A stretch of 64,000 nt of DNA from Sulfitobacter sp. M05 (GTDB lineage Bacteria; Pseudomonadota; Alphaproteobacteria; Rhodobacterales; Rhodobacteraceae). Location of the stretch: the NCBI RefSeq assembly GCF_029285175.1, contig NZ_JABEDH010000002.1:1-64000 (forward strand), in the 5' to 3' direction. The translations under genes were made by a program, and so were the position numbers. The notes beneath the pieces are model-generated. The model made no database searches, had not been told where the DNA came from, and worked only from the letters and a program-made list of their open reading frames with translations. Of this stretch, positions 1 to 64,000 are shown piece after piece (position 1 is the stretch's first letter; each line of letters begins with the position of its first letter).

Positions 1-89
1 AATATATCAACGGCTTCTACAATCCGCGCCGACGGCATTCAGCACTGGGTTGGAAAAGCCCCGTCGCCTTCGAACGGAAAGTGGCCTAA
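1..89 (+). pseudogene. 3' end of an IS3-family transposase (OrfB), cut by the window edge
   Basis: Reading from base 3, the last 28 codons before a TAA at 87-89 end in a tail with Tyr-Ile-Asn, NPRRRHSALG and SPVAFE. This is the C-terminal signature of the IS3-family DDE integrase (OrfB, rve fold), just after the catalytic glutamate region. Only this tail is visible, so whether the upstream gene is intact cannot be judged. It lies outside the Tn7-like element that starts at 794, in what looks like the decayed remains of an older element. Confidence 0.8.
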
Positions 90-127
90 ACGAGCACTTG
101 GGGCGGCACAAAAGCGCGACAGGTCCA
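1..127 (+). mobile_element. Right end of an IS3-family insertion sequence (partial)
   Basis: The transposase stop at 87-89 is followed by about 38 bp ending in GACAGGTCCA (118-127). A short 3' tail ending in CA is typical of IS3-family right ends. The boundary is inferred because the left end, with the matching inverted repeat, lies outside the window. On the minus strand an open frame (about 284 down to 128) stops matching anything recognisable at this point, which would fit the IS having landed in another gene. Confidence 0.45.
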
Positions 128-519
128 GAGTATCTATTCCTTCAGACCAAAGCCCGTCATTCACCAAGTCTGTAAAATACACCGCAAGGGCTTTTTTGGC
201 ACTTAAGGCGCGACGCCCGGAACCATGTAACATCCTTGGCCACAAACGCTTGGTGACGCTCCTATAAGACTTGACAGATTTCTCTCACCAACTTTTAAAC
301 ACCGGACGTCCATGCTCAACGCAGCATCCGGTACTTTTGGGCTCTCCCGACACTTTCACCGCGTGTTGCACGAACAGCTGGTCTAGGAAGGCGTGCCTTT
401 CGCTGCGTCTTGAACCAAGGTCAGCTTTGAATAGAGACAGGGCCCCCGGCCCTGCCACACCTAAGGTTTTCTGGTTCCTGGGGGTTCGCGCAAGCGCGAT
501 ACGCCACTGCGTCACATCA
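128..519. other. Gene-poor stretch with no recognisable gene
   Basis: Only short open frames occur here and none has a convincing start or known similarity. A minus-strand open frame between about 284 and the IS junction reads as an ordinary protein segment but lacks a start codon with a ribosome binding site, so it may be a broken gene fragment. Nothing else is supported. Confidence 0.4.
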
Positions 520-787
520 GGGTGAAGGCGCAGCCTTCCCCCTCCGGCAACCCCATTAGATAGGGCCGTGTCCTCGCCTCCGGCTGCGGGCCCCTCCACC
601 CCTATCGAATAGCATTGCCTCGCCCCCATCCGCGTTCGCCACGTGGCAAGGTTTCAGAGCAAGCCGCTAAAGCGGTTGTTCAGAAATCCTGCCCCAATTG
701 GAAGGAACAAGGGATGAGTCAAAGCACTGAAATGGATGGGAAAGGCAAAGGTCTGTCGCAAAAGGCAGAACTATGTGTCGTCTCACA
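520..787 (+). repeat. Diverged second copy of the transposon right end (remnant of an older element)
   Basis: This stretch parallels 27524-27807, the right end of the Tn7-like element. The first about 128 bp (520-648 versus 27524-27652) share roughly 80% identity, for example CATTGCCTCGCCCCCA and CGCGTTCGCCACGTGGCA. The remaining about 140 bp are more diverged but end alike: CGCAAAAGG...ATGTG.CG..CACA here, CGCAAAGG...ATGTGACGTTCAACA there. Both run into ATGTG at the same relative place, with one extra A here (788). It is best read as the right end of an earlier related element that used the same target. The peptides encoded across both copies resemble each other only because the DNA is repeated. 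Confidence 0.7.
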
Positions 788-788
788 A

Positions 789-793
789 ATGTG
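789..793. repeat. Target-site duplication, left copy (ATGTG)
   Basis: ATGTG directly precedes the TGT that opens the left terminal repeat and is repeated exactly after the ACA that closes the right end (27808-27812). Five base pairs is the duplication length made by Tn7, Mu and Tn5053-type DDE transposases. Confidence 0.88.
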
Positions 794-818
794 TGTGGAA
801 CGTCACATACCTTTGACT
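794..818 (+). repeat. Left terminal inverted repeat, with first TnsB-type site
   Basis: It opens with TGTGGAACGTCACAT, followed by two variable bases and CTTTGACT. It matches the right end read inward at all but three or four positions. The core AACGTCA...A..TTTGAC recurs further in and is the likely transposase-binding repeat. Confidence 0.87.
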
Positions 819-853
819 CAATCAATCTCTATGACCTTATAAAAGCGCGACTA

Positions 854-895
854 CACGTCATTCAATTCTGACCCAAACGTCAAGCATTTTTGACC
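854..895 (+). repeat. Two internal copies of the terminal TnsB-type repeat
   Basis: The pattern AACGTCAnnnAnnTTTGAC of the terminal repeat (799-818) recurs as CACGTCATTCAATTCTGACC at 854-873 and AACGTCAAGCATTTTTGACC at 876-895, in the same orientation. Tn7-like ends carry several same-way TnsB sites, so this supports the left-end assignment. Binding is inferred. Confidence 0.6.
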
Positions 896-939
896 TAGAT
901 GGGTCCATTATCTCTGAAAGCAAAACGACGAAGCCGAGC

Positions 940-1536
940 TCAATTTTCCAAAAGTACTTTCAAGTTTTCCGTCTGAACTCCGCTGCGGCCGACTAGCAAT
1001 TCGGAAAACTCAGCCAAAAGCTTCACGTAGCTGGGAAGAACGACATCTCGGCGATATGAACCTGCCCCAATCTCAAGGCTATTGGGTTCAACGAAACAGT
1101 CTACCCATTCTTCAACCCAGTTCTCGTTCTCTTCAAACCTTGCGCGGTTAGCCTTTATGGCGACCCCGAAGCTGCGACCACGCTTCGTGTCGAAGCAGGC
1201 AGCCATAAATTCATTGTAGGCCTCAACGAGGCCATCATTCATCAGCGGTAGAGAACCAAATATGACTTCGTCTAACTCTCTTTTCAGCGCGATTATCTCC
1301 GTCGGTGATTGGACCGACCAACCGCCGACGTAAGTACAATATTGGTAGATTTTGTTGAGCTGAGCATTGGCTACGGCGAAAACTTCATACTGCTTTTCGA
1401 TAACGAAGTTTCTTCGAGCGACTTCACCCTTCAACCGCTCCAATGAAATCGAGACGATGATGCCAAGCAAAAATATACTGGCGGGCAATGCAACATCGCC
1501 AATCAACGCAATCATCTGATTATTGTCTAAATCCAT
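940..1536 (-). CDS. Hypothetical protein with one N-terminal membrane segment
   Basis: A protein of about 198 aa with a hydrophobic stretch near residues 8-30 (IALIGDVALPASIFLLGIIV), then a charged, mainly helical cytoplasmic-type region. No known family is recognised. The start at 1536 is chosen because a GGAGG lies 8 bases upstream; a longer frame reaches 1584. It overlaps the end of the preceding gene (1520) by 17 bp, so the two are probably translationally coupled. As last gene of a three-gene cargo operon with an AbiGi-like protein, it could be the membrane component of a defence module, but that is context only. Confidence 0.7.
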   Translation of the reverse strand: MDLDNNQMIALIGDVALPASIFLLGIIVSISLERLKGEVARRNFVIEKQYEVFAVANAQLNKIYQYCTYVGGWSVQSPTEIIALKRELDEVIFGSLPLMNDGLVEAYNEFMAACFDTKRGRSFGVAIKANRARFEENENWVEEWVDCFVEPNSLEIGAGSYRRDVVLPSYVKLLAEFSELLVGRSGVQTENLKVLLEN

Positions 1537-2569
1537 CGCCTTGGCCTCCCAGCCGTTCATATTGAACACACCCTCCACCCTCAAAGCTACGAATGAATTC
1601 TCGTCCTAGGACTTGTTGCGCGTCATTTTCCTTTTCCAAGGGGACAATCACATCACTAATGAAACTGGAAAATGGCACTCCATCAGAAGAGACAAGCAGG
1701 AAGGCGTCATCAAGCTCGATTGTTGAACCAGTAAAGCGCCTGCAAAACTCAAAAATCATTCGTGCGCTATTGATTTTTTCATGGGCAGCCGAGAAAGGTA
1801 TACAAAGCAAGCCTGCCGTATCGGCCGCAACAATTCGCCACTCCCTTTGCGAGTAATAGTCCAAATGTCGTCGCTCATAAGACGAGTCTGCGGTTTGAAA
1901 GAGCGAAAGAACGAGATCGAGACATCCAATCAGTGCTGTTGCCGGTGGTCGGTCTGTATCCAGTAACGCATGTAGGCGCGCGGCATGTCGGCGTTTTACA
2001 TTCTGGATCGCAGGCCAAACGTTTGGCTCATCGTTTAAGACGTAGTCATAGTACGTAAGCTTCTCTTTGCTGAAGTACTCGTCGTCACTCTCAGCTGCTC
2101 CAGCTTCTAGCCAAGCTATAGCAATGAGCAATCGTCTTATTTCTGCTAGTCTAAACAGTAGCTCGTGGCTGACACCTTTATTACCAGCGAGGGTTTGATC
2201 GGTCCCACACTCCGCTGCATAGTAGTAAATTGTCGGGAGCATACCGAGTCTTCGCGCTGCTTGTGTGTCGAGACCGATGGCAAATTTTCCAAACAAGTTG
2301 GAGCGTTTTTCATCAAGCATTGCATCCTTCACGGCTAGCAACCCAAAGCTGGCTCTTCTTTGAACAACAGAAGTTTCCGGTGGGCAATCATACATCGAGT
2401 TTTCATGATCCACGGGAAAGTCTAGATTTTCGGGGGTGAGGATGATCCCATTCGAAAAAATAGACCTAAGCTGCTCAATCCCCGCCTTGCCTGGATCAGC
2501 CGAGGCGATCGAGGTCGAAACACGCGGAAACGAATGCACAAAACGTAGAGGCGATGGCGAGTCATTCAT
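1520..2569 (-). CDS. AbiGi-like putative abortive-infection protein
   Basis: A protein of about 349 aa. The N-terminal part (HSFPRVSTSI..., then an 'IFSNGIILTPE' segment) and a late Y-x-REWRI motif (about residue 236) resemble the AbiGi/DUF2971-like family linked to abortive phage resistance. That assignment rests on pattern memory and is tentative. There is no membrane segment or signal peptide. The start is ATG 2569, 3 bp after the stop of the upstream gene; the downstream membrane protein overlaps its end. Operon position between a secreted protein and a membrane protein inside transposon cargo fits a defence role. Codon use looks more AT-rich than the backbone. Confidence 0.6.
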   Translation of the reverse strand: MNDSPSPLRFVHSFPRVSTSIASADPGKAGIEQLRSIFSNGIILTPENLDFPVDHENSMYDCPPETSVVQRRASFGLLAVKDAMLDEKRSNLFGKFAIGLDTQAARRLGMLPTIYYYAAECGTDQTLAGNKGVSHELLFRLAEIRRLLIAIAWLEAGAAESDDEYFSKEKLTYYDYVLNDEPNVWPAIQNVKRRHAARLHALLDTDRPPATALIGCLDLVLSLFQTADSSYERRHLDYYSQREWRIVAADTAGLLCIPFSAAHEKINSARMIFEFCRRFTGSTIELDDAFLLVSSDGVPFSSFISDVIVPLEKENDAQQVLGREFIRSFEGGGCVQYERLGGQGDGFRQ

Positions 2570-2571
2570 TC

Positions 2572-3726
2572 TCAATCGAAGAACCCCTCAGCAAAATTTT
2601 CCCAATTCTCCGGGTTTTGAGACTTGACAGTTCGAAGCAACGCTAACGTACCAGCAAACTCTTGTTGTGATGCATAAGTTATTAAGTCCAAATATTGTAT
2701 TCGCAAGCTGGGGACTTGATCAAAGACGCGCTCAATTTCGTTCTCTGTCGCGACGCCAAAAAGCACTGACTGGATATCTGAAGTGTCTTGAATTGCAACA
2801 TCAGCTAGGGGAATTAAACGTTCTCTTGCGATCGTCTCCTTAACAGTTTGGGAAACAAAATCTGCGAGCGCTTCGTCAGATATCTGATCTATGGTCACAG
2901 ATTCGGTTGAAGCTAGAATGCGTCTGTAGTCATGCAGGCGCGCTTCTGCATCTTCATGAACGGCCTGTAAAAGCGGAACCCGTTCTGGGTAAAGACGTGC
3001 TCTTGTGTAGTAAACAAAATCACCGCTTGAATCCATCGACCGATCATAGTGAAATAGCCCACCAGACACAGTCACCTGCCCCTCAAACAAAGAGGCTTGG
3101 AACTGGGTGGAGAAGTCTGCCACTACATAGCTTAGTGCGCTACCACCTGGTAGGCGAGGACCATTCAGCTCAGCTAAAACTTCGTTTTCTCGAATTGCCT
3201 CCAGATTGACTGGCGAAACACCTCTAAAATCTAATCCATAAGCGATCTCTTCAAGATATTCATCACCAGCGAACTCAATGGCAATGAGGCCTCCTTCGGG
3301 TACGAGATTGGCTCTTGACATGCCCGCTGAGCGATAAGTTGCGTTTAATGTGTTTTGATCACCGAAATAGGTGTAAACACCGAAACCTTCATTGTCGATG
3401 AACGAAATCATACGTGCTAAATGATCTTCCGACACCTGCACGAAGTAGCAATCACCTCTGCTGGAAAATTGACCGGCGATTATGCATAAACCGTCAGTCT
3501 CGTCGTGAGAAATTATTTGCAGCTCGTCTAGGGAGACTTGGACCCCGTCAACGTAAGCACTCGTGAGATCATTAATCAAAATCACCCCTCCAAAGCGGCC
3601 TCCAATCGCGGAATGAGGAACGAACGCCTGTCGCTGATGATCGAGTGTAATCCTCTTGGGAAGAGCAATTGCTGGCTGTGCCAGACAGACTAACAGAAAT
3701 AATTTCAAAGAAAAAAATTTGAACAT
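2572..3726 (-). CDS. Secreted protein of unknown function, first gene of the AbiGi-like operon
   Basis: A 384-aa protein opening with a clear Sec signal peptide: a Lys-containing n-region, a hydrophobic core (LKLFLLVCLAQPAIA) and an Ala-x-Ala cleavage site near residue 22. The mature part is acidic, with two cysteines near residues 76 and 87 that could pair, and a helical C-terminal third. No family is recognised. It heads a tight minus-strand operon. The 143 bp upstream (3727-3869) is AT-rich and probably holds the operon promoter. Low GC relative to the backbone supports foreign origin. Confidence 0.7.
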   Translation of the reverse strand: MFKFFSLKLFLLVCLAQPAIALPKRITLDHQRQAFVPHSAIGGRFGGVILINDLTSAYVDGVQVSLDELQIISHDETDGLCIIAGQFSSRGDCYFVQVSEDHLARMISFIDNEGFGVYTYFGDQNTLNATYRSAGMSRANLVPEGGLIAIEFAGDEYLEEIAYGLDFRGVSPVNLEAIRENEVLAELNGPRLPGGSALSYVVADFSTQFQASLFEGQVTVSGGLFHYDRSMDSSGDFVYYTRARLYPERVPLLQAVHEDAEARLHDYRRILASTESVTIDQISDEALADFVSQTVKETIARERLIPLADVAIQDTSDIQSVLFGVATENEIERVFDQVPSLRIQYLDLITYASQQEFAGTLALLRTVKSQNPENWENFAEGFFD

Positions 3727-3869
3727 AATTGGCTCTCAACTCTTATAGGTTGCATGACGGGAGTAGCATATTCAAGTTGGGAAAAATCAACTGCCCGCTT
3801 CGACAAACTTGATGGAAAAACTCGCGAAAAACATCTAAAATTGAAAGTGCGCGCACTTGCGCGCATCGT

Positions 3870-4508
3870 TCAACCAGACACTACCAGCTTTCCATAAACT
3901 TCCAGCGCATTTGGCGTCCCTTTCGGAACCGGATTGCCATCCATATCGTAGAATTTTGGAAGTGTTTTACGTAAGAGTGCCAGAACTTTAAGATAACCAC
4001 TCAGTTTGCTGAAGGTGAAGCAGCCATCACTGACTCTACCAAAATGCAATCGGACCCCCTTACGCACAACCGGCCCTTCTCTGGTCAAATCATCAATGCG
4101 GTCGCCATCGTCGCGAAATAACGAGAGCCACAGAGGATTCTGCGTAGCAGCTCGGTAAATATCAAAACCAAGCGCCCCCAATATCTGTTGTTGCTTCAAA
4201 ACCTTGAAGGTTTCCGCAGGTGTCTTTTGCTTACCGTAACGAACGATGAACCATGTCCCCTTGGGAATTTCACCGTAGGTTTGATTAGGTCGTAAGCGCT
4301 TTCCACTGCCATCTCGCGGACCCGCCCCCGAAAATATCGTCAATGTAGTATCGCTCCCAGCATTTTTGCTCAGTTTTACACCGACCAAAAACCCAGTCTC
4401 GTCACTGCGTACAGTGTATAGCACGGGCTGTGCCCCATTGCCTTTACGAGCAGTGGGGTAGTCGAGAAGCGCCCCCAGATCGGTTGTTAAAGCGTCAAGA
4501 TCAAACAT
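3870..4508 (-). CDS. Tlde1/L,D-transpeptidase-like peptidoglycan enzyme
   Basis: A 212-aa protein without a signal peptide. The second half carries H155-F-G-R-V-S-D-G-C163-F, the His...S-x-G-C arrangement of the YkuD/DUF2778 (Tlde1) cysteine peptidase-transpeptidase fold, which cuts or exchanges peptidoglycan stem peptides. The strand-rich segment before it (residues 30-100) fits the beta-sandwich of that fold. Its start overlaps the end of the 905-aa gene by 8 bp, so the two are co-translated. Lack of a signal peptide suggests export by a partner or use as an effector; this is inference. No obvious immunity gene of the usual type is seen, though the 136-aa membrane protein is a candidate. 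Confidence 0.65.
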   Translation of the reverse strand: MFDLDALTTDLGALLDYPTARKGNGAQPVLYTVRSDETGFLVGVKLSKNAGSDTTLTIFSGAGPRDGSGKRLRPNQTYGEIPKGTWFIVRYGKQKTPAETFKVLKQQQILGALGFDIYRAATQNPLWLSLFRDDGDRIDDLTREGPVVRKGVRLHFGRVSDGCFTFSKLSGYLKVLALLRKTLPKFYDMDGNPVPKGTPNALEVYGKLVVSG

Positions 4509-7218
4509 CGCGAATCAAGCTCCCTGGCAATTGATCAAGCTTAGCGCTGCTTGGCGCATCATCCCTTAGGGTGAGCGAATATTGGTCAGTGCCAGTGATC
4601 ACTTTAACGGGCCCAATGATCTCCGCGCCTACCCGGTAAAGCCATTTACCCGGCATAATCGAACCTCCGATCTGGATCGTCAACAAATCCGCCCCCGTCT
4701 TTTTATGGGAGACATTGTGGTGAACCTGAACAGTCGCCTTGCTGTCCACTTTGGACGTGGTCATCTGGGTGACTATTTCGGCCAGCTGCTTTTCCACTTC
4801 CAGCTTGCGCATATCAACCGCATAGCTTTCTAAGCCTTCCGTTGCTCCGATTGTTGCATCTGAATATACTGCGGCTGACGGGCTTATTACGATGTCAGGC
4901 TCGATTGGCTCACCGGTTGCTACCAGCTGATCAATCATCTTCTGGAGGTTTTTGTCTTTGGCCGCATCAATCGCGCGCACTGGCTTGCCGTCATACTTCA
5001 CACTAAACGCAGAGACCGCTGCCTTCTCAGCTTCTGCGCCTGTTCCTGCTTTCTTGGATGAGTAGTCTTGAAACGCAGTGAGAAAATCTCCCTCCAGTGT
5101 CTTGACGAACTCAGCTGCTTTTTCCTCCGCCATCTGCTGAACCTGGTTACGTGCGGCCCCGGCACCGCCCACAGTCGGTTCAAAATGTAGCCCCAGCATA
5201 AGCATCCGTGTCATGTCCTCTTGCACACTGTTGAGGAATTCTGGCAACTCTTCCTTGGAGAAGGTACGCACTTCGCGGATGTCGGTCCCGTCGATCAATT
5301 CAAACGGCGAGATATAGGTAAACCCGATGTCATCAAGATAGGTCGACGAGACAAAGATATTGTTCACCGCGAAATAGTTGACGTTCAACGTACGGCCGAT
5401 GTTTGGGTTTGAAATTTGACCGGACGAACTTGAGACAGATTCCATTTCTTCGCGACTCAGCTCCCTTGCAACAACCTCGCTGCGCGACGTCTTGCGCATT
5501 TTACTGATCGCTTGCGTGGTCAGTTTGTTAAGGCTTTTTGCAAACTGTCGAGCTGTCTGTTTGGACATTCCCGACGATGATCCACCAGCCGAGAACCCTC
5601 CATAAGATCCGGACGCTTTGACACTCCAGCTCTTGGATTTCTCGGAAGTGTTCTCACGCTGAAATTCGTTTTCCACCGACGAGACAGTATCGAAGGAAGT
5701 GGAGCTATCGGTCTCAAAGCTCAGGTTTGTCTTTAGCTCGTCTTCGCGAAGCGCTGAACGTGTCGTTTTGATCGAAATGTCGCGCACTTCGCCAGGCAAC
5801 AGATTGATGCTCGACAGCAATTCGCCCAACTCCATGCCCAACCAACGAAGCTTATAGGCTATCTGCTCTTCAAAGAAAAACTCAGGTAGCCCGACAATGC
5901 TGCGCCCACGGGTCGGACGGCGGATCACATGATATCCAGCGATAACGTCCTCGCCAAACAGGTTCTGCTTATAGACCGGCATCAGCAAGACACACGCCTC
6001 CTGAAAACCTGGGTCCAGTTCGCATCGTAGTAAAATGCTCTCCAGTGTGCGACCATCGTCGGCTTGGAAACCTGACGCAACATTCTGCAAAACAACTACG
6101 TTTTTATTCGCAAGTTCGGTCTGGATGAACTCCGTGACCATTGAATCGTTACTGTTGATGTTTCTGAACTTCACATCTTCTGCTTTACGGTTAAAGCGTT
6201 GCACTGTGGTCCAACGCTTTGATCTGCGCATGAAGCGACTGCGCTTATGATGGGTGACTTTCTCTTCAACCCAACGGGTAACAAAACGCTTTTCTTGGAT
6301 CAGCTGACCTTCCTTGGCCGGGAACGGCGACTGGGCCGCCCCCTTCAAGGTCTGTTTGAGAGGTTCATCATTCTCCATCAGTCGGTAGCCTCGAGACGCG
6401 GCATATCCCACTAAACTCGATGTAGATCGTTTGAGCCGTGCAATTTCCTGATTGAGCCCCTGCACTTCACCAAACAGCGCCTGCAACCCTAGATAATTCG
6501 CTTCGCCGTCTATCATCGTCTTGAGCTTTTCGCGCATTTGGTTTTTGACCACACGCTGCTCTTTCAAAAATGGATAACGTTCTAATGTTGCCCCAACACC
6601 AAGGTCTAGGAATTCATGGCTCGAGTCTCGAACACCGGTGCCCACTTCATAAACCCGCTTAATCCCGTCCACTTTATTGGCCCAAGCATCCTCGTAGTCA
6701 CTAGGCCCGGCTAAAAACAACTCCTTGGTGAAGCTGATCTTACTTTGCGTGGTCAGCATAAAATAGATGCCCGCAGCCTGACCGTTGGGTCGCGCAAATG
6801 CGATAACCGCATTGGCCGGTAAATCCATCTCATCGCTGCTGGCGTCACTCTTGTATTTCAAGATCGGAACATCTCCACGCTCATCTGCTGGCAGACTGGC
6901 ATCGGGATAGTTCACAATGAAATCGTCAGCCGTAGCAAAAATCGTTGCCACCGTTGCATCTTCGGTCGGCACCCAATATCGCTCGAGCATATCGCGCACG
7001 GCCTGAACGCCATTCTTGCGCTGCCATTCGTCATTGGCCTCGCCGTCGAGCAGCTCCGTCAAATCATTATTTGCGGTGGTATCAATTTCGCGGGAACGGC
7101 GAAATCTAAAGGGAGGTGCAGCAGACATATACTCCGCATCCAGACCGGCCCAGATGCCTGATCGGGTGATCTCTGAAGGGCTCGAAATCAGAAGGTGGTT
7201 ATCCAGGTTTCTGGTCAT
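4501..7218 (-). CDS. 905-aa Ser/Thr-rich protein of unknown function
   Basis: A large acidic protein. Residues about 60-330 are mixed alpha/beta; residues about 490-580 contain an LPGEVRDISIKTTRS-type strand followed by a very Ser/Gly-rich low-complexity stretch (SYGGFSAGGSSSG) and helical segments; the C-terminal about 150 residues look beta-rich. There is no signal peptide or membrane helix. Length and Ser-rich middle resemble structural or toxin-carrier proteins, but no family is recognised. A GGAG lies about 9 bases before the start. It follows the 136-aa membrane protein by 45 bp and overlaps the Tlde1-like gene downstream, suggesting it carries, exports or regulates that enzyme. Confidence 0.75.
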   Translation of the reverse strand: MTRNLDNHLLISSPSEITRSGIWAGLDAEYMSAAPPFRFRRSREIDTTANNDLTELLDGEANDEWQRKNGVQAVRDMLERYWVPTEDATVATIFATADDFIVNYPDASLPADERGDVPILKYKSDASSDEMDLPANAVIAFARPNGQAAGIYFMLTTQSKISFTKELFLAGPSDYEDAWANKVDGIKRVYEVGTGVRDSSHEFLDLGVGATLERYPFLKEQRVVKNQMREKLKTMIDGEANYLGLQALFGEVQGLNQEIARLKRSTSSLVGYAASRGYRLMENDEPLKQTLKGAAQSPFPAKEGQLIQEKRFVTRWVEEKVTHHKRSRFMRRSKRWTTVQRFNRKAEDVKFRNINSNDSMVTEFIQTELANKNVVVLQNVASGFQADDGRTLESILLRCELDPGFQEACVLLMPVYKQNLFGEDVIAGYHVIRRPTRGRSIVGLPEFFFEEQIAYKLRWLGMELGELLSSINLLPGEVRDISIKTTRSALREDELKTNLSFETDSSTSFDTVSSVENEFQRENTSEKSKSWSVKASGSYGGFSAGGSSSGMSKQTARQFAKSLNKLTTQAISKMRKTSRSEVVARELSREEMESVSSSSGQISNPNIGRTLNVNYFAVNNIFVSSTYLDDIGFTYISPFELIDGTDIREVRTFSKEELPEFLNSVQEDMTRMLMLGLHFEPTVGGAGAARNQVQQMAEEKAAEFVKTLEGDFLTAFQDYSSKKAGTGAEAEKAAVSAFSVKYDGKPVRAIDAAKDKNLQKMIDQLVATGEPIEPDIVISPSAAVYSDATIGATEGLESYAVDMRKLEVEKQLAEIVTQMTTSKVDSKATVQVHHNVSHKKTGADLLTIQIGGSIMPGKWLYRVGAEIIGPVKVITGTDQYSLTLRDDAPSSAKLDQLPGSLIRDV

Positions 7219-7263
7219 CTTAAATCTCCAATTGAAATGTGGAAAAAGGCTACTGTTACAGAC

Positions 7264-7659
7264 TCAGCCGCGCGGACCTCCGCCAAATACAGCGCTGAGT
7301 TGATTGAAAGCGTAAGGCGCAAAGAGCGATCCGGCGGCTCCGATATAGGGCCACAATTCGGACAGCTGCTCTATCATAGGTGGCTTGGCAATTTCGGCAT
7401 TATTGAGTGCGAAGAACACCCAAATCCCTAGGCCCGTGACAAAAGAGGCGAGGCCAATTGACCCGATTGCCCCTGCAACGCGGCTAAAACTTGTGCCATT
7501 TTGCGGGTCATTCTTTTCTGTCAGCGCGCTGGCGATCAACGGGCGTCCCGCACCATCAACCGGCGCGAGCAGTGTCGCAGATAACAGCCGCAATCCCCAT
7601 ATCAAAACGGCCAAGCTGACCACGACCGGTATTACGGTCTCAAAATGTATTCCACTCAT
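7264..7659 (-). CDS. Small membrane protein with about three transmembrane helices
   Basis: About 131 aa. Hydrophobic segments fall near residues 6-28 (VIPVVVSLAVLIWGLRLL), 62-85 (AGAIGSIGLASFVTGLGIWVFFAL) and 103-122. No family is recognised. The start at 7659 has a GGAGGG about 7 bases upstream and is preferred over one five codons earlier. It is in line with the 905-aa protein and Tlde1-like enzyme, so it may anchor the complex, act as an export pore or protect the producer; none of these is shown by the sequence itself. Confidence 0.7.
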   Translation of the reverse strand: MSGIHFETVIPVVVSLAVLIWGLRLLSATLLAPVDGAGRPLIASALTEKNDPQNGTSFSRVAGAIGSIGLASFVTGLGIWVFFALNNAEIAKPPMIEQLSELWPYIGAAGSLFAPYAFNQLSAVFGGGPRG

Positions 7660-7724
7660 CGTTATTCCCTCCAAATTGAATAGTTAGTAAGCTAGAGCCA
7701 TCAGATATCATTTGATTTTCCAGC

Positions 7725-8033
7725 TTATGCTTCAGCAGCCCATGGCCGTTCTTCAGTCGAGAAACACCTGTTGATCGCACCTTTTGCGTTAAGTGCGGGG
7801 TTTGGTGTGACGTGCAAAATAACTGAATCACCTTCCGCGCCTCGGCCGTGGGCATTCCGCCCGATTGGGATCAGGCCCAGAACACTTCCGCTATCCGTTA
7901 AAGTCGCCGCATCATCCGCAGGGAAAAAACAACCGGGGATTTGAAGACCCTCAGGCAAATGTCGCAACACTATAAACTGCGAACCGTCTTCGTCGGTTAG
8001 CGGCCCACACCGCGCGTGCATTTGATTGCGCAT
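7725..8033 (-). CDS. 102-aa hypothetical protein, divergent from the YcaO gene
   Basis: A small soluble protein with three cysteines (residues 9, 35, 90) and a central hydrophobic strand region (SVLGLIPIG). No family is recognised. GGAAGGAC stands just before the start. It is the first gene of the minus-strand operon running to the Tlde1-like enzyme and is divergent from the YcaO operon, sharing the promoter region 8034-8214. Its size invites comparison with a modified-peptide precursor, but it lacks a Cys/Ser/Thr-rich core, so a precursor role is not supported. Confidence 0.6.
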   Translation of the reverse strand: MRNQMHARCGPLTDEDGSQFIVLRHLPEGLQIPGCFFPADDAATLTDSGSVLGLIPIGRNAHGRGAEGDSVILHVTPNPALNAKGAINRCFSTEERPWAAEA

Positions 8034-8099
8034 TTCAAAGTCCTTCCAATCGCAAATCAGCCCGAATTGGGCCGTGTCTTTGTCAGGAAATCGAACGCA

Positions 8100-8150
8100 T
8101 GTGATTTAATTGTGATTTTGATTATCAGCAGAATTCACATCGAAATCACA
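8100..8150. promoter_or_regulatory. Divergent promoter region with 11-bp-spaced TGTGATT repeats
   Basis: TGTGATT occurs at 8100-8106 and 8111-8117, two heptamers separated by TAAT (11-bp period), with an inverted AAATCACA at 8143-8150. Heptamer direct repeats with 4-bp spacers are the classical binding layout of SARP-type regulators, and an AfsR/SARP-like gene lies at 11322-13193. A GATTAT at 8120-8125 could serve as a -10 element for the YcaO operon. The link between regulator and site is inference. Confidence 0.5.
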
Positions 8151-8214
8151 CACGCCTTGTTTGATGGATCAAAACAGCGAACACTTACGGCATAGGCGAA
8201 AGGAGCTTTGCGGC

Positions 8215-9090
8215 ATGCATGTCATTACATCAGACATTAATTTGAATGATATCTGGACCGCGCCAATCTGGCCCGAAAGCATCTACGCCCCCGCCTTGGC
8301 TATTTTGCAAAGCCGCACCCATAACGGGCAGACCGCCAGCGGAGCAGGAGGCAGCCGCGAGGTAGCTTTTGAAAAATGCCTCAGTGAAACTGCCGAGATT
8401 TTAGCCCTCGCGGATCAAAAAACCGACTATGTAAGCGTCACTGACGGCTTGGCCGCCCATCCAGATGCAAAAATCGCGCGGCATCATGCGCAGCTTGAGG
8501 CGCTTCAACGGAAATTCATATTGGACTGGTGGGCTGGTGCGTGCCCTGCTGAATATCTCTCAGACGATTGGCTCGACGCAGCTCAGGTCACCGCGTTTGT
8601 GGATCGCGCGCGGGCAGGTGCCACCGTCTATCGCAAAACCCAGCTGTGGCATCTTGCCTGCACCCTGCCCGTCCATTGTATGATTGCCTGTTCAACCAAT
8701 CGTATGGGCCAAGACATCATTCTTGGATTTGGCACCGCAACCGACGCTGCAAGCGCCGCACATCTGGCCGTCACGGAAGTCATGTTGATGGAACTAAACC
8801 TCTATTCCGTCATGGCAGCGCGGGGTGGGTACCGCCACCCTGACACCGCTCGCATTGAGGCTATTATTGACGAATATGCCAAAAGACATGGTGCACTCTT
8901 GTCGGATAGATCCGCCAACGAGGCCAGTCTGGCTTCTGGCACCACCCATGATCTGTCAATCGCAATGCCCGCCCATCGCCTGATTGATCTCACACCGCAC
9001 CCAAAATCACGTCCAGTATGGCTTTGCCAACTTGACGACAAGCGGATCGTCGATGTCTTAAGACCCGACCATCCTTTCATGGCGCAATAG
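8215..9090 (+). CDS. YcaO-like protein, short and with an altered active site
   Basis: About 291 aa from ATG 8215, chosen because AGGAG sits 9 bases upstream (a longer frame starts at 8161 without one). The family pattern is visible: a GAGGSREVAFEKCLSE motif with conserved Glu residues near residue 50, a TDGLAAHPDAKIA segment, and a C-terminal GFGTATDAASAAHLAVTE block. YcaO proteins use ATP to activate peptide amides, making azolines or thioamides in peptide natural products. In the usual E-L-V-E-R-D helix the sequence reads E-A-L-Q-R-K, so one Mg-ATP glutamate and the Asp appear replaced. The protein also lacks the Pro-rich tail. It may be a degenerate or repurposed member. It heads an operon with a haem peroxidase. 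Confidence 0.7.
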   Translation: MHVITSDINLNDIWTAPIWPESIYAPALAILQSRTHNGQTASGAGGSREVAFEKCLSETAEILALADQKTDYVSVTDGLAAHPDAKIARHHAQLEALQRKFILDWWAGACPAEYLSDDWLDAAQVTAFVDRARAGATVYRKTQLWHLACTLPVHCMIACSTNRMGQDIILGFGTATDAASAAHLAVTEVMLMELNLYSVMAARGGYRHPDTARIEAIIDEYAKRHGALLSDRSANEASLASGTTHDLSIAMPAHRLIDLTPHPKSRPVWLCQLDDKRIVDVLRPDHPFMAQ

Positions 9091-9105
9091 GCAAGGAGCG
9101 ACAGG

Positions 9106-10569
9106 ATGACAGACAAAGGCCCACAAAAAGTCACGCTGGATTTCAGCAATAAGCCGATGGGGCAATGCTGCACGGTTTACGACCCTCACGGGGTGCAAAC
9201 CGGTGCAATTAAATCGGATAATGACTTACCCCGTAGGCTTCCAGCGTTTGATTTCGCTGCCCGTGACTGGCGCAACGCCTGTATGACCGAAAAAGCCAGC
9301 ATTCCGGCTGGCTATACCTATTTGGGACAATTGATCGGCCATGATGCAGGCGATAGCCGCAACGCGAATCAAATCCCTCATGTTCAAACCAGTCAGCCAA
9401 GTGCTGATGAGCAAAGCAACGGAGTAGGGGACGGCGGCAACAAAGACGTCCAAACAGGTGCGGATACCCGCCCAAACGGTCGTTACAATATCATCGAAAA
9501 TCCGCTTGCATTTGAAACCCTCTATGGCTCGGGCCCGATCACGCTGCACCACGTTTTTGACCCAATCACAATGCTGTTTAGAGTGTCTTCGACCACTGCG
9601 TTCTCGGTCGATCTCAGCAAAAAAGAGCACCAGCACATCTACGCCCTTTATGACGTACGCAATCGTGACAACCTCATGGTACATCAATTGGCGATCACTT
9701 GGATGAAGTACCACAACTATGTCGCCCTCGCGTTTCGATCCGATCTCAGGGAGCGTGCTGAAGAAGAAGATGGCCTTGCGATGAAGACATTCGTCAAAGC
9801 CCGCAAACACGTGCTGGCCACATGGCACCGTGTGATCCGACAGGATTTTGTGAACGCGATGATACACCCTGATGTGGCCGCCATGTCAGAGACTGATATG
9901 AAGACCTTCGATCCCGTGGACGAGACAACCTTGCAACACGGCATCTTCCGGACCTTCCACTGCATGCCCCGCGCAGACTATCGCATGAAAGGCAAAGGCC
10001 CCAAGAGTTTGCACGAGCTTCTTGCAAGCAATCTTCCAAAACGCTCCGCAGGTGAGCACGAAGGTTGGACAGCCGATCTGGATGAGTTGTTTGATCCGAC
10101 TAATGGCAAAGGCGACAAAACGGGCGTTTCCGCAAGCCTTACTTGGGCGTTGAAGGGATTAATCAGACAGGACTTTGCCACTGCGCAGAACACGAATCCC
10201 TTGCGTCTTTCATCCCACGATATGGAGGCCGTTGTCGCTTTACTGCCCCATGAAAACTGGCGAAATCAGCTCACCCCGCAGGCGCTGAGCGACGCTTTCA
10301 ACGCGGTTATCAAAGGGCAGCATTTTGAACCGTTGAGCCCTCAAGCATTTTCTGAAATGCCGCTTTACGTGCTGTTGATGATCGAAGCCCATCTACACGG
10401 TGGCGCGGGACAGCTAGGCCCCTTGGGCAGTGTTTTGCTCCGCCGCGCGCTTTCTGATCGAATTGATGCCATCGAATTTGGCAAAAACGACCTACCCGAC
10501 GACGGGCCCGCACACCTAAACTCCATGATTGAAATTGTTCGCACTTTGAAAGGAACGGCACATGCCTGA
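9106..10569 (+). CDS. Animal-type haem peroxidase family protein
   Basis: A 487-aa protein of the peroxidase-cyclooxygenase superfamily. Visible are IPAGYTYLGQLIGHD with Gln75 and the distal His79; DVRNRD with the catalytic Arg185; FRTFH with the candidate proximal His285; and the late GQLGPLGSVLLRRAL block. Compared with myeloperoxidase, the Asp that forms one haem ester is Gly78 and the second ester residue Glu is Asp188, so haem is probably not doubly cross-linked. There is no signal peptide, so it is either cytoplasmic or carried by another route. AGGAG precedes the start. It follows the YcaO gene by 15 bp and overlaps the next gene by 8 bp. An oxidative tailoring or toxic-oxidant role is possible. 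Confidence 0.85.
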   Translation: MTDKGPQKVTLDFSNKPMGQCCTVYDPHGVQTGAIKSDNDLPRRLPAFDFAARDWRNACMTEKASIPAGYTYLGQLIGHDAGDSRNANQIPHVQTSQPSADEQSNGVGDGGNKDVQTGADTRPNGRYNIIENPLAFETLYGSGPITLHHVFDPITMLFRVSSTTAFSVDLSKKEHQHIYALYDVRNRDNLMVHQLAITWMKYHNYVALAFRSDLRERAEEEDGLAMKTFVKARKHVLATWHRVIRQDFVNAMIHPDVAAMSETDMKTFDPVDETTLQHGIFRTFHCMPRADYRMKGKGPKSLHELLASNLPKRSAGEHEGWTADLDELFDPTNGKGDKTGVSASLTWALKGLIRQDFATAQNTNPLRLSSHDMEAVVALLPHENWRNQLTPQALSDAFNAVIKGQHFEPLSPQAFSEMPLYVLLMIEAHLHGGAGQLGPLGSVLLRRALSDRIDAIEFGKNDLPDDGPAHLNSMIEIVRTLKGTAHA

Positions 10570-11275
10570 AAAGAATTACATCATCGTTGGCCGCGAGGTC
10601 GGAGAGGCAAAGTTTTTTTTGCACACCGCCAGTAACAAAATTAACAAAACCCGCGGCGATGACGGCATTCCGCTGACTGTGGCCCACATCGGTAAACGTG
10701 TCGTCGAGATGTCCGAGAACGGCGCAATAAAAGAAGGGACGCCTGAATACGAGCGAGCCGTTCGGGAAATCAAATATTCGCTTGAGGTGATCCCGCAAGG
10801 CTCCACGAACCTTACAACCGCGGAAAAAGAAGCCATCTGGGAGAACACAACAGTCCAGCTGAAGTGGGACAAGCGAAGGCCCAATGGCGCTACGGATGAA
10901 AACACCCGCATCATCGTCATTCCTGCAGACAATACACACTCAGTCAACGTCACCACTATGAGCGAGCAGCCACACGGCATGGGGTTTCCCCCTCCTTTGA
11001 CCTATCCACTCGACGTCGATCTGGTGTTTTCGGCCAATATCGACCGCGCCTTAAGCACCATCGATAGTTTTGTGCCCAAAGCGGGTGTCGACCCTTTAAG
11101 TCAGGCACAAAACCAAGCTCTTAAGGACCATATTCGTGAAGAGCTACTGGGCCGTTTCTTTGTGGATCCAGATGAAGACCGACCAGAGATCCTCAGCAAA
11201 CAGGCTGTACTGGAACAACAGCTGGTCTCATACTACCGCGCCGTCGGTATTTACATTACCGAAATGTGTAAGTGA
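10562..11275 (+). CDS. Unknown protein of the YcaO-peroxidase operon
   Basis: A 237-aa soluble protein with no recognised family. The N-terminal 60 residues are basic and mixed alpha/beta, the middle (about 80-130) is probably beta-rich, and the C-terminal 60 are helical and acidic. Its ATG lies inside the last codons of the peroxidase gene, so expression is probably coupled and stoichiometric. It could be a substrate, partner or chaperone of the peroxidase. There are no membrane segments or metal motifs. Confidence 0.65.
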   Translation: MPEKNYIIVGREVGEAKFFLHTASNKINKTRGDDGIPLTVAHIGKRVVEMSENGAIKEGTPEYERAVREIKYSLEVIPQGSTNLTTAEKEAIWENTTVQLKWDKRRPNGATDENTRIIVIPADNTHSVNVTTMSEQPHGMGFPPPLTYPLDVDLVFSANIDRALSTIDSFVPKAGVDPLSQAQNQALKDHIREELLGRFFVDPDEDRPEILSKQAVLEQQLVSYYRAVGIYITEMCK

Positions 11276-11294
11276 CCCCTCCCCGGCGAGGAGA

Positions 11295-11318
11295 GGCGGC
11301 CCTTGACGCGGGGTCGCC
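11295..11318. terminator. Candidate hairpin terminator between convergent genes
   Basis: GGCGGCCC (11295-11302) pairs with GGGTCGCC (11311-11318), with one G-T wobble, and a TTTT follows at about 11325 on the plus strand. It lies in the 46-bp gap between the YcaO-peroxidase operon and the convergent regulator gene. Confidence 0.4.
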
Positions 11319-11321
11319 TCG

Positions 11322-13193
11322 CTAGTTTTGGGTGTAAACGGACAGCAACGTGGCGTGCAACTCTTCCCTGACAGCCTCCGAGCGCAATGGAAAACACGAC
11401 GCGAACCAATCAATCACGGCCTTCGCGTTAGGGGCACCTTGGCCACACCATTGCCCTGCAATTTCGACAACATAACTGTCCAATCGTTCCCGTGCGGCCT
11501 CTGGTTGACCTGTGAGCATCAAGGCCGCCGCATGCCAACCGCCAACAGTAGACATCAGCCCCTGCCCTTGAGCGCATTGTTCAACTGCGACCGCATGGTT
11601 TCCGCACAGAAAGTTTGACGCTGCCAAATAGATCAACTGGAACGGCTCCATAGCACGGGGGAGTTGCTCAACCTCAACAATCAGTTCCTGTGCGCGGAGC
11701 ATGTTGCCCGAAAACGCAAACCCCAACGCTGCAGAGGCCAGCGTCATGGCATTTTGAGAGTTGAGCAACAGGGATTGTTCAAAATGAAACTCGGCCATAT
11801 CAAACTTGCCCGAATGGCAATAGCACCACGCCAACACCCGATGCGCCCGCGTATCCATCGGGTCACTGGCAACGGCCTCAAGGGCATGATCAAGGGCCGA
11901 AAGCATCGCATCTTCTGTGTGACGTGTACCTGGCCGCAGAATATGGCGGACGTTAAGAACACCTGCCAGTTCTGCGTGGGCTGGCCCAAAATCGGGTGCG
12001 GCTATGGTGACCTCATGCAAGAGCCTGATCGCCTCTTCCTCGTCTTGAAGTTGCCACGTGCCAATTAGAGTTTGAGATTCAAGCCATTTGTCATAAACAC
12101 TGGCATTCGTGTCGTGATGCTTACGATGTGACACCACAACACTGAGCGCATTTGCAATGTTGACCACAAGCATCCTGACCTTGCGCGTCCAATCGATATT
12201 CGGGCTTTCGATCATCTCAGACCATACTACAGTGCGTGGACTAGAGCGATGGACATCCACTGATAGATACCGCGCGTCTTCAATGCTGTGGAGCCGACAC
12301 TTGATAGACAAAAACGGGGCCGTCGCAGTGTCATTCGGTTGGATTTCCCATTCACGAAAGCGACCCAACCGCATCCGTAAATCGGAGGTCAAAACGGCCT
12401 GTAGGCTCGCGTCATGACTCTTGTTGGGCGGTTCTTCCTCTTCCACGACCTCCAGTGTGATACGCGGCTTGGCTGGCCCCCTATCCATGTTTGAACGTTG
12501 TCCTTCGGGGTCGAGTTTTATGGCCGCCAATAGATCAATTGTCTCAGCGTCAGGTTCTTGGTCGAAGAACTGATCAAGGTAGGCGTAGAGCTCATTATAG
12601 GTCGCAATTGCTCGAGTTGCAGACCCCGACTGCCACAAGTCCCGCATGATAAAGCGCGCAGCAGTTTCATTGGAAGGCTCCAGTTCTAACGAACATTGGG
12701 CTGCCCATCGCGCCGCCTGGTTATCAGAGTCCACGATAATGGCATCCATCACTTCTTGCACCTTTTTCAGAGTTTGGGCGCGCGCAAACGCCAACCAGCT
12801 GTCAAATGGTGTCGAGACTCCCAACAGTGCATCAAGTATCGATATATATTCTCGGACATCCTGAAATGCATCACTATCGCCCACAGAGCTACCAATCTGC
12901 GTAGCCAGGGCCACCTCAATCGGTCGATCATCAGGCATCTCAAACCCGATCGTGGAGCTACGCGTGATCAGCGTCAAAGCAATCACGTTCTCTGATTCCA
13001 GTCTGATCTGGCGCACGGCTTGCCGAAAGGAGTTCGCCGCTTTGGTTTCACCCGCTCCATCCCAAAGCAACTGCGTAATCATTTCGTTGCGGTAGAACCG
13101 ACCAGGCGTTGAAATCAGATATAGCAGCAAGGCCTGAGATTTTCGCAAACGAAGCTTACGAACAAACGCCAGTCTTGAATTTATAGTTTCCAT
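11322..13193 (-). CDS. AfsR/SARP-like transcriptional regulator with TPR region
   Basis: About 623 aa. The N-terminal about 85 residues have the OmpR/SARP-type winged-helix pattern: L-R-x-x-K-x-x-A-L-L-x-Y-L, a LLW motif and A-x-x-S-F-R-Q-A-V-R-x-I-R. A bacterial transcriptional activation (BTAD-like) helical region follows to about residue 240. The C-terminal half is a chain of helix pairs (HRVLAWCYCHSGKFDMAEFHFEQSLLL) typical of tetratricopeptide repeats. No ATPase domain is seen. The start is uncertain; ATG 13193 lies directly before the winged helix, while a longer frame begins at 13250. It converges on the YcaO-peroxidase operon and is the obvious candidate to control it through the 11-bp-spaced repeats at 8100-8117. 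Confidence 0.75.
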   Translation of the reverse strand: METINSRLAFVRKLRLRKSQALLLYLISTPGRFYRNEMITQLLWDGAGETKAANSFRQAVRQIRLESENVIALTLITRSSTIGFEMPDDRPIEVALATQIGSSVGDSDAFQDVREYISILDALLGVSTPFDSWLAFARAQTLKKVQEVMDAIIVDSDNQAARWAAQCSLELEPSNETAARFIMRDLWQSGSATRAIATYNELYAYLDQFFDQEPDAETIDLLAAIKLDPEGQRSNMDRGPAKPRITLEVVEEEEPPNKSHDASLQAVLTSDLRMRLGRFREWEIQPNDTATAPFLSIKCRLHSIEDARYLSVDVHRSSPRTVVWSEMIESPNIDWTRKVRMLVVNIANALSVVVSHRKHHDTNASVYDKWLESQTLIGTWQLQDEEEAIRLLHEVTIAAPDFGPAHAELAGVLNVRHILRPGTRHTEDAMLSALDHALEAVASDPMDTRAHRVLAWCYCHSGKFDMAEFHFEQSLLLNSQNAMTLASAALGFAFSGNMLRAQELIVEVEQLPRAMEPFQLIYLAASNFLCGNHAVAVEQCAQGQGLMSTVGGWHAAALMLTGQPEAARERLDSYVVEIAGQWCGQGAPNAKAVIDWFASCFPLRSEAVREELHATLLSVYTQN

Positions 13194-13403
13194 AGAATTC
13201 GCCGTTGCAACTACATACCAATCGTAGCTAAAGCATGCGCTACAGGGCAATTATAGTCGAATAGCATTGATCTTGTCAGCTAGCACTTCAAACTTGATTG
13301 CGACAAGACACGATCCTTTTAGCTGCCATTTGTCTTTTTTAGGTATACTCGCAACGGACGCTAGAAGTGTTATCCTATCTGTCTCATTAGACTTAACGAA
13401 TCA

Positions 13404-13431
13404 TTTATCGGACGACAGGTGTTTATCGGAC
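13404..13431 (+). promoter_or_regulatory. Direct repeats upstream of the resolvase gene (possible res or operator site)
   Basis: TTTATCGGAC occurs at 13404-13413 and 13422-13431, 18 bp apart, with a related AGGAC at 13440-13444 and CTTATCGGAT inside the gene at 13467-13476. Serine resolvases bind repeated subsites just upstream of their own genes, so this may be part of res and an autoregulatory operator. Confidence 0.4.
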
Positions 13432-13457
13432 CGTCATATAGGACAGGAGGTACATGA

Positions 13458-14030
13458 ATGGGAGAACTTATCGGATACGCTCGGGTTAGTTCGCGATCAC
13501 AGTCACTGGACATTCAGATCGAGGCTTTGAGCAACGCAGGTGTCAGCCGTGAACATCTATACCTGGATAAAACATCAGGCCGTAAGCGTAAAGGCCGTGC
13601 CGCACTGGAAGACCTGCTGGGCCGTGGCATCCGCAAAGGCGATACCCTTGTTTGCACTCGTCTGGATCGTTTGGCCCGTTCCACTCGTGACCTCTTGCAG
13701 ATCACAGAGACGCTAGAGCAGAAGGGTGTTGACCTAAAGGTGCTGGAACAGCCCATTGATACGTCGTCACCAGCAGGGCGATTATTCTTCACCATACTCG
13801 GAGCGTTTGGGGAGTTTGAAGCCAGCATTCGCGCAGAACGCCAGCGTGAAGGAATAGATGCCGCCTTGGCCAAGGGTGCCGACAGCCCGTTTAAGGGGCG
13901 ACCCGCAACGATTGATCCGATGGCTATTCGTCATTTACACGATGATGGATTGAACCCAACAGCGATTGCCAATAAGCTTGGGATCGCCCGATCTTCTGTT
14001 TATCGTTACTTGCAAACCAAGAATGAGTGA
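13458..14030 (+). CDS. Serine resolvase (TnpR/TniR type)
   Basis: A 190-aa site-specific recombinase. The N-terminus IGYARVSSRSQSLDIQ carries the nucleophilic Ser11; conserved Arg residues follow in VCTRLDRLARS, and GAFGEFEASIRAERQREGI is the dimer/E-helix region. The last 45 residues are a Hin-type HTH ending in R-x-S-V-Y-R-Y. AGGAGG lies 7 bases before the ATG. In Tn5053/Tn402 elements a resolvase (tniR) sits beside tniQ and resolves cointegrates. Here it lies about 3.7 kb from tniQ and on the opposite strand, within the same transposon. Confidence 0.92.
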   Translation: MGELIGYARVSSRSQSLDIQIEALSNAGVSREHLYLDKTSGRKRKGRAALEDLLGRGIRKGDTLVCTRLDRLARSTRDLLQITETLEQKGVDLKVLEQPIDTSSPAGRLFFTILGAFGEFEASIRAERQREGIDAALAKGADSPFKGRPATIDPMAIRHLHDDGLNPTAIANKLGIARSSVYRYLQTKNE

Positions 14031-14131
14031 TCAATCTATAGGGGTGCCACTTTCTGTATTTGATTGGAACTTTAGTGCGGCTTATTTCACCAAGACGTTT
14101 TGATGCGTTGTGCTACGTCAGAGCGCCTTAC

Positions 14132-15484
14132 ATGAATATGATGGCCGCTGAGGTCCGTCACTATGAAACGCCTGACAAGTCCAACCTTGCCATCGTTGTC
14201 TTTGATAAGACTGATGGTGATTTCGGCTACATTATACTTGGCCGCGATGCCCGAAAGATTTTTAGGTGCCTTGAGGTTGGCAACAGGTTTTATGCATCTG
14301 CGGACGAGGCTGAAGAGGCACTGCGTGAAGCAATCAAACCTTACGAAGCCGACGGTATTTCAGAGTACCCTCAGGGTGATGAGGTTAAGCCGATCCTAGA
14401 CATCTTCGCTCCTGTAGTGGCTGACGATAAGCAACATGACTACTTCAAGGTTCTTTCATCCAATGAGATGCGTTCTGCAGCTCGTAACCTTATCCAAGAA
14501 GTAGCGTATTCTTTCGTTGACGTAGACGGAAATTACATCGAACAGTTTCAAACAACTGGCTTCGATCAAAGACTTTGGGAACTATTTCTGTATGTCTTGT
14601 TTCACAAGGAAGGCTTTGAATTTGATCACACTAAGCCAGCCCCTGACTTCTCACTCTCCAGGTTTGGAATGCCTGTTTTTGTAGAAGCCGTTACCGTCGG
14701 CCAAAATCCAGATTTCGATGTTCCCGCTGACACCGCGGCCCAAATTGCAGAGTTGTCTCAGAATTACATGCCGATCAAATTTGGCAGCCCGCTCTTCAGC
14801 AAACTTAACAGAAAGAACAAGTACTGGGACCTACCGCACGTCGCAGGTCACCCATTTGTTCTAGCAATTCACGACTACCACGGCCTTGCGACTTCGGACA
14901 CTCCTGGTTCGATGACATGGTCACGTGCCGGTTTGGTAAATTATCTGTATGGTGTGCGTGATGACGTGATCATTGAAGGCGAAACCGTAAGGCCGCGAAT
15001 GATTGTGAGCAAATACGGCCTGGAACCTGCCATCAAGATTACAACTGAGCATACGTATGGCGACAAGACCATACCTAGCCGCTTCTTTGGTCTGCCTGAT
15101 GCTGAAAACGTCAGTGCGGTATTGTTTTCTAATGGAGCAACCGTGACGACATTCGGTCGGATGGGAAAAATTGCAGGGCTAGGTGAGCATGACGTGAAGA
15201 TGCTTCGCATGGGCATGTGGGTGAGCGACGAGATGGGGACTACACAACCCTTCGCGACAGATGTTGATTCTGACGACTATGATGAGGCATGGGGTGATAC
15301 AGTGACGATGTTTCACAATCCTTGGGCAAAAAATCCAGTTCCTGACGAGCTATTCCCCAACATCAGTCACGCAATTCTTGACCCAATGACAAATCAAGTG
15401 CGGTATCGGTTCACTCCAAAGCATGTATTAACCTCGATGACGACCGTTATTGTGCCGACCAATGATGAAACAAAAGACGACTAG
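14132..15484 (+). CDS. Unknown protein, possibly with a restriction-endonuclease-like fold
   Basis: About 450 aa from ATG 14132 (a TTG-started frame reaches 14060). The middle contains an E150-LFLYVLF helix, then D172-FSLSRFG and VFVE185-AV. This E...D...ExV spacing is reminiscent of PD-(D/E)xK nucleases, but the usual Lys is absent, so this is weak. No membrane segments. The gene ends 5 bp from the end of the convergent DUF5131 gene, and a resolvase lies upstream. Location in cargo beside the TcmP/DUF5131 pair makes a defence or DNA-processing role plausible. Confidence 0.65.
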   Translation: MNMMAAEVRHYETPDKSNLAIVVFDKTDGDFGYIILGRDARKIFRCLEVGNRFYASADEAEEALREAIKPYEADGISEYPQGDEVKPILDIFAPVVADDKQHDYFKVLSSNEMRSAARNLIQEVAYSFVDVDGNYIEQFQTTGFDQRLWELFLYVLFHKEGFEFDHTKPAPDFSLSRFGMPVFVEAVTVGQNPDFDVPADTAAQIAELSQNYMPIKFGSPLFSKLNRKNKYWDLPHVAGHPFVLAIHDYHGLATSDTPGSMTWSRAGLVNYLYGVRDDVIIEGETVRPRMIVSKYGLEPAIKITTEHTYGDKTIPSRFFGLPDAENVSAVLFSNGATVTTFGRMGKIAGLGEHDVKMLRMGMWVSDEMGTTQPFATDVDSDDYDEAWGDTVTMFHNPWAKNPVPDELFPNISHAILDPMTNQVRYRFTPKHVLTSMTTVIVPTNDETKDD

Positions 15485-15489
15485 AAGTC

Positions 15490-16236
15490 CTATGCCGCAG
15501 TCGGAAACTCATCCCACGTACGTCCATCGAGCGTCCGGCCAGTTCGCTTCTTGTTGATCCCACCCCATTGCTTGAAATGGAAAGCTACCTCGGCTGCGAT
15601 ACATTGGTCGCGAATTGATCTAACCCACTGTGGGTCCATAGGTCGTGAACCTGGGCCGCTCTCTCCGCCTGCGATGGCCCAATTGATCCCATCAAGATTC
15701 AGACGCCCAAGGTCGCCAATCAGAGGCTCTAAGCTAAGAAATTTTACGGCTGCACCAGTCTTTCGCAGATTGTCGATCCGATAAGTGTAATCTGCGTTCT
15801 CAACACTTACGCCCATCCATACATTCGAAGGCCACTCAAGTTTCTCGGACAGTTCAAGCAATCGAGAAGACCTTTTGGTTAGCACCTGAAACGTATGCTG
15901 GCTGCAATCATCCATCACGTCAAAAACGCGCTTAATGAAATCAAGTGGTACAGCGTCTTGAAAAAGATCAGACATTGAATTGACGAATATCATCCGCCCT
16001 GACTTCCAGCTATACGGCACTCGCAAAGAATGATCATCTAAGCTTACATTGCCATTCCACTTGGAGCGCCCGCCACTGCGTCGTGTCAAGCCAGTGTACT
16101 TTGGTTGGCCCATCGCCTCTAAACGCGCTGCCATCCTCATGGCATAGCAGTTGGTGCAGCCTGGAGAGATGATAGTGCAGCCCGCAACTGGGTTCCAAGT
16201 TGCTTCAGTCCACTCAATCCGTGATCCATTAGCCAT
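15490..16236 (-). CDS. DUF5131 (phage Gp37/Gp68-like) three-Cys-motif protein
   Basis: A 248-aa protein with the family opening [14 protein letters not shown] and Cys20, Cys27 and Cys30 in C-x6-C-x2-C, the likely Fe-S or radical-SAM-type ligand set. Downstream are [14 protein letters not shown] and [10 protein letters not shown], all typical of the Gp37/Gp68 (DUF5131) family. Such proteins occur in phages and islands; their reaction is not firmly established. The ATG overlaps the stop of tcmP (TAATG), and an AGGAG lies upstream, so the pair is one operon. The two families are known to co-occur. Confidence 0.88.
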
Positions 16237-17354
16237 TAGGTAGTCTCCTCTGGGAAAATGGCCTCTATGTGATTTGCGAAGGTGCCGCTTCGCCGCCCCT
16301 TGCCCTTCGAATTGAAGGTCTCGATCTTTCCTTCATCTGCGAGTTTTCCAAGAACATCTTTGTAGTTCTTTGATAGAAATGGTCGGTCCACGCTATGTCG
16401 GCGATAGATGTCTTCCATAGAAACTCGCTGACCCGCATACTCCGTAAGTAACATACCTTCCAATTCATCAAGTGGCCGAGTCAACTCAAATAAGAGCGGC
16501 ATTGACTCGTCGGCTGGCGTGTAAGCGAAGGAAGGAACGCCCTGATCTGCGGTTGTACTAGCTTTCGCCATTATGCTTTTCATCACATCATAGCCCTTGA
16601 AGTCCTTGGATACGAAGACGAGATGATGCGTTAACCTGCCACCTTCGTTCCTGAACCTGAATGGTAGCACGTATTCGCCACCCATTTCATGTAGGGCTTC
16701 CGACATAGCCTCTAGGACCATCTCTTCACGCAAGTGAGGCTTAGCCCCTGCCACTTTTGCCCTAAGTCGATCCGCGTTCTCTTCACCGAATAGTGCATCC
16801 ATATGCGCCTTAACTGGTGGGTTAGTAAGCCCTGCATTTATTCGGTTATAATTGAAAAAGAAGACGCAATCACATCCCCAATCTTTGATGACGCCATTCA
16901 CCAGTTGAAGGGATAGGCCCTTGTACCCAAAGGGGTCGAGGAATGTGAATGTTGGAACTCTTCGCGTTTTTCCAAAGTAGTCGGCTGCGTCTTCACCAAC
17001 GGTGTTTTGGTTGACGGTCGGTTTATGTGCCAGACGTTCGACACCTGGGAGATTGGCAATTTCGTTTGCCAATGTCTGTGTGTTGTTCTCGTCTTGGTCA
17101 TTGAACATAGTGACCAGAGCAGCGGCCACACTGGGGGTCTCAAGGGCCTTTTCGATTACCAATAAAGGTGTAGATGCGGCACCGTCTCGGTAGCGTCCAG
17201 GACCTGCATATAGATCAACGTATGCGATCTTACCGCCATGATATCGCTGGGCCATCGGAAGTATGATTTTTGACCAAGCGTCAAAGTATTTTTGAACTAT
17301 CGTTGCTTTTACTGTCGAGGGTTCGGTTCGTTCTTCGAAAAAAGCTGCACTCAT
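16236..17354 (-). CDS. tcmP: Three-Cys-motif partner protein TcmP
   Basis: About 372 aa. The N-terminal region has the family pattern KATIVQKYF...W, then [11 protein letters not shown], with a FLDPFGYKG motif near residue 140 that recalls Rossmann-type methyltransferases. TcmP proteins are defined by genetic linkage to three-Cys-motif proteins such as DUF5131; their joint function is unknown. GAGAGGCG precedes ATG 17354. The C-terminal about 90 residues look like a winged helix. The gene is transcribed ahead of DUF5131. Confidence 0.87.
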
Positions 17355-17372
17355 GTATACGTCGCCTCTCAC

Positions 17373-17713
17373 GGTGAAATCGCTTTAGGAAGTATCGAAC
17401 GATAGAACATAGTAAGAACATGTTCAATGACTTGTAGTCCACCCAGACCGAAAGCCCCTTTGCAATCCCTTCATTTTTAATGGGATCCAGCCGTAGAATT
17501 AGGTAAGGGGCAACTCAATCAGCGCGAAGGCGCTAGGTGGAGGTTGATCGCAGGCGCTTGAGGATTGATCCGCACCGGATTTGCGCACCACCCTTACTTG
17601 GTGAAATACGTGGCACCGGCGGTCTGGTGCGTCAGTCATGACATGCGCACCATTCGGCCATGTTCATCACACCTTCAAAAATGCGAAAGCGTCCATTTCA
17701 GCCCACCCGAAAC
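17373..17713. other. Intergenic region upstream of tcmP
   Basis: This 340-bp gap separates tcmP from the small ORF after tniQ and must hold the tcmP promoter. TGCGCACCA occurs at 17582-17590 and 17644-17652, with an inverted TGGTGCG between them (17625-17631). No ORF with a credible start and no RNA gene is recognised. Confidence 0.4.
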
Positions 17714-17899
17714 TTACGTGGTAGCGATCAATTTCCGCAGTGCGGCTACGATCTCGCCTTCAACCTGCGCAAGCCGTAATCCCCGTTCCACGGTTAGTTC
17801 ACGGACCAAGTTTTCTATGTCCACGTTCTTAGGCCCATATAGAAACCAGTCATCGATTGCATGTTGATCAGGATGCCCCACACCTTCGTCCGATTTCAT
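17714..17899 (-). CDS. 61-aa protein translationally coupled to tniQ
   Basis: The ATG at 17899 overlaps the tniQ stop as ATGA, a standard coupling signal, although a longer frame could begin at 17926. The protein is acidic and mainly helical (NVDIENLVRELTVERGLRLAQVEGEIVAALRKL). No family is recognised. Its coupling to tniQ suggests an accessory targeting or regulatory subunit of the transposon; this is inference from arrangement only. Confidence 0.6.
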   Translation of the reverse strand: MKSDEGVGHPDQHAIDDWFLYGPKNVDIENLVRELTVERGLRLAQVEGEIVAALRKLIATT

Positions 17900-19716
17900 A
17901 CGCCATCCCTCTGCCTTACATTGCAACCATGCAAGCCAAACTCACTCTTATTGTAAACTCGGACAAGTGCCCCCGCACAGGGGATTGGCGCAATGCCTTC
18001 AACATCCAGCTTGCGTGCGAGATGGATTGGGGCAACTTTCTGGACTTCCGCCAACTGCCCAAGGGTTACATATGACCGCTCAAATGCTTGGATACTGCCC
18101 TGGGAAATATATTGCTTCTGATGATTGGTATCTGGATTACGTTTGCGGATTTCTGAAAGGATCCCTTGATCTCGCAGGTGTCTGATCGCGGCGACATTGA
18201 TTTTCAAGTACCGAGCGGCTTCAGGTAACGTGATATCTTGGCAAAGCCTTACGGTCTTTCTTGGGCATATTGCGTCCCAATCTACCTCAATTGCATTCAA
18301 GCCCACACCGTCTCCACGGCAGATTTGGCCCTCTAATTCTCCCTTGCGCCAGAGATCAGCAACTTCCGCCAATGGTATACCCTTTTCTCGGCAAAACACG
18401 TTTAGCGGCGCAACCGACTTTCCAAGAAGCACCTCCGGTAGTAGCTCAACTTGCCTCATGAGATCCGTTACCTCAACAAGAGACAGATATCGCAACGTCG
18501 ATGTAATCCGAATGGTCGCCAGCACGCCTCGGTTTTGCAAACCTTTGACCTGAGACGGCATAAGCCCAAGCAGCTCAGCTGCGTCTTTCAAGTTGACAAG
18601 ACCATCCCAGAAAGTTCGAACTTTTGAGATCTCGTCTATATGGACATCCGTTCGTTTGAGAGCTTTTTCTTCTGACACACCGTCCAAATGACCCAATAGT
18701 TTCTTCAGGAAAACTGCGCCAAACCCAAGGCGTTTCCGCGCTTGATCAATCGTGAGCCAGACCTGCTCTGGGGGCAATCGGTCAAAGACCTTTTTGCCAG
18801 GCTGCGTTGGATAGCGCGCAAAAACATGCTCCCGGGCAATACTTGCGAGCACTTCGATCTCTGGCGCATTGCGCACTTCACGCAACCAACGAAAATGCAC
18901 GCCAAAATCGGCCGAGTAATAGGGCCGCTCTGCATTTCCACCGTCGTACAGGCTGGATAACGCGTTCTGATAGGCGTCAGGTCCCTCGACAAGGCTTTGA
19001 AAGCCCGCTTGGCACAGTTCCCTGATCCGCGTTTCTGGCAAATCCTGCATACGTTTGACTTTTACGCCGCATAAAGCAGCGCCAAGCGATACGCTGGCTC
19101 GATGAAGTTGCGTAAGATCTAGATCTTTCAACCAGTCTTCCGCAGCCCCATTTTGGAGCCTTTCCCTGACATAGGTTTCAAAACCGAATTCTGGTATCTC
19201 AACGCTGCGATCGGCTGCTTGAAACACTTCATCACGATGCGCCAAAACACGGGAGACAAAGTCATATGTGGCATGTGAGTTCTCTGCGCTCGGAACCGTT
19301 ATGAAGCGACAGCCATGCTCTGCACATCGATCGATACAAACAAGTGACCACTCTAGTAACTGACAGACGCCGGTAGGCCCAGCCTTAGCCAATGAACGCG
19401 CGACGCATTGCGGGCACAGACGGACAGTTGTGCGCCGCAATGTGCCCATGCTTGCATGCGCTTTCCCCACTCGATATCGGCCATTCCCAACTCGCTTGAC
19501 GCTCGACAACCGTAGCTTTTGAGATGGCTCACCTATCAACCATGCTAAACGTTCAATCTGCTCATCATGACCGCTGCAAAGGGCCGGCCAACGCATGCCG
19601 AGATCAGTACAGAAATCACGCGGGGTCGTCTCATATAGCTTAGCATGTCGGCTAACGTAGCCTGACAGTGCTTCCCCCTCAAAGAGGGGGAGCGCTGGTG
19701 TTAGAGGCGCTGTCAC
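17896..19716 (-). CDS. tniQ: TniQ/TnsD-family target-selection protein
   Basis: A 606-aa TniQ protein. The N-terminal domain has the conserved LFEGEALSGYVSRHA opening and the zinc motif Cys101-x2-Cys104 ... Cys131-x2-H134-G-C136. The C-terminal half carries at least four helix-turn-helix-like units, for example near WLTIDQARKRLGF, NLKDAAELLGLMPSQVK, TLPEAARYLKINVAAIRHL and TLGQLAEVQKVAPIHLARKL. TniQ/TnsD proteins bind the attachment site and recruit the TnsC ATPase. With insertion next to tRNA-Arg, this protein probably reads the tRNA gene or its flank. The start at 19716 overlaps the tniB stop by 4 bp. Confidence 0.92.
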   Translation of the reverse strand: MTAPLTPALPLFEGEALSGYVSRHAKLYETTPRDFCTDLGMRWPALCSGHDEQIERLAWLIGEPSQKLRLSSVKRVGNGRYRVGKAHASMGTLRRTTVRLCPQCVARSLAKAGPTGVCQLLEWSLVCIDRCAEHGCRFITVPSAENSHATYDFVSRVLAHRDEVFQAADRSVEIPEFGFETYVRERLQNGAAEDWLKDLDLTQLHRASVSLGAALCGVKVKRMQDLPETRIRELCQAGFQSLVEGPDAYQNALSSLYDGGNAERPYYSADFGVHFRWLREVRNAPEIEVLASIAREHVFARYPTQPGKKVFDRLPPEQVWLTIDQARKRLGFGAVFLKKLLGHLDGVSEEKALKRTDVHIDEISKVRTFWDGLVNLKDAAELLGLMPSQVKGLQNRGVLATIRITSTLRYLSLVEVTDLMRQVELLPEVLLGKSVAPLNVFCREKGIPLAEVADLWRKGELEGQICRGDGVGLNAIEVDWDAICPRKTVRLCQDITLPEAARYLKINVAAIRHLRDQGILSEIRKRNPDTNHQKQYISQGSIQAFERSYVTLGQLAEVQKVAPIHLARKLDVEGIAPIPCAGALVRVYNKSEFGLHGCNVRQRDGV

Positions 19717-20675
19717 GCTTCCTCTCCATCGAATTCGAAGATCTGTCGCGGGTTTATCCGCGCAAAGTCCTCCGCAATGAACGGGTTGAGGCCGTCGATC
19801 GCAGCACTGCGTTCATAAAACACATCCGCAAAGTGTTTGGCCTCAAGTTTCGCTTCAAAACCATCGCTCTGAAGCGCCTTTGCAAAAGCTTGGACCGTGA
19901 TTTCAGCCATCAGGCCAAACTCGTAATCCGCCGCGTGCATGAGTCGTTGCGCAAACACCTCGTTGCGCACAGATGGCAGCGTTTCGATCTTTGCCTTTGC
20001 AGCGTATTGCTGGATTGTTCCCAACACTGGGGCCACATCACGGATCGCATGCAACCTCCCGATCTCAACTGGATACAAGCGACGTGACAACTGAGGGTCT
20101 TGGTTCACGATCTTCTTGAGATCAGGCATGCCAGAAAGAACAAGTCCTGTCGGCCAGTACGAATTCTCCATAACGGATTTCAGCGTATTGACGACGGACT
20201 GTCGTTCCTTGTCGGTTTGATAGCGCGCCAAGTCCTGTGCTTCATCCAGATGCAGAAAACATGTCTGTCTCAACTTAAGCTGTACTTTAACCTGATCCCA
20301 AATCGCTGGTCCCTGCTTGTCACCCGAATAGGGGTAACCAAGTGCGCGAAGCGTTGCTGCACCGACGAACTTCATGGTTGCTGGACTCGGCACCTGCAGG
20401 CCAAAGAACTCGCAATGGTCCTGCGTGGTATCTGTCATCAGCAACGCCTTGTTCTTCCGGATAAGCTCCCGAATGGCAGTGGTTTTCCCACTGCCAGATT
20501 GCCCAACAACAACGATGCCGCGTGCGTTATTCATCATGCCGTCAGCCATGTCCGCACGGCGTTGTTCCAGCAGGTTGTGGAAGTGTGTTTCCAGCTTTTG
20601 GTATGAGGGGGTCACGAGGTACGTCGAGCGCAGATATTGGATGGTTTTCCGGATTTCATTATTCGTTGTTGTCAT
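19713..20675 (-). CDS. tniB: TniB/TnsC-family AAA+ transposition ATPase
   Basis: About 320 aa from ATG 20675, which lies 17 bp inside the end of tnsB. A longer frame to 21023 is only an overlap with tnsB. Walker A is GQSGSGKTT at about 58-66 and Walker B LHLDEAQD at about 141-148, followed by a sensor region (LVLSGMPDL). These ATPases bind target DNA, connect TniQ to the transposase and give target immunity. It forms the third gene of the tnsA-tnsB-tniB-tniQ operon. Confidence 0.93.
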   Translation of the reverse strand: MTTTNNEIRKTIQYLRSTYLVTPSYQKLETHFHNLLEQRRADMADGMMNNARGIVVVGQSGSGKTTAIRELIRKNKALLMTDTTQDHCEFFGLQVPSPATMKFVGAATLRALGYPYSGDKQGPAIWDQVKVQLKLRQTCFLHLDEAQDLARYQTDKERQSVVNTLKSVMENSYWPTGLVLSGMPDLKKIVNQDPQLSRRLYPVEIGRLHAIRDVAPVLGTIQQYAAKAKIETLPSVRNEVFAQRLMHAADYEFGLMAEITVQAFAKALQSDGFEAKLEAKHFADVFYERSAAIDGLNPFIAEDFARINPRQIFEFDGEEA

Positions 20676-22866
20676 CGTCGTTTTCCTGGTTGGCAGAGTT
20701 GTCATCATTGAACTGCTCGTCATCGCTGGACGGCCAATATGGGATGGGTTCGTCTCGTTTTTCGCGCAAGACAGGTTGATCCTCTGGCTGAGGGTTCGGG
20801 TCATGCTCGATTTCGTTGGATAGAAGACCCTGATTACTTCGGTCGCGACCATCCAATGGCTTGGGGTCCAACTGAGGATCAGAACCCAAAGAGAGCCCCC
20901 AGAAGGTCTCTTTCTGGGCCCGCTTGATCTGTTCGTAGGTCTCGCCAATTGGCCCCAATTGGCGCTGCGCACACTGCTCTGCATCGATTTCTTTAATGCG
21001 CTCGATTGCACGATCGACAACACCTTGTGTCAGGGAGGCGGCATTGCGGTTGTTCTGTCGAAGGTTAAAGATCGTTTGCTCCCAAGCAGCAAAGGACACG
21101 CCGTCAAGCCCATCAATCTGAGACTTGAGGGTGGACCAACCACTGTCTGCACCGTTTTCCAACCAGACCGAGATGTGCCCCATGTCTTCGGGATCAATCC
21201 GAACATCGGCATGCTGTTTTCCAAATTTCTGGAAGTGCTTCGCCAGACGCTCAGAGTGGTAATTCACGCCGTTGACTAAGACACCGTGACGTCCGGTGTC
21301 GCGGGAAAATGCAACACCGAGGATATGCCGCAATGTATGGTTGCTCATCGAGGGGGACCAACCAAATTCCTTGATCAGACGGTCCCAAACTATGTTCGGC
21401 GTCGCATACTCAAGCCCGCTATGTTTGCGGTTGTGGTATACATCGACAGTAAACCGTACCAATAGTTCAATGATGCTCTCCGCCGTGTGCACGGCGTATT
21501 TTTGAGAAGGGTAGTCACCCCGTTCTTTCGGGTTGGAGTGTGTGCGTCCCGTTAAATATGGCATTAGCCGTTTTACAAAGGTGAGGAATACGCGTTCCAC
21601 GTGCCCCCTCAGCTTGGGTATGCCGGCGGGCAACACCGAGTAGTCAATACAGAGGTCTGAAAGAGCCGCTTTGAACTCTGCATTGACGAAGGCAGGTCCG
21701 TTGTCGACCGCAACATGACCTATGTGCCCGTGCTGCTTCCACGCCGTCTCGCAGCCAAGTTGACGTGCAAGATCAGTTTTGTCGCGCATTGCCATCCACA
21801 ACACCGCCTTGGCATCCTCGGCAGTCGGGCTCCTCGACAGCTTCAAGCCAACTATGCTGCGGGTGGCCGTATCGAAAGCGACACAAACCCAGTATCGGCC
21901 AGTTTCGATGTCACGTACGCTGTCTTTGCTTATATCGAACCCACCCTTCTTTAGCAGAGCAATCAGATCAATCTCCCATTCATCCATCTCAATCCGGCTG
22001 AGCGGGACGGCGAGTTTCAATCCTCCGCCATGTGCACCAAGCTTGTTCTTGGCAGCGGCCAATCCCTTTCGAGCCGCAAGAACTTCAAACTGATCAAGTT
22101 CTTTGATCCGCCGCTCGATTGTACTTTGTGAAACTTCGCTTAACGGGATTTCACCACTCAGCTCTCGAACCTTGTTGCGCTTGCGGATTTCAATATTCAC
22201 AGTTTCATGGACATGCGCCGGTGCAATTTGGTTTGGGTGCAAATAGCTTTCGAGGGCCCATTGAATAACGGCTTCTTGCTCTGCACCTACCCGCTTGGCA
22301 TTGCTTCCGTTGAAGGTCGACTTTTTGACAAAGACCATTGGATCTTTGCAGGCTTCCCAATCCCGAACCCACCCCATAATTGATGTTCTGCAAGGTGTTC
22401 GTCGGATAGTAATGCTGTCAAAAGCTGCGCCCGCCGTTGCTTTCTTCAAGCCAAGCCTCAGCTTCTCGGAAACACGGCGTTCGAGGTCTGGCAAAAATTC
22501 ATGCCAACGCTCTGCAGATCGATTAGCCAGGCCTTCGACTTCCATCTCTAGGAATGTTGTGGACCAACATTCTTTCCAGAAGGCATCCAGTTGGGCCTTT
22601 GTTGAAATGCGTGTCATTATCGTGCGTCCAGCAACAGCACGTCTCGCTACTTGGCGGCTTTCAAAGTAGCCATACTGGATCGAAAACTGGCCCCCGTCGA
22701 TTAGTTCGGCAAGCTCTGCGTGAGTGAGCGAGATTGGCTCTCGATCGCCGCGCAGATACTTAATTTCCACGAACAGCGGTGTCACTTTCGTGATTGCGTG
22801 AAGTTCGCCGTTTGCGATGATTGCGTCACAAGTTGTGACGCCAAGGCGGACTGATTCATGTTTCAT
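20659..22866 (-). CDS. tnsB: TnsB/TniA-family DDE transposase
   Basis: A 735-aa transposase from ATG 22866 (AGAGG 9 bases upstream; another ATG two codons earlier). The RNase-H fold is visible with Asp near 295 (EMDEWEID), Asp388 (VAVDNGPAF) and Glu424 (LRGHVERVF). The last about 130 residues after the beta-barrel are acidic and Asn/Asp/Glu-rich at the tail, where TnsC contact is usual. It cuts the transposon 3' ends, joins them to target DNA, and should bind the AACGTCA...TTTGAC repeats at the element ends. It overlaps tnsA at the front and tniB at the back. Confidence 0.94.
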   Translation of the reverse strand: MKHESVRLGVTTCDAIIANGELHAITKVTPLFVEIKYLRGDREPISLTHAELAELIDGGQFSIQYGYFESRQVARRAVAGRTIMTRISTKAQLDAFWKECWSTTFLEMEVEGLANRSAERWHEFLPDLERRVSEKLRLGLKKATAGAAFDSITIRRTPCRTSIMGWVRDWEACKDPMVFVKKSTFNGSNAKRVGAEQEAVIQWALESYLHPNQIAPAHVHETVNIEIRKRNKVRELSGEIPLSEVSQSTIERRIKELDQFEVLAARKGLAAAKNKLGAHGGGLKLAVPLSRIEMDEWEIDLIALLKKGGFDISKDSVRDIETGRYWVCVAFDTATRSIVGLKLSRSPTAEDAKAVLWMAMRDKTDLARQLGCETAWKQHGHIGHVAVDNGPAFVNAEFKAALSDLCIDYSVLPAGIPKLRGHVERVFLTFVKRLMPYLTGRTHSNPKERGDYPSQKYAVHTAESIIELLVRFTVDVYHNRKHSGLEYATPNIVWDRLIKEFGWSPSMSNHTLRHILGVAFSRDTGRHGVLVNGVNYHSERLAKHFQKFGKQHADVRIDPEDMGHISVWLENGADSGWSTLKSQIDGLDGVSFAAWEQTIFNLRQNNRNAASLTQGVVDRAIERIKEIDAEQCAQRQLGPIGETYEQIKRAQKETFWGLSLGSDPQLDPKPLDGRDRSNQGLLSNEIEHDPNPQPEDQPVLREKRDEPIPYWPSSDDEQFNDDNSANQENDDDNNE

Positions 22867-23557
22867 CGTCATTGCCTCTAGGTGCTACGATTGAGTTGGT
22901 GGAAATGAGCTCACGTGTGTTGGCGATGAGTTTCCCCGCATAAATCGCGCGAAAGGCTGCTCTGAAAGCGCGAGCGCCCAAGCCAGACTTGTTGATCAAC
23001 TCAGTCAGAGAGATTTCGCTAAACAAGCGGTTGATCAGGTCGGACACAACGCTATCAGCGTCTTCGTCGGGGCACCGTCGGAAGAAATTCAGAAGTTCCG
23101 CATTTCGGACTTCCACCCGATGCCGTTCCCGTTCCGTTACCAGAAAGACTTTGTCAGCAAAGCCGATCGGCAGGTCGCGCTTGATAGACTCTAGCTCGGC
23201 TTTGAAATTGAGTTTTCTGGCGCGTTCCAGCGGCTTAACTGCAATAGCCACGCGGCGACCACCCCTGAACTCCGCTAGGTAGTCAAATCGATGTGTCCGT
23301 TGTTTGCCATCTACGTCCACGAAGCTGACCGGCTTCGGTTGATCGAACAGATTCCAAAGGTTTGGCATCGCCAGCGTCAGGAGGCAGGTTTCGCGCTCTC
23401 CTTGGCTGGCGCTGATGATCTGCCGCCAGTATTTTTCAGCAGGCGTCATCGCTAAAGTGAAACCGCGCACGGTGAACTTTGATCGCGCAGGGAACATTAG
23501 CCCAGCCGTTGTCGGCGCAGGCGGACGATAGAGATCGTCGTCAAAAAATGAAGTCAT
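22856..23557 (-). CDS. tnsA: TnsA-like endonuclease
   Basis: About 233 aa from ATG 23557; the frame runs further upstream to 23707 without family character. A PD-(D/E)xK core is visible: Glu54/Glu56 in QGERETCLL, then QPKPVSF, Asp92 in HRFDYLAEF and Lys108 in VAIAVKP. This matches the Glu-Asp-Gln-x-Lys layout of Tn7 TnsA, which cuts the 5' ends and makes transposition cut-and-paste. The C-terminal part resembles the winged-helix half. Classical Tn5053/Tn402 elements lack TnsA, so its presence moves this element toward the Tn7 type. Confidence 0.85.
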   Translation of the reverse strand: MTSFFDDDLYRPPAPTTAGLMFPARSKFTVRGFTLAMTPAEKYWRQIISASQGERETCLLTLAMPNLWNLFDQPKPVSFVDVDGKQRTHRFDYLAEFRGGRRVAIAVKPLERARKLNFKAELESIKRDLPIGFADKVFLVTERERHRVEVRNAELLNFFRRCPDEDADSVVSDLINRLFSEISLTELINKSGLGARAFRAAFRAIYAGKLIANTRELISTNSIVAPRGNDDET

Positions 23558-23710
23558 GTTTCTTGCCAAGGCAGCCGGTTTCCCAACGCCAACGGCACTC
23601 CTTGATGTTGAGACAAACGAGACCCGTCCACAGAAGCGCTCTGCAGAGTTGACGGGTCTCGGAATTTGGGTCATGAAGGAGGTGCAAAGGGCGTCAAACT
23701 TTTGCACCTA

Positions 23711-23747
23711 AGGCCTTGTCGGAAGTCTTCAGCTTCCTTCGAGGCCT
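23711..23747. promoter_or_regulatory. Hairpin between the HTH gene and tnsA
   Basis: AGGCCT (23711-23716), GGAAG (23721-23725), CTTCC (23733-23737) and AGGCCT (23742-23747) nest into a two-part stem with symmetric internal loops. No T-run follows in either direction, so it may attenuate or stabilise mRNA ahead of the tns operon rather than terminate it. Confidence 0.4.
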
Positions 23748-23762
23748 TTGCTGTTTATGGGC

Positions 23763-23993
23763 TCATGATTTTTTCCTTTCGTATTTCCGATCGGGGAACA
23801 GCTCTTCGGGTGACGTGTCCAGCGCATCTGCTAAAGCCTGTTCGACCCTTCTAGAACGTCGGTACCCTTGACTGACCGCGGTCACACTCCCGGGTTTGAT
23901 GTTCAACCGCTTCGCGATCTCTGAGAGCGTAAGCCTCTTTTCATGTCGAAGCCTGAACTTGAGAAGTTCGTGGTTTGCGAGATCTGGTTTCAT
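23763..23993 (-). CDS. Ner/Nlp-like HTH regulator of the transposon
   Basis: A 76-aa DNA-binding protein: LTLSEIAKRLNIKPGSVTAVSQGYRRSRRVEQALADAL is the pattern of the Ner/Nlp family (Mu Ner-type repressors of transposase expression). It lies directly upstream of tnsA in the same direction, separated by a 205-bp region with a hairpin. It probably represses its own promoter and the tns operon through repeats in 24017-24096. Confidence 0.85.
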   Translation of the reverse strand: MKPDLANHELLKFRLRHEKRLTLSEIAKRLNIKPGSVTAVSQGYRRSRRVEQALADALDTSPEELFPDRKYERKKS

Positions 23994-24016
23994 AAATTCA
24001 TCAAACTTTTTTGCTG

Positions 24017-24096
24017 CTTAGTACACTTCCCGCCCGCTCGTCCGAGCGTCAAGAATTTCACCTTTGTGTAGGTCTTTTGCTTCAACTTGGTACATT
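24017..24096. promoter_or_regulatory. Divergent promoter region with CTTrGTACAyT repeats
   Basis: CTTAGTACACT (24017-24027) and CTTGGTACATT (24086-24096) form direct repeats 69 bp apart, each with a GTAC palindromic core. They lie in the 231-bp gap between the Ner-like gene and the divergent multi-HTH gene and are candidate operators for either protein. Confidence 0.4.
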
Positions 24097-24224
24097 CAGC
24101 CTCAAGCAAAATGAGAATTGGGATTGGTCTTTGGGAACCTTTTGAGCACGATGAAGGCAGATAGAATCAGACGTACCGAGAACAAATGGACATCGAAGGC
24201 GACAAACCTCCGAGTGAACGATAG

Positions 24225-24899
24225 ATGGAAAAATCTAGCGACAGCTTGACGGATCAAGAACTTACGCAGCTCTGTAAGGCGGAAGACGATCTACGGCGCG
24301 CCCAGGCCGCCTATGACGAACTTGAGCCACTCCGCCAAAAACAGAGGGCTTCTATACCCCTGCCCAGAAGAAAGCGCCCACGCAGAATACTGACTGCAGA
24401 AGACCGGGAAGCGCGAAAACGGCTAGCTGACGAGAAAATTAGGGAGAAAAATCAAAAACGTAAGGAGGAATCGCAGAAACGCGCCTTCATCTACAGTGTT
24501 CAAAGAGACTACGAAACTCCACGCTCACCTGAAGAATTGTTGGCGGCTTTTCACCAAGTCGGGTCATTGGATCAGTTGGCGAAGCAAGCTCAAACGACCC
24601 GACGCTGCGCCGTGCAGCTGCTTAAATCGGCTGGTCTCGACGTGATCGAGTTTATCGCCAAGGACTGGGAAGCAGGCATGTCTTTACGCGCTCTAAGTCG
24701 CAAACATGGTCCAACACCACAGACCATTTCTAGCTGGATCAAGCCGACAGGGCGGCTGATCAAGCCACGGAACAGTAACCAAAGATATGATCTTTCGAGG
24801 ATGTCAGAGCTGTTTTCGAAGAGGTGGTCAACAAACAAAATTGCGAAAGAAATGAAGTTGAGTTGGGCAACCGTTCAGAAAGCAAGGGTCGCATGTTGA
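24225..24899 (+). CDS. Coiled-coil protein with three HTH units, divergent from the tns operon
   Basis: A 224-aa very basic protein. Residues 1-95 are charged and helical (probable coiled coil). After that come three HTH-like segments: SLDQLAKQAQTTRRCAVQLLK (about 114-134), SLRALSRKHGPTPQTISSWIK (about 152-172) and STNKIAKEMKLSWATVQKAR (about 202-221), the last two like resolvase/homeodomain HTHs. No catalytic domain is present. Its place beside the Ner-like repressor suggests a DNA-binding accessory of the transposon, for regulation or a second targeting route. Confidence 0.65.
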   Translation: MEKSSDSLTDQELTQLCKAEDDLRRAQAAYDELEPLRQKQRASIPLPRRKRPRRILTAEDREARKRLADEKIREKNQKRKEESQKRAFIYSVQRDYETPRSPEELLAAFHQVGSLDQLAKQAQTTRRCAVQLLKSAGLDVIEFIAKDWEAGMSLRALSRKHGPTPQTISSWIKPTGRLIKPRNSNQRYDLSRMSELFSKRWSTNKIAKEMKLSWATVQKARVAC

Positions 24900-24978
24900 T
24901 GTGGCTGGCTCAACAGTAGATATGGGGTACCGCATTGGGCGGACAGCGGTCATTTGCTGCACATAGCAGCAACGGCAG

Positions 24979-26655
24979 CTACCGCTTCGCCTTTACGATG
25001 GTAAAGTCCGAGAGGTTCACCCCAAACGCCTTCTTGAAGGAGTCATTTGCCCAACCACTAAAACTTTCTTCGTCGTAGTTATCCGACATCCAGCTGAAAT
25101 CTAACTTGAAGGGGCCGTCGCGCAAAACCCATTGCTCGGTCAGCTCATAAACCGCCATCGACCCATAAAAACGCTCAAAAGTCTGCTGAACCGCTATGTC
25201 TGATCTATTTGGCCATTTCCGCGGGTACACGCCATCTTTATCTTTCCCATCACTGAATAGCGAAAGGTGACGCAGCCATACTTCTTCAACGTCAGCATCG
25301 CTCGAATGGCCTGCCATGTATGCGCCCGGCCAACAGAAGAAATGGGGACTCTCGTACTTGTCGGCGCACATTGAGATGTAGTGTGAGAGGAATACCCTGA
25401 CATTTAGATTTTCAGATTCGAATTCAAACGTTCGATGCTCCTCCATGAGTTTCTGGACACTCGGATATTCCTCGACCCACCTTACAACTTCTTCTAAAGC
25501 GGCCATCGGATGATCATATCCGCGCGCTTCGCATAGCTCCGCAGACACCTCGGCGTATTCTTCAAGAGAAAGGTCGGTGATCGCAGTTTTAAGATGTGGT
25601 GCGGCTTTGATAGCAAAACAGAATTCGGCAAATCTTATGCCTACATCGACTTGGTGAATGAGGTTTTCAACGGGGCCTACCTCGAATGGAAATCCGCGCG
25701 TCGGATTTATCGCGAGATCGCATACAAGGAGAAACAAGGGGACAATTGGATCGAACAAGGACGACGGCCAACTTGTCTCCGTCAGTTTTAAGAAGCTCTC
25801 AAATGCCTCGACGTATATGCCTGACAGATAACCTTCGGTCCGCCAATCTTCACATGTCAGCGGTTCGGTTCTGGCACGGTTCAGGAAATCCAGCTGAATG
25901 AAGTGAGCTTGCCCTTCATAGATTGCTTGGAGACCCACGTAGGGAAGGTGAACATTCGACCCTTTTTTGAATCCTTCATAGCCTTCTTCATGAAGTCTCA
26001 AAGTCTCGTCGCTCAACTGTGTAATGCTCTGAAGAAATTCAAAATCTGGATCGATTACATCTGAAATCAAGCCGATCATCATTCCATGAACAATACTGTA
26101 GGTATAGGCAATATCTTCAAAATGGTTTTGCTCTATCATCCATTTTATGGCCTCCCGTGGGCGAAACGCGTAGGATTTATAATAGAAAACGTCGAGTGCA
26201 TTATTTACTGCAAAATTTGCGGGCGCGAGTTTTTCCTGTGCATCCCACCCCTCATCCTGCAGAATTTGATCTGTCCACCGTTTCAGGGGTTTGATTGGTC
26301 CGAAATTTTCCAAACACTCTCGAAGTTCGCCCATAGTCGAGTGGCATTGCGAAAAATAGCTCAGACTTAGCAGCAACCCCGATGTTGAGCCTACATGCTG
26401 CCACCAATGCATGGTTTCATGTATGTAGGTCGAGTAAGCCTTTATTGCCGCCCACGGCACGGGACCATCGCCAAAGGCATTGGCTTCAATCTTTTCCATA
26501 TACTCATGATTGTGCGGACTGAGACGCAGAACGAAGCGGGTAGTCTCATATACGCCATGGTATTTTGTCGTTGCTGCGAAGCTCAATGGCACCTCAAACT
26601 GATCCGCTTGCGGATCTGAAAAATCATGTTGGAGCTTCGAGGTATCGTCCGACAT
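24979..26655 (-). CDS. Putative zinc metallopeptidase (HExxH), function unknown
   Basis: A 558-aa protein without a signal peptide. YIH79-E80-TM-H83-WWQH is an HExxH zinc motif, and Glu247 in IYEGQAHF could be the third ligand; the spacing (about 165) is long but possible. The rest is helical and Trp/Tyr-rich. No named family is recognised. It lies between the multi-HTH protein and the HD-domain protein, on the right-hand cargo of the transposon. HExxH proteins occur in defence and signalling modules, but that is general knowledge, not evidence for this one. AGGGAAA precedes the start. Confidence 0.7.
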   Translation of the reverse strand: MSDDTSKLQHDFSDPQADQFEVPLSFAATTKYHGVYETTRFVLRLSPHNHEYMEKIEANAFGDGPVPWAAIKAYSTYIHETMHWWQHVGSTSGLLLSLSYFSQCHSTMGELRECLENFGPIKPLKRWTDQILQDEGWDAQEKLAPANFAVNNALDVFYYKSYAFRPREAIKWMIEQNHFEDIAYTYSIVHGMMIGLISDVIDPDFEFLQSITQLSDETLRLHEEGYEGFKKGSNVHLPYVGLQAIYEGQAHFIQLDFLNRARTEPLTCEDWRTEGYLSGIYVEAFESFLKLTETSWPSSLFDPIVPLFLLVCDLAINPTRGFPFEVGPVENLIHQVDVGIRFAEFCFAIKAAPHLKTAITDLSLEEYAEVSAELCEARGYDHPMAALEEVVRWVEEYPSVQKLMEEHRTFEFESENLNVRVFLSHYISMCADKYESPHFFCWPGAYMAGHSSDADVEEVWLRHLSLFSDGKDKDGVYPRKWPNRSDIAVQQTFERFYGSMAVYELTEQWVLRDGPFKLDFSWMSDNYDEESFSGWANDSFKKAFGVNLSDFTIVKAKR

Positions 26656-26823
26656 GATTTTTCCCTATTTCTTCCGCAACTGCAGATTTTGAGCCTTTAG
26701 CCGATAATGTCACAAAAATCTGTAAGCTGCCATTCACTGCGCGCCCTTTGAAGGGCGGCTCTGGGCGGTCATTGTCGCCCAGTGAGAACGCTCCACACCA
26801 ATTTTGCACGTAGCCTACGTTAA

Positions 26824-27354
26824 CTAAATACTCCGAGACAGCCGTTCATCTCCGTCAGAGGCGATTTCTTCGAAGACGCTATCGAGATTTTGAAATAATT
26901 CCCATCGGTCAGTTTGTAGCCGTGCTGCGACGCCATCGATAATTCGTAGCTCCAGGTCGGCGTTTCGCGAACCTTTCCACAATGTATCAGCAAGCGCGAT
27001 CAAAAGTTCTTCGAACGACACACTCATGCTGGCGTATTGTGAGTGGCTGCGGCAGCACCGAGCAATTTGGGCGCAAACTCCTTGTTCAAGAAGTAACTTT
27101 TCGCCTGCTGCTTCATGCAGGTTACCACCTCCTTCAAGCTCGTTCGGATGAACGATTTTTCCCGCATCATGTACCGCAATGCCGACTTGAACGAAGCGTT
27201 TATCGTACTGAACCCCAAGGTCATCAAGCTTTGAGATGATTTCACCACCGACTTCGCCGACTAATTGAAGGTGTTTGAACAATCTTCGCGGTGCACCTAA
27301 TCGTTCGAGCAGGTTGAAAGCGTCTTCCCGAGATTTCAGCAATGCCAGCTCCAA
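26824..27354 (-). CDS. HD-domain phosphohydrolase-like protein
   Basis: A 176-aa protein with the HD-superfamily residues in order: H28 (RLFKHLQLV), H62-D63 (GIAVHDAGK), H80 (GNLHEAA) and H104 (CRSHSQY). HD enzymes hydrolyse phosphates from nucleotides or (p)ppGpp-like messengers. There is no partner synthetase next to it. It is the cargo gene closest to the right transposon end, transcribed away from the tRNA. The 168-bp gap downstream of it before the metallopeptidase gene shows they may not be strictly co-transcribed. Confidence 0.8.
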   Translation of the reverse strand: MELALLKSREDAFNLLERLGAPRRLFKHLQLVGEVGGEIISKLDDLGVQYDKRFVQVGIAVHDAGKIVHPNELEGGGNLHEAAGEKLLLEQGVCAQIARCCRSHSQYASMSVSFEELLIALADTLWKGSRNADLELRIIDGVAARLQTDRWELFQNLDSVFEEIASDGDERLSRSI

Positions 27355-27523
27355 ACAGCATATTCAGGAAAAGGATTTAAGCACTCCTTCTGTGGCATTC
27401 AACTCAGCATCAGTCACTCTGGATTCAGGGCCGCCAAATGCTGGTGCAACTTTAACAAGGATAGCATCGCTCCCAGACCTGCCACCAGCGGGGATGAGCC
27501 GACCACACCCGATAAAAAAAATA

Positions 27524-27807
27524 GGGTGAGGGCGCGGCCCTCCCCCTCGGGCAACCCAATTAGACAGAGCCGAGTCCTCGGCTACGCCTGCGGGCCGCAC
27601 CACCTCTGTCGAATTGCATTGCCTCGCCCCCACCCGCGTTCGCCACGTGGCAGATTTACAGGAGCAGGCGGCTTTGCCGTCTGACCTCCAAATCAGCCCT
27701 GATTTTTGGGAACGGAAGTCAGATCAATGAAACAAAACGTGGGAGCATAAAATGAAAATGTTGGGTCAGTTTATGACGCAAAGGTCAAAGTCATGTGACG
27801 TTCAACA
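27524..27807 (+). repeat. Right end of the Tn7-like transposon (subterminal region)
   Basis: This non-coding 284 bp is repeated, diverged, at 520-787. Its first 128 bp are the best conserved part (for example GCATTGCCTCGCCCCCA) and contain several short inverted repeats. From 27783 outward comes the terminal repeat. Open frames here are by-products of the repeat. Conserved right ends of 100-200 bp or more, with several TnsB sites, are usual for Tn7-like elements. Confidence 0.75.
27783..27807 (-). repeat. Right terminal inverted repeat
   Basis: Read inward on the minus strand it begins TGTTGAACGTCACAT, then GA and CTTTGACC, matching the left end at 794-818. It ends with ACA on the plus strand, followed at once by ATGTG. 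Confidence 0.87.
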
Positions 27808-27812
27808 ATGTG
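27808..27812. repeat. Target-site duplication, right copy (ATGTG)
   Basis: An exact copy of 789-793. Only 4 bp separate it from the CCA end of the tRNA-Arg gene, so insertion was just downstream of the tRNA gene without damaging it. Confidence 0.88.
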
Positions 27813-27816
27813 GTAG

Positions 27817-27893
27817 TGGCGGACCGAGGAGGATTCGAACCCCCGACCCCCTGATTCGTAGTCAGGTACTCTATCCAGCTGAGCTATCGGTCC
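27817..27893 (-). tRNA. tRNA-Arg (anticodon ACG)
   Basis: On the minus strand a cloverleaf of 77 nt can be drawn: acceptor GGACCGA/TCGGTCC (27887-27893 with 27821-27827), a D-arm with AGCTGGATAGAG, an anticodon arm CTGAC-TACGAA-... with anticodon ACG, a T-arm with GGTTCGAATCC, and an encoded CCA (27817-27819). In bacteria the A34 is usually converted to inosine by TadA. It is the attachment-site gene of the adjacent transposon. Confidence 0.96.
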
Positions 27894-27962
27894 ACTGAGG
27901 GGCGGTTTAGTGGGCTTGCCTGGGGTTTGCAAGCCCAAGTTTCACGCTAATCAAAACAATCT

Positions 27963-29357
27963 TCACTGAATGTTAAGCGCCCCATCTCCTTTAGGGAGAG
28001 TCATTTCAAAATGGGTGCCTTCTGGGCCTGTTTTTGCAAGCACAAGCTGCCCGCCATGCCCCTTTACCAACTCCGCCGCGATGGCCAGCCCCAAACCCGA
28101 ACCACCCTTTCGGGCCCCGCCCTGAAACGGGGTAAAGAGATGTTCCTGCGCCTTGGCGGGCAAACCTGGCCCCGTATCAGCAACGTTAATAATCCACGCA
28201 CTTTCGGTTTCATCCGCGCGCACCGCAATTTCACCGCCCTGCCCTGCACCACTCAGCGCCTGCCGGGCATTGCGCGTCAGATTCGAAATCACCCGATAGA
28301 GTTGCTCGGCATCCGCCCGCACCATCAAACCGGCAGGTACATCAATGACATAACTGATTGGCAAATCGCGACTGGCCAACCTCTCGCCCTCGATCACGTC
28401 CTCCACCACAGTCTCAAGTCGTACCATGGTCAGGGTTGGCCCCGGCTCTTCAGCCTTGCCAAAAGCCAGCGTACTTTCGCACAGATGCACCGCGCGGGTG
28501 ATCGAGCCAACCAACTTGGGTGCCATACGTTTCACCACCGGATCCTCGGACATTTCGATACGGTCCGTAAACAGCTGCGCCGAGGTCAGGATATTGCGCA
28601 AATCATGGCTGATTTTGCTCACGGCTGACCCCAATTGCGCCAGCCGTTCCTTCTGCTTGAGTGCCTGCGTCAAATCGGTTTGCAAGGTCATCAGCGCCAT
28701 TTCGGCCTCACGTAACTCAGTGATACTGGCAGAGGGCTCGATGATTCGACGGGCATCCTCTGGGGCGCGGGCATAGCGTCGCATATGCCCCACCACGCCC
28801 TTGATCGGTTTCAGCAGCAAAGCCCGCAAAGCAACAAACAACAACACAGCGGTGATCATAGAAATAACTGCGGACAGCAAAAGAATGCGTTTCCCGTAAT
28901 CGATCATCGCCATGCGCAACGGCGCTGTTTCCATCGTGATCTCAATCAGCAACCCGGCGTCGCGCACCGGAGCCCCGATGACACGTACAACTTTATTCTG
29001 CGTATCAAACATCCGCCGAAGCGCGTCCCTGATCAGGGACATCGCCGTCGCATCACGCAAATCATAGGTTTCCGCCACAGCCTTTGGCATATCGGTAGAC
29101 AGCATCAGCTGGCGCACCTCGTCACGCCGCAACACCACGTTGAATACTTCTGCATTTTCCAGCAGCTCGCTTTCCAACTCGGGGTCCAACATATCATCGG
29201 CCAACAATGCCAGTGATGCGATCTGCGCCCGTTCCAGCCGGTTCAGCATATAGCCTTCGCGAAAACGCGCGATCGACGGCACAAAAATCAGGATTTCGGC
29301 GATCATCACAAAGACCGTCGTCAGAACCAAAAGCCGCCCGGACAAGGAATGGAACAT
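27963..29357 (-). CDS. Sensor histidine kinase
   Basis: A 464-aa membrane kinase. Transmembrane segments lie near 8-28 and 157-177, bracketing a periplasmic sensor of about 130 residues, with a HAMP-type linker after the second. The phospho-acceptor is in SKISHDLRNILTS (about His251), the N box in SNLTRNARQAL, and the G boxes in DTGPGLP and GSGLGLAIAAEL. There is no adjacent response regulator in the window, so its partner lies elsewhere. It is a backbone gene outside the transposon and follows the oxidoreductase gene on the same strand by 81 bp. Confidence 0.93.
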   Translation of the reverse strand: MFHSLSGRLLVLTTVFVMIAEILIFVPSIARFREGYMLNRLERAQIASLALLADDMLDPELESELLENAEVFNVVLRRDEVRQLMLSTDMPKAVAETYDLRDATAMSLIRDALRRMFDTQNKVVRVIGAPVRDAGLLIEITMETAPLRMAMIDYGKRILLLSAVISMITAVLLFVALRALLLKPIKGVVGHMRRYARAPEDARRIIEPSASITELREAEMALMTLQTDLTQALKQKERLAQLGSAVSKISHDLRNILTSAQLFTDRIEMSEDPVVKRMAPKLVGSITRAVHLCESTLAFGKAEEPGPTLTMVRLETVVEDVIEGERLASRDLPISYVIDVPAGLMVRADAEQLYRVISNLTRNARQALSGAGQGGEIAVRADETESAWIINVADTGPGLPAKAQEHLFTPFQGGARKGGSGLGLAIAAELVKGHGGQLVLAKTGPEGTHFEMTLPKGDGALNIQ

Positions 29358-29438
29358 ATTGTACTACCTAACTGGCTGGCTGGCGGGGCGGGCGACCGGC
29401 ATTGATACCAGCCGGCGCAATCCCCCCCCAAGCCCGCA

Positions 29439-30857
29439 TCATGGCAGATACCGCTGCACAAACCCGACCACACGTTTGATAGTGTCGCTCTCAAACAGTC
29501 GCGGACTGAAGTAAGCACCCGCCGCGCGCTTGTTGATCTCGCCGATTGTTGGATAGGGAGCGACCATGGCGGCAATCTGGCTCATTTTCATGCCGTTGGC
29601 CAGCGCCAGCGCCCACAGATTGATCAACTCGCCGGCTTGATAGCCCACAATGGATGCCCCGACAGGGCGTCCCTTGACCACCATCACCTTGATGAAACCA
29701 TTGGTTTTACGCTCAGCAATGGCGCGGTCGTTGTGGGTATAGTGAAACCGTATCACCTCCAGCTTGCTGCCGTGCTGCGCCTGCGCTTGCGCCTCGGTCA
29801 GCCCAACCTGCGACAGCTCTGGATCGGTATAGGTGGCCCAGGGAATATGTGCAGTCTTGGCCTTGGACGGCAGACCAAACAGCATCGACCGGATAATCAC
29901 GCCGGCATGATACCCCGCCACATGGGTAAATTGCAGCCCACCCGCCACATCTCCAATGGCATAGACGCGCCGGTTTGTTGTGCGCAAACCATCGTCTACT
30001 TTAATGCCCGATCTGGTCGGTTCAATGCCCGCCTTTCCCAAATCCAGCTTGTCGGTATTCGCCTTGCGCCCCACCGCCATCAAAAGATGTGACCCCTTGA
30101 AAAGGCGGCCATCCTTGGCCTCTACCTCGATTGCGCCAGCCGTACCGCGAATCTCTGCCGCCAGCGCGTCTTCTTCAATCACCACCCCCTCGCCGCGCAA
30201 AGCGTCCAGCACCACCTGCGCCAGCTCCGGATCATCCTTGCCCAGCGCCTTGGCCCCTTCGATCACTGTCACCCTACAGCCCATGCGGATATGCGCCTGC
30301 GCCATCTCCATCCCGATGGGACCACCGCCGATGATCAACAGATGTTCCGGCTTTTCCCGCAATTCGAACAGGGTTTCGTTGGTCTCGTACGGGACGCTGG
30401 CCAGACCCGGGATCGGCGGCACCAGCGGGGATGATCCAGTGGCAATCACAATCCGGCGTGCCGTGATCACCTTATCCCCCGCCTGAACCTCGTTTTCCGA
30501 AATGAAACGCCCGTATTCGCGGATCACATTAATCCCGAAGCCCTCAAACCGCTCCTGACTGTCCACTGGCGCGATTTGCGCGATCACATCCGCGACATGA
30601 TCCTTGGCTGCCGCGTAATCCACCGCACCAGCGGCGTCCGCGACACCATATTGCACCGCATGTTGCTGACCATAGGCAGCCTTGCCTGTAGCGATCAGCG
30701 CTTTGGATGGGACACAGCCGTAGTTCAGGCAATCCCCACCCATTTTATGCCCTTCCAACAAGACAACATCCGCGCCCATCTGCGCCGCCCCTGCCGCCAC
30801 AGAAAGCCCGCCAGAGCCTGCACCGATAATCAGGACATCCGTTTTGATCCGGTTCAT
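29439..30857 (-). CDS. FAD-dependent pyridine nucleotide-disulfide oxidoreductase (mercuric reductase-like)
   Basis: A 472-aa flavoprotein. The FAD-binding GAGSGGLSVAAGAAQMG is at residues 12-28, the redox-active GGDCLNYGCVPSK with its Cys-x4-Cys pair at about 41-53, the NAD(P) GGGPIGMEMAQ near 175, the second FAD motif AIGDVAGG near 300, and the C-terminal dimerisation HAPYPT-like segment reads MVAPYPTIGE. It belongs with lipoamide dehydrogenase and MerA; no MerA N-terminal metal domain is present. It overlaps by 4 bp with the TVP38/TMEM64 gene, a pairing seen in many bacteria, sometimes as a fusion. The substrate is unknown. Confidence 0.92.
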   Translation of the reverse strand: MNRIKTDVLIIGAGSGGLSVAAGAAQMGADVVLLEGHKMGGDCLNYGCVPSKALIATGKAAYGQQHAVQYGVADAAGAVDYAAAKDHVADVIAQIAPVDSQERFEGFGINVIREYGRFISENEVQAGDKVITARRIVIATGSSPLVPPIPGLASVPYETNETLFELREKPEHLLIIGGGPIGMEMAQAHIRMGCRVTVIEGAKALGKDDPELAQVVLDALRGEGVVIEEDALAAEIRGTAGAIEVEAKDGRLFKGSHLLMAVGRKANTDKLDLGKAGIEPTRSGIKVDDGLRTTNRRVYAIGDVAGGLQFTHVAGYHAGVIIRSMLFGLPSKAKTAHIPWATYTDPELSQVGLTEAQAQAQHGSKLEVIRFHYTHNDRAIAERKTNGFIKVMVVKGRPVGASIVGYQAGELINLWALALANGMKMSQIAAMVAPYPTIGEINKRAAGAYFSPRLFESDTIKRVVGFVQRYLP

Positions 30858-31597
30858 TTCACAAGCTCCTTATTGCCGGTTACAGCTTTGATCAGGACCG
30901 GCAACAGTGACAGGGCGGTCAGCCCCAGTATGGGCAACAAGATATGCGGTTCAAAGATAATGCCAAGGTTCGGCGTCTCGCCCCGCGCAAACACCTCACC
31001 CAGCCCTGCGCCCACAGAAGTATAAACAAGGCTGCCCGGGATGATGCCCAGAAAGGTCGAAATCGCGAACCGATACAAAGGCACACCAACAAAGGCAGGA
31101 ATCAGATTGGCCACAAAAAACGGCACCGCCGGTACCAGACGGATAAAGAACAGCATCGACCACTGGTTTTCGTCGATGCCCTTTTTGATCTTGGCCACAA
31201 CACCGTCGGCGGCGTCCATCTTGTCCTTCAACCGGTTCCCCAATCCCATCCGTGCCGCCAGAAAGATCACAACCGCCCCAAGGGTGGCACTGGTGACGTT
31301 CAGGACCGTGCCCAGAGCCGTGCCAAACAGGAATCCCCCGGCCAGCGTCGCGATTGCGGCACCCGGTAGCGAAAAGGCAACAATCGCCACGTAAACAGCG
31401 ATAAACAGCAAGATGGTCAGCACAAAATGACCGTCGCGAAAGGCAATCAAAGCCTCGCGATTGTCGCGTAATGCGTCAAAACTGATGTAGTCGCGCAGCG
31501 TAAACGCCCCGATCACCGCAATCACGCCAATCACGATCAGCGGCAAGTACCGTCGCAAACCCGCAACCGGCGCCTCCGTTTTCTTCGTCTTGCCCAT
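30854..31597 (-). CDS. TVP38/TMEM64 (DedA-superfamily) membrane protein
   Basis: About 247 aa from ATG 31597, chosen because AAAAGG lies about 9 bases upstream; a longer frame begins at 31678. Several hydrophobic helices are present. The family signature is the central GAAIATLAGGFLFGTALGT block and the RLVPAVPFFVANLIPAFVGV motif, which forms re-entrant loops in the DedA superfamily, proposed lipid scramblases or transporters. Coupled to the downstream oxidoreductase. Confidence 0.9.
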   Translation of the reverse strand: MGKTKKTEAPVAGLRRYLPLIVIGVIAVIGAFTLRDYISFDALRDNREALIAFRDGHFVLTILLFIAVYVAIVAFSLPGAAIATLAGGFLFGTALGTVLNVTSATLGAVVIFLAARMGLGNRLKDKMDAADGVVAKIKKGIDENQWSMLFFIRLVPAVPFFVANLIPAFVGVPLYRFAISTFLGIIPGSLVYTSVGAGLGEVFARGETPNLGIIFEPHILLPILGLTALSLLPVLIKAVTGNKELVK

Positions 31598-31802
31598 GCG
31601 CGGCACCTTTTCATTGCTGCAATTGTTTAACCTGTGATGTATTTGACCCGCCCTGCCGGCGGAAGATAGCCCGATCACAGCGGCTTGATCGTGGGTGTAT
31701 TATTTCGTGATGTATCACACCTGATAAACCGGTATTGAAACAATTGGACGTCCTGCTTTGTGGAAAATGTTGCACATCGGCACTTTTTCCCTGCCATGGG
31801 GT

Positions 31803-31831
31803 TTGACTTGGGCCGGACACCCCCGTAATGA
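31803..31831 (+). promoter_or_regulatory. Predicted sigma-70-type promoter of rpmH
   Basis: TTGACT (31803-31808) and TAATGA (31826-31831) are separated by exactly 17 bp and lie 64 bp before the rpmH start. GGAGAG at 31885-31890 is the ribosome binding site. Assigned by position and match only. Confidence 0.55.
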
Positions 31832-31895
31832 GCGGGCTTGAAATACTGTTGTCCTCGCGAATCCGGGACAGCCCGACACATTATGGAGAGAGCGC

Positions 31896-32030
31896 ATGAA
31901 ACGCACCTTTCAACCCAGCAACCTCGTTCGCAAACGCCGCCACGGCTTTCGCGCACGTATGGCCACCAAAGCAGGCCGTAAAATCATTAACGCACGCCGC
32001 GCCCAAGGCCGGAACAAGCTGAGCGCGTAA
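31896..32030 (+). CDS. rpmH: 50S ribosomal protein L34
   Basis: A 44-aa basic protein beginning [20 protein letters not shown] and ending in a Lys/Arg-rich helix, the universal bL34 pattern of full length. GGAGAG precedes the ATG. It is the first gene of the rpmH-rnpA-yidD string and binds 23S rRNA. Confidence 0.97.
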
Positions 32031-32051
32031 AGCACTCATCGCGTTGACGAC

Positions 32052-32477
32052 ATGATACCGCCGGAGGCCCCAATGGATGGCAACATCGCCGCCAGAGGGA
32101 ACACGCCTCCGGCGGTTTCGTCACGTCTTATTGTCATGACGAAACGCGCCGATTTTCAACGTGCCTCGCGTGCCGCCCATGTGGCCAAAACCGGTTTTGT
32201 GCTGCAAATGCGTAAACGCCGCGAGGATGAACCCTGCCCGCCTCAGATCCTGCGCGTCGGTTTCACCTGCTCCAAAAAGGTGGGGAACGCCGTGGCGCGC
32301 AACCGGGCCAAACGGCGCCTGCGTGAAGTGGCACGCCTTGGCCTGACCAATCGAGGAAAACCCGGCCACGATTACGTGCTGATTGGGCGCAAGGGGGCCA
32401 CGGCCGAGCTTCCGTTTTTGCAGCTTCAGGCCGATTTTGACGCAGCTCTTGATATCTTGCACGGCGTCAAAAAATGA
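32052..32477 (+). CDS. rnpA: Ribonuclease P protein component
   Basis: Up to 141 aa. The RNase P protein core starts at MTKRADFQRAS (about residue 29), with FTCSKKVGNAVARNRAKRRLRE being the conserved RNR helix that binds the RNA subunit and pre-tRNA leader. The start is uncertain: ATG 32052 gives an N-terminal Pro/Ala extension common in this family of bacteria, while ATG 32073 has the better GGAGG spacing. Its stop overlaps the yidD start. Confidence 0.93.
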   Translation: MIPPEAPMDGNIAARGNTPPAVSSRLIVMTKRADFQRASRAAHVAKTGFVLQMRKRREDEPCPPQILRVGFTCSKKVGNAVARNRAKRRLREVARLGLTNRGKPGHDYVLIGRKGATAELPFLQLQADFDAALDILHGVKK

Positions 32478-32695
32478 CCCTGTTTGCCCGCCTGCTTGCC
32501 ATACCGGTCCGGGCCTACCGCCTGATCTTCAGCCCATGGGTCGGGTTCAACTGCCGCTACCAGCCAACGTGCAGCGCCTATGCGCTTGAAGCTCTGGAAA
32601 AACACGGCGGCATCAAAGGCGGCTGGCTGGCTGCGCGCCGTATCGCCCGCTGCCACCCCTGCGGCGGATCGGGCATCGACAACGTCCCCGACTGA
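32474..32695 (+). CDS. yidD: Membrane protein insertion efficiency factor YidD
   Basis: A 73-aa protein with the family core YRLIFSPWVGFNCRYQPTCSAYALEALEKHG and IARCHPCGGSGID, including its conserved cysteines. It probably acts at the inner membrane together with YidC (encoded 3 kb downstream) in insertion of membrane proteins. ATGA overlap with rnpA indicates coupling. Confidence 0.96.
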   Translation: MTLFARLLAIPVRAYRLIFSPWVGFNCRYQPTCSAYALEALEKHGGIKGGWLAARRIARCHPCGGSGIDNVPD

Positions 32696-32766
32696 CCCGC
32701 GACAACCTGCGAAACAACGCTGATCCGGCGCTTGATCGGCGCAGCTGGTTCCACTAAGCCGTCTCC

Positions 32767-33594
32767 ATGCTCGACAAACCCGAAGACATTCACGCGCTGT
32801 TTCATGGCGCACCGCAAACAACGGAGTTCAAAAAACTCCGCAAACGTCTTGTGCGCCATACCCGCGAGGCGATTGAGCAATACGGAATGATCGAACCCGG
32901 GGGGAAATGGCTGGTCTGCCTGTCCGGCGGCAAAGACTCCTATACCCTGCTGGCCGTGTTGCACGAGCTGCAATGGCGCGGCCTGTTGCCAGTGGAACTG
33001 CTGGCCTGCAACCTTGATCAGGGGCAACCGGGCTTTCCCGCGACAGTCCTGCCAGAGTTCCTTGAAAAGATGGGCGTGCCCCACCGGATCGAGTACCGCG
33101 ACACCTATTCAATCGTCATGGATAAAGTGCCCGAGGGCCGTACATTTTGCGCACTTTGTTCTCGCTTGCGCCGGGGCAACCTATACCGGATCGCGCGGGA
33201 GGAAAACTGCACAGCCGTGGTACTGGGCCATCATCGCGACGACATACTAGAGACCTTTTTCATGAACCTTTTCCACGGTGGCCGGTTGGCGACGATGCCA
33301 CCCAAGCTGTTGAATGAAGAAGGCGATTTGTTCCTCTATCGCCCCCTTGCCCATGTGTCCGAGGCGGATTGCGAAAAGTTCAGCCGCGCCATGAGCTATC
33401 CGATTATCCCCTGTGATCTATGTGGCTCGCAAGACGGTTTGCAACGCCAGCAGGTCAAGCAGATACTTGACGGTTGGGAGGCAACCACCCCCGGTCGCCG
33501 CCAGATCATGTTTCGCGCCCTGATGAACACCCAACCGTCCCACCTGCTGGATGCTGGATTGTTCGATTTTGCGGGGCTGCAACGTAAAATCTGA
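32767..33594 (+). CDS. ttcA: tRNA 2-thiocytidine(32) synthetase TtcA
   Basis: A 275-aa PP-loop ATPase. The SGGKDS loop (about residues 54-59) binds ATP, and [11 protein letters not shown] (Cys-x2-Cys) plus Cys in PCDLCGSQ are the ligands of the 4Fe-4S cluster used to thiolate C32 of certain tRNAs, including Arg tRNAs. Full length for the family. It stands alone on the plus strand with a 71-bp gap after yidD. Confidence 0.94.
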
Positions 33595-33710
33595 TCAATT
33601 TTACGCAGTTTCTGACAAGTCTTTGAAGGCACGTTAACTCACAGCACACTGGTTTACCGTTAAATTCATCCCTGTTGCGACGCGGTTTCGTCGCTTACAG
33701 GAGACGGCCC

Positions 33711-35252
33711 ATGCATCAAACCTGGCCCCGTTCGATGAAACGCCTTCGGCAGCGGCTTGCCCTTGTGTTGACAGGGCCCCCCGCCTTTGCCTTTGTGCCT
33801 GCATTATGTCTGGCGGCATTCTGGTTCGGCGGTGAAGGGGCGCTTGTCGTGCTGGCAGGCCTGCTGCCTGTCCTTTATCTGGTTGGGGGCGGCATACACA
33901 CCCGCTCGCCCTTTTCGGCTGAGCTGAGCACAGGCATCCTGCCCCGCAAGGCCTTTGAAGAAATGACCGAGGAAACCTTTCAAAAGGCACAGGAAAACGG
34001 CACCCACGCAGCGACCCTATTTGTCGCCATTGAAGACTTCGATCAAGTCGCGGAGCGCTTTGGACAGGCCGCCGCCGATACCGTCTCGCAACGGGTTGGC
34101 GACAGAATTCTCGCCGCCCTGCGTGCCGATGATCGGGTCGGACAGTTTGGCGATGCCCGTTTCGCAATTTGCACGGCCCCAGTACGCCACCTTGACCTGG
34201 AACTCTGCATCCAGCTGGCGGGCCGTGTGCAATCCGCTGTGGAAGAGTCGGTTTCAGTGGACGGCACCGGCATCTATATCTCGGCATCGGTTGGTTTTTG
34301 CCAACACAGTCGCGCGCCCGGCAAAACCGCGGCCGATTGGCTCGACGCGGCGGCCATCGCCCTACGCGAGGCCCGACAACGCGGCCCCTCGGCCATTCGC
34401 GCATTTTCCGAACAAATGCGCCGGGCGAGCAAAGCAACGGCAGAACTGCGTGAAGATGTGGTGAAAGCTCTGGAAGGCGGGCAAATCCAACCGTGGTTCC
34501 AACCGCAGATTTCCACAGACACCGGGCGCATTACCGGATTTGAGGCTTTGGCCAGATGGTCCCACCCAAATCGCGGCATGATTTCGCCTGCTGAATTTCT
34601 GCCGGTTGTCGAACAGGCCGGTCAGCTTGAGCGCCTTGCGGAGGTAATGATGTATCACTCGTTCGCTGCGTTGAAAGCCTGGGACGGTGCCGGCGCGGAG
34701 GTGCCACAGGTCGGGGTGAACTTTGCCGGATCAGAACTGAACAACCCTAAACTGGTTGATAAAATACAATGGGAACTGGACAGATTCGAATTGACCCCTG
34801 CGCGGCTGGCAGTGGAAGTTCTTGAAACCGTTGTTGCCACTGCGCCGGACGACATGATCACCCGCAACATTAATGCATTGGGCAAGCTGGGGTGCCGTAT
34901 TGATCTGGATGACTTTGGCACCGGTCATGCCTCGATAGCGTCCATTCGCCGGTTCTCCGTTAGCCGGATCAAGATCGACCGCTCCTTTGTCATGAAAGCC
35001 GACCGTGACCCGGAACAACAACGCATGATCAGCGCAATACTAACCATGGCAGAACGGTTGGGCGTCGAAACGCTGGCCGAAGGTGTCGAAACCGTGGGGG
35101 AACATGTTCTGCTGGCCCAGCTGGGATGTGATCATGTGCAAGGGTTTGGCATCGCCCGCCCTATGCCATTTGAAAAAACCCTAGACTGGATCGACCGCCA
35201 CAATGCCAAACTTGCGGATATGCCCCACATCATGAAGAACAATAGTCACTGA
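33711..35252 (+). CDS. EAL-domain c-di-GMP phosphodiesterase with degenerate GGDEF
   Basis: About 513 aa from ATG 33711 (GGAG upstream; the frame runs back to 33675). Two hydrophobic helices lie near residues 20-60. A GGDEF-type domain follows, but the signature is reduced to FGDARF, so diguanylate cyclase activity is unlikely. The EAL domain is complete: FEALARW, the NFAGSEL loop, VEVLETV, DDFGTGHAS, KIDRSF and LAEGVET. It should hydrolyse c-di-GMP, with the degenerate half perhaps a GTP sensor. Confidence 0.92.
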   Translation: MHQTWPRSMKRLRQRLALVLTGPPAFAFVPALCLAAFWFGGEGALVVLAGLLPVLYLVGGGIHTRSPFSAELSTGILPRKAFEEMTEETFQKAQENGTHAATLFVAIEDFDQVAERFGQAAADTVSQRVGDRILAALRADDRVGQFGDARFAICTAPVRHLDLELCIQLAGRVQSAVEESVSVDGTGIYISASVGFCQHSRAPGKTAADWLDAAAIALREARQRGPSAIRAFSEQMRRASKATAELREDVVKALEGGQIQPWFQPQISTDTGRITGFEALARWSHPNRGMISPAEFLPVVEQAGQLERLAEVMMYHSFAALKAWDGAGAEVPQVGVNFAGSELNNPKLVDKIQWELDRFELTPARLAVEVLETVVATAPDDMITRNINALGKLGCRIDLDDFGTGHASIASIRRFSVSRIKIDRSFVMKADRDPEQQRMISAILTMAERLGVETLAEGVETVGEHVLLAQLGCDHVQGFGIARPMPFEKTLDWIDRHNAKLADMPHIMKNNSH

Positions 35253-35490
35253 CAGCCGCCTCTTTCCGCCGCGTGCCACCCGGCTTCCTGCCGGCCTGCG
35301 CCGCCTGCCTGTTCAGGCATCAAAACCATCGATCCGCAAAGAACAAACCAAACCCTGCAACAGCATTGTCTTGGCATATCCGGCAGCGGCAGGGCCTATC
35401 AGGCCCGAAATACCCGAATCCGCTTGACCTTTAGGGCTGCACTCTGTTGAACCACCCTAGTTTTCGGCAGACATTCAGGTGGCTCTCCCC

Positions 35491-37347
35491 ATGGACGAAC
35501 AGAACAAAAATCTAATTCTCGCAACAGCACTCAGCTTTGTTGTGATCCTGATCTGGTTTGTCCTTTTCCCGCCGCCGGAACCCGATACCCCCATTGATGG
35601 CACGGTCCAGACCACCGAAACCGCCCCGGCTGACGCCTCGGTTCCCGTCGCTACTCCAGAAGGTACCGCGGCCTCGACAATCGGTGCCGGCCCTCAAACC
35701 CGCGTTGAAGCGCTGCAAGCTGCACCGCGCATCCGCATCGAGACCCCAAGCCTGACCGGCTCGATCTCGCTCTTGGGCGGGCGCATCGACGACCTGCAAC
35801 TCAAGGGCTACCGCACTTCAACCGACGATGACGCACCAATTGTGACAATGCTGTCTCCGCAGGGCTCACTTGATGCCTATTACGCCTTGCAGGGCTGGGC
35901 CGCAGGTGCCGGCATCGACGCCGCCGCAGTGCCCGGTCCCGACACAGAATGGACGCTCAGCTCGGGCGATACTCTGAGTGCTGGTAACCCTGTGTCCCTC
36001 AGCTGGGACAACGGTGCGGGACAGACCTTTGGCCGCACCATTTCGGTTGATGAAAACTTCATGTTTTCGCTGACGCAAACCGTAACCAATAACGGTGCCG
36101 CGCCCGTCACGCTTGCGCCTTACGGCATGATCGTCCAGCACACCCAGCCCGACGATCTGGAAAAATTCTTTATTCTACATGAAGGCGCTGTTGCAATTGC
36201 CGACGGCGAACTGTCGGAAACCGACTGGGACGACATCGCCGAAGCAGAAATGAACCCGACCTGGGGCCGTCAGGCCATCGTGCAGCAGAACGTCAACGAA
36301 GGCTGGATCGGTTTCACCGACCATTTCTGGCAGGCCATCCTGATTCCCGGCACCGGACAGACATTCGATCAGGCCCTTACCTATGACGCGCGCAGCGACA
36401 TCTACCGCGCCGTTACCCGCTTGCCGACACAAACTGTCGATGCAGGTGCGACAACAGAGGTCACAACACAGCTTTTTGCCGGTGCGAAGGAATGGCAAAT
36501 CCTGCGCGAATATGAAGACGCCGGCGTGGCGAAATTCATCGACAGCATCGACTGGGGCTGGTTCTTTTTCCTGACCAAGCCAATCTTCTGGCTGCTGCAT
36601 GAAATCAACAAACTGATCGGTAACATGGGCTGGGCGATCATCGGCCTGACCCTGATCATTAAGGCGGTCCTGTTCCCCTTGGCCTATAAATCCTACGTTT
36701 CCATGGCCAAGATGAAAGAGCTTCAGCCAGAGATGGAAAAGCTCAAGGAAGCCGCCGGCGACGACCGCCAGAAAATGCAGCAAGGCATGATGGAGCTGTA
36801 CAAGAAGAACAAGGTTAACCCCGCCGCGGGTTGTCTGCCGATTCTCTTGCAGATTCCGATCTTCTTTTCGCTCTACAAGGTGATCTTCGTCACGATCGAA
36901 CTGCGGCATGCACCATGGTTCGGCGTGTTTCAGGACCTCTCCGCGCCGGATCCGACATCGATCTTTAACTTCTACGGTTTCGCCCCTTGGGGCACACCGG
37001 AACCCGGCAGCATCATGGCGCTGGTCTTTATCGGCATCCTGCCGCTGTTGCTGGGTATCTCCATGTGGTTGCAGCAGAAACTTAATCCGGCACCCACCGA
37101 TCCGACACAGCAGATGATCTTTGCTTGGATGCCTTGGGTCTTCATGTTCATGCTGGGCAGCTTTGCCAGCGGGCTGGTGGTTTACTGGATTGCCAACAAT
37201 ACGATCACCTTTACACAGCAATATCTGATCATGCGCAGTCAGGGGTATAAACCCGATCTGATGGGCAACATCAAAGGCAGCTTTAAACGCAAGGCACCTG
37301 CCGCGGCGAACGACGCAAAAGCGCCCAAAGGCAAGAGCAAGAAGTGA
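35491..37347 (+). CDS. yidC: Membrane protein insertase YidC
   Basis: About 618 aa from ATG 35491 (a GTG four codons earlier is less likely). It has an N-terminal anchor (LILATALSFVVILIWFVLF), a large periplasmic beta domain, then the conserved five-helix insertase core with WAIIGLTLIIKAVLFPLAYKSY, the cytoplasmic MKELQPEMEKLKE loop and the NPAAGCLPILLQIPIFFSLY segment. The basic C-tail (KRKAPAAANDAKAPKGKSKK) can bind ribosomes. It inserts inner-membrane proteins alone or with SecYEG. MOSC follows with a TGATG overlap. Confidence 0.97.
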   Translation: MDEQNKNLILATALSFVVILIWFVLFPPPEPDTPIDGTVQTTETAPADASVPVATPEGTAASTIGAGPQTRVEALQAAPRIRIETPSLTGSISLLGGRIDDLQLKGYRTSTDDDAPIVTMLSPQGSLDAYYALQGWAAGAGIDAAAVPGPDTEWTLSSGDTLSAGNPVSLSWDNGAGQTFGRTISVDENFMFSLTQTVTNNGAAPVTLAPYGMIVQHTQPDDLEKFFILHEGAVAIADGELSETDWDDIAEAEMNPTWGRQAIVQQNVNEGWIGFTDHFWQAILIPGTGQTFDQALTYDARSDIYRAVTRLPTQTVDAGATTEVTTQLFAGAKEWQILREYEDAGVAKFIDSIDWGWFFFLTKPIFWLLHEINKLIGNMGWAIIGLTLIIKAVLFPLAYKSYVSMAKMKELQPEMEKLKEAAGDDRQKMQQGMMELYKKNKVNPAAGCLPILLQIPIFFSLYKVIFVTIELRHAPWFGVFQDLSAPDPTSIFNFYGFAPWGTPEPGSIMALVFIGILPLLLGISMWLQQKLNPAPTDPTQQMIFAWMPWVFMFMLGSFASGLVVYWIANNTITFTQQYLIMRSQGYKPDLMGNIKGSFKRKAPAAANDAKAPKGKSKK

Positions 37348-38084
37348 TGCAAGTTACGGCTCTTTACCGGCATCCGATCAAAAGCCATGGCCGCGAGGCC
37401 CTGGCGCGGGTACGGCTGACAGCCGGGCAGTCCATGCCAAACGATCGCCGCTGGGCGGTCGCGCATGACAATGCCAAGGCCGACGGGACAAAATGGGCCC
37501 CTTGCGCCAACTTCAGCCGGGGTGCCAAGGCACCCCAACTGGCGGCGATAAACGCAGTGCTGAACGACGAAACTGATATGGTCACGCTAACGCACCCTGA
37601 TCGTGATCCGCTGACAGTTCACCCGATGCGCGACGCAGCCGAGTTGCTCGCGTGGGTCATGCCCCTTGTGCCACAAGATCGGGCCTTGCCTGCGCGGGTT
37701 GTCGAACTTGTGGAACGTGGTTTTACGGATACCCCATATGCGTCGATTTCCCTGAACAGCGCCGCCACCCACCACGCGGTGGAAGGCCTTGCCCAATCGG
37801 AATTGTCCCCCCTGCGCTGGCGCGGAAACATCTGGTTTGATGGTGCCGCCGCATGGGACGAATTTGAGTGGATCGACCGTGATTTGCGATTGGGGGGGGC
37901 CGTTTTACGCGTCAAAGAACGCATCACGCGGTGCAAGGCCACCACTGCAAACCCCGAGACCGGCGCAATTGACGTGGATACGTTGCGTGCCCTGAACACC
38001 CTTGGCCATCAGGATTTCGGCGTTTATGTCGAAGTGATCCAAAGCGGCGATATCGCCCTTGGCGACAAACTGGAGCTTATCTGA
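37347..38084 (+). CDS. MOSC-domain protein
   Basis: About 245 aa. The N-terminal beta-barrel region reads VTALYRHPIKSHGRE, and the C-terminal MOSC core contains VKERITRCKATTANPETGAIDVD with the conserved Cys in ITRCKAT that carries sulfur in molybdenum-cofactor sulfurases and mARC/YcbX-type reductases. Lacking a ferredoxin domain, it is of the YcbX-short kind. Coupled to yidC (TGATG) and to engB (overlap at 38084). Confidence 0.88.
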   Translation: MQVTALYRHPIKSHGREALARVRLTAGQSMPNDRRWAVAHDNAKADGTKWAPCANFSRGAKAPQLAAINAVLNDETDMVTLTHPDRDPLTVHPMRDAAELLAWVMPLVPQDRALPARVVELVERGFTDTPYASISLNSAATHHAVEGLAQSELSPLRWRGNIWFDGAAAWDEFEWIDRDLRLGGAVLRVKERITRCKATTANPETGAIDVDTLRALNTLGHQDFGVYVEVIQSGDIALGDKLELI

Positions 38085-38734
38085 TGCAACTCCCCTTTCC
38101 TGTGGCCGAAGAACCAGATCCGCAAGCACTGGAAAAAGGCCGCCTGCTTTTTGCCGGCGAGACCGCCTTTGTCAAAGGTGTTGTTGCAATGGACGGCCTG
38201 CCCGATCCTGACCGGATGGAGGTATGCTTTGCCGGGCGTTCCAACGTCGGTAAATCCACTTTGATCAACGCCCTGACCGGCATGAAGGCACTGGCGCGTG
38301 CCTCCAATACCCCCGGGCGGACACAGGAAATCAATTTTTTCACCGCCGCAGATGGGCATTACCTCGTCGACCTGCCGGGCTATGGTTATGCCAATGCACC
38401 GATTCCGGTTGTTGAAAAATGGCAGCGGTTGCTGAAACAATACCTGAGCGGACGTCAGACCCTGCGTCGCGCCTTTCTGCTGATTGACGCCCGCCACGGC
38501 GTCAAAAAGGTTGATGAGGAAATTATGAGCCTGCTGGACAGTTCAGCCCTGACCTTTCAGGTGGTGCTGACCAAGGCCGACAAAGTCAAGGAAGTGGACC
38601 GCCCGAAAGTGCTGGATCAGGTACGCGACGCATTGTCAAAACACCCTGCCGCCTTCCCCGAAATCGTGGTGACATCATCGGAAAAAGGCTGGGGCATCCC
38701 AACGCTTCGTGCCATCATCGCCACACTCGAATGA
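38084..38734 (+). CDS. engB: Ribosome biogenesis GTPase YsxC/EngB
   Basis: A 216-aa TRAFAC GTPase. G1 is GRSNVGKST (about 49-57), G2 and G3 are TPGRTQ and DLPGYGYA, G4 is TKAD (about 164) and G5 lies in TSSEKGWG. It supports assembly of the large ribosomal subunit. It overlaps MOSC and argB by a few bases. Confidence 0.96.
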
Positions 38735-39606
38735 CCCAAGCCATGAGAACCCAAGACATGAACCGCGACTGGATTTCCACCGCACAAACCCTGTCACAGG
38801 CCCTGCCCTATTTGCAGCGCTACGCAGACGCCACCGTCGTCATCAAACTGGGCGGCCACGCCATGGGCAGCGACGCAGCGATGAATGAATTCGCCCGTGA
38901 CGTGGCTTTGATGCGGCAGGTTGGTGTGAACCCTGTTGTCGTGCATGGCGGCGGCCCGATGATCAACGATATGCTGGGCCGATTAAACATCAAATCCGAA
39001 TTTGTAGACGGCAAGCGCGTGACCGACGCCGCGACCATGGAAGTGGTCGAGATGGTGTTGAGCGGTCTGGTAAATTCCCGCATCGTTCAGGCGATTTCCG
39101 AACAGGGTGGTCGCGCGGTTGGCCTCTCGGGTAAGGATTCCGGCTTGATCATCTGTGAACCCGAAAACCCAGCGTTGGGGCTGGTGGGCAAGCCGGTCAA
39201 GATTGATCCGCGTGTCCTGCGTGATCTGGCCGAAAAAGATATCATCCCTGTGATTGCACCTTTGGGCATGGGGATGGATGGTGAGACATTCAACATCAAC
39301 GGCGACACGGCTGCGGGGGCCATTGCGGCCGCGCTACAGGCCGACCGCTTGTTACTGCTGACCGATGTGGCCGGTGTGAAGAACCCGCAAGGCGATGTGC
39401 TGACCGAGCTGACTCCAGCGCAGATCAACGACATGATTGCCGATGGCAGCATCGCCGGCGGCATGATCCCCAAGACCCAGACCGCAATCGACGCGCTGGC
39501 CGGTGGCGTGCGAGCCTCTGTGATTCTTGACGGACGCGCGCCCAACGCCTGCTTGCTGGAGCTGTTCACCGAACACGGTGCGGGCAGCATCATCCGTCAC
39601 GGATGA
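38731..39606 (+). CDS. argB: Acetylglutamate kinase
   Basis: A 291-aa amino-acid kinase fold enzyme of arginine biosynthesis, phosphorylating N-acetylglutamate. Visible are [10 protein letters not shown] (ATP/phosphate), HGGGPMI, LSGKDSG, the [14 protein letters not shown] segment and [10 protein letters not shown]. The N-terminal about 25 residues suit an arginine-regulated hexamer, but the start could be ATG 38758. ATGA overlap with engB and overlap of its stop with the next gene. Confidence 0.96.
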
Positions 39607-40256
39607 CGTTTGCGGCCCTTGAAACGGCCGCAAAGGCCCGCCACCTGACAGTGCTTGGCGGGTTTCATCCCAACGCGGATGATAACGCCCCTGACGATTG
39701 CAAAACCCTTGTATTACTGGGCCCGGACGAACCCGCTTTCTGGCCGGCCTTTACGCAGTCCCCCGAATGGCAGGACGGCGCGCCTGACCCAATGGACCGG
39801 TGGTCAATCCGGGTGATTGGTGGTTGGGCCGCTGATCTGAATGCGCTCGCACTTTATCCCTTTGGCGGCCCCCCTTTTCAGCCATTTTACACATGGGCGC
39901 TGCGCACGGGGCGCATTCACAGCGCACCAGTGCAGTTTTTGGTACATGATCAGGCCGGGCTTTTTGTGTCGTTCCGCGGGGCCCTTGCCTTGCGCGACCA
40001 CATTGAACTGCCATCTGCGCCACCATCCCCTTGCCAGACCTGTACAGCGCAGCCCTGTCGCACGGCCTGCCTGTCCGGTGCCTTAACCCCTGCGGGATAC
40101 GATGTGCCCAGCTGCAAGAGCTTTCTTGCCACCCCTCAAGGCGCGGCAAATCTGTCCACGGGATGTAACGTTCGGCGCATTTGCCCGGTGTCACAGACGT
40201 TTGCCCGTTTACCAGCACAATCCGCCTATCACATGCGCCAGTTCCAAGGAGTCTGA
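39603..40256 (+). CDS. Ferredoxin-like Cys-rich protein
   Basis: A 217-aa protein. The last 80 residues carry [13 protein letters not shown], then CKSF and CNVRRICPV, spacing that recalls 4Fe-4S cluster ligation as in QueG/ferredoxin-type tails. No ligand set of a named family is complete by eye. The N-terminal 130 residues are globular with a WGGADL-like start typical of a conserved alphaproteobacterial family of unknown function. It overlaps argB by 4 bp; sixA starts 3 bp after its stop. Confidence 0.78.
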
Positions 40257-40258
40257 AA

Positions 40259-40750
40259 ATGAAACGCCTGATCCTGATGCGTCACGCCAAATCCGACTGG
40301 TCCGGTGGCCCCTCCAGTGACCAAGACCGTCCGCTCAACCCGCGCGGACGCAAAGCCGCAGCTGCTTTGGGAAAATGGCTTAATGAGCAACAGGTGCGAC
40401 CGGATGAAATCCTGTGCAGCTCGTCTGCGCGCACAATGGAAACCCACCAACGGCTCGACCTCAAAGACGACATCGCACCGCAACACCTGCGTGGCCTCTA
40501 CCTTGCGCCGGCGGCGGACATCCTTGCCACGTTACGCGGGGCAACGGGGGAATGTGTATTGATGATCGGACATAATCCCGGCATTGGCGAGATGGCCGAA
40601 GCGATCCTTTCAGACGCGCCAGACCACCCAAAATTCACCGCCTACCCAAGTGGCGCCACCCTGCTTGCAGAGTTTGACATCACAGACTGGACACAAGCCG
40701 GCTGGGGAAATGCAAACGCGCGACACTTCACAGTGCCGCGCGATCTTTGA
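40259..40750 (+). CDS. sixA: SixA-family phosphohistidine phosphatase
   Basis: A 163-aa protein from ATG 40259 (AAGGAG 8 bases upstream; the open frame reaches 40181). RHAKSDW (histidine phosphatase RHG-like loop with catalytic His), a second His in GHNPG and R in SSSARTMETHQ define the SixA branch, which dephosphorylates phosphohistidines. Last plus-strand gene before the terminator at 40759-40776. Confidence 0.9.
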   Translation: MKRLILMRHAKSDWSGGPSSDQDRPLNPRGRKAAAALGKWLNEQQVRPDEILCSSSARTMETHQRLDLKDDIAPQHLRGLYLAPAADILATLRGATGECVLMIGHNPGIGEMAEAILSDAPDHPKFTAYPSGATLLAEFDITDWTQAGWGNANARHFTVPRDL

Positions 40751-40758
40751 TGCCATAA

Positions 40759-40776
40759 GGCGGGGATCACCCCGCC
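40759..40776. terminator. Bidirectional hairpin between sixA and aapP
   Basis: GGCGGGG (40759-40765), loop ATCA and CCCCGCC (40770-40776) form a perfect 7-bp stem in the 32-bp gap between two convergent genes. The flanking T-run is short on both sides. Confidence 0.55.
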
Positions 40777-40782
40777 ATTGCT

Positions 40783-41550
40783 TCAGTGACCCAGAATCTG
40801 GCTCAGGAACAACTGAGTCCGTGGGGACTGCGGGTTGTTAAAGAACTCTTCCGGTTCGTTCTGCTCCACGATCTGACCTTCATCCATAAAGATCACGCGG
40901 TTCGCCACCTGACGGGCAAAACCCATCTCGTGGGTCACGCACAGCATGGTCATGCCTTCCTCGGCAAGCTCGATCATCGTGTCCAGAACCTCTTTGATCA
41001 TCTCTGGGTCCAGAGCCGATGTCGGTTCGTCAAACAACATGATCCGCGGCTTCATGCACAAGGAGCGCGCAATCGCCACACGCTGCTGCTGACCACCGGA
41101 CATCTGGCCGGGGTACTTGTTCGCCTGATCTGGAATTTTTACCTTTTCAAGGTAATGCATCGCCACTTCTTCGGCTTCTTTCTTGGGTGTCTTGCGCACC
41201 CAGATCGGCGCCAGCGTCAGATTTTCAAGGATCGTCAGATGCGGGAACAAGTTGAAGTGCTGAAAACACATGCCAACTTCCGACCGAATCTTGTCGATGT
41301 TCTTGAGGTCGGAGGACAGCAGTGTGCCGTCAACCTCGATCGACCCTTTCTGATGCTCTTCCAAGGCGTTGATACACCGGATCAGCGTTGATTTCCCCGA
41401 CCCCGAAGGCCCGCAAATCACAATCCGCTCACCTTGGTAAACCGTCAGGTCAATGTCACGCAGCACGTGGAAAGACCCGTACCATTTGTTCATGTTCTGG
41501 ATCGAAATCGCGACTTCGTCCGATACTTTCATCATTGCAGTTTCGGCCAT
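40783..41550 (-). CDS. aapP: Amino-acid ABC transporter ATP-binding protein
   Basis: A 255-aa ABC ATPase. Walker [10 protein letters not shown] (about 51-59), the signature LSGGQ-like [15 protein letters not shown], Walker [16 protein letters not shown] and the H-loop [10 protein letters not shown]. It follows the two permeases and drives general L-amino-acid uptake (AapJQMP type in Rhizobiales/Rhodobacterales). Last gene of the operon. Confidence 0.93.
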
Positions 41551-41601
41551 TTTTCAGCCTCCCTTTATTTTTACGCCAATGCTTCGCTATTCAAGCGCGG
41601 C

Positions 41602-42900
41602 TTAACGGTGATCTGTCGCAAGACGGCGTTCCAGCCACTGCGAATATTGTGAAATGCCGTAGCAGACGACAAAGAAGACAGCACAGGCAAACAGGAACAA
41701 TTCCCAGTACAAGCCAGCCCAGTCGGTTGAGGCAAGGATCGGTCCGCGAATCATGCCGATGATGTCAAACATCGAAATAACCGAAACCAGCGTGGTGTCC
41801 TTGAACAGGCCCACCGCGATATTCACGATCCCCGGAATGGAAATCTTGAGCGCCTGCGGCAGGATGATCAATCGCATCGCCTGCGCATAATCCAGGCCCA
41901 GAGAATCTGCCGCCTCGAATTGCCCCTTTGGCAGGGCAGCAAGACCACCGCGGATCACCTCGGCGATATACGCCGACGAGAACATCGTGATCATGATCAC
42001 AACGCGAATGAACAGATCAACCGTGCGCTCGGGCGGGAAGAAGTAGGACAACATCACGCTTGCCACAAACAGCAGGGTGATCAGTGGCACACCGCGAATA
42101 AACTCGATGAAGATCACACAAAGGTATTTGATCAGCGGCATCGAGGATTGCCGCCCAAGCGCCAGTGCGATGCCCAACGGCAAGGAAAGCGACACACAGG
42201 TCACCCCCAGCATCATGTTCAGCATGTAACCGCCCAGATCGCGAGAGGGCACAGAAGACAGGAATGGCTCTTCCGGTGCCAGAGTGGGAACGATGAATCC
42301 TGAAACCCACCAGGTCGCCAATGCCGCCGCGATGCCCCCAAAGAACCCGATTGCAAAGCTCCGGGTTACGAAACGGGCATAGACAAAGTAACCGACCACA
42401 AATCCGACCAAAGCAAAGATCGGTGTCCAGATGGTTCCGCCCCAGATCAGCCAAAAGGCAACAAAAGGAAACAGGGCCGTCACGATCAACAGTTTGCGCG
42501 GCAGATCAAAGAACAACACCGGCGCAATCGCCACCAGCATCAGAATAAACGCCAGCGTTGGGCGCCAGTATTCATCCGCCGGATAGCTATAGCCAAAGAT
42601 TAATTGGTCCCAACGATCTGCCAGCACCGCAAAACAGGCCCCTTTGGTCCCATTCAGAATTTCACGGCATTCCGACAGGCTGCCGGCGTTCCACACGCCG
42701 TTCAATATCCATGGCACGGTGGCCGACAGGATAAGGTAAATGGCAAACAAGGCGACCAAAGTCAGAGCCCCGTTCGCAGGTGTTGCAAAAAGGTTCTCAC
42801 GCCCCCACCGCAACGGCCCCGAGGCGGTCATTGGCGGCGCGGATTGTGGAATGGTTTCGGTGCGAACAAAGGACACGGAATGTGCATGTAGGTCTGACAT
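41602..42900 (-). CDS. aapM: Amino-acid ABC transporter permease
   Basis: A 432-aa inner-membrane protein with about 8 or more hydrophobic segments. The family EAA motif is present as EVIRGGLAALPKGQFEAADSLGL, and the HisM/AapM N-terminal extension (residues 1-110) is long, as usual for AapM. It pairs with AapQ upstream to form the channel. There is 1 bp between aapQ and this gene. Confidence 0.92.
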   Translation of the reverse strand: MSDLHAHSVSFVRTETIPQSAPPMTASGPLRWGRENLFATPANGALTLVALFAIYLILSATVPWILNGVWNAGSLSECREILNGTKGACFAVLADRWDQLIFGYSYPADEYWRPTLAFILMLVAIAPVLFFDLPRKLLIVTALFPFVAFWLIWGGTIWTPIFALVGFVVGYFVYARFVTRSFAIGFFGGIAAALATWWVSGFIVPTLAPEEPFLSSVPSRDLGGYMLNMMLGVTCVSLSLPLGIALALGRQSSMPLIKYLCVIFIEFIRGVPLITLLFVASVMLSYFFPPERTVDLFIRVVIMITMFSSAYIAEVIRGGLAALPKGQFEAADSLGLDYAQAMRLIILPQALKISIPGIVNIAVGLFKDTTLVSVISMFDIIGMIRGPILASTDWAGLYWELFLFACAVFFVVCYGISQYSQWLERRLATDHR

Positions 42901-42901
42901 C

Positions 42902-44146
42902 TCAGCGCTCCTTCAATTTCATGGCGTTGTTATAGACGTTCATCCCCATCGAAATCAGCAGCGAGATGATCAGGTAGAATGCCATCAACAGCAGGACACA
43001 TTCGATTGCGCGCCCCGTCTGGTTCAGAGTGATCCCGCCCAATGTCGCGGTGATGTCGGCATAGCCCACAACAATCGCCAACGAAGAGTTCTTGGTGATG
43101 TTAAGGTATTGCGAAATCAGCGGCGGGATGATGACCCGCAAGGCCTGAGGCAAGACAACCAGGCTCATCGTGCGCCCCGGACGCAGCCCCAATGCGGATG
43201 CCGCTTCGGTCTGGCCTTTGGAAACCGCCTGAATACCCGCGCGGACGTTTTCAGCAATGAAAGCACCGGTATAGATCGACAGGGCAAACCACAGCGCAAT
43301 CAGCGGCGCACCGATCTGAAGCCCGCCACGCAGGTTAAACCGGTTGGCAAGCGGATCAGGCATATCCCAAGACAGGCCAAGGATGAACAGAACAATGGCT
43401 ACCGGCACAAACCAGATGGCAAGGTTCAGGTACATTGTATTCGGACGCACCCCTGTTTCGGCCTGTTTCGCATTTGCGCTGGCAGTGACAAATCGCGCTG
43501 CGAAAAACGACGCGACAAGCACCCCAATAACCAGCAACCAGTTCAGGCCACTGCCCTCTTCCCCACCAAACCCGCTGGTGAAAAACGGCGCAGGCACATA
43601 AATGCCGCGGTTGGTAAAGGCGAATAGACCGCCAATCAGTTCCCGCTCCGGCTCGGCACCCAGATAGAGTTTTGGGCCGGGCATCACAGCCGTCATGATT
43701 GTGAAAATGATGATGATCCAGATCAACACGGGGATGTTACGGAAAATCTCGACATAGAAGGCCATCAGTTTTCTGACCAGCCAGTTGTTTGAAAGGCGCA
43801 GAACGCCCGCAATCACACCAAAAACGGTTGCGGTGATACATCCCAAAACAGCGACCAGAAGTGTGTTCAGAATACCGACAAATGCCGCCCGCAGGTTGCT
43901 TGACTGACTGTTGTAGTCGATCAAAGTCTGGTTCAGGTCATACCCGGCCGGCGTTCCCAGGAACGCATAAGAAATATTAAGCCCTGCAATACGCAGGTTT
44001 TCCGCCAGATTTGAATAAAGTTGAAAGATGGCTAACGCTAAAATGATGGCCGCAATAGCCTGTAGCGTCAGCGACCGATACCGTGAATCATTCAACAGCA
44101 TAGATAGCCGGAATGTACCCCCTTGAGGGTCAGTAGTTGTCGACAT
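42902..44146 (-). CDS. aapQ: Amino-acid ABC transporter permease
   Basis: A 414-aa membrane protein with about 8 hydrophobic segments. The EAA loop reads ENVRAGIQAVSKGQTEAASALGL. It heads the membrane part of the operon and follows the binding-protein gene after 137 bp that hold a stable hairpin. Confidence 0.92.
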   Translation of the reverse strand: MSTTTDPQGGTFRLSMLLNDSRYRSLTLQAIAAIILALAIFQLYSNLAENLRIAGLNISYAFLGTPAGYDLNQTLIDYNSQSSNLRAAFVGILNTLLVAVLGCITATVFGVIAGVLRLSNNWLVRKLMAFYVEIFRNIPVLIWIIIIFTIMTAVMPGPKLYLGAEPERELIGGLFAFTNRGIYVPAPFFTSGFGGEEGSGLNWLLVIGVLVASFFAARFVTASANAKQAETGVRPNTMYLNLAIWFVPVAIVLFILGLSWDMPDPLANRFNLRGGLQIGAPLIALWFALSIYTGAFIAENVRAGIQAVSKGQTEAASALGLRPGRTMSLVVLPQALRVIIPPLISQYLNITKNSSLAIVVGYADITATLGGITLNQTGRAIECVLLLMAFYLIISLLISMGMNVYNNAMKLKER

Positions 44147-44243
44147 CAGAGTTTTCCCCGTAAGTCCTGGCCGTTGATTTTTATCAGCGCGTTAACCGCG
44201 CCCGTGCCAGGTGTGTTTGTTGGTCGCCCAAAGCAAAGTTGCA

Positions 44244-44273
44244 CAAAGGGCGCGGTATGATCCGCGCCCTTTG
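44244..44273. promoter_or_regulatory. 12-bp hairpin between aapJ and aapQ
   Basis: CAAAGGGCGCGG (44244-44255), loop TATGAT, and CCGCGCCCTTTG (44262-44273) form a perfect stem on the minus-strand message after the aapJ stop, with no U-run. In binding-protein operons such hairpins stabilise the upstream mRNA and lower expression of the permease genes; that role is inferred. Confidence 0.65.
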
Positions 44274-44283
44274 GCCGTCGTAT

Positions 44284-45300
44284 TTAGCGGAACGGTGGGC
44301 TGTACAGCAGGCCGCCGTCTGTCCACTGTGCGTTCAGACCACGGGCCAGACCGATTGGTGTGTCTTCGCCGATGTTCTTCGCAAAGATTTCACCATAGTT
44401 GCCCTGTGTCTCGATTGCGCGCTTGGCCCAATCTGCGTCCAGACCCAGCATCTCGCCCAGTGTACCTTCGCTGCCCAACAGGCGCGCGATTTCTGGGTTT
44501 GTTGTGGATGTGGTCATTTCGGTCACGTTGGCAGAGGACACGCCCAGCTCTTCAGCTGTGATCAGCGCGTTCAATGTCCAGCGGACAATGTCACCCCATT
44601 CGTTATCGCCGTGGCGAACCAGCGGGCCCAGTGGCTCCTTCGAGATGATTTCCGGCAGCAGCGTGTGATCGCCGGGGTTCTCGAATGTTGCACGTGTGGA
44701 CGCCAGACCAGATGCGTCTGTTGTGTAGGTGTCACAAGCGCCGGCAAGGTACTGCTGTGTGCCTTCCGCGTTTGTTTCGATTGGCACTGGCTCATAGCTG
44801 ATGTTGTTGGCACGGAAGAAATCCGCGAGGTTCAGCTCGGTTGTTGTACCGGTCTGGATACAAACGGTCGCGCCGTCCAGATCCTTGGCCGAAGAAACAC
44901 CCAGTTCCTTTGGAACCATGAAGCCCTGGCCATCATAATAGTTAACGCCAACAAAGTCGAACTTCAGATCGACGTCGCGTGAAAGTGTCCATGTGGTGTT
45001 ACGGGCCAACATGTCGATTTCACCAGAAGCCAGCGCGGTAAAGCGTGTCTTGCCGGTTGTTGGAACGAATTCAACAGCTGTTGCGTCGCCAAGAACGGCG
45101 GCTGCAACCGCGCGGCATACCGCAACGTCAAAGCCTTTCCATTCGCCATTGGCATCGGGTGCAGCAAAGCCGGCCAAACCGGTTGTCACACCGCAGTTCA
45201 GCTTGCCACGTGCTTTTACGTCGTCAAGCGTCCCGGCAGCAGCAGCGCCAGCTGCCAGAGCGGCGACTGTCATTGCGCCGAAAAGTACAGATTTATTCAT
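44284..45300 (-). CDS. aapJ: Periplasmic general L-amino-acid binding protein
   Basis: About 338 aa from ATG 45300 with GAGG upstream (a longer frame reaches 45378). A Sec signal peptide is clear: MNKSVLFGAMTVAALAAGAAAA with cleavage before AGTLDD. The mature protein has the type-II solute-binding pattern GKLNCGVTTGLAGFAAPDANG, WKGFDVAVCRAVA and a FFRANNISYEP segment, as in AapJ. It captures L-amino acids for the AapQMP channel and is first gene of the operon, with a 206-bp promoter region (45301-45506) upstream. Confidence 0.95.
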   Translation of the reverse strand: MNKSVLFGAMTVAALAAGAAAAGTLDDVKARGKLNCGVTTGLAGFAAPDANGEWKGFDVAVCRAVAAAVLGDATAVEFVPTTGKTRFTALASGEIDMLARNTTWTLSRDVDLKFDFVGVNYYDGQGFMVPKELGVSSAKDLDGATVCIQTGTTTELNLADFFRANNISYEPVPIETNAEGTQQYLAGACDTYTTDASGLASTRATFENPGDHTLLPEIISKEPLGPLVRHGDNEWGDIVRWTLNALITAEELGVSSANVTEMTTSTTNPEIARLLGSEGTLGEMLGLDADWAKRAIETQGNYGEIFAKNIGEDTPIGLARGLNAQWTDGGLLYSPPFR

Positions 45301-45506
45301 TGTTACCTCTTCCTGATAATCCGCCACGTTGATGGGCGGTTGATCCGATACCTTTGGGTACCGGAGGCGATACATCACGGATTTATCCGATCAGTGGCAA
45401 GTAGTGTGATCGGATTCCAGTTTGAAGGTCAAGGGATTCCGCCAAAGAATTAGGCAATTACACCCCATGTTTCCGGGCAATGCGTGATCCTGCGGCAAGC
45501 AGACGA

Positions 45507-46220
45507 TCAATCAGTGCGACAAAGCGTGAACATGGTATTTGCGTGCAGAAAACTGTCCTTTTTTACTGCCGCCATCGCCTCTGCTTCTTCGTCTAAACCC
45601 CATTGTTCGGCCTGCCAAATTTCATCAAGGCGCGACAAATCCCACAAGGTTTCTGCATCCCGCGCGTGATGCGCAGCGGCAAAGCCGAGAACCAGCGAGC
45701 CGGAAAGGCTCACCAAATCGTGAAAGGCCGCCAGCTCAAAAAAGGACAGGGCATGTGTCTTGCTGCGCAGCACCGCAATCGCAGATTCTTCCTGCGGCAC
45801 GTGAATGACCCCGGTGCGCGGTGCCAGCGTGACCCCCAGCGTACACCGCGCCCACTCCAGCATCGGATCCCAAAGGCTGGCCTGTCGTACAACCAACTCT
45901 GACGGCCCATCCGCGCGGTAACACAGCAAATCACTATCGCCGTAATCGGCCAGCATATCCGCGACTTCGCCGTGCTGTATGGCAACCTTGTCGATGGCCG
46001 CATTTGCGGTTTTGGTTGCGGGCATCAGATGCGGATTGATCTCCCCCTCTTGTGCATCCCACTCCGCTGCAATCACCTCGGCCATTGCCCGAGTGGGCAG
46101 GATCAGGCCACGTTTCGCCGGCGTCTTGACCGGACGTCCATCAAGCCGGACTTCAAAACCATCGTTTGCTTCTTGGACCGTCGCTTCTTTCCAGAACCGT
46201 TTGGCTTTCCAATCGCTCAT
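45507..46220 (-). CDS. ATP12-family F1-ATPase assembly chaperone
   Basis: About 237 aa, starting at ATG 46220 five codons into the open frame, 4-bp overlap with the HAD gene. WKAKRFWKEA opens the ATP12 fold, and FEVRLDGRPVKTPAKRGLILPT and AAEWDAQE are its well-conserved N-terminal block. ATP12 binds the F1 alpha subunit before hexamer assembly in mitochondria and alphaproteobacteria, which is consistent with the organism group. Confidence 0.93.
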   Translation of the reverse strand: MSDWKAKRFWKEATVQEANDGFEVRLDGRPVKTPAKRGLILPTRAMAEVIAAEWDAQEGEINPHLMPATKTANAAIDKVAIQHGEVADMLADYGDSDLLCYRADGPSELVVRQASLWDPMLEWARCTLGVTLAPRTGVIHVPQEESAIAVLRSKTHALSFFELAAFHDLVSLSGSLVLGFAAAHHARDAETLWDLSRLDEIWQAEQWGLDEEAEAMAAVKKDSFLHANTMFTLCRTD

Positions 46221-46900
46221 GCAGACACCTTCCACATTTCATTCAACACAGGCAGCAACCCCGCAAAATCATCAATCAAAACCGAGGCCGACGTCAGACG
46301 CCCCGCCCCGTGATAGCCCCAGGATACGCCGATCCCGCGCACTCCGGCCGCGGCCGCCATATCCATATCGAAACTGGTATCCCCCACCATCACCGTCTGC
46401 TCCGCCTCGACCCCGGCGTCAGCCATGGCTTGAAATATCATCGACGGATGCGGTTTGGAGGGATGGAAATCGGCAACTTGCTGGGTCACGAAAAGCCCCT
46501 CCAACCCATGGCCTTCGATCAATTTATCAATCCCCCGCTTGGATTTACCTGTCGCCACGCCCAGCAAGACCTCTGGTGCGGCCTGCAAACTTTGCAAGAC
46601 CTCAATTGCCCCGGGATAAAGCGGAGATGACTGTTGCACACCAGCCCGTGCGCGCATGTCCATATAGGCGGTTTTATATGCTTCGCACATCTTGTGATGC
46701 CCCTGCGGTGACATGTCAGGCATCAACAGCGGAAAAATCACATCCAGCGACAGGCCAACAACACCCAGAATATCCGCGCGGGGCGGTACCGGCTCCCCCA
46801 CCGCTTCATAAGCCAATGTCATCGCTGCAACGATGTCGCTCTGGCTGTCCACCAAAGTGCCATCAACATCAAAAATCACCAAGCGCAAAGGCGCGCTCAT
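46217..46900 (-). CDS. HAD-family hydrolase (phosphoglycolate phosphatase-like)
   Basis: A 227-aa HAD-IA enzyme. Motif I is VIFDVDGTLVDS (nucleophile Asp near 10), motif II VATGKSK, the Lys in SKPHP, and motif IV VGDTSFDMDMA. The Gph/PGP subtype is likely from the cap-domain size but substrate cannot be told. ATGA overlaps with rluC and the ATP12 gene. Confidence 0.93.
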   Translation of the reverse strand: MSAPLRLVIFDVDGTLVDSQSDIVAAMTLAYEAVGEPVPPRADILGVVGLSLDVIFPLLMPDMSPQGHHKMCEAYKTAYMDMRARAGVQQSSPLYPGAIEVLQSLQAAPEVLLGVATGKSKRGIDKLIEGHGLEGLFVTQQVADFHPSKPHPSMIFQAMADAGVEAEQTVMVGDTSFDMDMAAAAGVRGIGVSWGYHGAGRLTSASVLIDDFAGLLPVLNEMWKVSA

Positions 46901-47943
46901 TGAAGGCTCTCGAAAGGGTCATCCGCCGCCAGATCCTCGGTCCAGCCAAAGGTATCAAAGGAATGCGCGATGTGATCCGGAAGTTCCGCTGTGACCGTCA
47001 GTACCTTGCGTGTGTGTGGGTGCATAAAGGTCATCGACCGCGCATGCAGATGCAGCTTTTTGCTGATCATCCCGCCCAGTTGCGCGCCCCAGCCATCCCC
47101 CATGTTTTCCTGACCAGAGCCGCCGTATTTGCCATCCCCCACAATCGGATGCCCGATCTCGGCCATATGCGCGCGCAGCTGATGGGTGCGCCCTGTCACC
47201 GGCTCAAGCGCCACCCAGGACGCCCGCGACCCGACACGGTAAAGTGTGGCATAAAGCGTATGCGCCCGCTTGGCCCCCGGCGTATCGTCGATATCACGCG
47301 GATGCACGGCGATCATCTTTTCGCCCTCACCGCTGCGGCCATGGCCGCCCGCTTTGACCAAACCGTATTTGATTTCACCTAGATATGGCGTGGGCACCCC
47401 GGCCACGATGGCCCAGTAAATCTTGCGGGTTTCGCGGTGCCGCATTGCAGCGGTCAGCGCCTTGGCCGCCATCCGCGTCCGCGCCAGCAACAAGACACCC
47501 GATGTGTCACGGTCCAGCCGATGCACCAGCCGCGGCTTTTCTTCCATGTCGAACATCAAGGCTTCGGAGAGCGCATCAACATGCCGGTCCGCCTGCCCTG
47601 ATCCGCCCTGCACCGCCAAACCCGGCGGCTTGTTCAAGGCAATCACATGTTCGTCGCGATAGATCACACAAGACCGGATCATCTTGGCATCGGCATCCGT
47701 CACCCGCGTCCGCTTGGGTGGTGGCGGTGCCTTTTCATCAGGCAGCGGCGGAATGCGCACTTCCTGCCCGACTTCGATCCGGGTCGATCCCTTGACCCGC
47801 CCACCGTTCACACGGATGTCCCCCTTGCGACACATCTTTTCGATGCGCCCTTGTGAAATTTGCGGAAACTCCCGCTTGAACCAACGGTCCAACCGCTGAT
47901 CGCCGTCGCCTTCTTGCACAACAAGTGTCTGAACACGGCTCAT
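46897..47943 (-). CDS. 23S rRNA pseudouridine synthase (RluC/D-like)
   Basis: About 348 aa from ATG 47943, overlapping the crcB stop as ATGA. The N-terminal S4 domain reads DQRLDRWFKREFPQISQGRIEKMCRKGDIRVNGGRV; the catalytic core has LVHRLDRDTSGVLLLAR with the nucleophilic Asp. RGLRMHAR-like C-terminal signals and a KLHLHARSMTF segment fit RluC. It modifies uridines of 23S rRNA. Confidence 0.92.
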   Translation of the reverse strand: MSRVQTLVVQEGDGDQRLDRWFKREFPQISQGRIEKMCRKGDIRVNGGRVKGSTRIEVGQEVRIPPLPDEKAPPPPKRTRVTDADAKMIRSCVIYRDEHVIALNKPPGLAVQGGSGQADRHVDALSEALMFDMEEKPRLVHRLDRDTSGVLLLARTRMAAKALTAAMRHRETRKIYWAIVAGVPTPYLGEIKYGLVKAGGHGRSGEGEKMIAVHPRDIDDTPGAKRAHTLYATLYRVGSRASWVALEPVTGRTHQLRAHMAEIGHPIVGDGKYGGSGQENMGDGWGAQLGGMISKKLHLHARSMTFMHPHTRKVLTVTAELPDHIAHSFDTFGWTEDLAADDPFESLQ

Positions 47944-48320
47944 ATCAATACCCCTCGCGCGAGCCACAGCCCCGCCATCAACGCAGCAATGGACAACCCC
48001 ACCGACAGCGCCACATAAATCGCGGCCGCGCCAAATGCGCCCCGCTCCATCAACGTCACCGTCTCAAGCGAAAACGCCGAGAAGGTTGTGAAACCACCCA
48101 ACAGCCCCGTCATGACAAAGGGGCTAAGATGCGTCAGCCCACGCTGCGCGGCAACCACCACAAAGACCCCCATCAGAAATGATCCAATCACATTTACCGT
48201 GATGATCGCGACAGGAAACTCCGCAGGTCCCGTCAGACGCAGCACAGCGACCCCCGACAAGAACCGAAGCGCGGCACCAAGGGCACCGCCAAACGCAACA
48301 AGAAGCATCGTTGAAAACAT
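47940..48320 (-). CDS. crcB: Fluoride channel FluC/CrcB
   Basis: A 126-aa four-helix membrane protein. GGALGAALRFL, NVIGSFLMG and GLLGGFTTFSAFSLET (with the TTFS ion-pathway motif) are diagnostic of the dual-topology fluoride channel. No fluoride riboswitch pattern is seen in the 48 bp between it and rarA. Confidence 0.95.
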   Translation of the reverse strand: MFSTMLLVAFGGALGAALRFLSGVAVLRLTGPAEFPVAIITVNVIGSFLMGVFVVVAAQRGLTHLSPFVMTGLLGGFTTFSAFSLETVTLMERGAFGAAAIYVALSVGLSIAALMAGLWLARGVLI

Positions 48321-48368
48321 GGCCGGTCTGTCCGCCTTTAAGGCGCATTTGTCAAGCTGAGTGGCGTT

Positions 48369-49682
48369 CTAGACCTGATCTTCCCGCTTGATCCGCAGCT
48401 TGGTGAAGTAATCCAGCCGCTTTTTCAACTCGCGCTCAAACCCGCGCTCGACCGGGGCGTAAAGCACCGGACGTTTCATGGTTTCGGGAAAATAGTTCTG
48501 CCCTGAAAACCCGTCGTCGGCATCATGGTCATAAGCATAGCCGGCGCCATACCCATGCTCCTGCATCATCTTGGTCGGGGCATTCAGAATATGCTTTGGC
48601 GGCAATTCCGAACCGGTCTGTTTCGCCGCTTTGCGCGCGCCCTTATAGGCCACATAGGTCGCGTTCGACTTGGGGGCGAGCGCCAGATAGGTCACCGCCT
48701 GCGCCAGCGCCAACTCCCCCTCGGGAGACCCCAGCCGCTCATAGGTTTCCCAAGACTGCAAACAAACCGCCTGTGCCTGCGGATCGGCCAATCCGATATC
48801 CTCGACGGCCATGCGTGTAATCCGGCGGGCCAGAAACCGCGGATCTTCACCGCCCTCCAACATACGCGCAAACCAGTAAAGCGCCGCATCCGGGTCCGAT
48901 CCGCGCACCGATTTATGCAGGGCCGAAATCAGATTGTAGTGCGAATCCCCGCCCTTGTCATACTGCGCCGCGCGCCGCATCAACCGCTGACCAAGTGCTG
49001 CGCTATCCAGCTTTTGATCGGTTTTCCACGCCGCCACCTGCTCGATCAGGTTCAGTAATGCGCGCCCGTCCCCATCCGCCATTTCCAACAAAGCTTCGCG
49101 TGCGGGCCCATCAAGGGGCAAACCCAGCCCCAACTCCAGCTCCGCACGCTGCGCCATCAATTCCAGATCAGCCAATGACAAGCGCTCCAGCACCAGAACC
49201 TGCGCCCGGCTCATCACAGCGGCGTTCAGCTCAAAACTGGGGTTCTCTGTCGTGGCCCCCACCAAAAGGATCGTGCCGTCCTCCATATGCGGCAAAAACC
49301 CATCCTGCTGCGCCTTGTTGAAACGGTGAATCTCATCCACAAACAGCAAAGTCCCCTGTCCGTTCTGACGCCGGATTTTTGCCGCTTCGAACACCTTGCG
49401 CAACTCGGGCACGCCGGAGAAAATCGCGCTGATCTGGACAAAATGCAGATCGGTTTCATCCGCCAGCAACCGGGCAATCGTGGTTTTACCCACCCCCGGC
49501 GGACCCCAGAAAATCAACGATGACAAACTGCCCGACGCCAACATCACCGTTAGCGGCGCATCGGGCCCCAGAACCTTCTGCTGCCCGATTACCTCGGCAA
49601 TCGACCGTGGCCGCATACGATCGGCCAAAGGGCGCGGCGCTGTATCCGGCACCGCAGCGCCACTATCAAATAAATCTGCCAT
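48369..49682 (-). CDS. rarA: Replication-associated recombination protein RarA (MgsA)
   Basis: About 437 aa from ATG 49682, where MADLFD opens the family; an ATG three codons earlier exists. AAA+ motifs: Walker A WGPPGVGKTT (about 57-66) and Walker B LLFVDEIHRFN (about 115-125). The C-terminal half with VRGSDPDAALYW is the tetramerisation region. It acts at stalled replication forks. Confidence 0.95.
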   Translation of the reverse strand: MADLFDSGAAVPDTAPRPLADRMRPRSIAEVIGQQKVLGPDAPLTVMLASGSLSSLIFWGPPGVGKTTIARLLADETDLHFVQISAIFSGVPELRKVFEAAKIRRQNGQGTLLFVDEIHRFNKAQQDGFLPHMEDGTILLVGATTENPSFELNAAVMSRAQVLVLERLSLADLELMAQRAELELGLGLPLDGPAREALLEMADGDGRALLNLIEQVAAWKTDQKLDSAALGQRLMRRAAQYDKGGDSHYNLISALHKSVRGSDPDAALYWFARMLEGGEDPRFLARRITRMAVEDIGLADPQAQAVCLQSWETYERLGSPEGELALAQAVTYLALAPKSNATYVAYKGARKAAKQTGSELPPKHILNAPTKMMQEHGYGAGYAYDHDADDGFSGQNYFPETMKRPVLYAPVERGFERELKKRLDYFTKLRIKREDQV

Positions 49683-49764
49683 ACCAAACATATGCGCGGC
49701 CCGTTCACACAGCGCAACACCCCAGCTTCATCTTGCCCCTAAACTCAAATCCGACAGCCCAAAC

Positions 49765-49793
49765 AAAAAGCCCCGCCAAATGGCAGGGCTTTT
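49765..49793 (-). terminator. Rho-independent terminator after rplQ
   Basis: On the minus strand AAAAGCCCTGCC pairs with GGCGGGGCTTTTT around an ATTT loop, 23 bp past the rplQ stop. It closes the rpsM-rpsK-rpoA-rplQ transcript. Confidence 0.8.
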
Positions 49794-49815
49794 CATCCGC
49801 AAAATGCGAAAATTC

Positions 49816-50232
49816 TTACTCGGCTGCTTCTTCCGCAGCAAGGCGGGCTTTATCGCCTGCACCCTTTGCGTCGCGGTCGCGATCAACAAATTCGATAATC
49901 GCCATCGGTGCCATGTCGCCATACCTGAAACCGGCTTTCAACACACGGACGTATCCGCCCTGACGGTCCTTGTAACGTGGCCCAAGCACTTCAAACAGTT
50001 TCGCAACGTATTTGTCTTCTTTCAGCTTAGACGCGGCCTGACGACGGGCGTGCTGATCGCCGCGTTTCGCCAATGTGATCATTTTCTCGATGATCGGGCG
50101 CAGTTCTTTTGCCTTGGGCAAAGTTGTTTTGATCTGCTCATGTTCGATGAGCGAGCCTGCCATGTTGGCCCAGAGCGCCTTGCGGTGCTCATGTGTGCGG
50201 TTAAGGCGGCGATATCCACGTGCGTGACGCAT
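49816..50232 (-). CDS. rplQ: 50S ribosomal protein L17
   Basis: A 138-aa protein with the bL17 core [33 protein letters not shown] and [10 protein letters not shown]. The C-terminal 20 residues form an Ala-rich extension. Last gene of the alpha operon, 165 bp after rpoA; that gap holds a very stable hairpin. Confidence 0.97.
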
Positions 50233-50350
50233 GTTGTAGTCTCCTAAATGTGCCCTCTACGGGCTGTTTTACTTTGTCTGACCGGCGATGCGTGTCACCG
50301 GTTCTCCTTGGGGTAAGCGCCTCCTGAACGAAAGCGTGTTACCCGGTATT

Positions 50351-50392
50351 CGCGGGCTTCACCCACCCCACATAGGGTGGGTGAAGCCCGCG
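50351..50392. promoter_or_regulatory. 18-bp perfect hairpin between rpoA and rplQ
   Basis: CGCGGGCTTCACCCACCC (50351-50368), a CACATA loop, then GGGTGGGTGAAGCCCGCG (50375-50392) are perfectly complementary, 5 bp past the rpoA stop. With no U-run it is unlikely to be a standard terminator on its own; it may be an RNA processing or stability element or a mobile repeat. Confidence 0.75.
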
Positions 50393-50397
50393 CAATC

Positions 50398-51414
50398 TTA
50401 AAAGTTGTCTTCGAACTTCTTGGCCAGATCTTCGATGTTGTCCGGTGGCCAGTCCTCGACGTCCATGCCCAGGTGCAGCCCCATACCTGACAACACTTCC
50501 TTGATCTCGTTCAAGGACTTGCGGCCAAAGTTCGGCGTCCGCAGCATTTCGGCTTCGGTCTTCTGGATCAAATCGCCAATGTAAACGATGTTGTCGTTCT
50601 TCAGGCAGTTGGCCGAGCGCACGGACAATTCCAACTCGTCCACTTTCTTCAGCAGCAGCGGGTTGAATTCCAGACCGTCATCCTCATCGGCGCGCGATGC
50701 TGATTCAGGCTCGTCAAAGTTCACAAAGATGCCCAGCTGATCCTGCAGGATACGCGCCGCGAATGCCACCGCGTCATCCGGCGTGATGGATCCGTCTGTC
50801 TCGATCTTCATGGTCAGTTTGTCATAATCCAGCACCTGACCTTCACGGGTCGGCTGCACGTCATAAGACACTTTCTTGACCGGGGAATAGATCGCATCAA
50901 TCGGGATCAACCCAATTGGTGCATCTTCCGGCTTGTTCTTCTCGGCAGATACATATCCCTTGCCGGTATTCACAGTCAGCTCCATGTACACGTCTGCGCC
51001 ATCATCAAGGTGGCAGATCACGTGATCACGGTTCAAAATCTCGATGCCCGCAGATTCCGAAATGTCGCCAGCCGTCACAACACCAGGACCTTTTGCCGAG
51101 ATCGACAGACGCTTTGGCCCTTCGACTTCCATCCGGATGCTGACACCCTTAAGGTTCAGAATGATGTCGGTAACGTCTTCGCGTACACCGGCTACGGATG
51201 AAAATTCGTGCAAAACATTGTCGATTTGTACGGATGTGATCGCTGCACCCTGCAGTGACGACATCAGCACACGGCGCAGTGCGTTGCCCATTGTCAAACC
51301 AAAGCCGCGTTCCAGCGGTTCTGCCATCACAGTGGCTTGACGCGCTGGGTCATTACCCGGCTTGACGTCCAACTGTGCGGGTTTGATCAATTCAGCCCAA
51401 TTTTTGTGGATCAT
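50398..51414 (-). CDS. rpoA: RNA polymerase alpha subunit
   Basis: 338 aa from ATG 51414 (an earlier ATG at 51426 is less usual). The N-terminal dimerisation domain has [25 protein letters not shown]; the C-terminal domain carries [34 protein letters not shown], the HhH region contacting UP elements. Full length. Confidence 0.98.
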
Positions 51415-51528
51415 ATGTCCCTCCATCCTTGTATCTGCCGCATGTCCGATCAGCAGTTACGCTCGAGGTTTCAAAAAAACGGTATGGGGCCTGCATGAAC
51501 CCACGCAGACCCCTTAGATTTGTATCGC

Positions 51529-51918
51529 TTAAACGCGGCGGCGCTTTGGCGGACGACAGCCGTTGTGGGCCATCGGTGTCACGTCGCGGATGGACGTGAT
51601 GTTAAAGCCTGCTGCGGCCAGCGCGCGCAGCGCTGATTCACGGCCAGAGCCGGGGCCCTGCACTTCAACTTCCAGCGTCTTGACGCCGTGTTCCTGTGCC
51701 TTACGGCCAACGTCTTCAGCAGCCATCTGGGCAGCGTAAGGCGTCGATTTACGAGAACCTTTAAAACCCATTGTACCGGCTGAGGACCATGCAATTGCAT
51801 TGCCCTGAACGTCGGAGATCAGGATTTTTGTGTTGTTGAACGAAGAATTCACATGCGCCACACCTGCGGCGATATTTTTGGAGACCTTACGCTTGGTCTT
51901 GCGTGCATCGCGTGCCAT
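51529..51918 (-). CDS. rpsK: 30S ribosomal protein S11
   Basis: 129 aa, uS11. [24 protein letters not shown] and the C-terminal [10 protein letters not shown] are characteristic. Alpha operon, between S13 and RpoA. Confidence 0.98.
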
Positions 51919-51932
51919 CTATTCAGCCTCCC

Positions 51933-52301
51933 TTATTTCTTCTTACCGGCAATGGCCTTTGCAGGGCCTTTGCGAGTGCGAGCGTTAGTGTGTGTACGCT
52001 GTCCACGGACAGGCAGGTTACGACGGTGACGCAGGCCACGGTAGCAACCAAGGTCCATCAGACGCTTGATGTTCATCTGCGTGTCACGACGCAGGTCACC
52101 TTCGACGGTATAGTTTTCGTCGATGTGTTCACGGATTTTCAGGATCTCGGCATCTGACAGCTCGTTGATACGGCGCGAACGCTCGATGCCAACAGCTTCG
52201 CAGATGTTCTCTGCGGATGTGTTACCGATACCGGTGATGTAAGTGAGGGCGATTGGAACCCGCTTTGCAGTCGGGAGGTTTACGCCGGCAATACGTGCCA
52301 C
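51933..52301 (-). CDS. rpsM: 30S ribosomal protein S13
   Basis: 122 aa, uS13, starting [26 protein letters not shown], with [24 protein letters not shown] near the end. It binds the head of the 30S subunit. A 266-bp gap precedes it after adk, with a possible short hairpin near 52355-52388 (AGCCCGA/TCGGGCT). Confidence 0.98.
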
Positions 52302-52567
52302 GTGTGCAATTCCTTTTTCGTTGCGGGTCCGTTGTACCAGACCCTTTTTTCACAACATAAGCCCGAGGCGATTACGGCCGTCGGGCTAAAGCTGATCAGG
52401 TGATCATGCAGACGGGTGCGACCCGATCCACAAATTGATTCTCTTGCGAGATAGCGCTGACTATTTGGTTTTCGAAAGGCCGTCAACCCGGCGGCACATC
52501 AGCACGAGCATGGCGCGGTTTATGTCGCTAAATCGGGCCGGACCTTTGCAAAAGCCCGGCACCCTAT

Positions 52568-53146
52568 TCAGGCGTCGAGAACGGCCGCGATTGACGTTTG
52601 AACCGCATTGATTTCGGCCAGACCGTCAACCTGCTTGAGCATACCTTTGGCATAATAATACCCGATCAACGGCGAGGTTTGCTTGTAATAGGCCATCAGC
52701 CGGATCTTCAGGCTTTCTTCATTGTCATCCGCCCGAACCGGCTGCCCGGCTTTGCGGGCATCTTCGGCGCGGCCAACGATGCGGTCGACCAGAACCTCGT
52801 CGTTCACCCGCAGCTCGATCACATGATCAATGCTCTGCCCGGTCTCAGACATCAGCCGATCCAATGCGTCCGCCTGTTCCAGCGTGCGCGGGAAACCGTC
52901 AAAGATAAACCCGCCCTTATTCTCACCTGACAGCTTTTCGCGGATAAGCCCGATGACGATTTCGTCTGTTACGAGATCGCCGCGCGCCATCACATCGGCA
53001 ACCATATTGCCCATCTCTGTCCCCGAGGTCTTGGCCTCACGCAACATGTCACCGGTACTCAGCTGCACCATATCGCGCGTCTCGACCAGATGGCCCGCTT
53101 GTGTACCTTTGCCCGCGCCTGGGGGTCCAAGAAGAATAATATTCAT
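52568..53146 (-). CDS. adk: Adenylate kinase
   Basis: 192 aa. P-loop [11 protein letters not shown] (7-17), the NMP site STGDMLRE, and [10 protein letters not shown]. It is the short type without a LID zinc domain ([21 protein letters not shown]), common in alphaproteobacteria. It overlaps the secY end by 4 bp and converts AMP plus ATP to 2 ADP. Confidence 0.97.
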
Positions 53147-54507
53147 CGACGTATCGGGCTCCGTTTTTTGCGTTGACCTTTACCTTTACCGCGCAGGTTG
53201 GATTTTTCAAGCAGACCTTCGTATTGATGGGCCAATAGATGGCTCTGAACCTGTTGAATTGTATCCATAGTTACCGACACGACGATCAAAACAGACGTAC
53301 CGCCAAAGTAGAACGGGATGGCAAACTGCCCACGCAGGATTTCCGGAAAGACACAGACCAGCGCCAGATAACCAGAGCCCAGCACCAGCAAACGGTTCAC
53401 CACATACTCAAGATATTCCGCAGTTTTCTTGCCCGGACGGATGCCCGGCACAAAGCCGTTCTGGTTCTTCAGGTTATCCGCAACCTCGTCTGGCTTAAAG
53501 CTGACGTTGAACGTGTAGAAATAGGTAAAGAACACAATCATGGCGACGAAGAACAACAGGTAAAGCGGCTGACCGGGGCCGAAATTCGCCAAGAGGACGG
53601 ACATGATCGGCCCTGTAGAGTTCCCCGAGAAGGTGCTGATCGTAACCGGCAGCAACAGCAGGGACGAGGCAAAGATGGCCGGAATAACGCCCGCCGGGTT
53701 TACCTTGACCGGCAGGTGGCTTGACCCGCCATCATACATCTTCATGCCAACCTGGCGGCGCGGATACTGAATGTGAATTTTGCGCAGGGCGCGCTCCATA
53801 AAGACCACGAACATGATCGTCAGGACCACCATGGCCAACACACCCACAATCACCGCAGGGCTGATTGCACCGGACCGGCCAGACGCAAAGAACTGTGCAA
53901 TCGCGGCGGGAACCTCGGCGATGATGCCAACAAAGATGATCAAGGAAATGCCGTTACCGATGCCGCGTGCGGTGATCTGTTCACCCAGCCACATCAGGAA
54001 CATGGTGCCGCCCACCAGCGTGATCATGCAAGCGATGCGGAAATAAAGCCCCGGATCGGCAGCGATATCCCCGGCTTCAAGGGAAACAGCCAGACCGTAA
54101 GACTGCAAAATCGCCAAGGTGACCGTACCATAGCGGGTATATTGGTTCAGCTTCTTGCGGCCTTGCTCGCCTTCTTTCTTCAACTGCTCCCAAGGGCCAT
54201 ACATGGATCCCAAAAGCTGTACGATGATCGAAGCCGAGATATACGGCATGATCCCCAACGCAAAGATACCCATCCGCCCCAGCGCACCACCGGTGAACAT
54301 GCTGACCATGCCGCCGATCCCCTGACCGGCCTGATCCATAAAGTCACGCAATGCGCCACCGTCGATGCCCGGAACAGGAATGAACGTGCCCAAGCGATAG
54401 ACAATCAACAAGCCTAGCGTAAACAGGATGCGGTTTCGAAGGTCCGTGGCCTTGCCCAACGCAGCCCAGCTGGTGTTGGCGGCCATGTTCTCGACGGCTG
54501 ATACCAT
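53143..54507 (-). CDS. secY: Protein translocase subunit SecY
   Basis: 454 aa with ten hydrophobic helices of the SecYEG channel. The signature [13 protein letters not shown] in the first loop and [11 protein letters not shown] region, and the C-terminal [18 protein letters not shown] tail, are typical. It lies directly after rplO in the classical order. Confidence 0.97.
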
Positions 54508-54532
54508 TTTGCGATCTCTTTTCGTGGTTATG

Positions 54533-54570
54533 CAAACGCCGCCCGGCTGTTTTCCAGCGGGCGGCGTTTG
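54533..54570. promoter_or_regulatory. Hairpin between rplO and secY
   Basis: CAAACGCCGCCCG and CGGGCGGCGTTTG pair around a T-rich loop in the 122-bp gap. It might reduce read-through or protect mRNA ends. No run of T on the downstream side strong enough for a terminator is seen. Confidence 0.5.
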
Positions 54571-54629
54571 GGAAAACTTATGTGAGTATGTAAGCGGGAC
54601 GCAGCCCGCTCACAAGCCTTAAGGCTACG

Positions 54630-55112
54630 TTACTCTGCCGCTGCTTCTGCTTTCGCAGGCAGGGTCACTGTGCCGCCGGCTTTTTCCACTGCTTCAATCG
54701 CAGATTTGGAAGCGCCCGCAACCTGCAGGTCCAGCTTGGCTGTGATCTCGCCTTTGGCCAGCAAACGAATGCCATCCAGCTCGCGACGAACCAGACCGGA
54801 AGCAATCAGTGCAGCCGCATCAATTGGCTTTTTCGCGTCCAGTTTCTTGGCGTCAACGAATTTCTGGATCAGGCCCAGGTTCACAACCGCATAAGACTTG
54901 CGGTTCGGCTTGTTAAAGCCACGCTTTGGCAAGCGTTGGTACAGGGGCATCTGGCCACCTTCGTAGCCGTTGATTGCCACACCTGAACGGGATTTCTGAC
55001 CTTTGATACCACGGCCACCCATTTTACCGGTGCCGGAACCAGGACCACGGCCAACGCGCTTGCGCTTCTTGGTTGCACCTGGGTTGTCAGAAAGTTCATT
55101 CAACTTAAACAT
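54630..55112 (-). CDS. rplO: 50S ribosomal protein L15
   Basis: 160 aa from ATG 55112 (GGAG upstream; the frame goes further back without family pattern). [30 protein letters not shown] and [26 protein letters not shown] are uL15. It is separated from rpmD by an inserted 1.1-kb module, which is unusual for the spc operon. Confidence 0.97.
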
Positions 55113-55233
55113 TGTCGCTTCTCCTTTTGCCGGAAATGTCCCCCAGCGACGGGAAGTGGACAGACGCGGCGTTTCAAATAGGGTGGCCGGAATCGCAGCC
55201 ACTGGGGGCGTATAGAGGGGGTTGGCGCGCGGA

Positions 55234-55668
55234 TCAAGAGGCCGCAGCCAACAGACCCGCAAGTGCCCCCTGCTGCACCGTGATATCCGCAAGGCTGTAT
55301 CCGTCCAGCACCGTAAAAAATGCCTCCTGTGCGTCCTTTAATGGGCTACGCAGTCCGCAGGCCGGCAGAATCCGGCAAGACGTGCCCGCTGCAAAACACT
55401 CCGCCACGGGTGGGGGCGCTTTGATTTGACGCAGAACCGCACCGACAGAGATTTCCGCAGCCGGATGAGCAAGGCAGAGCCCCCCTGCCCGCCCGCGTTG
55501 GGACAAAACATACCCCTCACGCACCAGAACCGTGGCAATCTTCGCCACGTGGTTCTCCGAGATGGCAAATGTATCGGCAATTTCCCGTGCCGACACCCGC
55601 TCCGGTGCCCGCACCGCCAGTACCATCATCACCCGCAAGGCATAGTCAGAGAATTTATCAAGCTGCAT
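55234..55668 (-). CDS. Rrf2-family regulator, NsrR-like
   Basis: A 144-aa Rrf2 regulator. The winged helix reads [40 protein letters not shown]. Three cysteines in [14 protein letters not shown] (C-x6-C-x5-C) match the Fe-S ligand spacing of NsrR, the nitric-oxide sensor. It is divergent from a small membrane protein and a truncated globin, so NO stress is a likely signal. Inserted between ribosomal genes; its own gene is on the same strand as them, 121 bp before rplO. Confidence 0.9.
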
Positions 55669-55686
55669 TTTTTAATTGGTATTTCA

Positions 55687-55734
55687 TTTACGGATTAATC
55701 CACGTATATATTCCGCATTCAGTTTACGCATTAA
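55687..55734. promoter_or_regulatory. Divergent promoter with two TTTACGnATTAA repeats
   Basis: TTTACGGATTAA (55687-55698) and TTTACGCATTAA (55723-55734) differ at one base and lie 36 bp apart in the 76-bp gap between the Rrf2 and the 52-aa genes, with a GGATTAATCC palindrome at 55692-55701. They are good candidates for the Rrf2 binding site. Confidence 0.6.
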
Positions 55735-55744
55735 GGAGACCCCA

Positions 55745-55903
55745 ATGCAACTGCTTGCTGATATCCTGTTCTGGCCGGGCAACGCGATTTGTCGAAAACT
55801 TGGCATTGATCCTGACGGCGACGCGGGTCTGCTGCGGTGGATGCTGAACTCGCTTATCTATCTTGTGATATGTTTGACTATCCTTTGGAAAGTGGTCGTC
55901 TAA
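55745..55903 (+). CDS. Small single-span membrane protein, 52 aa
   Basis: MQLLADILFWPGNAICRKLGID followed by a hydrophobic helix (LLRWMLNSLIYLVICLTILWKVVV). AAGGAG precedes the ATG by 7 bases and the gene overlaps the globin start (TAATG). No named family is recognised; the position between the Rrf2 regulator and the globin suggests a role in NO or oxygen stress at the membrane. Confidence 0.75.
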   Translation: MQLLADILFWPGNAICRKLGIDPDGDAGLLRWMLNSLIYLVICLTILWKVVV

Positions 55904-56322
55904 TGCGCCATGTGAACCAGTCACCGCCTGACGAACCCGAGATCCGTCAGGTCGTACGGGCCTTCTATGCCCGCACCCGCGCCCATCCCGAACTCGGGCC
56001 GGTGTTTGCTGCACATGTCACCGATTGGGACAGCCACGAGGAAAAGATCGTTGATTTCTGGTGTGGTGCCATCCTGAGGAAACCGGGTTACTCCGGTAAT
56101 CCGATGCAAAAACATCTTGGCGCGGGCAATGTCCTGCCAGCGCATTTTCCGGTCTGGCTGTCTCTGTTTGATGCGGTGCTGAACAGCACCTTGCCAGAAC
56201 CAAAGGCCGCTTACTGGTCTACACTGGCGCATCGCATCGGCAGAAGCCTGAGTTTTGGATTGGAATATGCGGATCGCAAGACCGCTGCCGCACCGCCGAA
56301 TCTTTCCGCCTTTCCAAACTGA
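55903..56322 (+). CDS. Group III truncated haemoglobin
   Basis: 139 aa from ATG 55903. IRQVVRAFYARTRAHPELGPVFAAHV and KIVDFWCGAILRKPGYSGNP then KHLGAG..LPAHFPVWLSLF are the group-III trHb pattern; the proximal His is in PAHFPVW. These globins bind O2 and NO. It is coupled to the preceding 52-aa gene and probably controlled by the divergent Rrf2 regulator. Confidence 0.93.
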   Translation: MRHVNQSPPDEPEIRQVVRAFYARTRAHPELGPVFAAHVTDWDSHEEKIVDFWCGAILRKPGYSGNPMQKHLGAGNVLPAHFPVWLSLFDAVLNSTLPEPKAAYWSTLAHRIGRSLSFGLEYADRKTAAAPPNLSAFPN

Positions 56323-56440
56323 TGCAGAGTGCATGGGTCCGGACCCTCGCTAGAGACATCATGCCACCCCTTTTTGCGTTCGACCAAGGGAAGAAGCCAC
56401 GAACAAGGGGGCCAAGTTTTACTCCAAACGTCGCAAAACA

Positions 56441-56470
56441 AAAAAATCCCGGTCGCGATGACCGGGATTT
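56441..56470. terminator. Bidirectional terminator between globin and rpmD
   Basis: ATCCCGGTC (56446-56454) pairs with GACCGGGAT (56460-56468); AAAAAA stands on the left and TTT on the right, so on the minus strand the hairpin is followed by a long T-run. It closes the ribosomal transcript after rpmD, which means rplO-secY-adk need their own promoter. Confidence 0.85.
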
Positions 56471-56495
56471 TCAATTTCAGCAGTAGAATAAGGGC

Positions 56496-56684
56496 TTAGC
56501 CTTTTTCTTCTACGATCTCTACCATGTGGCTGATCTTGTTGATCATGCCGCGCACGGAAGGTGTGTCTTCCAGCTCACGTGTGCGGTGCATCTTGTTCAG
56601 ACCCAGACCAACAAGTGTAGCCTTTTGCTTTGCGGGGCGACGGATCGGAGAGCCGATCTGTTTGATGACAATAGTCTTAGCCAT
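56496..56684 (-). CDS. rpmD: 50S ribosomal protein L30
   Basis: 62 aa, uL30: [39 protein letters not shown]. Last gene of this part of the spc operon, followed by a strong terminator. Confidence 0.97.
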
Positions 56685-56687
56685 GGT

Positions 56688-57257
56688 TTAGGCCTCCTCG
56701 GTTGCTGGCGCTGGTGCGTCAGTCTTGGGCAGAATGTCAGCAACCTTTTTGCCGCGACGCTGTGCAACGGAGCGCGGGGAAGATTCCTTGCGCAGACCGT
56801 CCATGGTGGCACGGATCATGTTGTATGGGTTTTGCGAACCGATGGACTTGGACACAACATCCTTAACACCCAACATTTCGAAAACGGCACGCATTGGACC
56901 ACCGGCGATGATACCGGTACCTTCTGGTGCTGTGCGCATAACCACTTTACCGGCGCCGTGACGGCCTTCCATATCGTGGTGCAGCGTGCGACCTTCGCGC
57001 AGCTGTACGCGGATCATCTGACGCTTGGCCTGCTCGGTGGCCTTGCGGATCGCTTCGGGCACTTCTTTGGCTTTACCTTTGCCAAAACCCACACGACCTT
57101 TTTGGTCACCTACAACAACGAGTGCCGCAAAACCAAAGCGCTTACCGCCTTTAACAGTCTTGGACACACGGTTGATCGCGACAAGGCGATCCTGAAATTC
57201 TGGGGTCTCGTCGCGGTTGTTACGACGGTTGCCGCCGCGGTTGTCATCTCTGGCCAT
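56688..57257 (-). CDS. rpsE: 30S ribosomal protein S5
   Basis: About 189 aa from ATG 57257 (earlier ATG lacks family pattern). [27 protein letters not shown] and [15 protein letters not shown] are uS5. The C-terminal Ala-rich tail is normal. Overlap-free, 3 bp from rpmD. Confidence 0.97.
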
Positions 57258-57404
57258 TGTGGCCTCCTTGATATGCGGGCGTGTGCCCGGTTGTTTCAAT
57301 CCAAGTGGGTCTGCGACCCCCGGATTATCGAGAGGGCCGGCGCGGCCCTCTTCGCTGTTAAAGCGTGAATTGTACCCACCCTACGTAGAACAGGTACGAC
57401 CCAC

Positions 57405-57764
57405 TTAGATTTTCAGACCGCCTTCGCGGGCCGCTTCGGCCAGTGCTTTTACCTTGCCGTGGAACAGGAAACCGCCACGGTCAAAATATGCTTCCTCAAC
57501 ACCGGCTTTCTTGGCGCGCTCGGCAATAACCGTGCCCACTTTGGTAGCCGCTTCGAGGTTGTTCTTGCCAACAAAACCAAGGTCTTTTTCGAGCGTCGAT
57601 GCGGCGGCGACTGTTACGCCGTTCACGTCGTCGATCAACTGAACCATGATGTTCTTGTTTGAACGATGCACGGAGAGGCGCATACGGCCCCGGTTCGTGC
57701 GGCGAAGCTTGTTCCGAACGCGCATGCGGCGTTTGATGAACAGTTGTCTTTTGCTGTTTGCCAT
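57405..57764 (-). CDS. rplR: 50S ribosomal protein L18
   Basis: 119 aa, uL18: [32 protein letters not shown] and the C-terminal [27 protein letters not shown]. Binds 5S rRNA. A 147-bp gap follows before rpsE. Confidence 0.97.
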
Positions 57765-57775
57765 CTGTGCGTTCC

Positions 57776-58309
57776 TTACTTCTTCTTGCCTTCTTTGCGG
57801 AAGACGAATTCACCCTTATAGCGGATGCCTTTGCCCTTATAGGGCTCGGGCTTGCGCCATGCGCGGATGTTCGCAGCGACTTGACCAACAAGCTGTTCGT
57901 CAATGCCTTCCACAACGATTTCGGTCTGCTTTGGCGCCGTAACTGTCACACCCTCAGGGGCGGTATAGTCGACGTCGTGAGACAGGCCGAGGTTCAGTTT
58001 CAATGTATTGCCCTGCATCTGGGCACGGTAACCAACACCCTGAATCTCAAGCTCTTTTTTGAAGCCGGCGGTAACACCGGTGACCAGGTTCGCGACCATT
58101 GTGCGGCTCATGCCCCACTGCTGGCGCGCGCGCTTGGACTTGCCACGTGGGACCACGGAAACCGCGCCATCCTCAACTTTCAGATCAACATCATCTGTTG
58201 CTTTGAAAGTGCGGACACCCTTGGGGCCTTTTACTTCGATGGACTGACCGGAAACGGTGGCTGTTACGCCATCGGGCAGGTCAACCGCTTTTTTACCAAT
58301 ACGAGACAT
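57776..58309 (-). CDS. rplF: 50S ribosomal protein L6
   Basis: 177 aa from ATG 58309, uL6: [40 protein letters not shown] and the C-terminal [23 protein letters not shown]. The longer frame to 58375 is not used. Confidence 0.97.
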
Positions 58310-58319
58310 CTTGCACTCC

Positions 58320-58712
58320 TTAGAATACGGTGCAGAGCACTTCGCCGCCAATATTGGCAGAACGTGCTTTTGCATCCGACATCACACCCTGAGAGGTGGA
58401 GACAATCGACACACCCAGACCCTGACGGACCTGTGGGATGTCATTCGAGCCCATGTAAACGCGGCGACCGGGCTTGGAGACCCGCTTCAGCTCGCGAATA
58501 ACAGGTTCGCCTTCGTAGTACTTGAGGCTGATTTCAATGGCAGGGTGGCCGTCGGCGCCTGTCATTGCTTCATAACCACGGATGTAGCCTTCGTCAGCCA
58601 GCACATCCAGCACCCATGCACGCAGCTTGGAAGCCGGTGTCATAACTGTGGATTTGCCGCGCATGGAAGAGTTACGGATGCGTGTCAGCATATCTGCGAT
58701 AGGATCGTTCAT
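58320..58712 (-). CDS. rpsH: 30S ribosomal protein S8
   Basis: 130 aa, uS8: [22 protein letters not shown] and the C-terminal [27 protein letters not shown]. In many bacteria S8 represses the spc operon by binding its mRNA near rplE; the corresponding site was not tested. Confidence 0.97.
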
Positions 58713-58724
58713 CTGATGCGCTCC

Positions 58725-59030
58725 TTACCAGCTCGACTTGACCATGCCGGGGATCTGGCCGGAAGAGCCGAGATCACGCAGCGCGATACGCGAGATTTTC
58801 AATTTACGGTAGTAAGCGTGAGGACGGCCGGTCAGCTGGCAACGATTGTGCAAACGCACAGCAGAAGAGTTGCGCGGCAGTTTCGCCAGCTTCAGGGAGG
58901 CGCGGAAACGCTCTTCCATCGGCTTTTCTTGGTCGCTTACGATTGCTTTCAATTCGGCACGCTTTGCGGCGTACTTCTTGACCAATGCTTCACGCTTTTT
59001 CTCGCGTGCGATCATGGATTTCTTAGCCAT
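58725..59030 (-). CDS. rpsN: 30S ribosomal protein S14
   Basis: 101 aa, uS14, of the zinc-free long type (no Cys-x2-Cys; [29 protein letters not shown]). Assembles into the 30S head. Confidence 0.97.
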
Positions 59031-59048
59031 ATCTAATCCTTCCCGCGC

Positions 59049-59612
59049 TTACTGAGCGAACGGCATGTTGAACGCTGTCAACAGTGCTTTTGCTTCTGCG
59101 TCGGTTTTCGCCGTTGTGGCGATGACGATGTCCATACCCCAGTTTTCATCGATTTTATCGAAATCGATTTCTGGGAACACGAGGTGCTCTTTGAGACCCA
59201 TGGCATAGTTGCCGCGGCCATCAAAGGATTTGCCAGAGATGCCGCGGAAGTCGCGGATACGAGGCATTGCAATCGTGATCAGACGGTCCATGAATTCATA
59301 CATACGTGCGCCGCGCAGGGTAACTTTCGCACCCATTGGCATTTCTTCACGTACGCGGAAACCCGCGATGGACTTCTTGGCGGTTGTCGTCATAGCTTTC
59401 TGGCCGGCGATCAGCGTCAGGTCTTCCTGCGCGGATTTGGCTTTCTTGCTGTCACGCACGGCGGCTGCACCACAACCGATGTTCAGCACGATCTTGTCGA
59501 GGCGCGGAATCATCATGTCGTTTTTATAGCCGAACTCTTCTTTCATCTTGGCGCGGATCTCATCGCGATAGACGTTCAGAAGGCGGGGTGTATAGGCTGC
59601 AGTATCAAGCAT
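59049..59612 (-). CDS. rplE: 50S ribosomal protein L5
   Basis: About 187 aa from ATG 59612, 4-bp overlap with rpl[28 protein letters not shown] and the [19 protein letters not shown] stretch are uL5. Binds 5S rRNA. Confidence 0.97.
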
Positions 59613-59916
59613 CAATCACGTCCCCCGTGGATTTTGCGAAACGGACTTTCTTGTCCCCTTCAATTTTGAAACCTACGCGTGTTGCTTTGCCGTTGGCGTC
59701 AACAATTGCGAGGTTGGACAGATCGATCGGCATCGCTTTGGGGATGCGACCGCCCTGGCTTTCCTGTGACTGGCGCGTCGCGCGGATAGAGATATTGATC
59801 CCTTCCACAACGGCCTTGCCGGACTTCGGATCAACAGACGTGATATCGCCTGTCTTACCCTTGTCCTTGCCAGCCAGCACGATGACCTTGTCACCTTTGC
59901 GAAGTTTAGCAGCCAT
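59605..59916 (-). CDS. rplX: 50S ribosomal protein L24
   Basis: 103 aa, uL24: [25 protein letters not shown], with the KOW motif. Early assembly protein of the 50S subunit. Overlaps rplE and touches rplN. Confidence 0.97.
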
Positions 59917-60284
59917 TACAGCACCTCCGGCGCGAGCGAGATGATTTTCATGAAGTTCTTGCCGCGCAGTTCGCGAACAACCGGTCCAAAGATACGTGTA
60001 CCTACGGGCTCGTTGTTGTTGTTCAGGATGACGGCGGCGTTGCGGTCAAAACGGATGGCTGTGCCATCGTCACGACGGACTTCTTTGGCTGTGCGAACAA
60101 CAACGGCCTTGCGGACGTCGCCTTTTTTCACACGACCGCGAGGGATGGCTTCCTTTACCGACACGACAATAATGTCGCCGACGGATGCGTATTTACGCTT
60201 GGAACCACCCAGTACCTTGATGCACTGAACTCGGCGAGCGCCGGAGTTGTCAGCAACATCCAGGTTGGTCTGCATCTGGATCAT
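59916..60284 (-). CDS. rplN: 50S ribosomal protein L14
   Basis: 122 aa, uL14: [27 protein letters not shown] and the C-terminal [19 protein letters not shown]. Lies at the intersubunit face. First gene of the spc part after rpsQ. Confidence 0.98.
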
Positions 60285-60363
60285 TTGGTTTCTCCCGACC
60301 TATGGGGGGCCGATGCGTGGCCTTCTCCCCCAGGGTTTCGATTAACGGTCAGCAACACTGCGA

Positions 60364-60594
60364 TTACGCAGTGATTACTTCCCAACGTTTCGTTTTCGAT
60401 TTTGGCGGACATTCGATGATGCGGACAGAATCCCCAACTTTGAATGTGTTGTTCTCATCGTGGGCCCGGTATTTTTTGGACTTACGGATGGTCTTCTTCA
60501 GAACCGGATGGGTAAAGCGACGCTCTACGGATACGGTGACTGTCTGGGCGTTGGCATCCGATGTTACGGTGCCTGTCAGGATACGCTTGGGCAT
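60364..60594 (-). CDS. rpsQ: 30S ribosomal protein S17
   Basis: 76 aa, uS17: [34 protein letters not shown]. Three bp after rpmC, and 79 bp before rplN. Confidence 0.97.
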
Positions 60595-60597
60595 TCG

Positions 60598-60807
60598 TTA
60601 GGCTCCTTCGGTTGCTGCTGCGGCAGCTTTTTGGTTCAACACTGTGTGGACACGGGCCACGTCACGCTTGACCGTGCGCAGACGCGCAGGGTTTTCCAGC
60701 TGGCCAGTGGCTTGCTGGAAACGCAGGTTGAAAGCTTCTTTTTTCAGGTTCACAAGCTCGTCGCGGAGCTGGTCCGGCGTCTTGTCATGCAGTTCTTTGG
60801 CAATCAT
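60598..60807 (-). CDS. rpmC: 50S ribosomal protein L29
   Basis: 69 aa from ATG 60807, uL29: [41 protein letters not shown]. In most genomes rplP precedes it directly; here about 2.8 kb of unrelated genes lie between them. Confidence 0.96.
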
Positions 60808-61039
60808 GTGCCATCTCCTTTTCAACATCACCAGCAGGCCGCACATGCGTCACCCCGATTCTGGTGGAGTCTGTTCCGAAGTGCGCCGTATAGGAGGGAT
60901 AGGGATAGGGCGCAACCCCTTTGCCACAGGAGTTTTGTGACAGGTGCCCACAAGGCAGCGGTTTGGTGCAAACTCTGCCTCGTCACGGGGCGGACACTGC
61001 GCTAAACGGGGATCAAAGCCAACCACCGGAGGTTCATCC

Positions 61040-61792
61040 ATGTCCGAAAAAGTTGCCCTTGTCACGGGTGCCGCGCGCGGCATCGGTCTGGCCACCACCA
61101 AACTGTTTATCGAGGATGGCTGGCGCGTTGCCATGGTGGATCGCGACGGCGACGAACTGCCCCTTGCAGCCAAGGGGATCAACGGGGCCAGCCCTTTTGT
61201 ACATGATGTGTCCCAACCCGAAGATGTGGATGCGATGGTCAAGGCGGTACATTCCAGCTTTGGCCGCATCGACGCAGTGGTCAATAATGCCGGCGTTGCG
61301 GACTTCGGCCCAATCGAGGAAACCGATTTCGCCCGTTGGCGCCGGGTGATGGAAACCAACCTTGATGGCGTCTTCCTTGTGTCTCAGGCGGCGATCCCTG
61401 CCCTGAAAGAAACCAAGGGGGCCATGGTCAACATCGCCTCTATCTCGGGTCTGCGCGCCTCGACGCTGCGGGTTGCCTATGGCACCTCCAAGGCCGCCGT
61501 GATCCAGCTGACCAAACAACAGGCCGCCGAGCTGGGCGAATACGGCATCCGCGCCAATTGCGTCTGCCCCGGCCCGGTGCGCACCAAGCTGGCGATGGCC
61601 GTACATACCCAAGACATCATCGACGCCTATCACGACGCCATCCCGCTGAACCGTTACGGATCAGAACGCGAGATCGCCGAAGTCATCACTTTTCTTTGTT
61701 CCGACAAAGCCAGCTATGTAACCGGACAGGTCATCGCAGCAGATGGCGGGTTTGACAGCACCGGCGTCGGCCTTCCCGCATTACGGAGTTAA
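61040..61792 (+). CDS. Short-chain dehydrogenase/reductase
   Basis: 250 aa from ATG 61040 (GGAGG upstream; the frame reaches 60944). NAD-binding TGAARGIG, NNAGVADFG, and the catalytic Ser (ASISGLR), Tyr and Lys (YGTSKAA) of classical SDRs. The C-terminal ADGGFDSTG is typical. Substrate unknown. Opposite strand to the ribosomal genes, 3 bp from the next gene. Confidence 0.93.
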   Translation: MSEKVALVTGAARGIGLATTKLFIEDGWRVAMVDRDGDELPLAAKGINGASPFVHDVSQPEDVDAMVKAVHSSFGRIDAVVNNAGVADFGPIEETDFARWRRVMETNLDGVFLVSQAAIPALKETKGAMVNIASISGLRASTLRVAYGTSKAAVIQLTKQQAAELGEYGIRANCVCPGPVRTKLAMAVHTQDIIDAYHDAIPLNRYGSEREIAEVITFLCSDKASYVTGQVIAADGGFDSTGVGLPALRS

Positions 61793-61795
61793 CCC

Positions 61796-62416
61796 ATGAG
61801 CAACATCAAATCCCTCTTTGCCACCCGCCTCTATCACGCCCAGTTGGCCGAGCGCGGCAAACCGATCAATCCCGACGAACTCGAAGCCTCCTGCATCGCC
61901 ATCGCCAACGACGATGAGGCCGGACAGGACTGGTGCGAGGAAAACGGCTATGCTGGCTATACCTCCTATGCGTCTCTCGACGACCTGCCTTACCGCTTTC
62001 CGATCTTCAAGGATTTGAAAAAGGTGCTGGATAAACATGTCAAAGCCTTCGCCAAAGATCTGGCCTTTGACCTTGGCGAGCGGAAACTGAAACTCGACAG
62101 CCTGTGGATCAACATCCTGCCCGAGGGCGGCATTCACACTGCACACATCCACCCGCATTCCGTGATCTCGGGCACCACCTATGTGACCATGCCCGAAGGC
62201 GCGAGCGCGATCAAATTCGAAGACCCGCGTCTGGCGATGATGATGGCCTCACCGGGGCGCGTGAAGGATGCACCAGAGGAGTTGCGGCAGTTCATTTATG
62301 TCGCGCCCGAGGTGGGGGATGTGCTGCTCTGGGAAAGCTGGCTGCGCCACGAGGTCCCGATGAATATGGTCGAGGAGGATCGGGTTTCGGTGAGTTTTAA
62401 CTATGGGTGGACTTGA
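61796..62416 (+). CDS. TIGR02466-type putative 2OG-Fe(II) oxygenase
   Basis: 206 aa. FATRLYHAQLAERG opens it and INILPEGGIHTAHIHPHSVISGTTYVTMPEGAS carries the likely His ligands; the C-terminal WESWLRHEVPMN..EDRVSVSFNY holds another His and an Arg typical of the fold. The substrate is unknown. Tightly linked to the SDR. Confidence 0.88.
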   Translation: MSNIKSLFATRLYHAQLAERGKPINPDELEASCIAIANDDEAGQDWCEENGYAGYTSYASLDDLPYRFPIFKDLKKVLDKHVKAFAKDLAFDLGERKLKLDSLWINILPEGGIHTAHIHPHSVISGTTYVTMPEGASAIKFEDPRLAMMMASPGRVKDAPEELRQFIYVAPEVGDVLLWESWLRHEVPMNMVEEDRVSVSFNYGWT

Positions 62417-62470
62417 TCCACACTATAGTGGCGGTATGTTTATGCGGTATATCTCATAAGGCAAACCTTA

Positions 62471-62725
62471 ATGACGACCGTTACAAAACGCAAAACGTCC
62501 CTTACCTTGAACGCCAGTACATTGGACGCCGCGCGTGAGTTTGGGGTGAATGTCTCCGCAGTGGCGGACAAGGCGCTTGAACAGGCTGTTGCCGCTGCCC
62601 GCCAACAGAGATGGCTAGACGAAAACGCCGATGCCTTCGCGGCACAAGCGGAATGGCACGAGGCGAACGGGCACCCACTTGCAGATATTATGATGGGTCC
62701 GGCAGGTGAGACTTGGAAGGCCTGA
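62471..62725 (+). CDS. ccdA: Antitoxin CcdA
   Basis: 84 aa. TLNASTLDAAREFGVNVSAVADKALEQAVAAAR is the ribbon-helix-helix N-terminus, and the C-terminal ADAFAAQAEWHEANGHPLAD.. is the toxin-binding tail of CcdA. Overlaps ccdB by 13 bp. Confidence 0.92.
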   Translation: MTTVTKRKTSLTLNASTLDAAREFGVNVSAVADKALEQAVAAARQQRWLDENADAFAAQAEWHEANGHPLADIMMGPAGETWKA

Positions 62726-63003
62726 AACGTTTCGACATCGTGGCCTATGGCGATGTGTTGATGGTGGTGGTGGAAAGCGACCTTCTGCCGCCTGATCCGG
62801 CGGTTGTGGTGATCCCCTTGTTGGTTGGCTACCCTGCCGTTCCGTTTCTCAATCCAGTGATCCGGCATGAAGGTGGTGAATATGTGCTGGCGACGCGGCT
62901 GATTGCAGCTGTTCGGCGATCTGGATTGCGGCAGGTTGGGAGTGCAGAGGGTCAAGGTGATGAAATTACGCGGGCGGTGGATGTATTGATGGGTGGGGTT
63001 TGA
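62713..63003 (+). CDS. ccdB: Toxin CcdB
   Basis: 96 aa, starting at TTG 62713 inside ccdA. The CcdB pattern is visible: FDIVAYGDVLMVVVESDLLPP, VVVIPLLVG, PFLNPVI, and the C-terminal DVLMGGV; a conserved C-terminal Trp-Gly-Ile of plasmid CcdB is replaced. It poisons DNA gyrase. A chromosomal copy between rplP and rpmC is unusual. Confidence 0.87.
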   Translation: MEGLKRFDIVAYGDVLMVVVESDLLPPDPAVVVIPLLVGYPAVPFLNPVIRHEGGEYVLATRLIAAVRRSGLRQVGSAEGQGDEITRAVDVLMGGV

Positions 63004-63005
63004 AC

Positions 63006-63494
63006 ATGCCTATTGCAGTAGTTGTTGATTGGTATGGCCCTTACAAGACCTACGCTGAATTGCGTGTGGGTGCTCGCGATTGGGAGAAAGGCTCCAAGGT
63101 TCTGTATATGGGATTGGAGAAGAGAGATGATGGAACAAATATGGCAAATGTCCGGTACATCGGTCTTTCTACGAATCCATCAACACGGCTTCAAAATCAC
63201 ACGAAATTAAGAGACCCGTCACTCAGCGCCTACTATATTGGTGAGATTTCCACTGCTGGAATTCCCGGAAAGAGGAAACGACAAATTGCACCAGACCTTG
63301 ATGCGGCCGAAGGCGCTTTAATTGCTTTGGTTCAGCCTGACCTGAACACCAATCGGAAAAAGCCTCCTAATGACTGTGTTGTTGTTTACTCAAGATTTTT
63401 CGCCAAGCAAGACCCTTGGGAACCAGAAAGAACCCCTGTCTGGTTCCCGCCCCTCGTCGCTTACAACTCATGGAGTGGCGAATGGACCAAATAG
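63006..63494 (+). CDS. GIY-YIG-like protein
   Basis: 162 aa from ATG 63006. NVRYIGLSTNPSTRLQNH resembles the YIG half of a GIY-YIG nuclease with R and NH, and an AEGALIALVQPDLNTN block carries a Glu that could bind metal. The GIY half is poorly visible. Lower GC than its neighbours suggests recent arrival with ccdAB. It starts 2 bp after the ccdB stop. Confidence 0.6.
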   Translation: MPIAVVVDWYGPYKTYAELRVGARDWEKGSKVLYMGLEKRDDGTNMANVRYIGLSTNPSTRLQNHTKLRDPSLSAYYIGEISTAGIPGKRKRQIAPDLDAAEGALIALVQPDLNTNRKKPPNDCVVVYSRFFAKQDPWEPERTPVWFPPLVAYNSWSGEWTK

Positions 63495-63612
63495 AAAACC
63501 CCCGCTGATCACTCAGCAGGGGCTCTCAAACTCACCGGTGTCGGAACGGGCATCCCCAAGAAGATACCCTGCCTCCGGCGCGCCAGACCCCGCCTGGGCG
63601 GGGTCGACGGGA

Positions 63613-64000
63613 TTACCAGTCTTCGCGTACCACGACCCGTGTCTTGATCGGCAGCTTCATCGCTGCCAGACGCAGGGCTTCGCGTGCGATATCGTCGTTC
63701 ACGCCGTCGATTTCGAACATCACGCGGCCAGGTTTGACCTTGCATGCCCAAAAGTCCACGGAACCTTTACCTTTACCCATCCGTACTTCGACAGGCTTGG
63801 AGGTAACAGGCACATCTGGAAAGATACGGATCCAGACACGGCCCTGACGTTTCATGTGACGCGTCATGGCACGACGTGCAGCTTCGATCTGACGTGCGGT
63901 TACCCGCTCGGGCTCCAAGGCTTTCAGACCATAGGTGCCGAAGTTCAGGTCAGACCCGCCCTTCGCCAGACCTTTGATCGAGCCTTTGAACTGCTTGCGG
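63613..64000 (-). CDS. rplP: 50S ribosomal protein L16 (5' end beyond the window)
   Basis: About 128 residues are visible, ending at the TAA 63613-63615. [63 protein letters not shown] and [22 protein letters not shown] are uL16. About 9 residues of the N-terminus lie outside. It should be followed by rpmC but the CcdAB module intervenes; the 118-bp gap after ribosome-stop may hold a terminator. Confidence 0.96.

Follow-up and report, generated by a model that had tools for sequence, protein, structure and literature searches.

Positions 794–27807 of the window, i.e., the 64,000-nucleotide stretch of Sulfitobacter sp. M05 DNA analysed here, are occupied by a complete Tn7-like element of 27,014 bp (E1; no strand assigned), recognised by its ends, a target-site duplication and a tns operon. 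We consider it very likely, with a probability of roughly 0.9, that E1 is a complete and probably autonomous transposon that homes behind the tRNA-Arg(ACG) gene with its TniQ protein acting like TnsD, and that the arrays and satellites described below belong to the same system.

Comparison of the ends places the left end, TGTGGAACGTCACATACCTTTGACT, at 794, while the right end, read as the reverse complement, is TGTTGAACGTCACATGACTTTGACC and terminates at 27807. The first 24 bases of the two ends agree at 21 positions. The two ends are unequal; they are TGT/ACA ends, each with TnsB-type sites. The left end (794–895, plus strand) carries three such sites, at 800, 855 and 877, in a layout comparable with that in satellites and relatives, and the sites in the right end (27758–27807, minus strand) were located by motif scan and by alignment of 14 right ends. 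When all 64 kb were scanned with the motif ACGTCAN6TTTGACC, allowing up to two mismatches, four matches were obtained, three in the first 102 bp of E1 and one in its last 25 bp, and none outside the E1 ends. The number of matches is unremarkable (shuffled sequences gave a mean of 1.69, and 9 of 100 shuffles reached four), but their placement at the ends is remarkable, and TnsB would be expected to bind there. Exact copies of ATGTG flank the element at 789–793 (far side) and 27808–27812 (tRNA side), both read on the plus strand. The sequence-only reading, which had described a complete Tn7-like element with intact ends, exact ATGTG duplications and a tnsA-tnsB-tniB-tniQ operon, is thus confirmed on these points, and recent movement of E1, which it had also suggested, is plausible.

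The operon lies on the minus strand. TnsB (20659–22872) matches the Pfam families rve and Mu-transpos_C above cut-off, and the ORF of the TniB/TnsC AAA+ ATPase (19713–21023) matches PF05621 TniB at 2.9e-17, its true start probably lying inside the ORF. TnsA (22856–23707) is assigned by fold: the ORF has no Pfam match and a weak NCBIfam match (2.3e-5, under the family cut-off), but its fold matches Tn7 TnsA (1t0f, 9bw1 and 1f1z) at E values of 2e-8 to 2e-7, the next match being at 8e-3, and E60, D98 and K114 (numbering of the aligned segment) are invariant in 22 aligned sequences. The TniQ/TnsD-like target selector (17896–19716) matches PF06527 at 3.9e-14 and TniQ structures in Foldseek with a best E value of 2.2e-4. 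It appears to consist of an N-terminal TniQ core followed by five wHTH-like repeats; repeat pairs score 4.4 on average against a background of −14.4 (s.d. 8.3), with only 2 of the 10 pairs exceeding the 99th percentile of the background. The TniQ from locus L022 (stops) was left out of the first TniQ alignment, and those from L282 (split frame) and L290 (internal stop) were left out of the final one.

The target gene, tRNA-Arg(ACG), was identified by tRNA scan and Rfam at 27817–27893 on the minus strand; upstream of it follows a gene that reads as histidine-kinase-like (27963–29357, minus strand), and this flank is conserved in relatives. The earlier reading had put the right end 4 bp from the CCA, which holds only for the gap between duplication and CCA; the end of E1 itself is 9 bp away (27808–27816). 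In the Tn7 family generally, as that reading noted, the tns genes lie at the near end; those of E1 are closer to the tRNA side, with 4.1 kb between operon and tRNA-side end compared with 17.1 kb to the far end, but they are not at the end itself.

Relatives of E1 were found by a genome scan with TnsB as query, in a set with one genome per species. The tRNA scan took in 60 of the 79 TnsB loci, 28 with TnsB of at least 37% identity and 32 below (the other 19 were left out), and tRNA-Arg(ACG) lies within 10 kb of tnsB at 14 of the 28 closer loci, compared with none of the 32 more distant ones. At 11 of these 14 loci the right end follows the CCA at 9–10 bp; at the other three (L290, L298 and L301) no right end can be clearly made out beside the tRNA. 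Among the 14 closer loci without a linked tRNA, whole genomes were checked for 12 (all except L314 and L322), and in 11 a right end follows tRNA-Arg(ACG) at 9–11 bp, the case of Ruegeria spongiae (L367) being unclear; the tRNA shares a contig with the tns genes in six of the 12 and is on another contig in six. In L314 (Ensifer, TnsB 40%) a tRNA-Arg(CCT) is found instead, on the tniQ side, and in the examined stretch around tnsB of L322 no tRNA was found. The tRNA and the 9–11 bp spacing recur with the TnsB/TniQ lineage of E1 in Loktanella, Aliiroseovarius, Celeribacter, Ruegeria, Thioclava, Sagittula, Pacificibacter, Leisingera and others; the same lineage and target, at 9 bp, are found on the 1.19-Mb plasmid p2 of Tritonibacter mobilis.

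Five elements at tRNA-Arg(ACG) are bounded by five different exact 5-bp duplications: CACAT for E1 (ATGTG in the forward-strand reading), CCAAT for a 20.4-kb element in Aliiroseovarius zhejiangensis, CCCCT for a 13.9-kb element in Ruegeria sp. R13_0, ATTCT for a 22.9-kb element in Pacificibacter marinus, and ACCCC for an 811-bp mini-element (G450). The four from other genomes stand in for the empty site with a single ATGTG that the earlier reading had proposed as a check. Together with the counts over loci and whole genomes, this strongly supports the proposal, already made in the earlier reading, of a Tn7-like lineage dedicated to tRNA-Arg(ACG), as far as can be judged from sequence. The differing duplications also argue against E1 being an integrase-type tRNA island in which the end repeats and ATGTG are due to chance or secondary. 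Such islands are typically located at tRNA genes, and E1 does encode a serine resolvase (13458–14030, plus strand; Pfam); however, the tns operon is complete, related ends occur across the lineage, and no repeat of the tRNA is found in window positions 1–1500, where the longest match is 9 nt (controls: mean 8.4, maximum 10), so that we regard an island of this type as highly improbable.

The remaining cargo comprises, on the plus strand, a cluster of YcaO, haem peroxidase-like and unknown genes (8161–11275; Pfam) and a PD-T7-1 anti-phage protein (14060–15484; PADLOC E 6e-154) that is 95.6% identical in Loktanella sp. D2R18, and, on the minus strand, a TcmP and DUF5131 pair (15490–17372; domain scans, PADLOC candidate PDC-M30) and an HD-domain protein (26824–27354; Pfam). 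The HD protein has a weak PADLOC match to Cas3 (E 0.008), which could be taken to favour a CAST-like element whose site is set by a guide RNA matching the tRNA, as in type V-K, where guides to tRNA genes are used according to PMC11406308. We give this reading practically no credence: no Cas family is detected at Pfam E ≤ 0.001 among 20 E1 ORFs scanned and no exact 16-mer direct repeat at 45–90 bp spacing in E1, i.e., these scans revealed no Cas effector, CRISPR array or guide, and the tRNA region and E1 share no match longer than 12 nt, a length reached or exceeded in 53 of 100 control segments.

The insertion site of E1 was already occupied, because the sequence on its left side belongs to the right end of another element of related type, E0 (738–787, minus strand; end comparison). 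Such array junctions, in which a left end, 5 bp and a right end follow each other, are present at six loci (L280, L283, L289, L293, L322 and the window), and in L293 the duplication at the junction differs from that at the tRNA. For targeting by a TnsD-like TniQ, we propose that the N-terminal core recruits TniB (TnsC) while the C-terminal repeats read the tRNA-Arg gene, and that TnsA and TnsB attach the right end immediately past the tRNA, which would stay intact. An occupied site would remain usable, and newcomers would therefore stack on the tRNA-proximal side, giving head-to-tail arrays.

E1-type ends are not confined to elements with tns genes. E1-type right ends are present in 13 of 62 genomes of the window's genus, while E1-type TnsB is encoded in only one, the window's own. 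In other genomes of the genus these ends enclose MITE-like units of ~450 bp or units of 0.8–9 kb; the window's own genome additionally has a TonB/BtuFCD-like operon and imuA-imuB-dnaE2 between such ends, so that some of the shorter elements contain clusters of host genes. Both ends without tns genes are found in E2, in units of G403, G428 and G450, and in eight MITE-like pairs; left termini are degenerate in E3 and some other units, and exact duplications are limited to E2 (CCAGG) and G450. In the sister genome G402 both neighbour genes of the E2 site are adjacent and the 9 kb are absent, the intergenic sequence being too divergent to show a single CCAGG, and the HU and DMT-transporter genes of the E3 site are close together. 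G402 has its imuA-imuB-dnaE2 between tRNA-Arg(TCT) and tRNA-Arg(ACG), where no ends are recognisable; capture of E3 from such a tRNA site was considered, but the orientation does not fit right-end-proximal insertion. A 29-kb span in G055, from a left end to a right end at tRNA-Arg(TCT), was not counted as a single element, with mixed content (by reading) and no TnsB at E ≤ 1e-15. One further unit (G423) contains a gene that reads as IS30-like.

Judged by their ends, the MITE-like and operon-carrying satellites were most likely mobilised in trans by E1-type TnsB. Alternatively, they could owe their movement to other, more distantly related Tn7-like transposases encoded in these genomes; besides the single genome with E1-type TnsB, another 26 in the genus encode TnsB-like proteins of 25–35% identity, and in L282 the TnsB is 70% identical, yet the right end is rather different. 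However, right-end sequence mostly tracks TnsB type in a comparison that covers the classes of 70–91%, 60–63% and 46–50% identity: the right end is of E1 type in eight of nine relatives at 70–91% (L278, L279, L280, L281, L283, L288, L294 and L360), differs in its inner part at 60–63% (L284, L285, L286 and L299), and has another motif at 46–50% (e.g., L289, L291, L292, L293, L296, L300 and L320). Satellite right ends match the E1 type, and we regard more distant movers as unlikely, though a serious alternative to E1-type TnsB.

A conserved structured, RNA-like element, recognised by covariation in an alignment, occupies 27520–27707 (minus strand), next to the HD-domain gene, and a second copy belongs to E0 (519–668, minus strand; alignment). 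In eight of nine measured cases its start lies ~90 bp inward from the right end, and it has no Rfam match, Rfam returning only the tRNA and one chance-level match on the opposite strand. Its occurrence is not restricted to right ends: one copy, in G428, is located ~60 bp beyond the border of an element, and three copies are on plasmids; judged from annotated genes only, conjugative plasmids share it in the vicinity of anti-restriction-type genes. A role as terminator hairpin would suit E1, where helix 6 is followed by a U-run, but does not suit the majority of the 12 aligned copies. The element is a candidate for a novel structure, of RNA or DNA, carried by mobile elements.

With the chances slightly below even, we suggest that E1-type ends are a general vehicle in Sulfitobacter-type genomes, which, beside the tRNA-Arg-homing element, would be mobilised in trans both in the form of ~450-bp MITE-like elements and as carriers of operons such as the SOS mutagenesis cassette and the uptake operon, with the new, plasmid-shared structured element possibly acting in control of tRNA read-through or in expression on entry. 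Should the satellites indeed be moved in trans, the influence of Tn7-type transposition on the genome would extend past the homing site, with a mutagenesis operon and genes for nutrient uptake among its freight. Targeting of tRNA genes by Tn7-like elements is known; satellites and a structured end were not found in our literature searches.

Tn7 (TnsABC+D) inserts at attTn7 at glmS with a 5-bp duplication, and has unequal ends with TnsB sites and a gene-proximal right end. E1 resembles it in having TnsA, TnsB, a TnsC-type ATPase and a TniQ-family selector, as well as a 5-bp duplication, unequal ends and a fixed site behind a conserved gene with the right end proximal. It differs in its target, in the apparent TniQ tail of wHTH-like repeats and in its tns operon, which is set back 4 kb from the right end; among the E1 ORFs scanned, none was recognised as TnsE. 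Class 1 integron tni relics and MITEs, like the satellites here, are non-autonomous and share their ends with an autonomous partner, but the present family is Tn7-like and includes tnsA, operons as cargo and miniatures of ~450 bp. In I-B2 PmcCAST and I-D CyCAST/McCAST, a tRNA gene is targeted through a TnsD/TniQ protein, with insertion behind the gene (PMC10293859, PMC11406308), and E1 shares with them the position behind a tRNA gene and the TniQ/TnsD selector. These CASTs carry fused TnsAB and Cas genes (PMC11406308), whereas E1 has separate TnsA and TnsB and no Cas genes were found in it, and CyCAST inserts 30–33 nt behind tRNA-Leu (PMC10293859), compared with 9 bp in E1. The E1 lineage offers a clean natural system for target reading by TniQ/TnsD, with one tRNA, one register, five elements with exact duplications, and arrays, as well as for insertion at a distance of just 9 bp from the target gene.

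E1, the 27,014-bp Tn7-like element, is placed at 794-27807 by its terminal match and flanking repeats: its termini agree at 21 of 24 bases, and an exact copy of ATGTG lies on either side. It carries tnsA (22856-23707), tnsB, tniB and, last, tniQ (17896-19716) as an operon in that order, all four on the minus strand, in agreement with the sequence-only reading. The TnsB-type motif ACGTCAN6TTTGACC (up to two mismatches) has four matches in the 64 kb, three within the initial 102 bp of E1, one in its last 25 bp; 9 of 100 shuffles reach four, which is within expectation, and it is the placement at the ends that is informative, not the number alone. The target gene, tRNA-Arg(ACG), occupies 27817-27893, and since E1 ends at 27807, its right, tRNA-proximal end (RE) lies 9 bp from the CCA; the spacing of 4 bp proposed earlier is that between the CCA and the duplication. 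Window position 1 is the start of contig C7, which by our reading opens inside an apparent IS3-type transposase tail. Cargo at 8161-13250 encodes a YcaO protein, a haem peroxidase-like protein, a protein without assigned family and a BTAD/TPR regulator, possibly a peptide-modification cluster.

A search of 84,980 GTDB species genomes with the TnsB alignment yielded 79 loci, 60 of which were covered by a tRNA scan. tRNA-Arg(ACG) is present in 14 of the 28 scanned loci with at least 37% TnsB identity (best-segment value of the search) versus none of the 32 below, several loci in both groups being curtailed by contig ends. In all 14 (L278, L279, L282, L283, L285, L290-L293, L296, L298, L299, L301 and L311), a tblastn match to the window's histidine-kinase-like gene adjoins the tRNA, and in 11 the RE begins 9-10 bp behind the CCA (no clear RE in L290, L298 and L301). 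For the other 14 loci, without the tRNA in reach, 12 genomes were searched whole (L314 and L322 were left out; L278 served as positive control), and 11 have RE-like sequence 9-11 bp behind the CCA of tRNA-Arg(ACG), the one without a clear RE being Ruegeria spongiae (L367). The tRNA and the tns genes are on contigs of equal length, apparently one and the same, in six of the 12 (L280, L281, L288, L289, L300 and L320); the remaining six assemblies are broken between them. Plasmid p2 of Tritonibacter mobilis likewise combines a TnsB of 75% identity with tRNA-Arg(ACG) and an RE 9 bp behind it. The proposal of a lineage dedicated to tRNA-Arg is strongly supported by the 14/28 versus 0/32 distribution and the near-constant RE position.

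Several relatives of 47-52% identity have a second TniQ-like gene or fragment close behind the tRNA (L290 4000-4757, L291 4272-5176, L292 3875-4816, L296 6343-7158, L301 6390-7163). The RE of Loktanella sp. D2R18 (L278 3242-3330) is partly tandem-duplicated, with copies about 39 bp apart. Shimia ponticola (L090/L298) has a related tns operon at the same tRNA-Arg(ACG), with no tblastn match to tnsA and no recognisable RE; this operon looks decayed.

Five elements at tRNA-Arg(ACG) have both ends and an exact 5-bp duplication, each of a different sequence: E1 (CACAT, in tRNA-strand reading), those of Aliiroseovarius zhejiangensis (CCAAT, 20.4 kb), Ruegeria sp. R13_0 (CCCCT, 13.9 kb) and Pacificibacter marinus (ATTCT, 22.9 kb), and a mini-element of 811 bp from genome G450 (ACCCC). 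Five differing exact repeats at one site are not chance. Array junctions, consisting of the far left end (LE), five bases and the RE of a further element, are found in the window and in L280, L283, L289, L293 and L322; the window and L283 have one extra base at the junction, and in L293 the five junction bases differ from those at the tRNA. The further element in the window, E0, has its RE at 738-787 on the minus strand (TGTGAGACGACACATAGTTCTGCC). A similar RE follows the element in L283 (about 18112), and Shimia sp. R10_1 (L375) has a very similar one at tRNA-Arg(ACG), 11 bp behind the gene. These ends mean that a second, related element type shares the tRNA-Arg(ACG) site with the E1 type.

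TnsA has no Pfam match and only a weak NCBIfam match, which at 2.3e-5 does not reach the curated cut-off. Fold comparison of an AlphaFold model of TnsA (mean pLDDT 86) pairs it with Tn7 TnsA and with the TnsABCD transpososome at E values of 2e-8 to 2e-7, the next match being at 8e-3. E60, D98 and K114 (aligned-segment numbering), the catalytic residues by analogy with Tn7 TnsA, are invariant across 22 aligned sequences. The TniQ model (pLDDT 87, pTM 0.62) resembles TniQ proteins of known structure from CAST systems (best E 2.2e-4); its matches to BldC/Xis-type wHTH domains, at E 0.8 and above, are not significant alone. Five segments of the TniQ tail, picked by hand from predicted secondary structure (starting at 319, 372, 434, 493 and 548), are mutually alike, with a mean pair score of 4.4 versus -14.4 (sd 8.3) for core segments and two of ten pairs above the 99th percentile of the core-segment background. 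We read these repeats as a putative TnsD-like DNA-reading tail.

Near the RE lies a structured element (27520-27707, minus strand, in E1; 519-668, minus strand, in E0; 3373-3589 in L278). Window 27490-27720 folds better than shuffled sequence (z -3.6; 1 of 200 shuffles as good). Copies are found near the REs of L278, L279, L280, L283 (two), L299 and L360, and further ones in L054, the G450 mini-element, E0 and near the tRNA in L298. The element begins 88-92 bp inside the RE in eight of nine measured cases (179 in L299); not all copies are inside ends, one in genome G428 lying beyond an element by about 60 bp. When 12 copies are aligned, both partners have changed in 15 of the 56 pairs versus 4.7 (sd 1.5) after shuffling, and none of 500 shuffles reaches 15, in a control that leaves the relatedness of the copies in place. 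There is no Rfam match. Matches occur in 127 plasmid records, from Phaeobacter to Pseudomonas and Enterobacterales, many comprising only the central hairpin, as do those of Enterobacterales; in three records examined, genes for DUF3560, zincin-like metallopeptidase or DUF932/ParB proteins are nearby. Because its direction relative to neighbouring genes is variable, we claim no role for this element.

E1-type ends also bound elements lacking tns genes, first noticed as E2 and E3 in the window's own genome. E2 (C7:115419-124482, L015; 9,064 bp) has an exact CCAGG duplication and, as read from translations without family search, TonB, ExbB/ExbD and BtuFCD-like uptake genes. E3 (C7 about 490073-495916, L016) places an imuA-imuB-dnaE2 mutagenesis cassette, named in the same way, between Tn7-like ends, with a degenerate outer LE and no duplication. 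In the sister genome G402 (L091), imuA-imuB-dnaE2 lies between tRNA-Arg(TCT) and tRNA-Arg(ACG). Among 62 genomes of the window's genus, an RE profile (14 copies) has 40 matches in 13 genomes and an LE profile (7 copies) 60 in 16, counts that are descriptive because the seeds were drawn from the same genomes; E1-type TnsB occurs in one, other TnsB matches being 25-35% identical. Paired ends are 411-488 bp apart in eight cases interlinked by BLAST matches, and enclose 811 bp in G450, 2.0-3.5 kb in G423, G428 and twice in G418, and 8.7 kb with, by our reading, arsenic-type genes in G403. A MITE-like family of about 450 bp with Tn7-like ends is seen in G422 and G418 (L205-L213), and one such miniature in G422 adjoins tRNA-Arg(ACG). 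tRNA-Arg(TCT), too, is followed at 9 bp by partly decayed REs, in the window's genome and in G055. Of all pairs examined, only E2 and G450 have an exact duplication (in G428, 4 of 5 bases agree), while degraded outer LEs are seen in several, so that most satellites are probably old insertions.

E1 is of a known kind, that of Tn7-like, tRNA-homing elements. Published work describes Tn7-like elements as apparently inserting downstream of tRNAs (PMC8649781), I-B2 and I-D CASTs as using TnsD to read the tRNA and V-K systems as using guides (PMC11406308), and CyCAST as inserting 30-33 nt behind tRNA-Leu (PMC10293859). Among the open-access matches listed, titles and abstract openings give no account of the E1 lineage or its satellites. 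What sets E1 apart from the known kind is a dedicated tRNA-Arg(ACG) lineage with a 9-bp register, satellites and a structured RE, a combination that merits experimental work.
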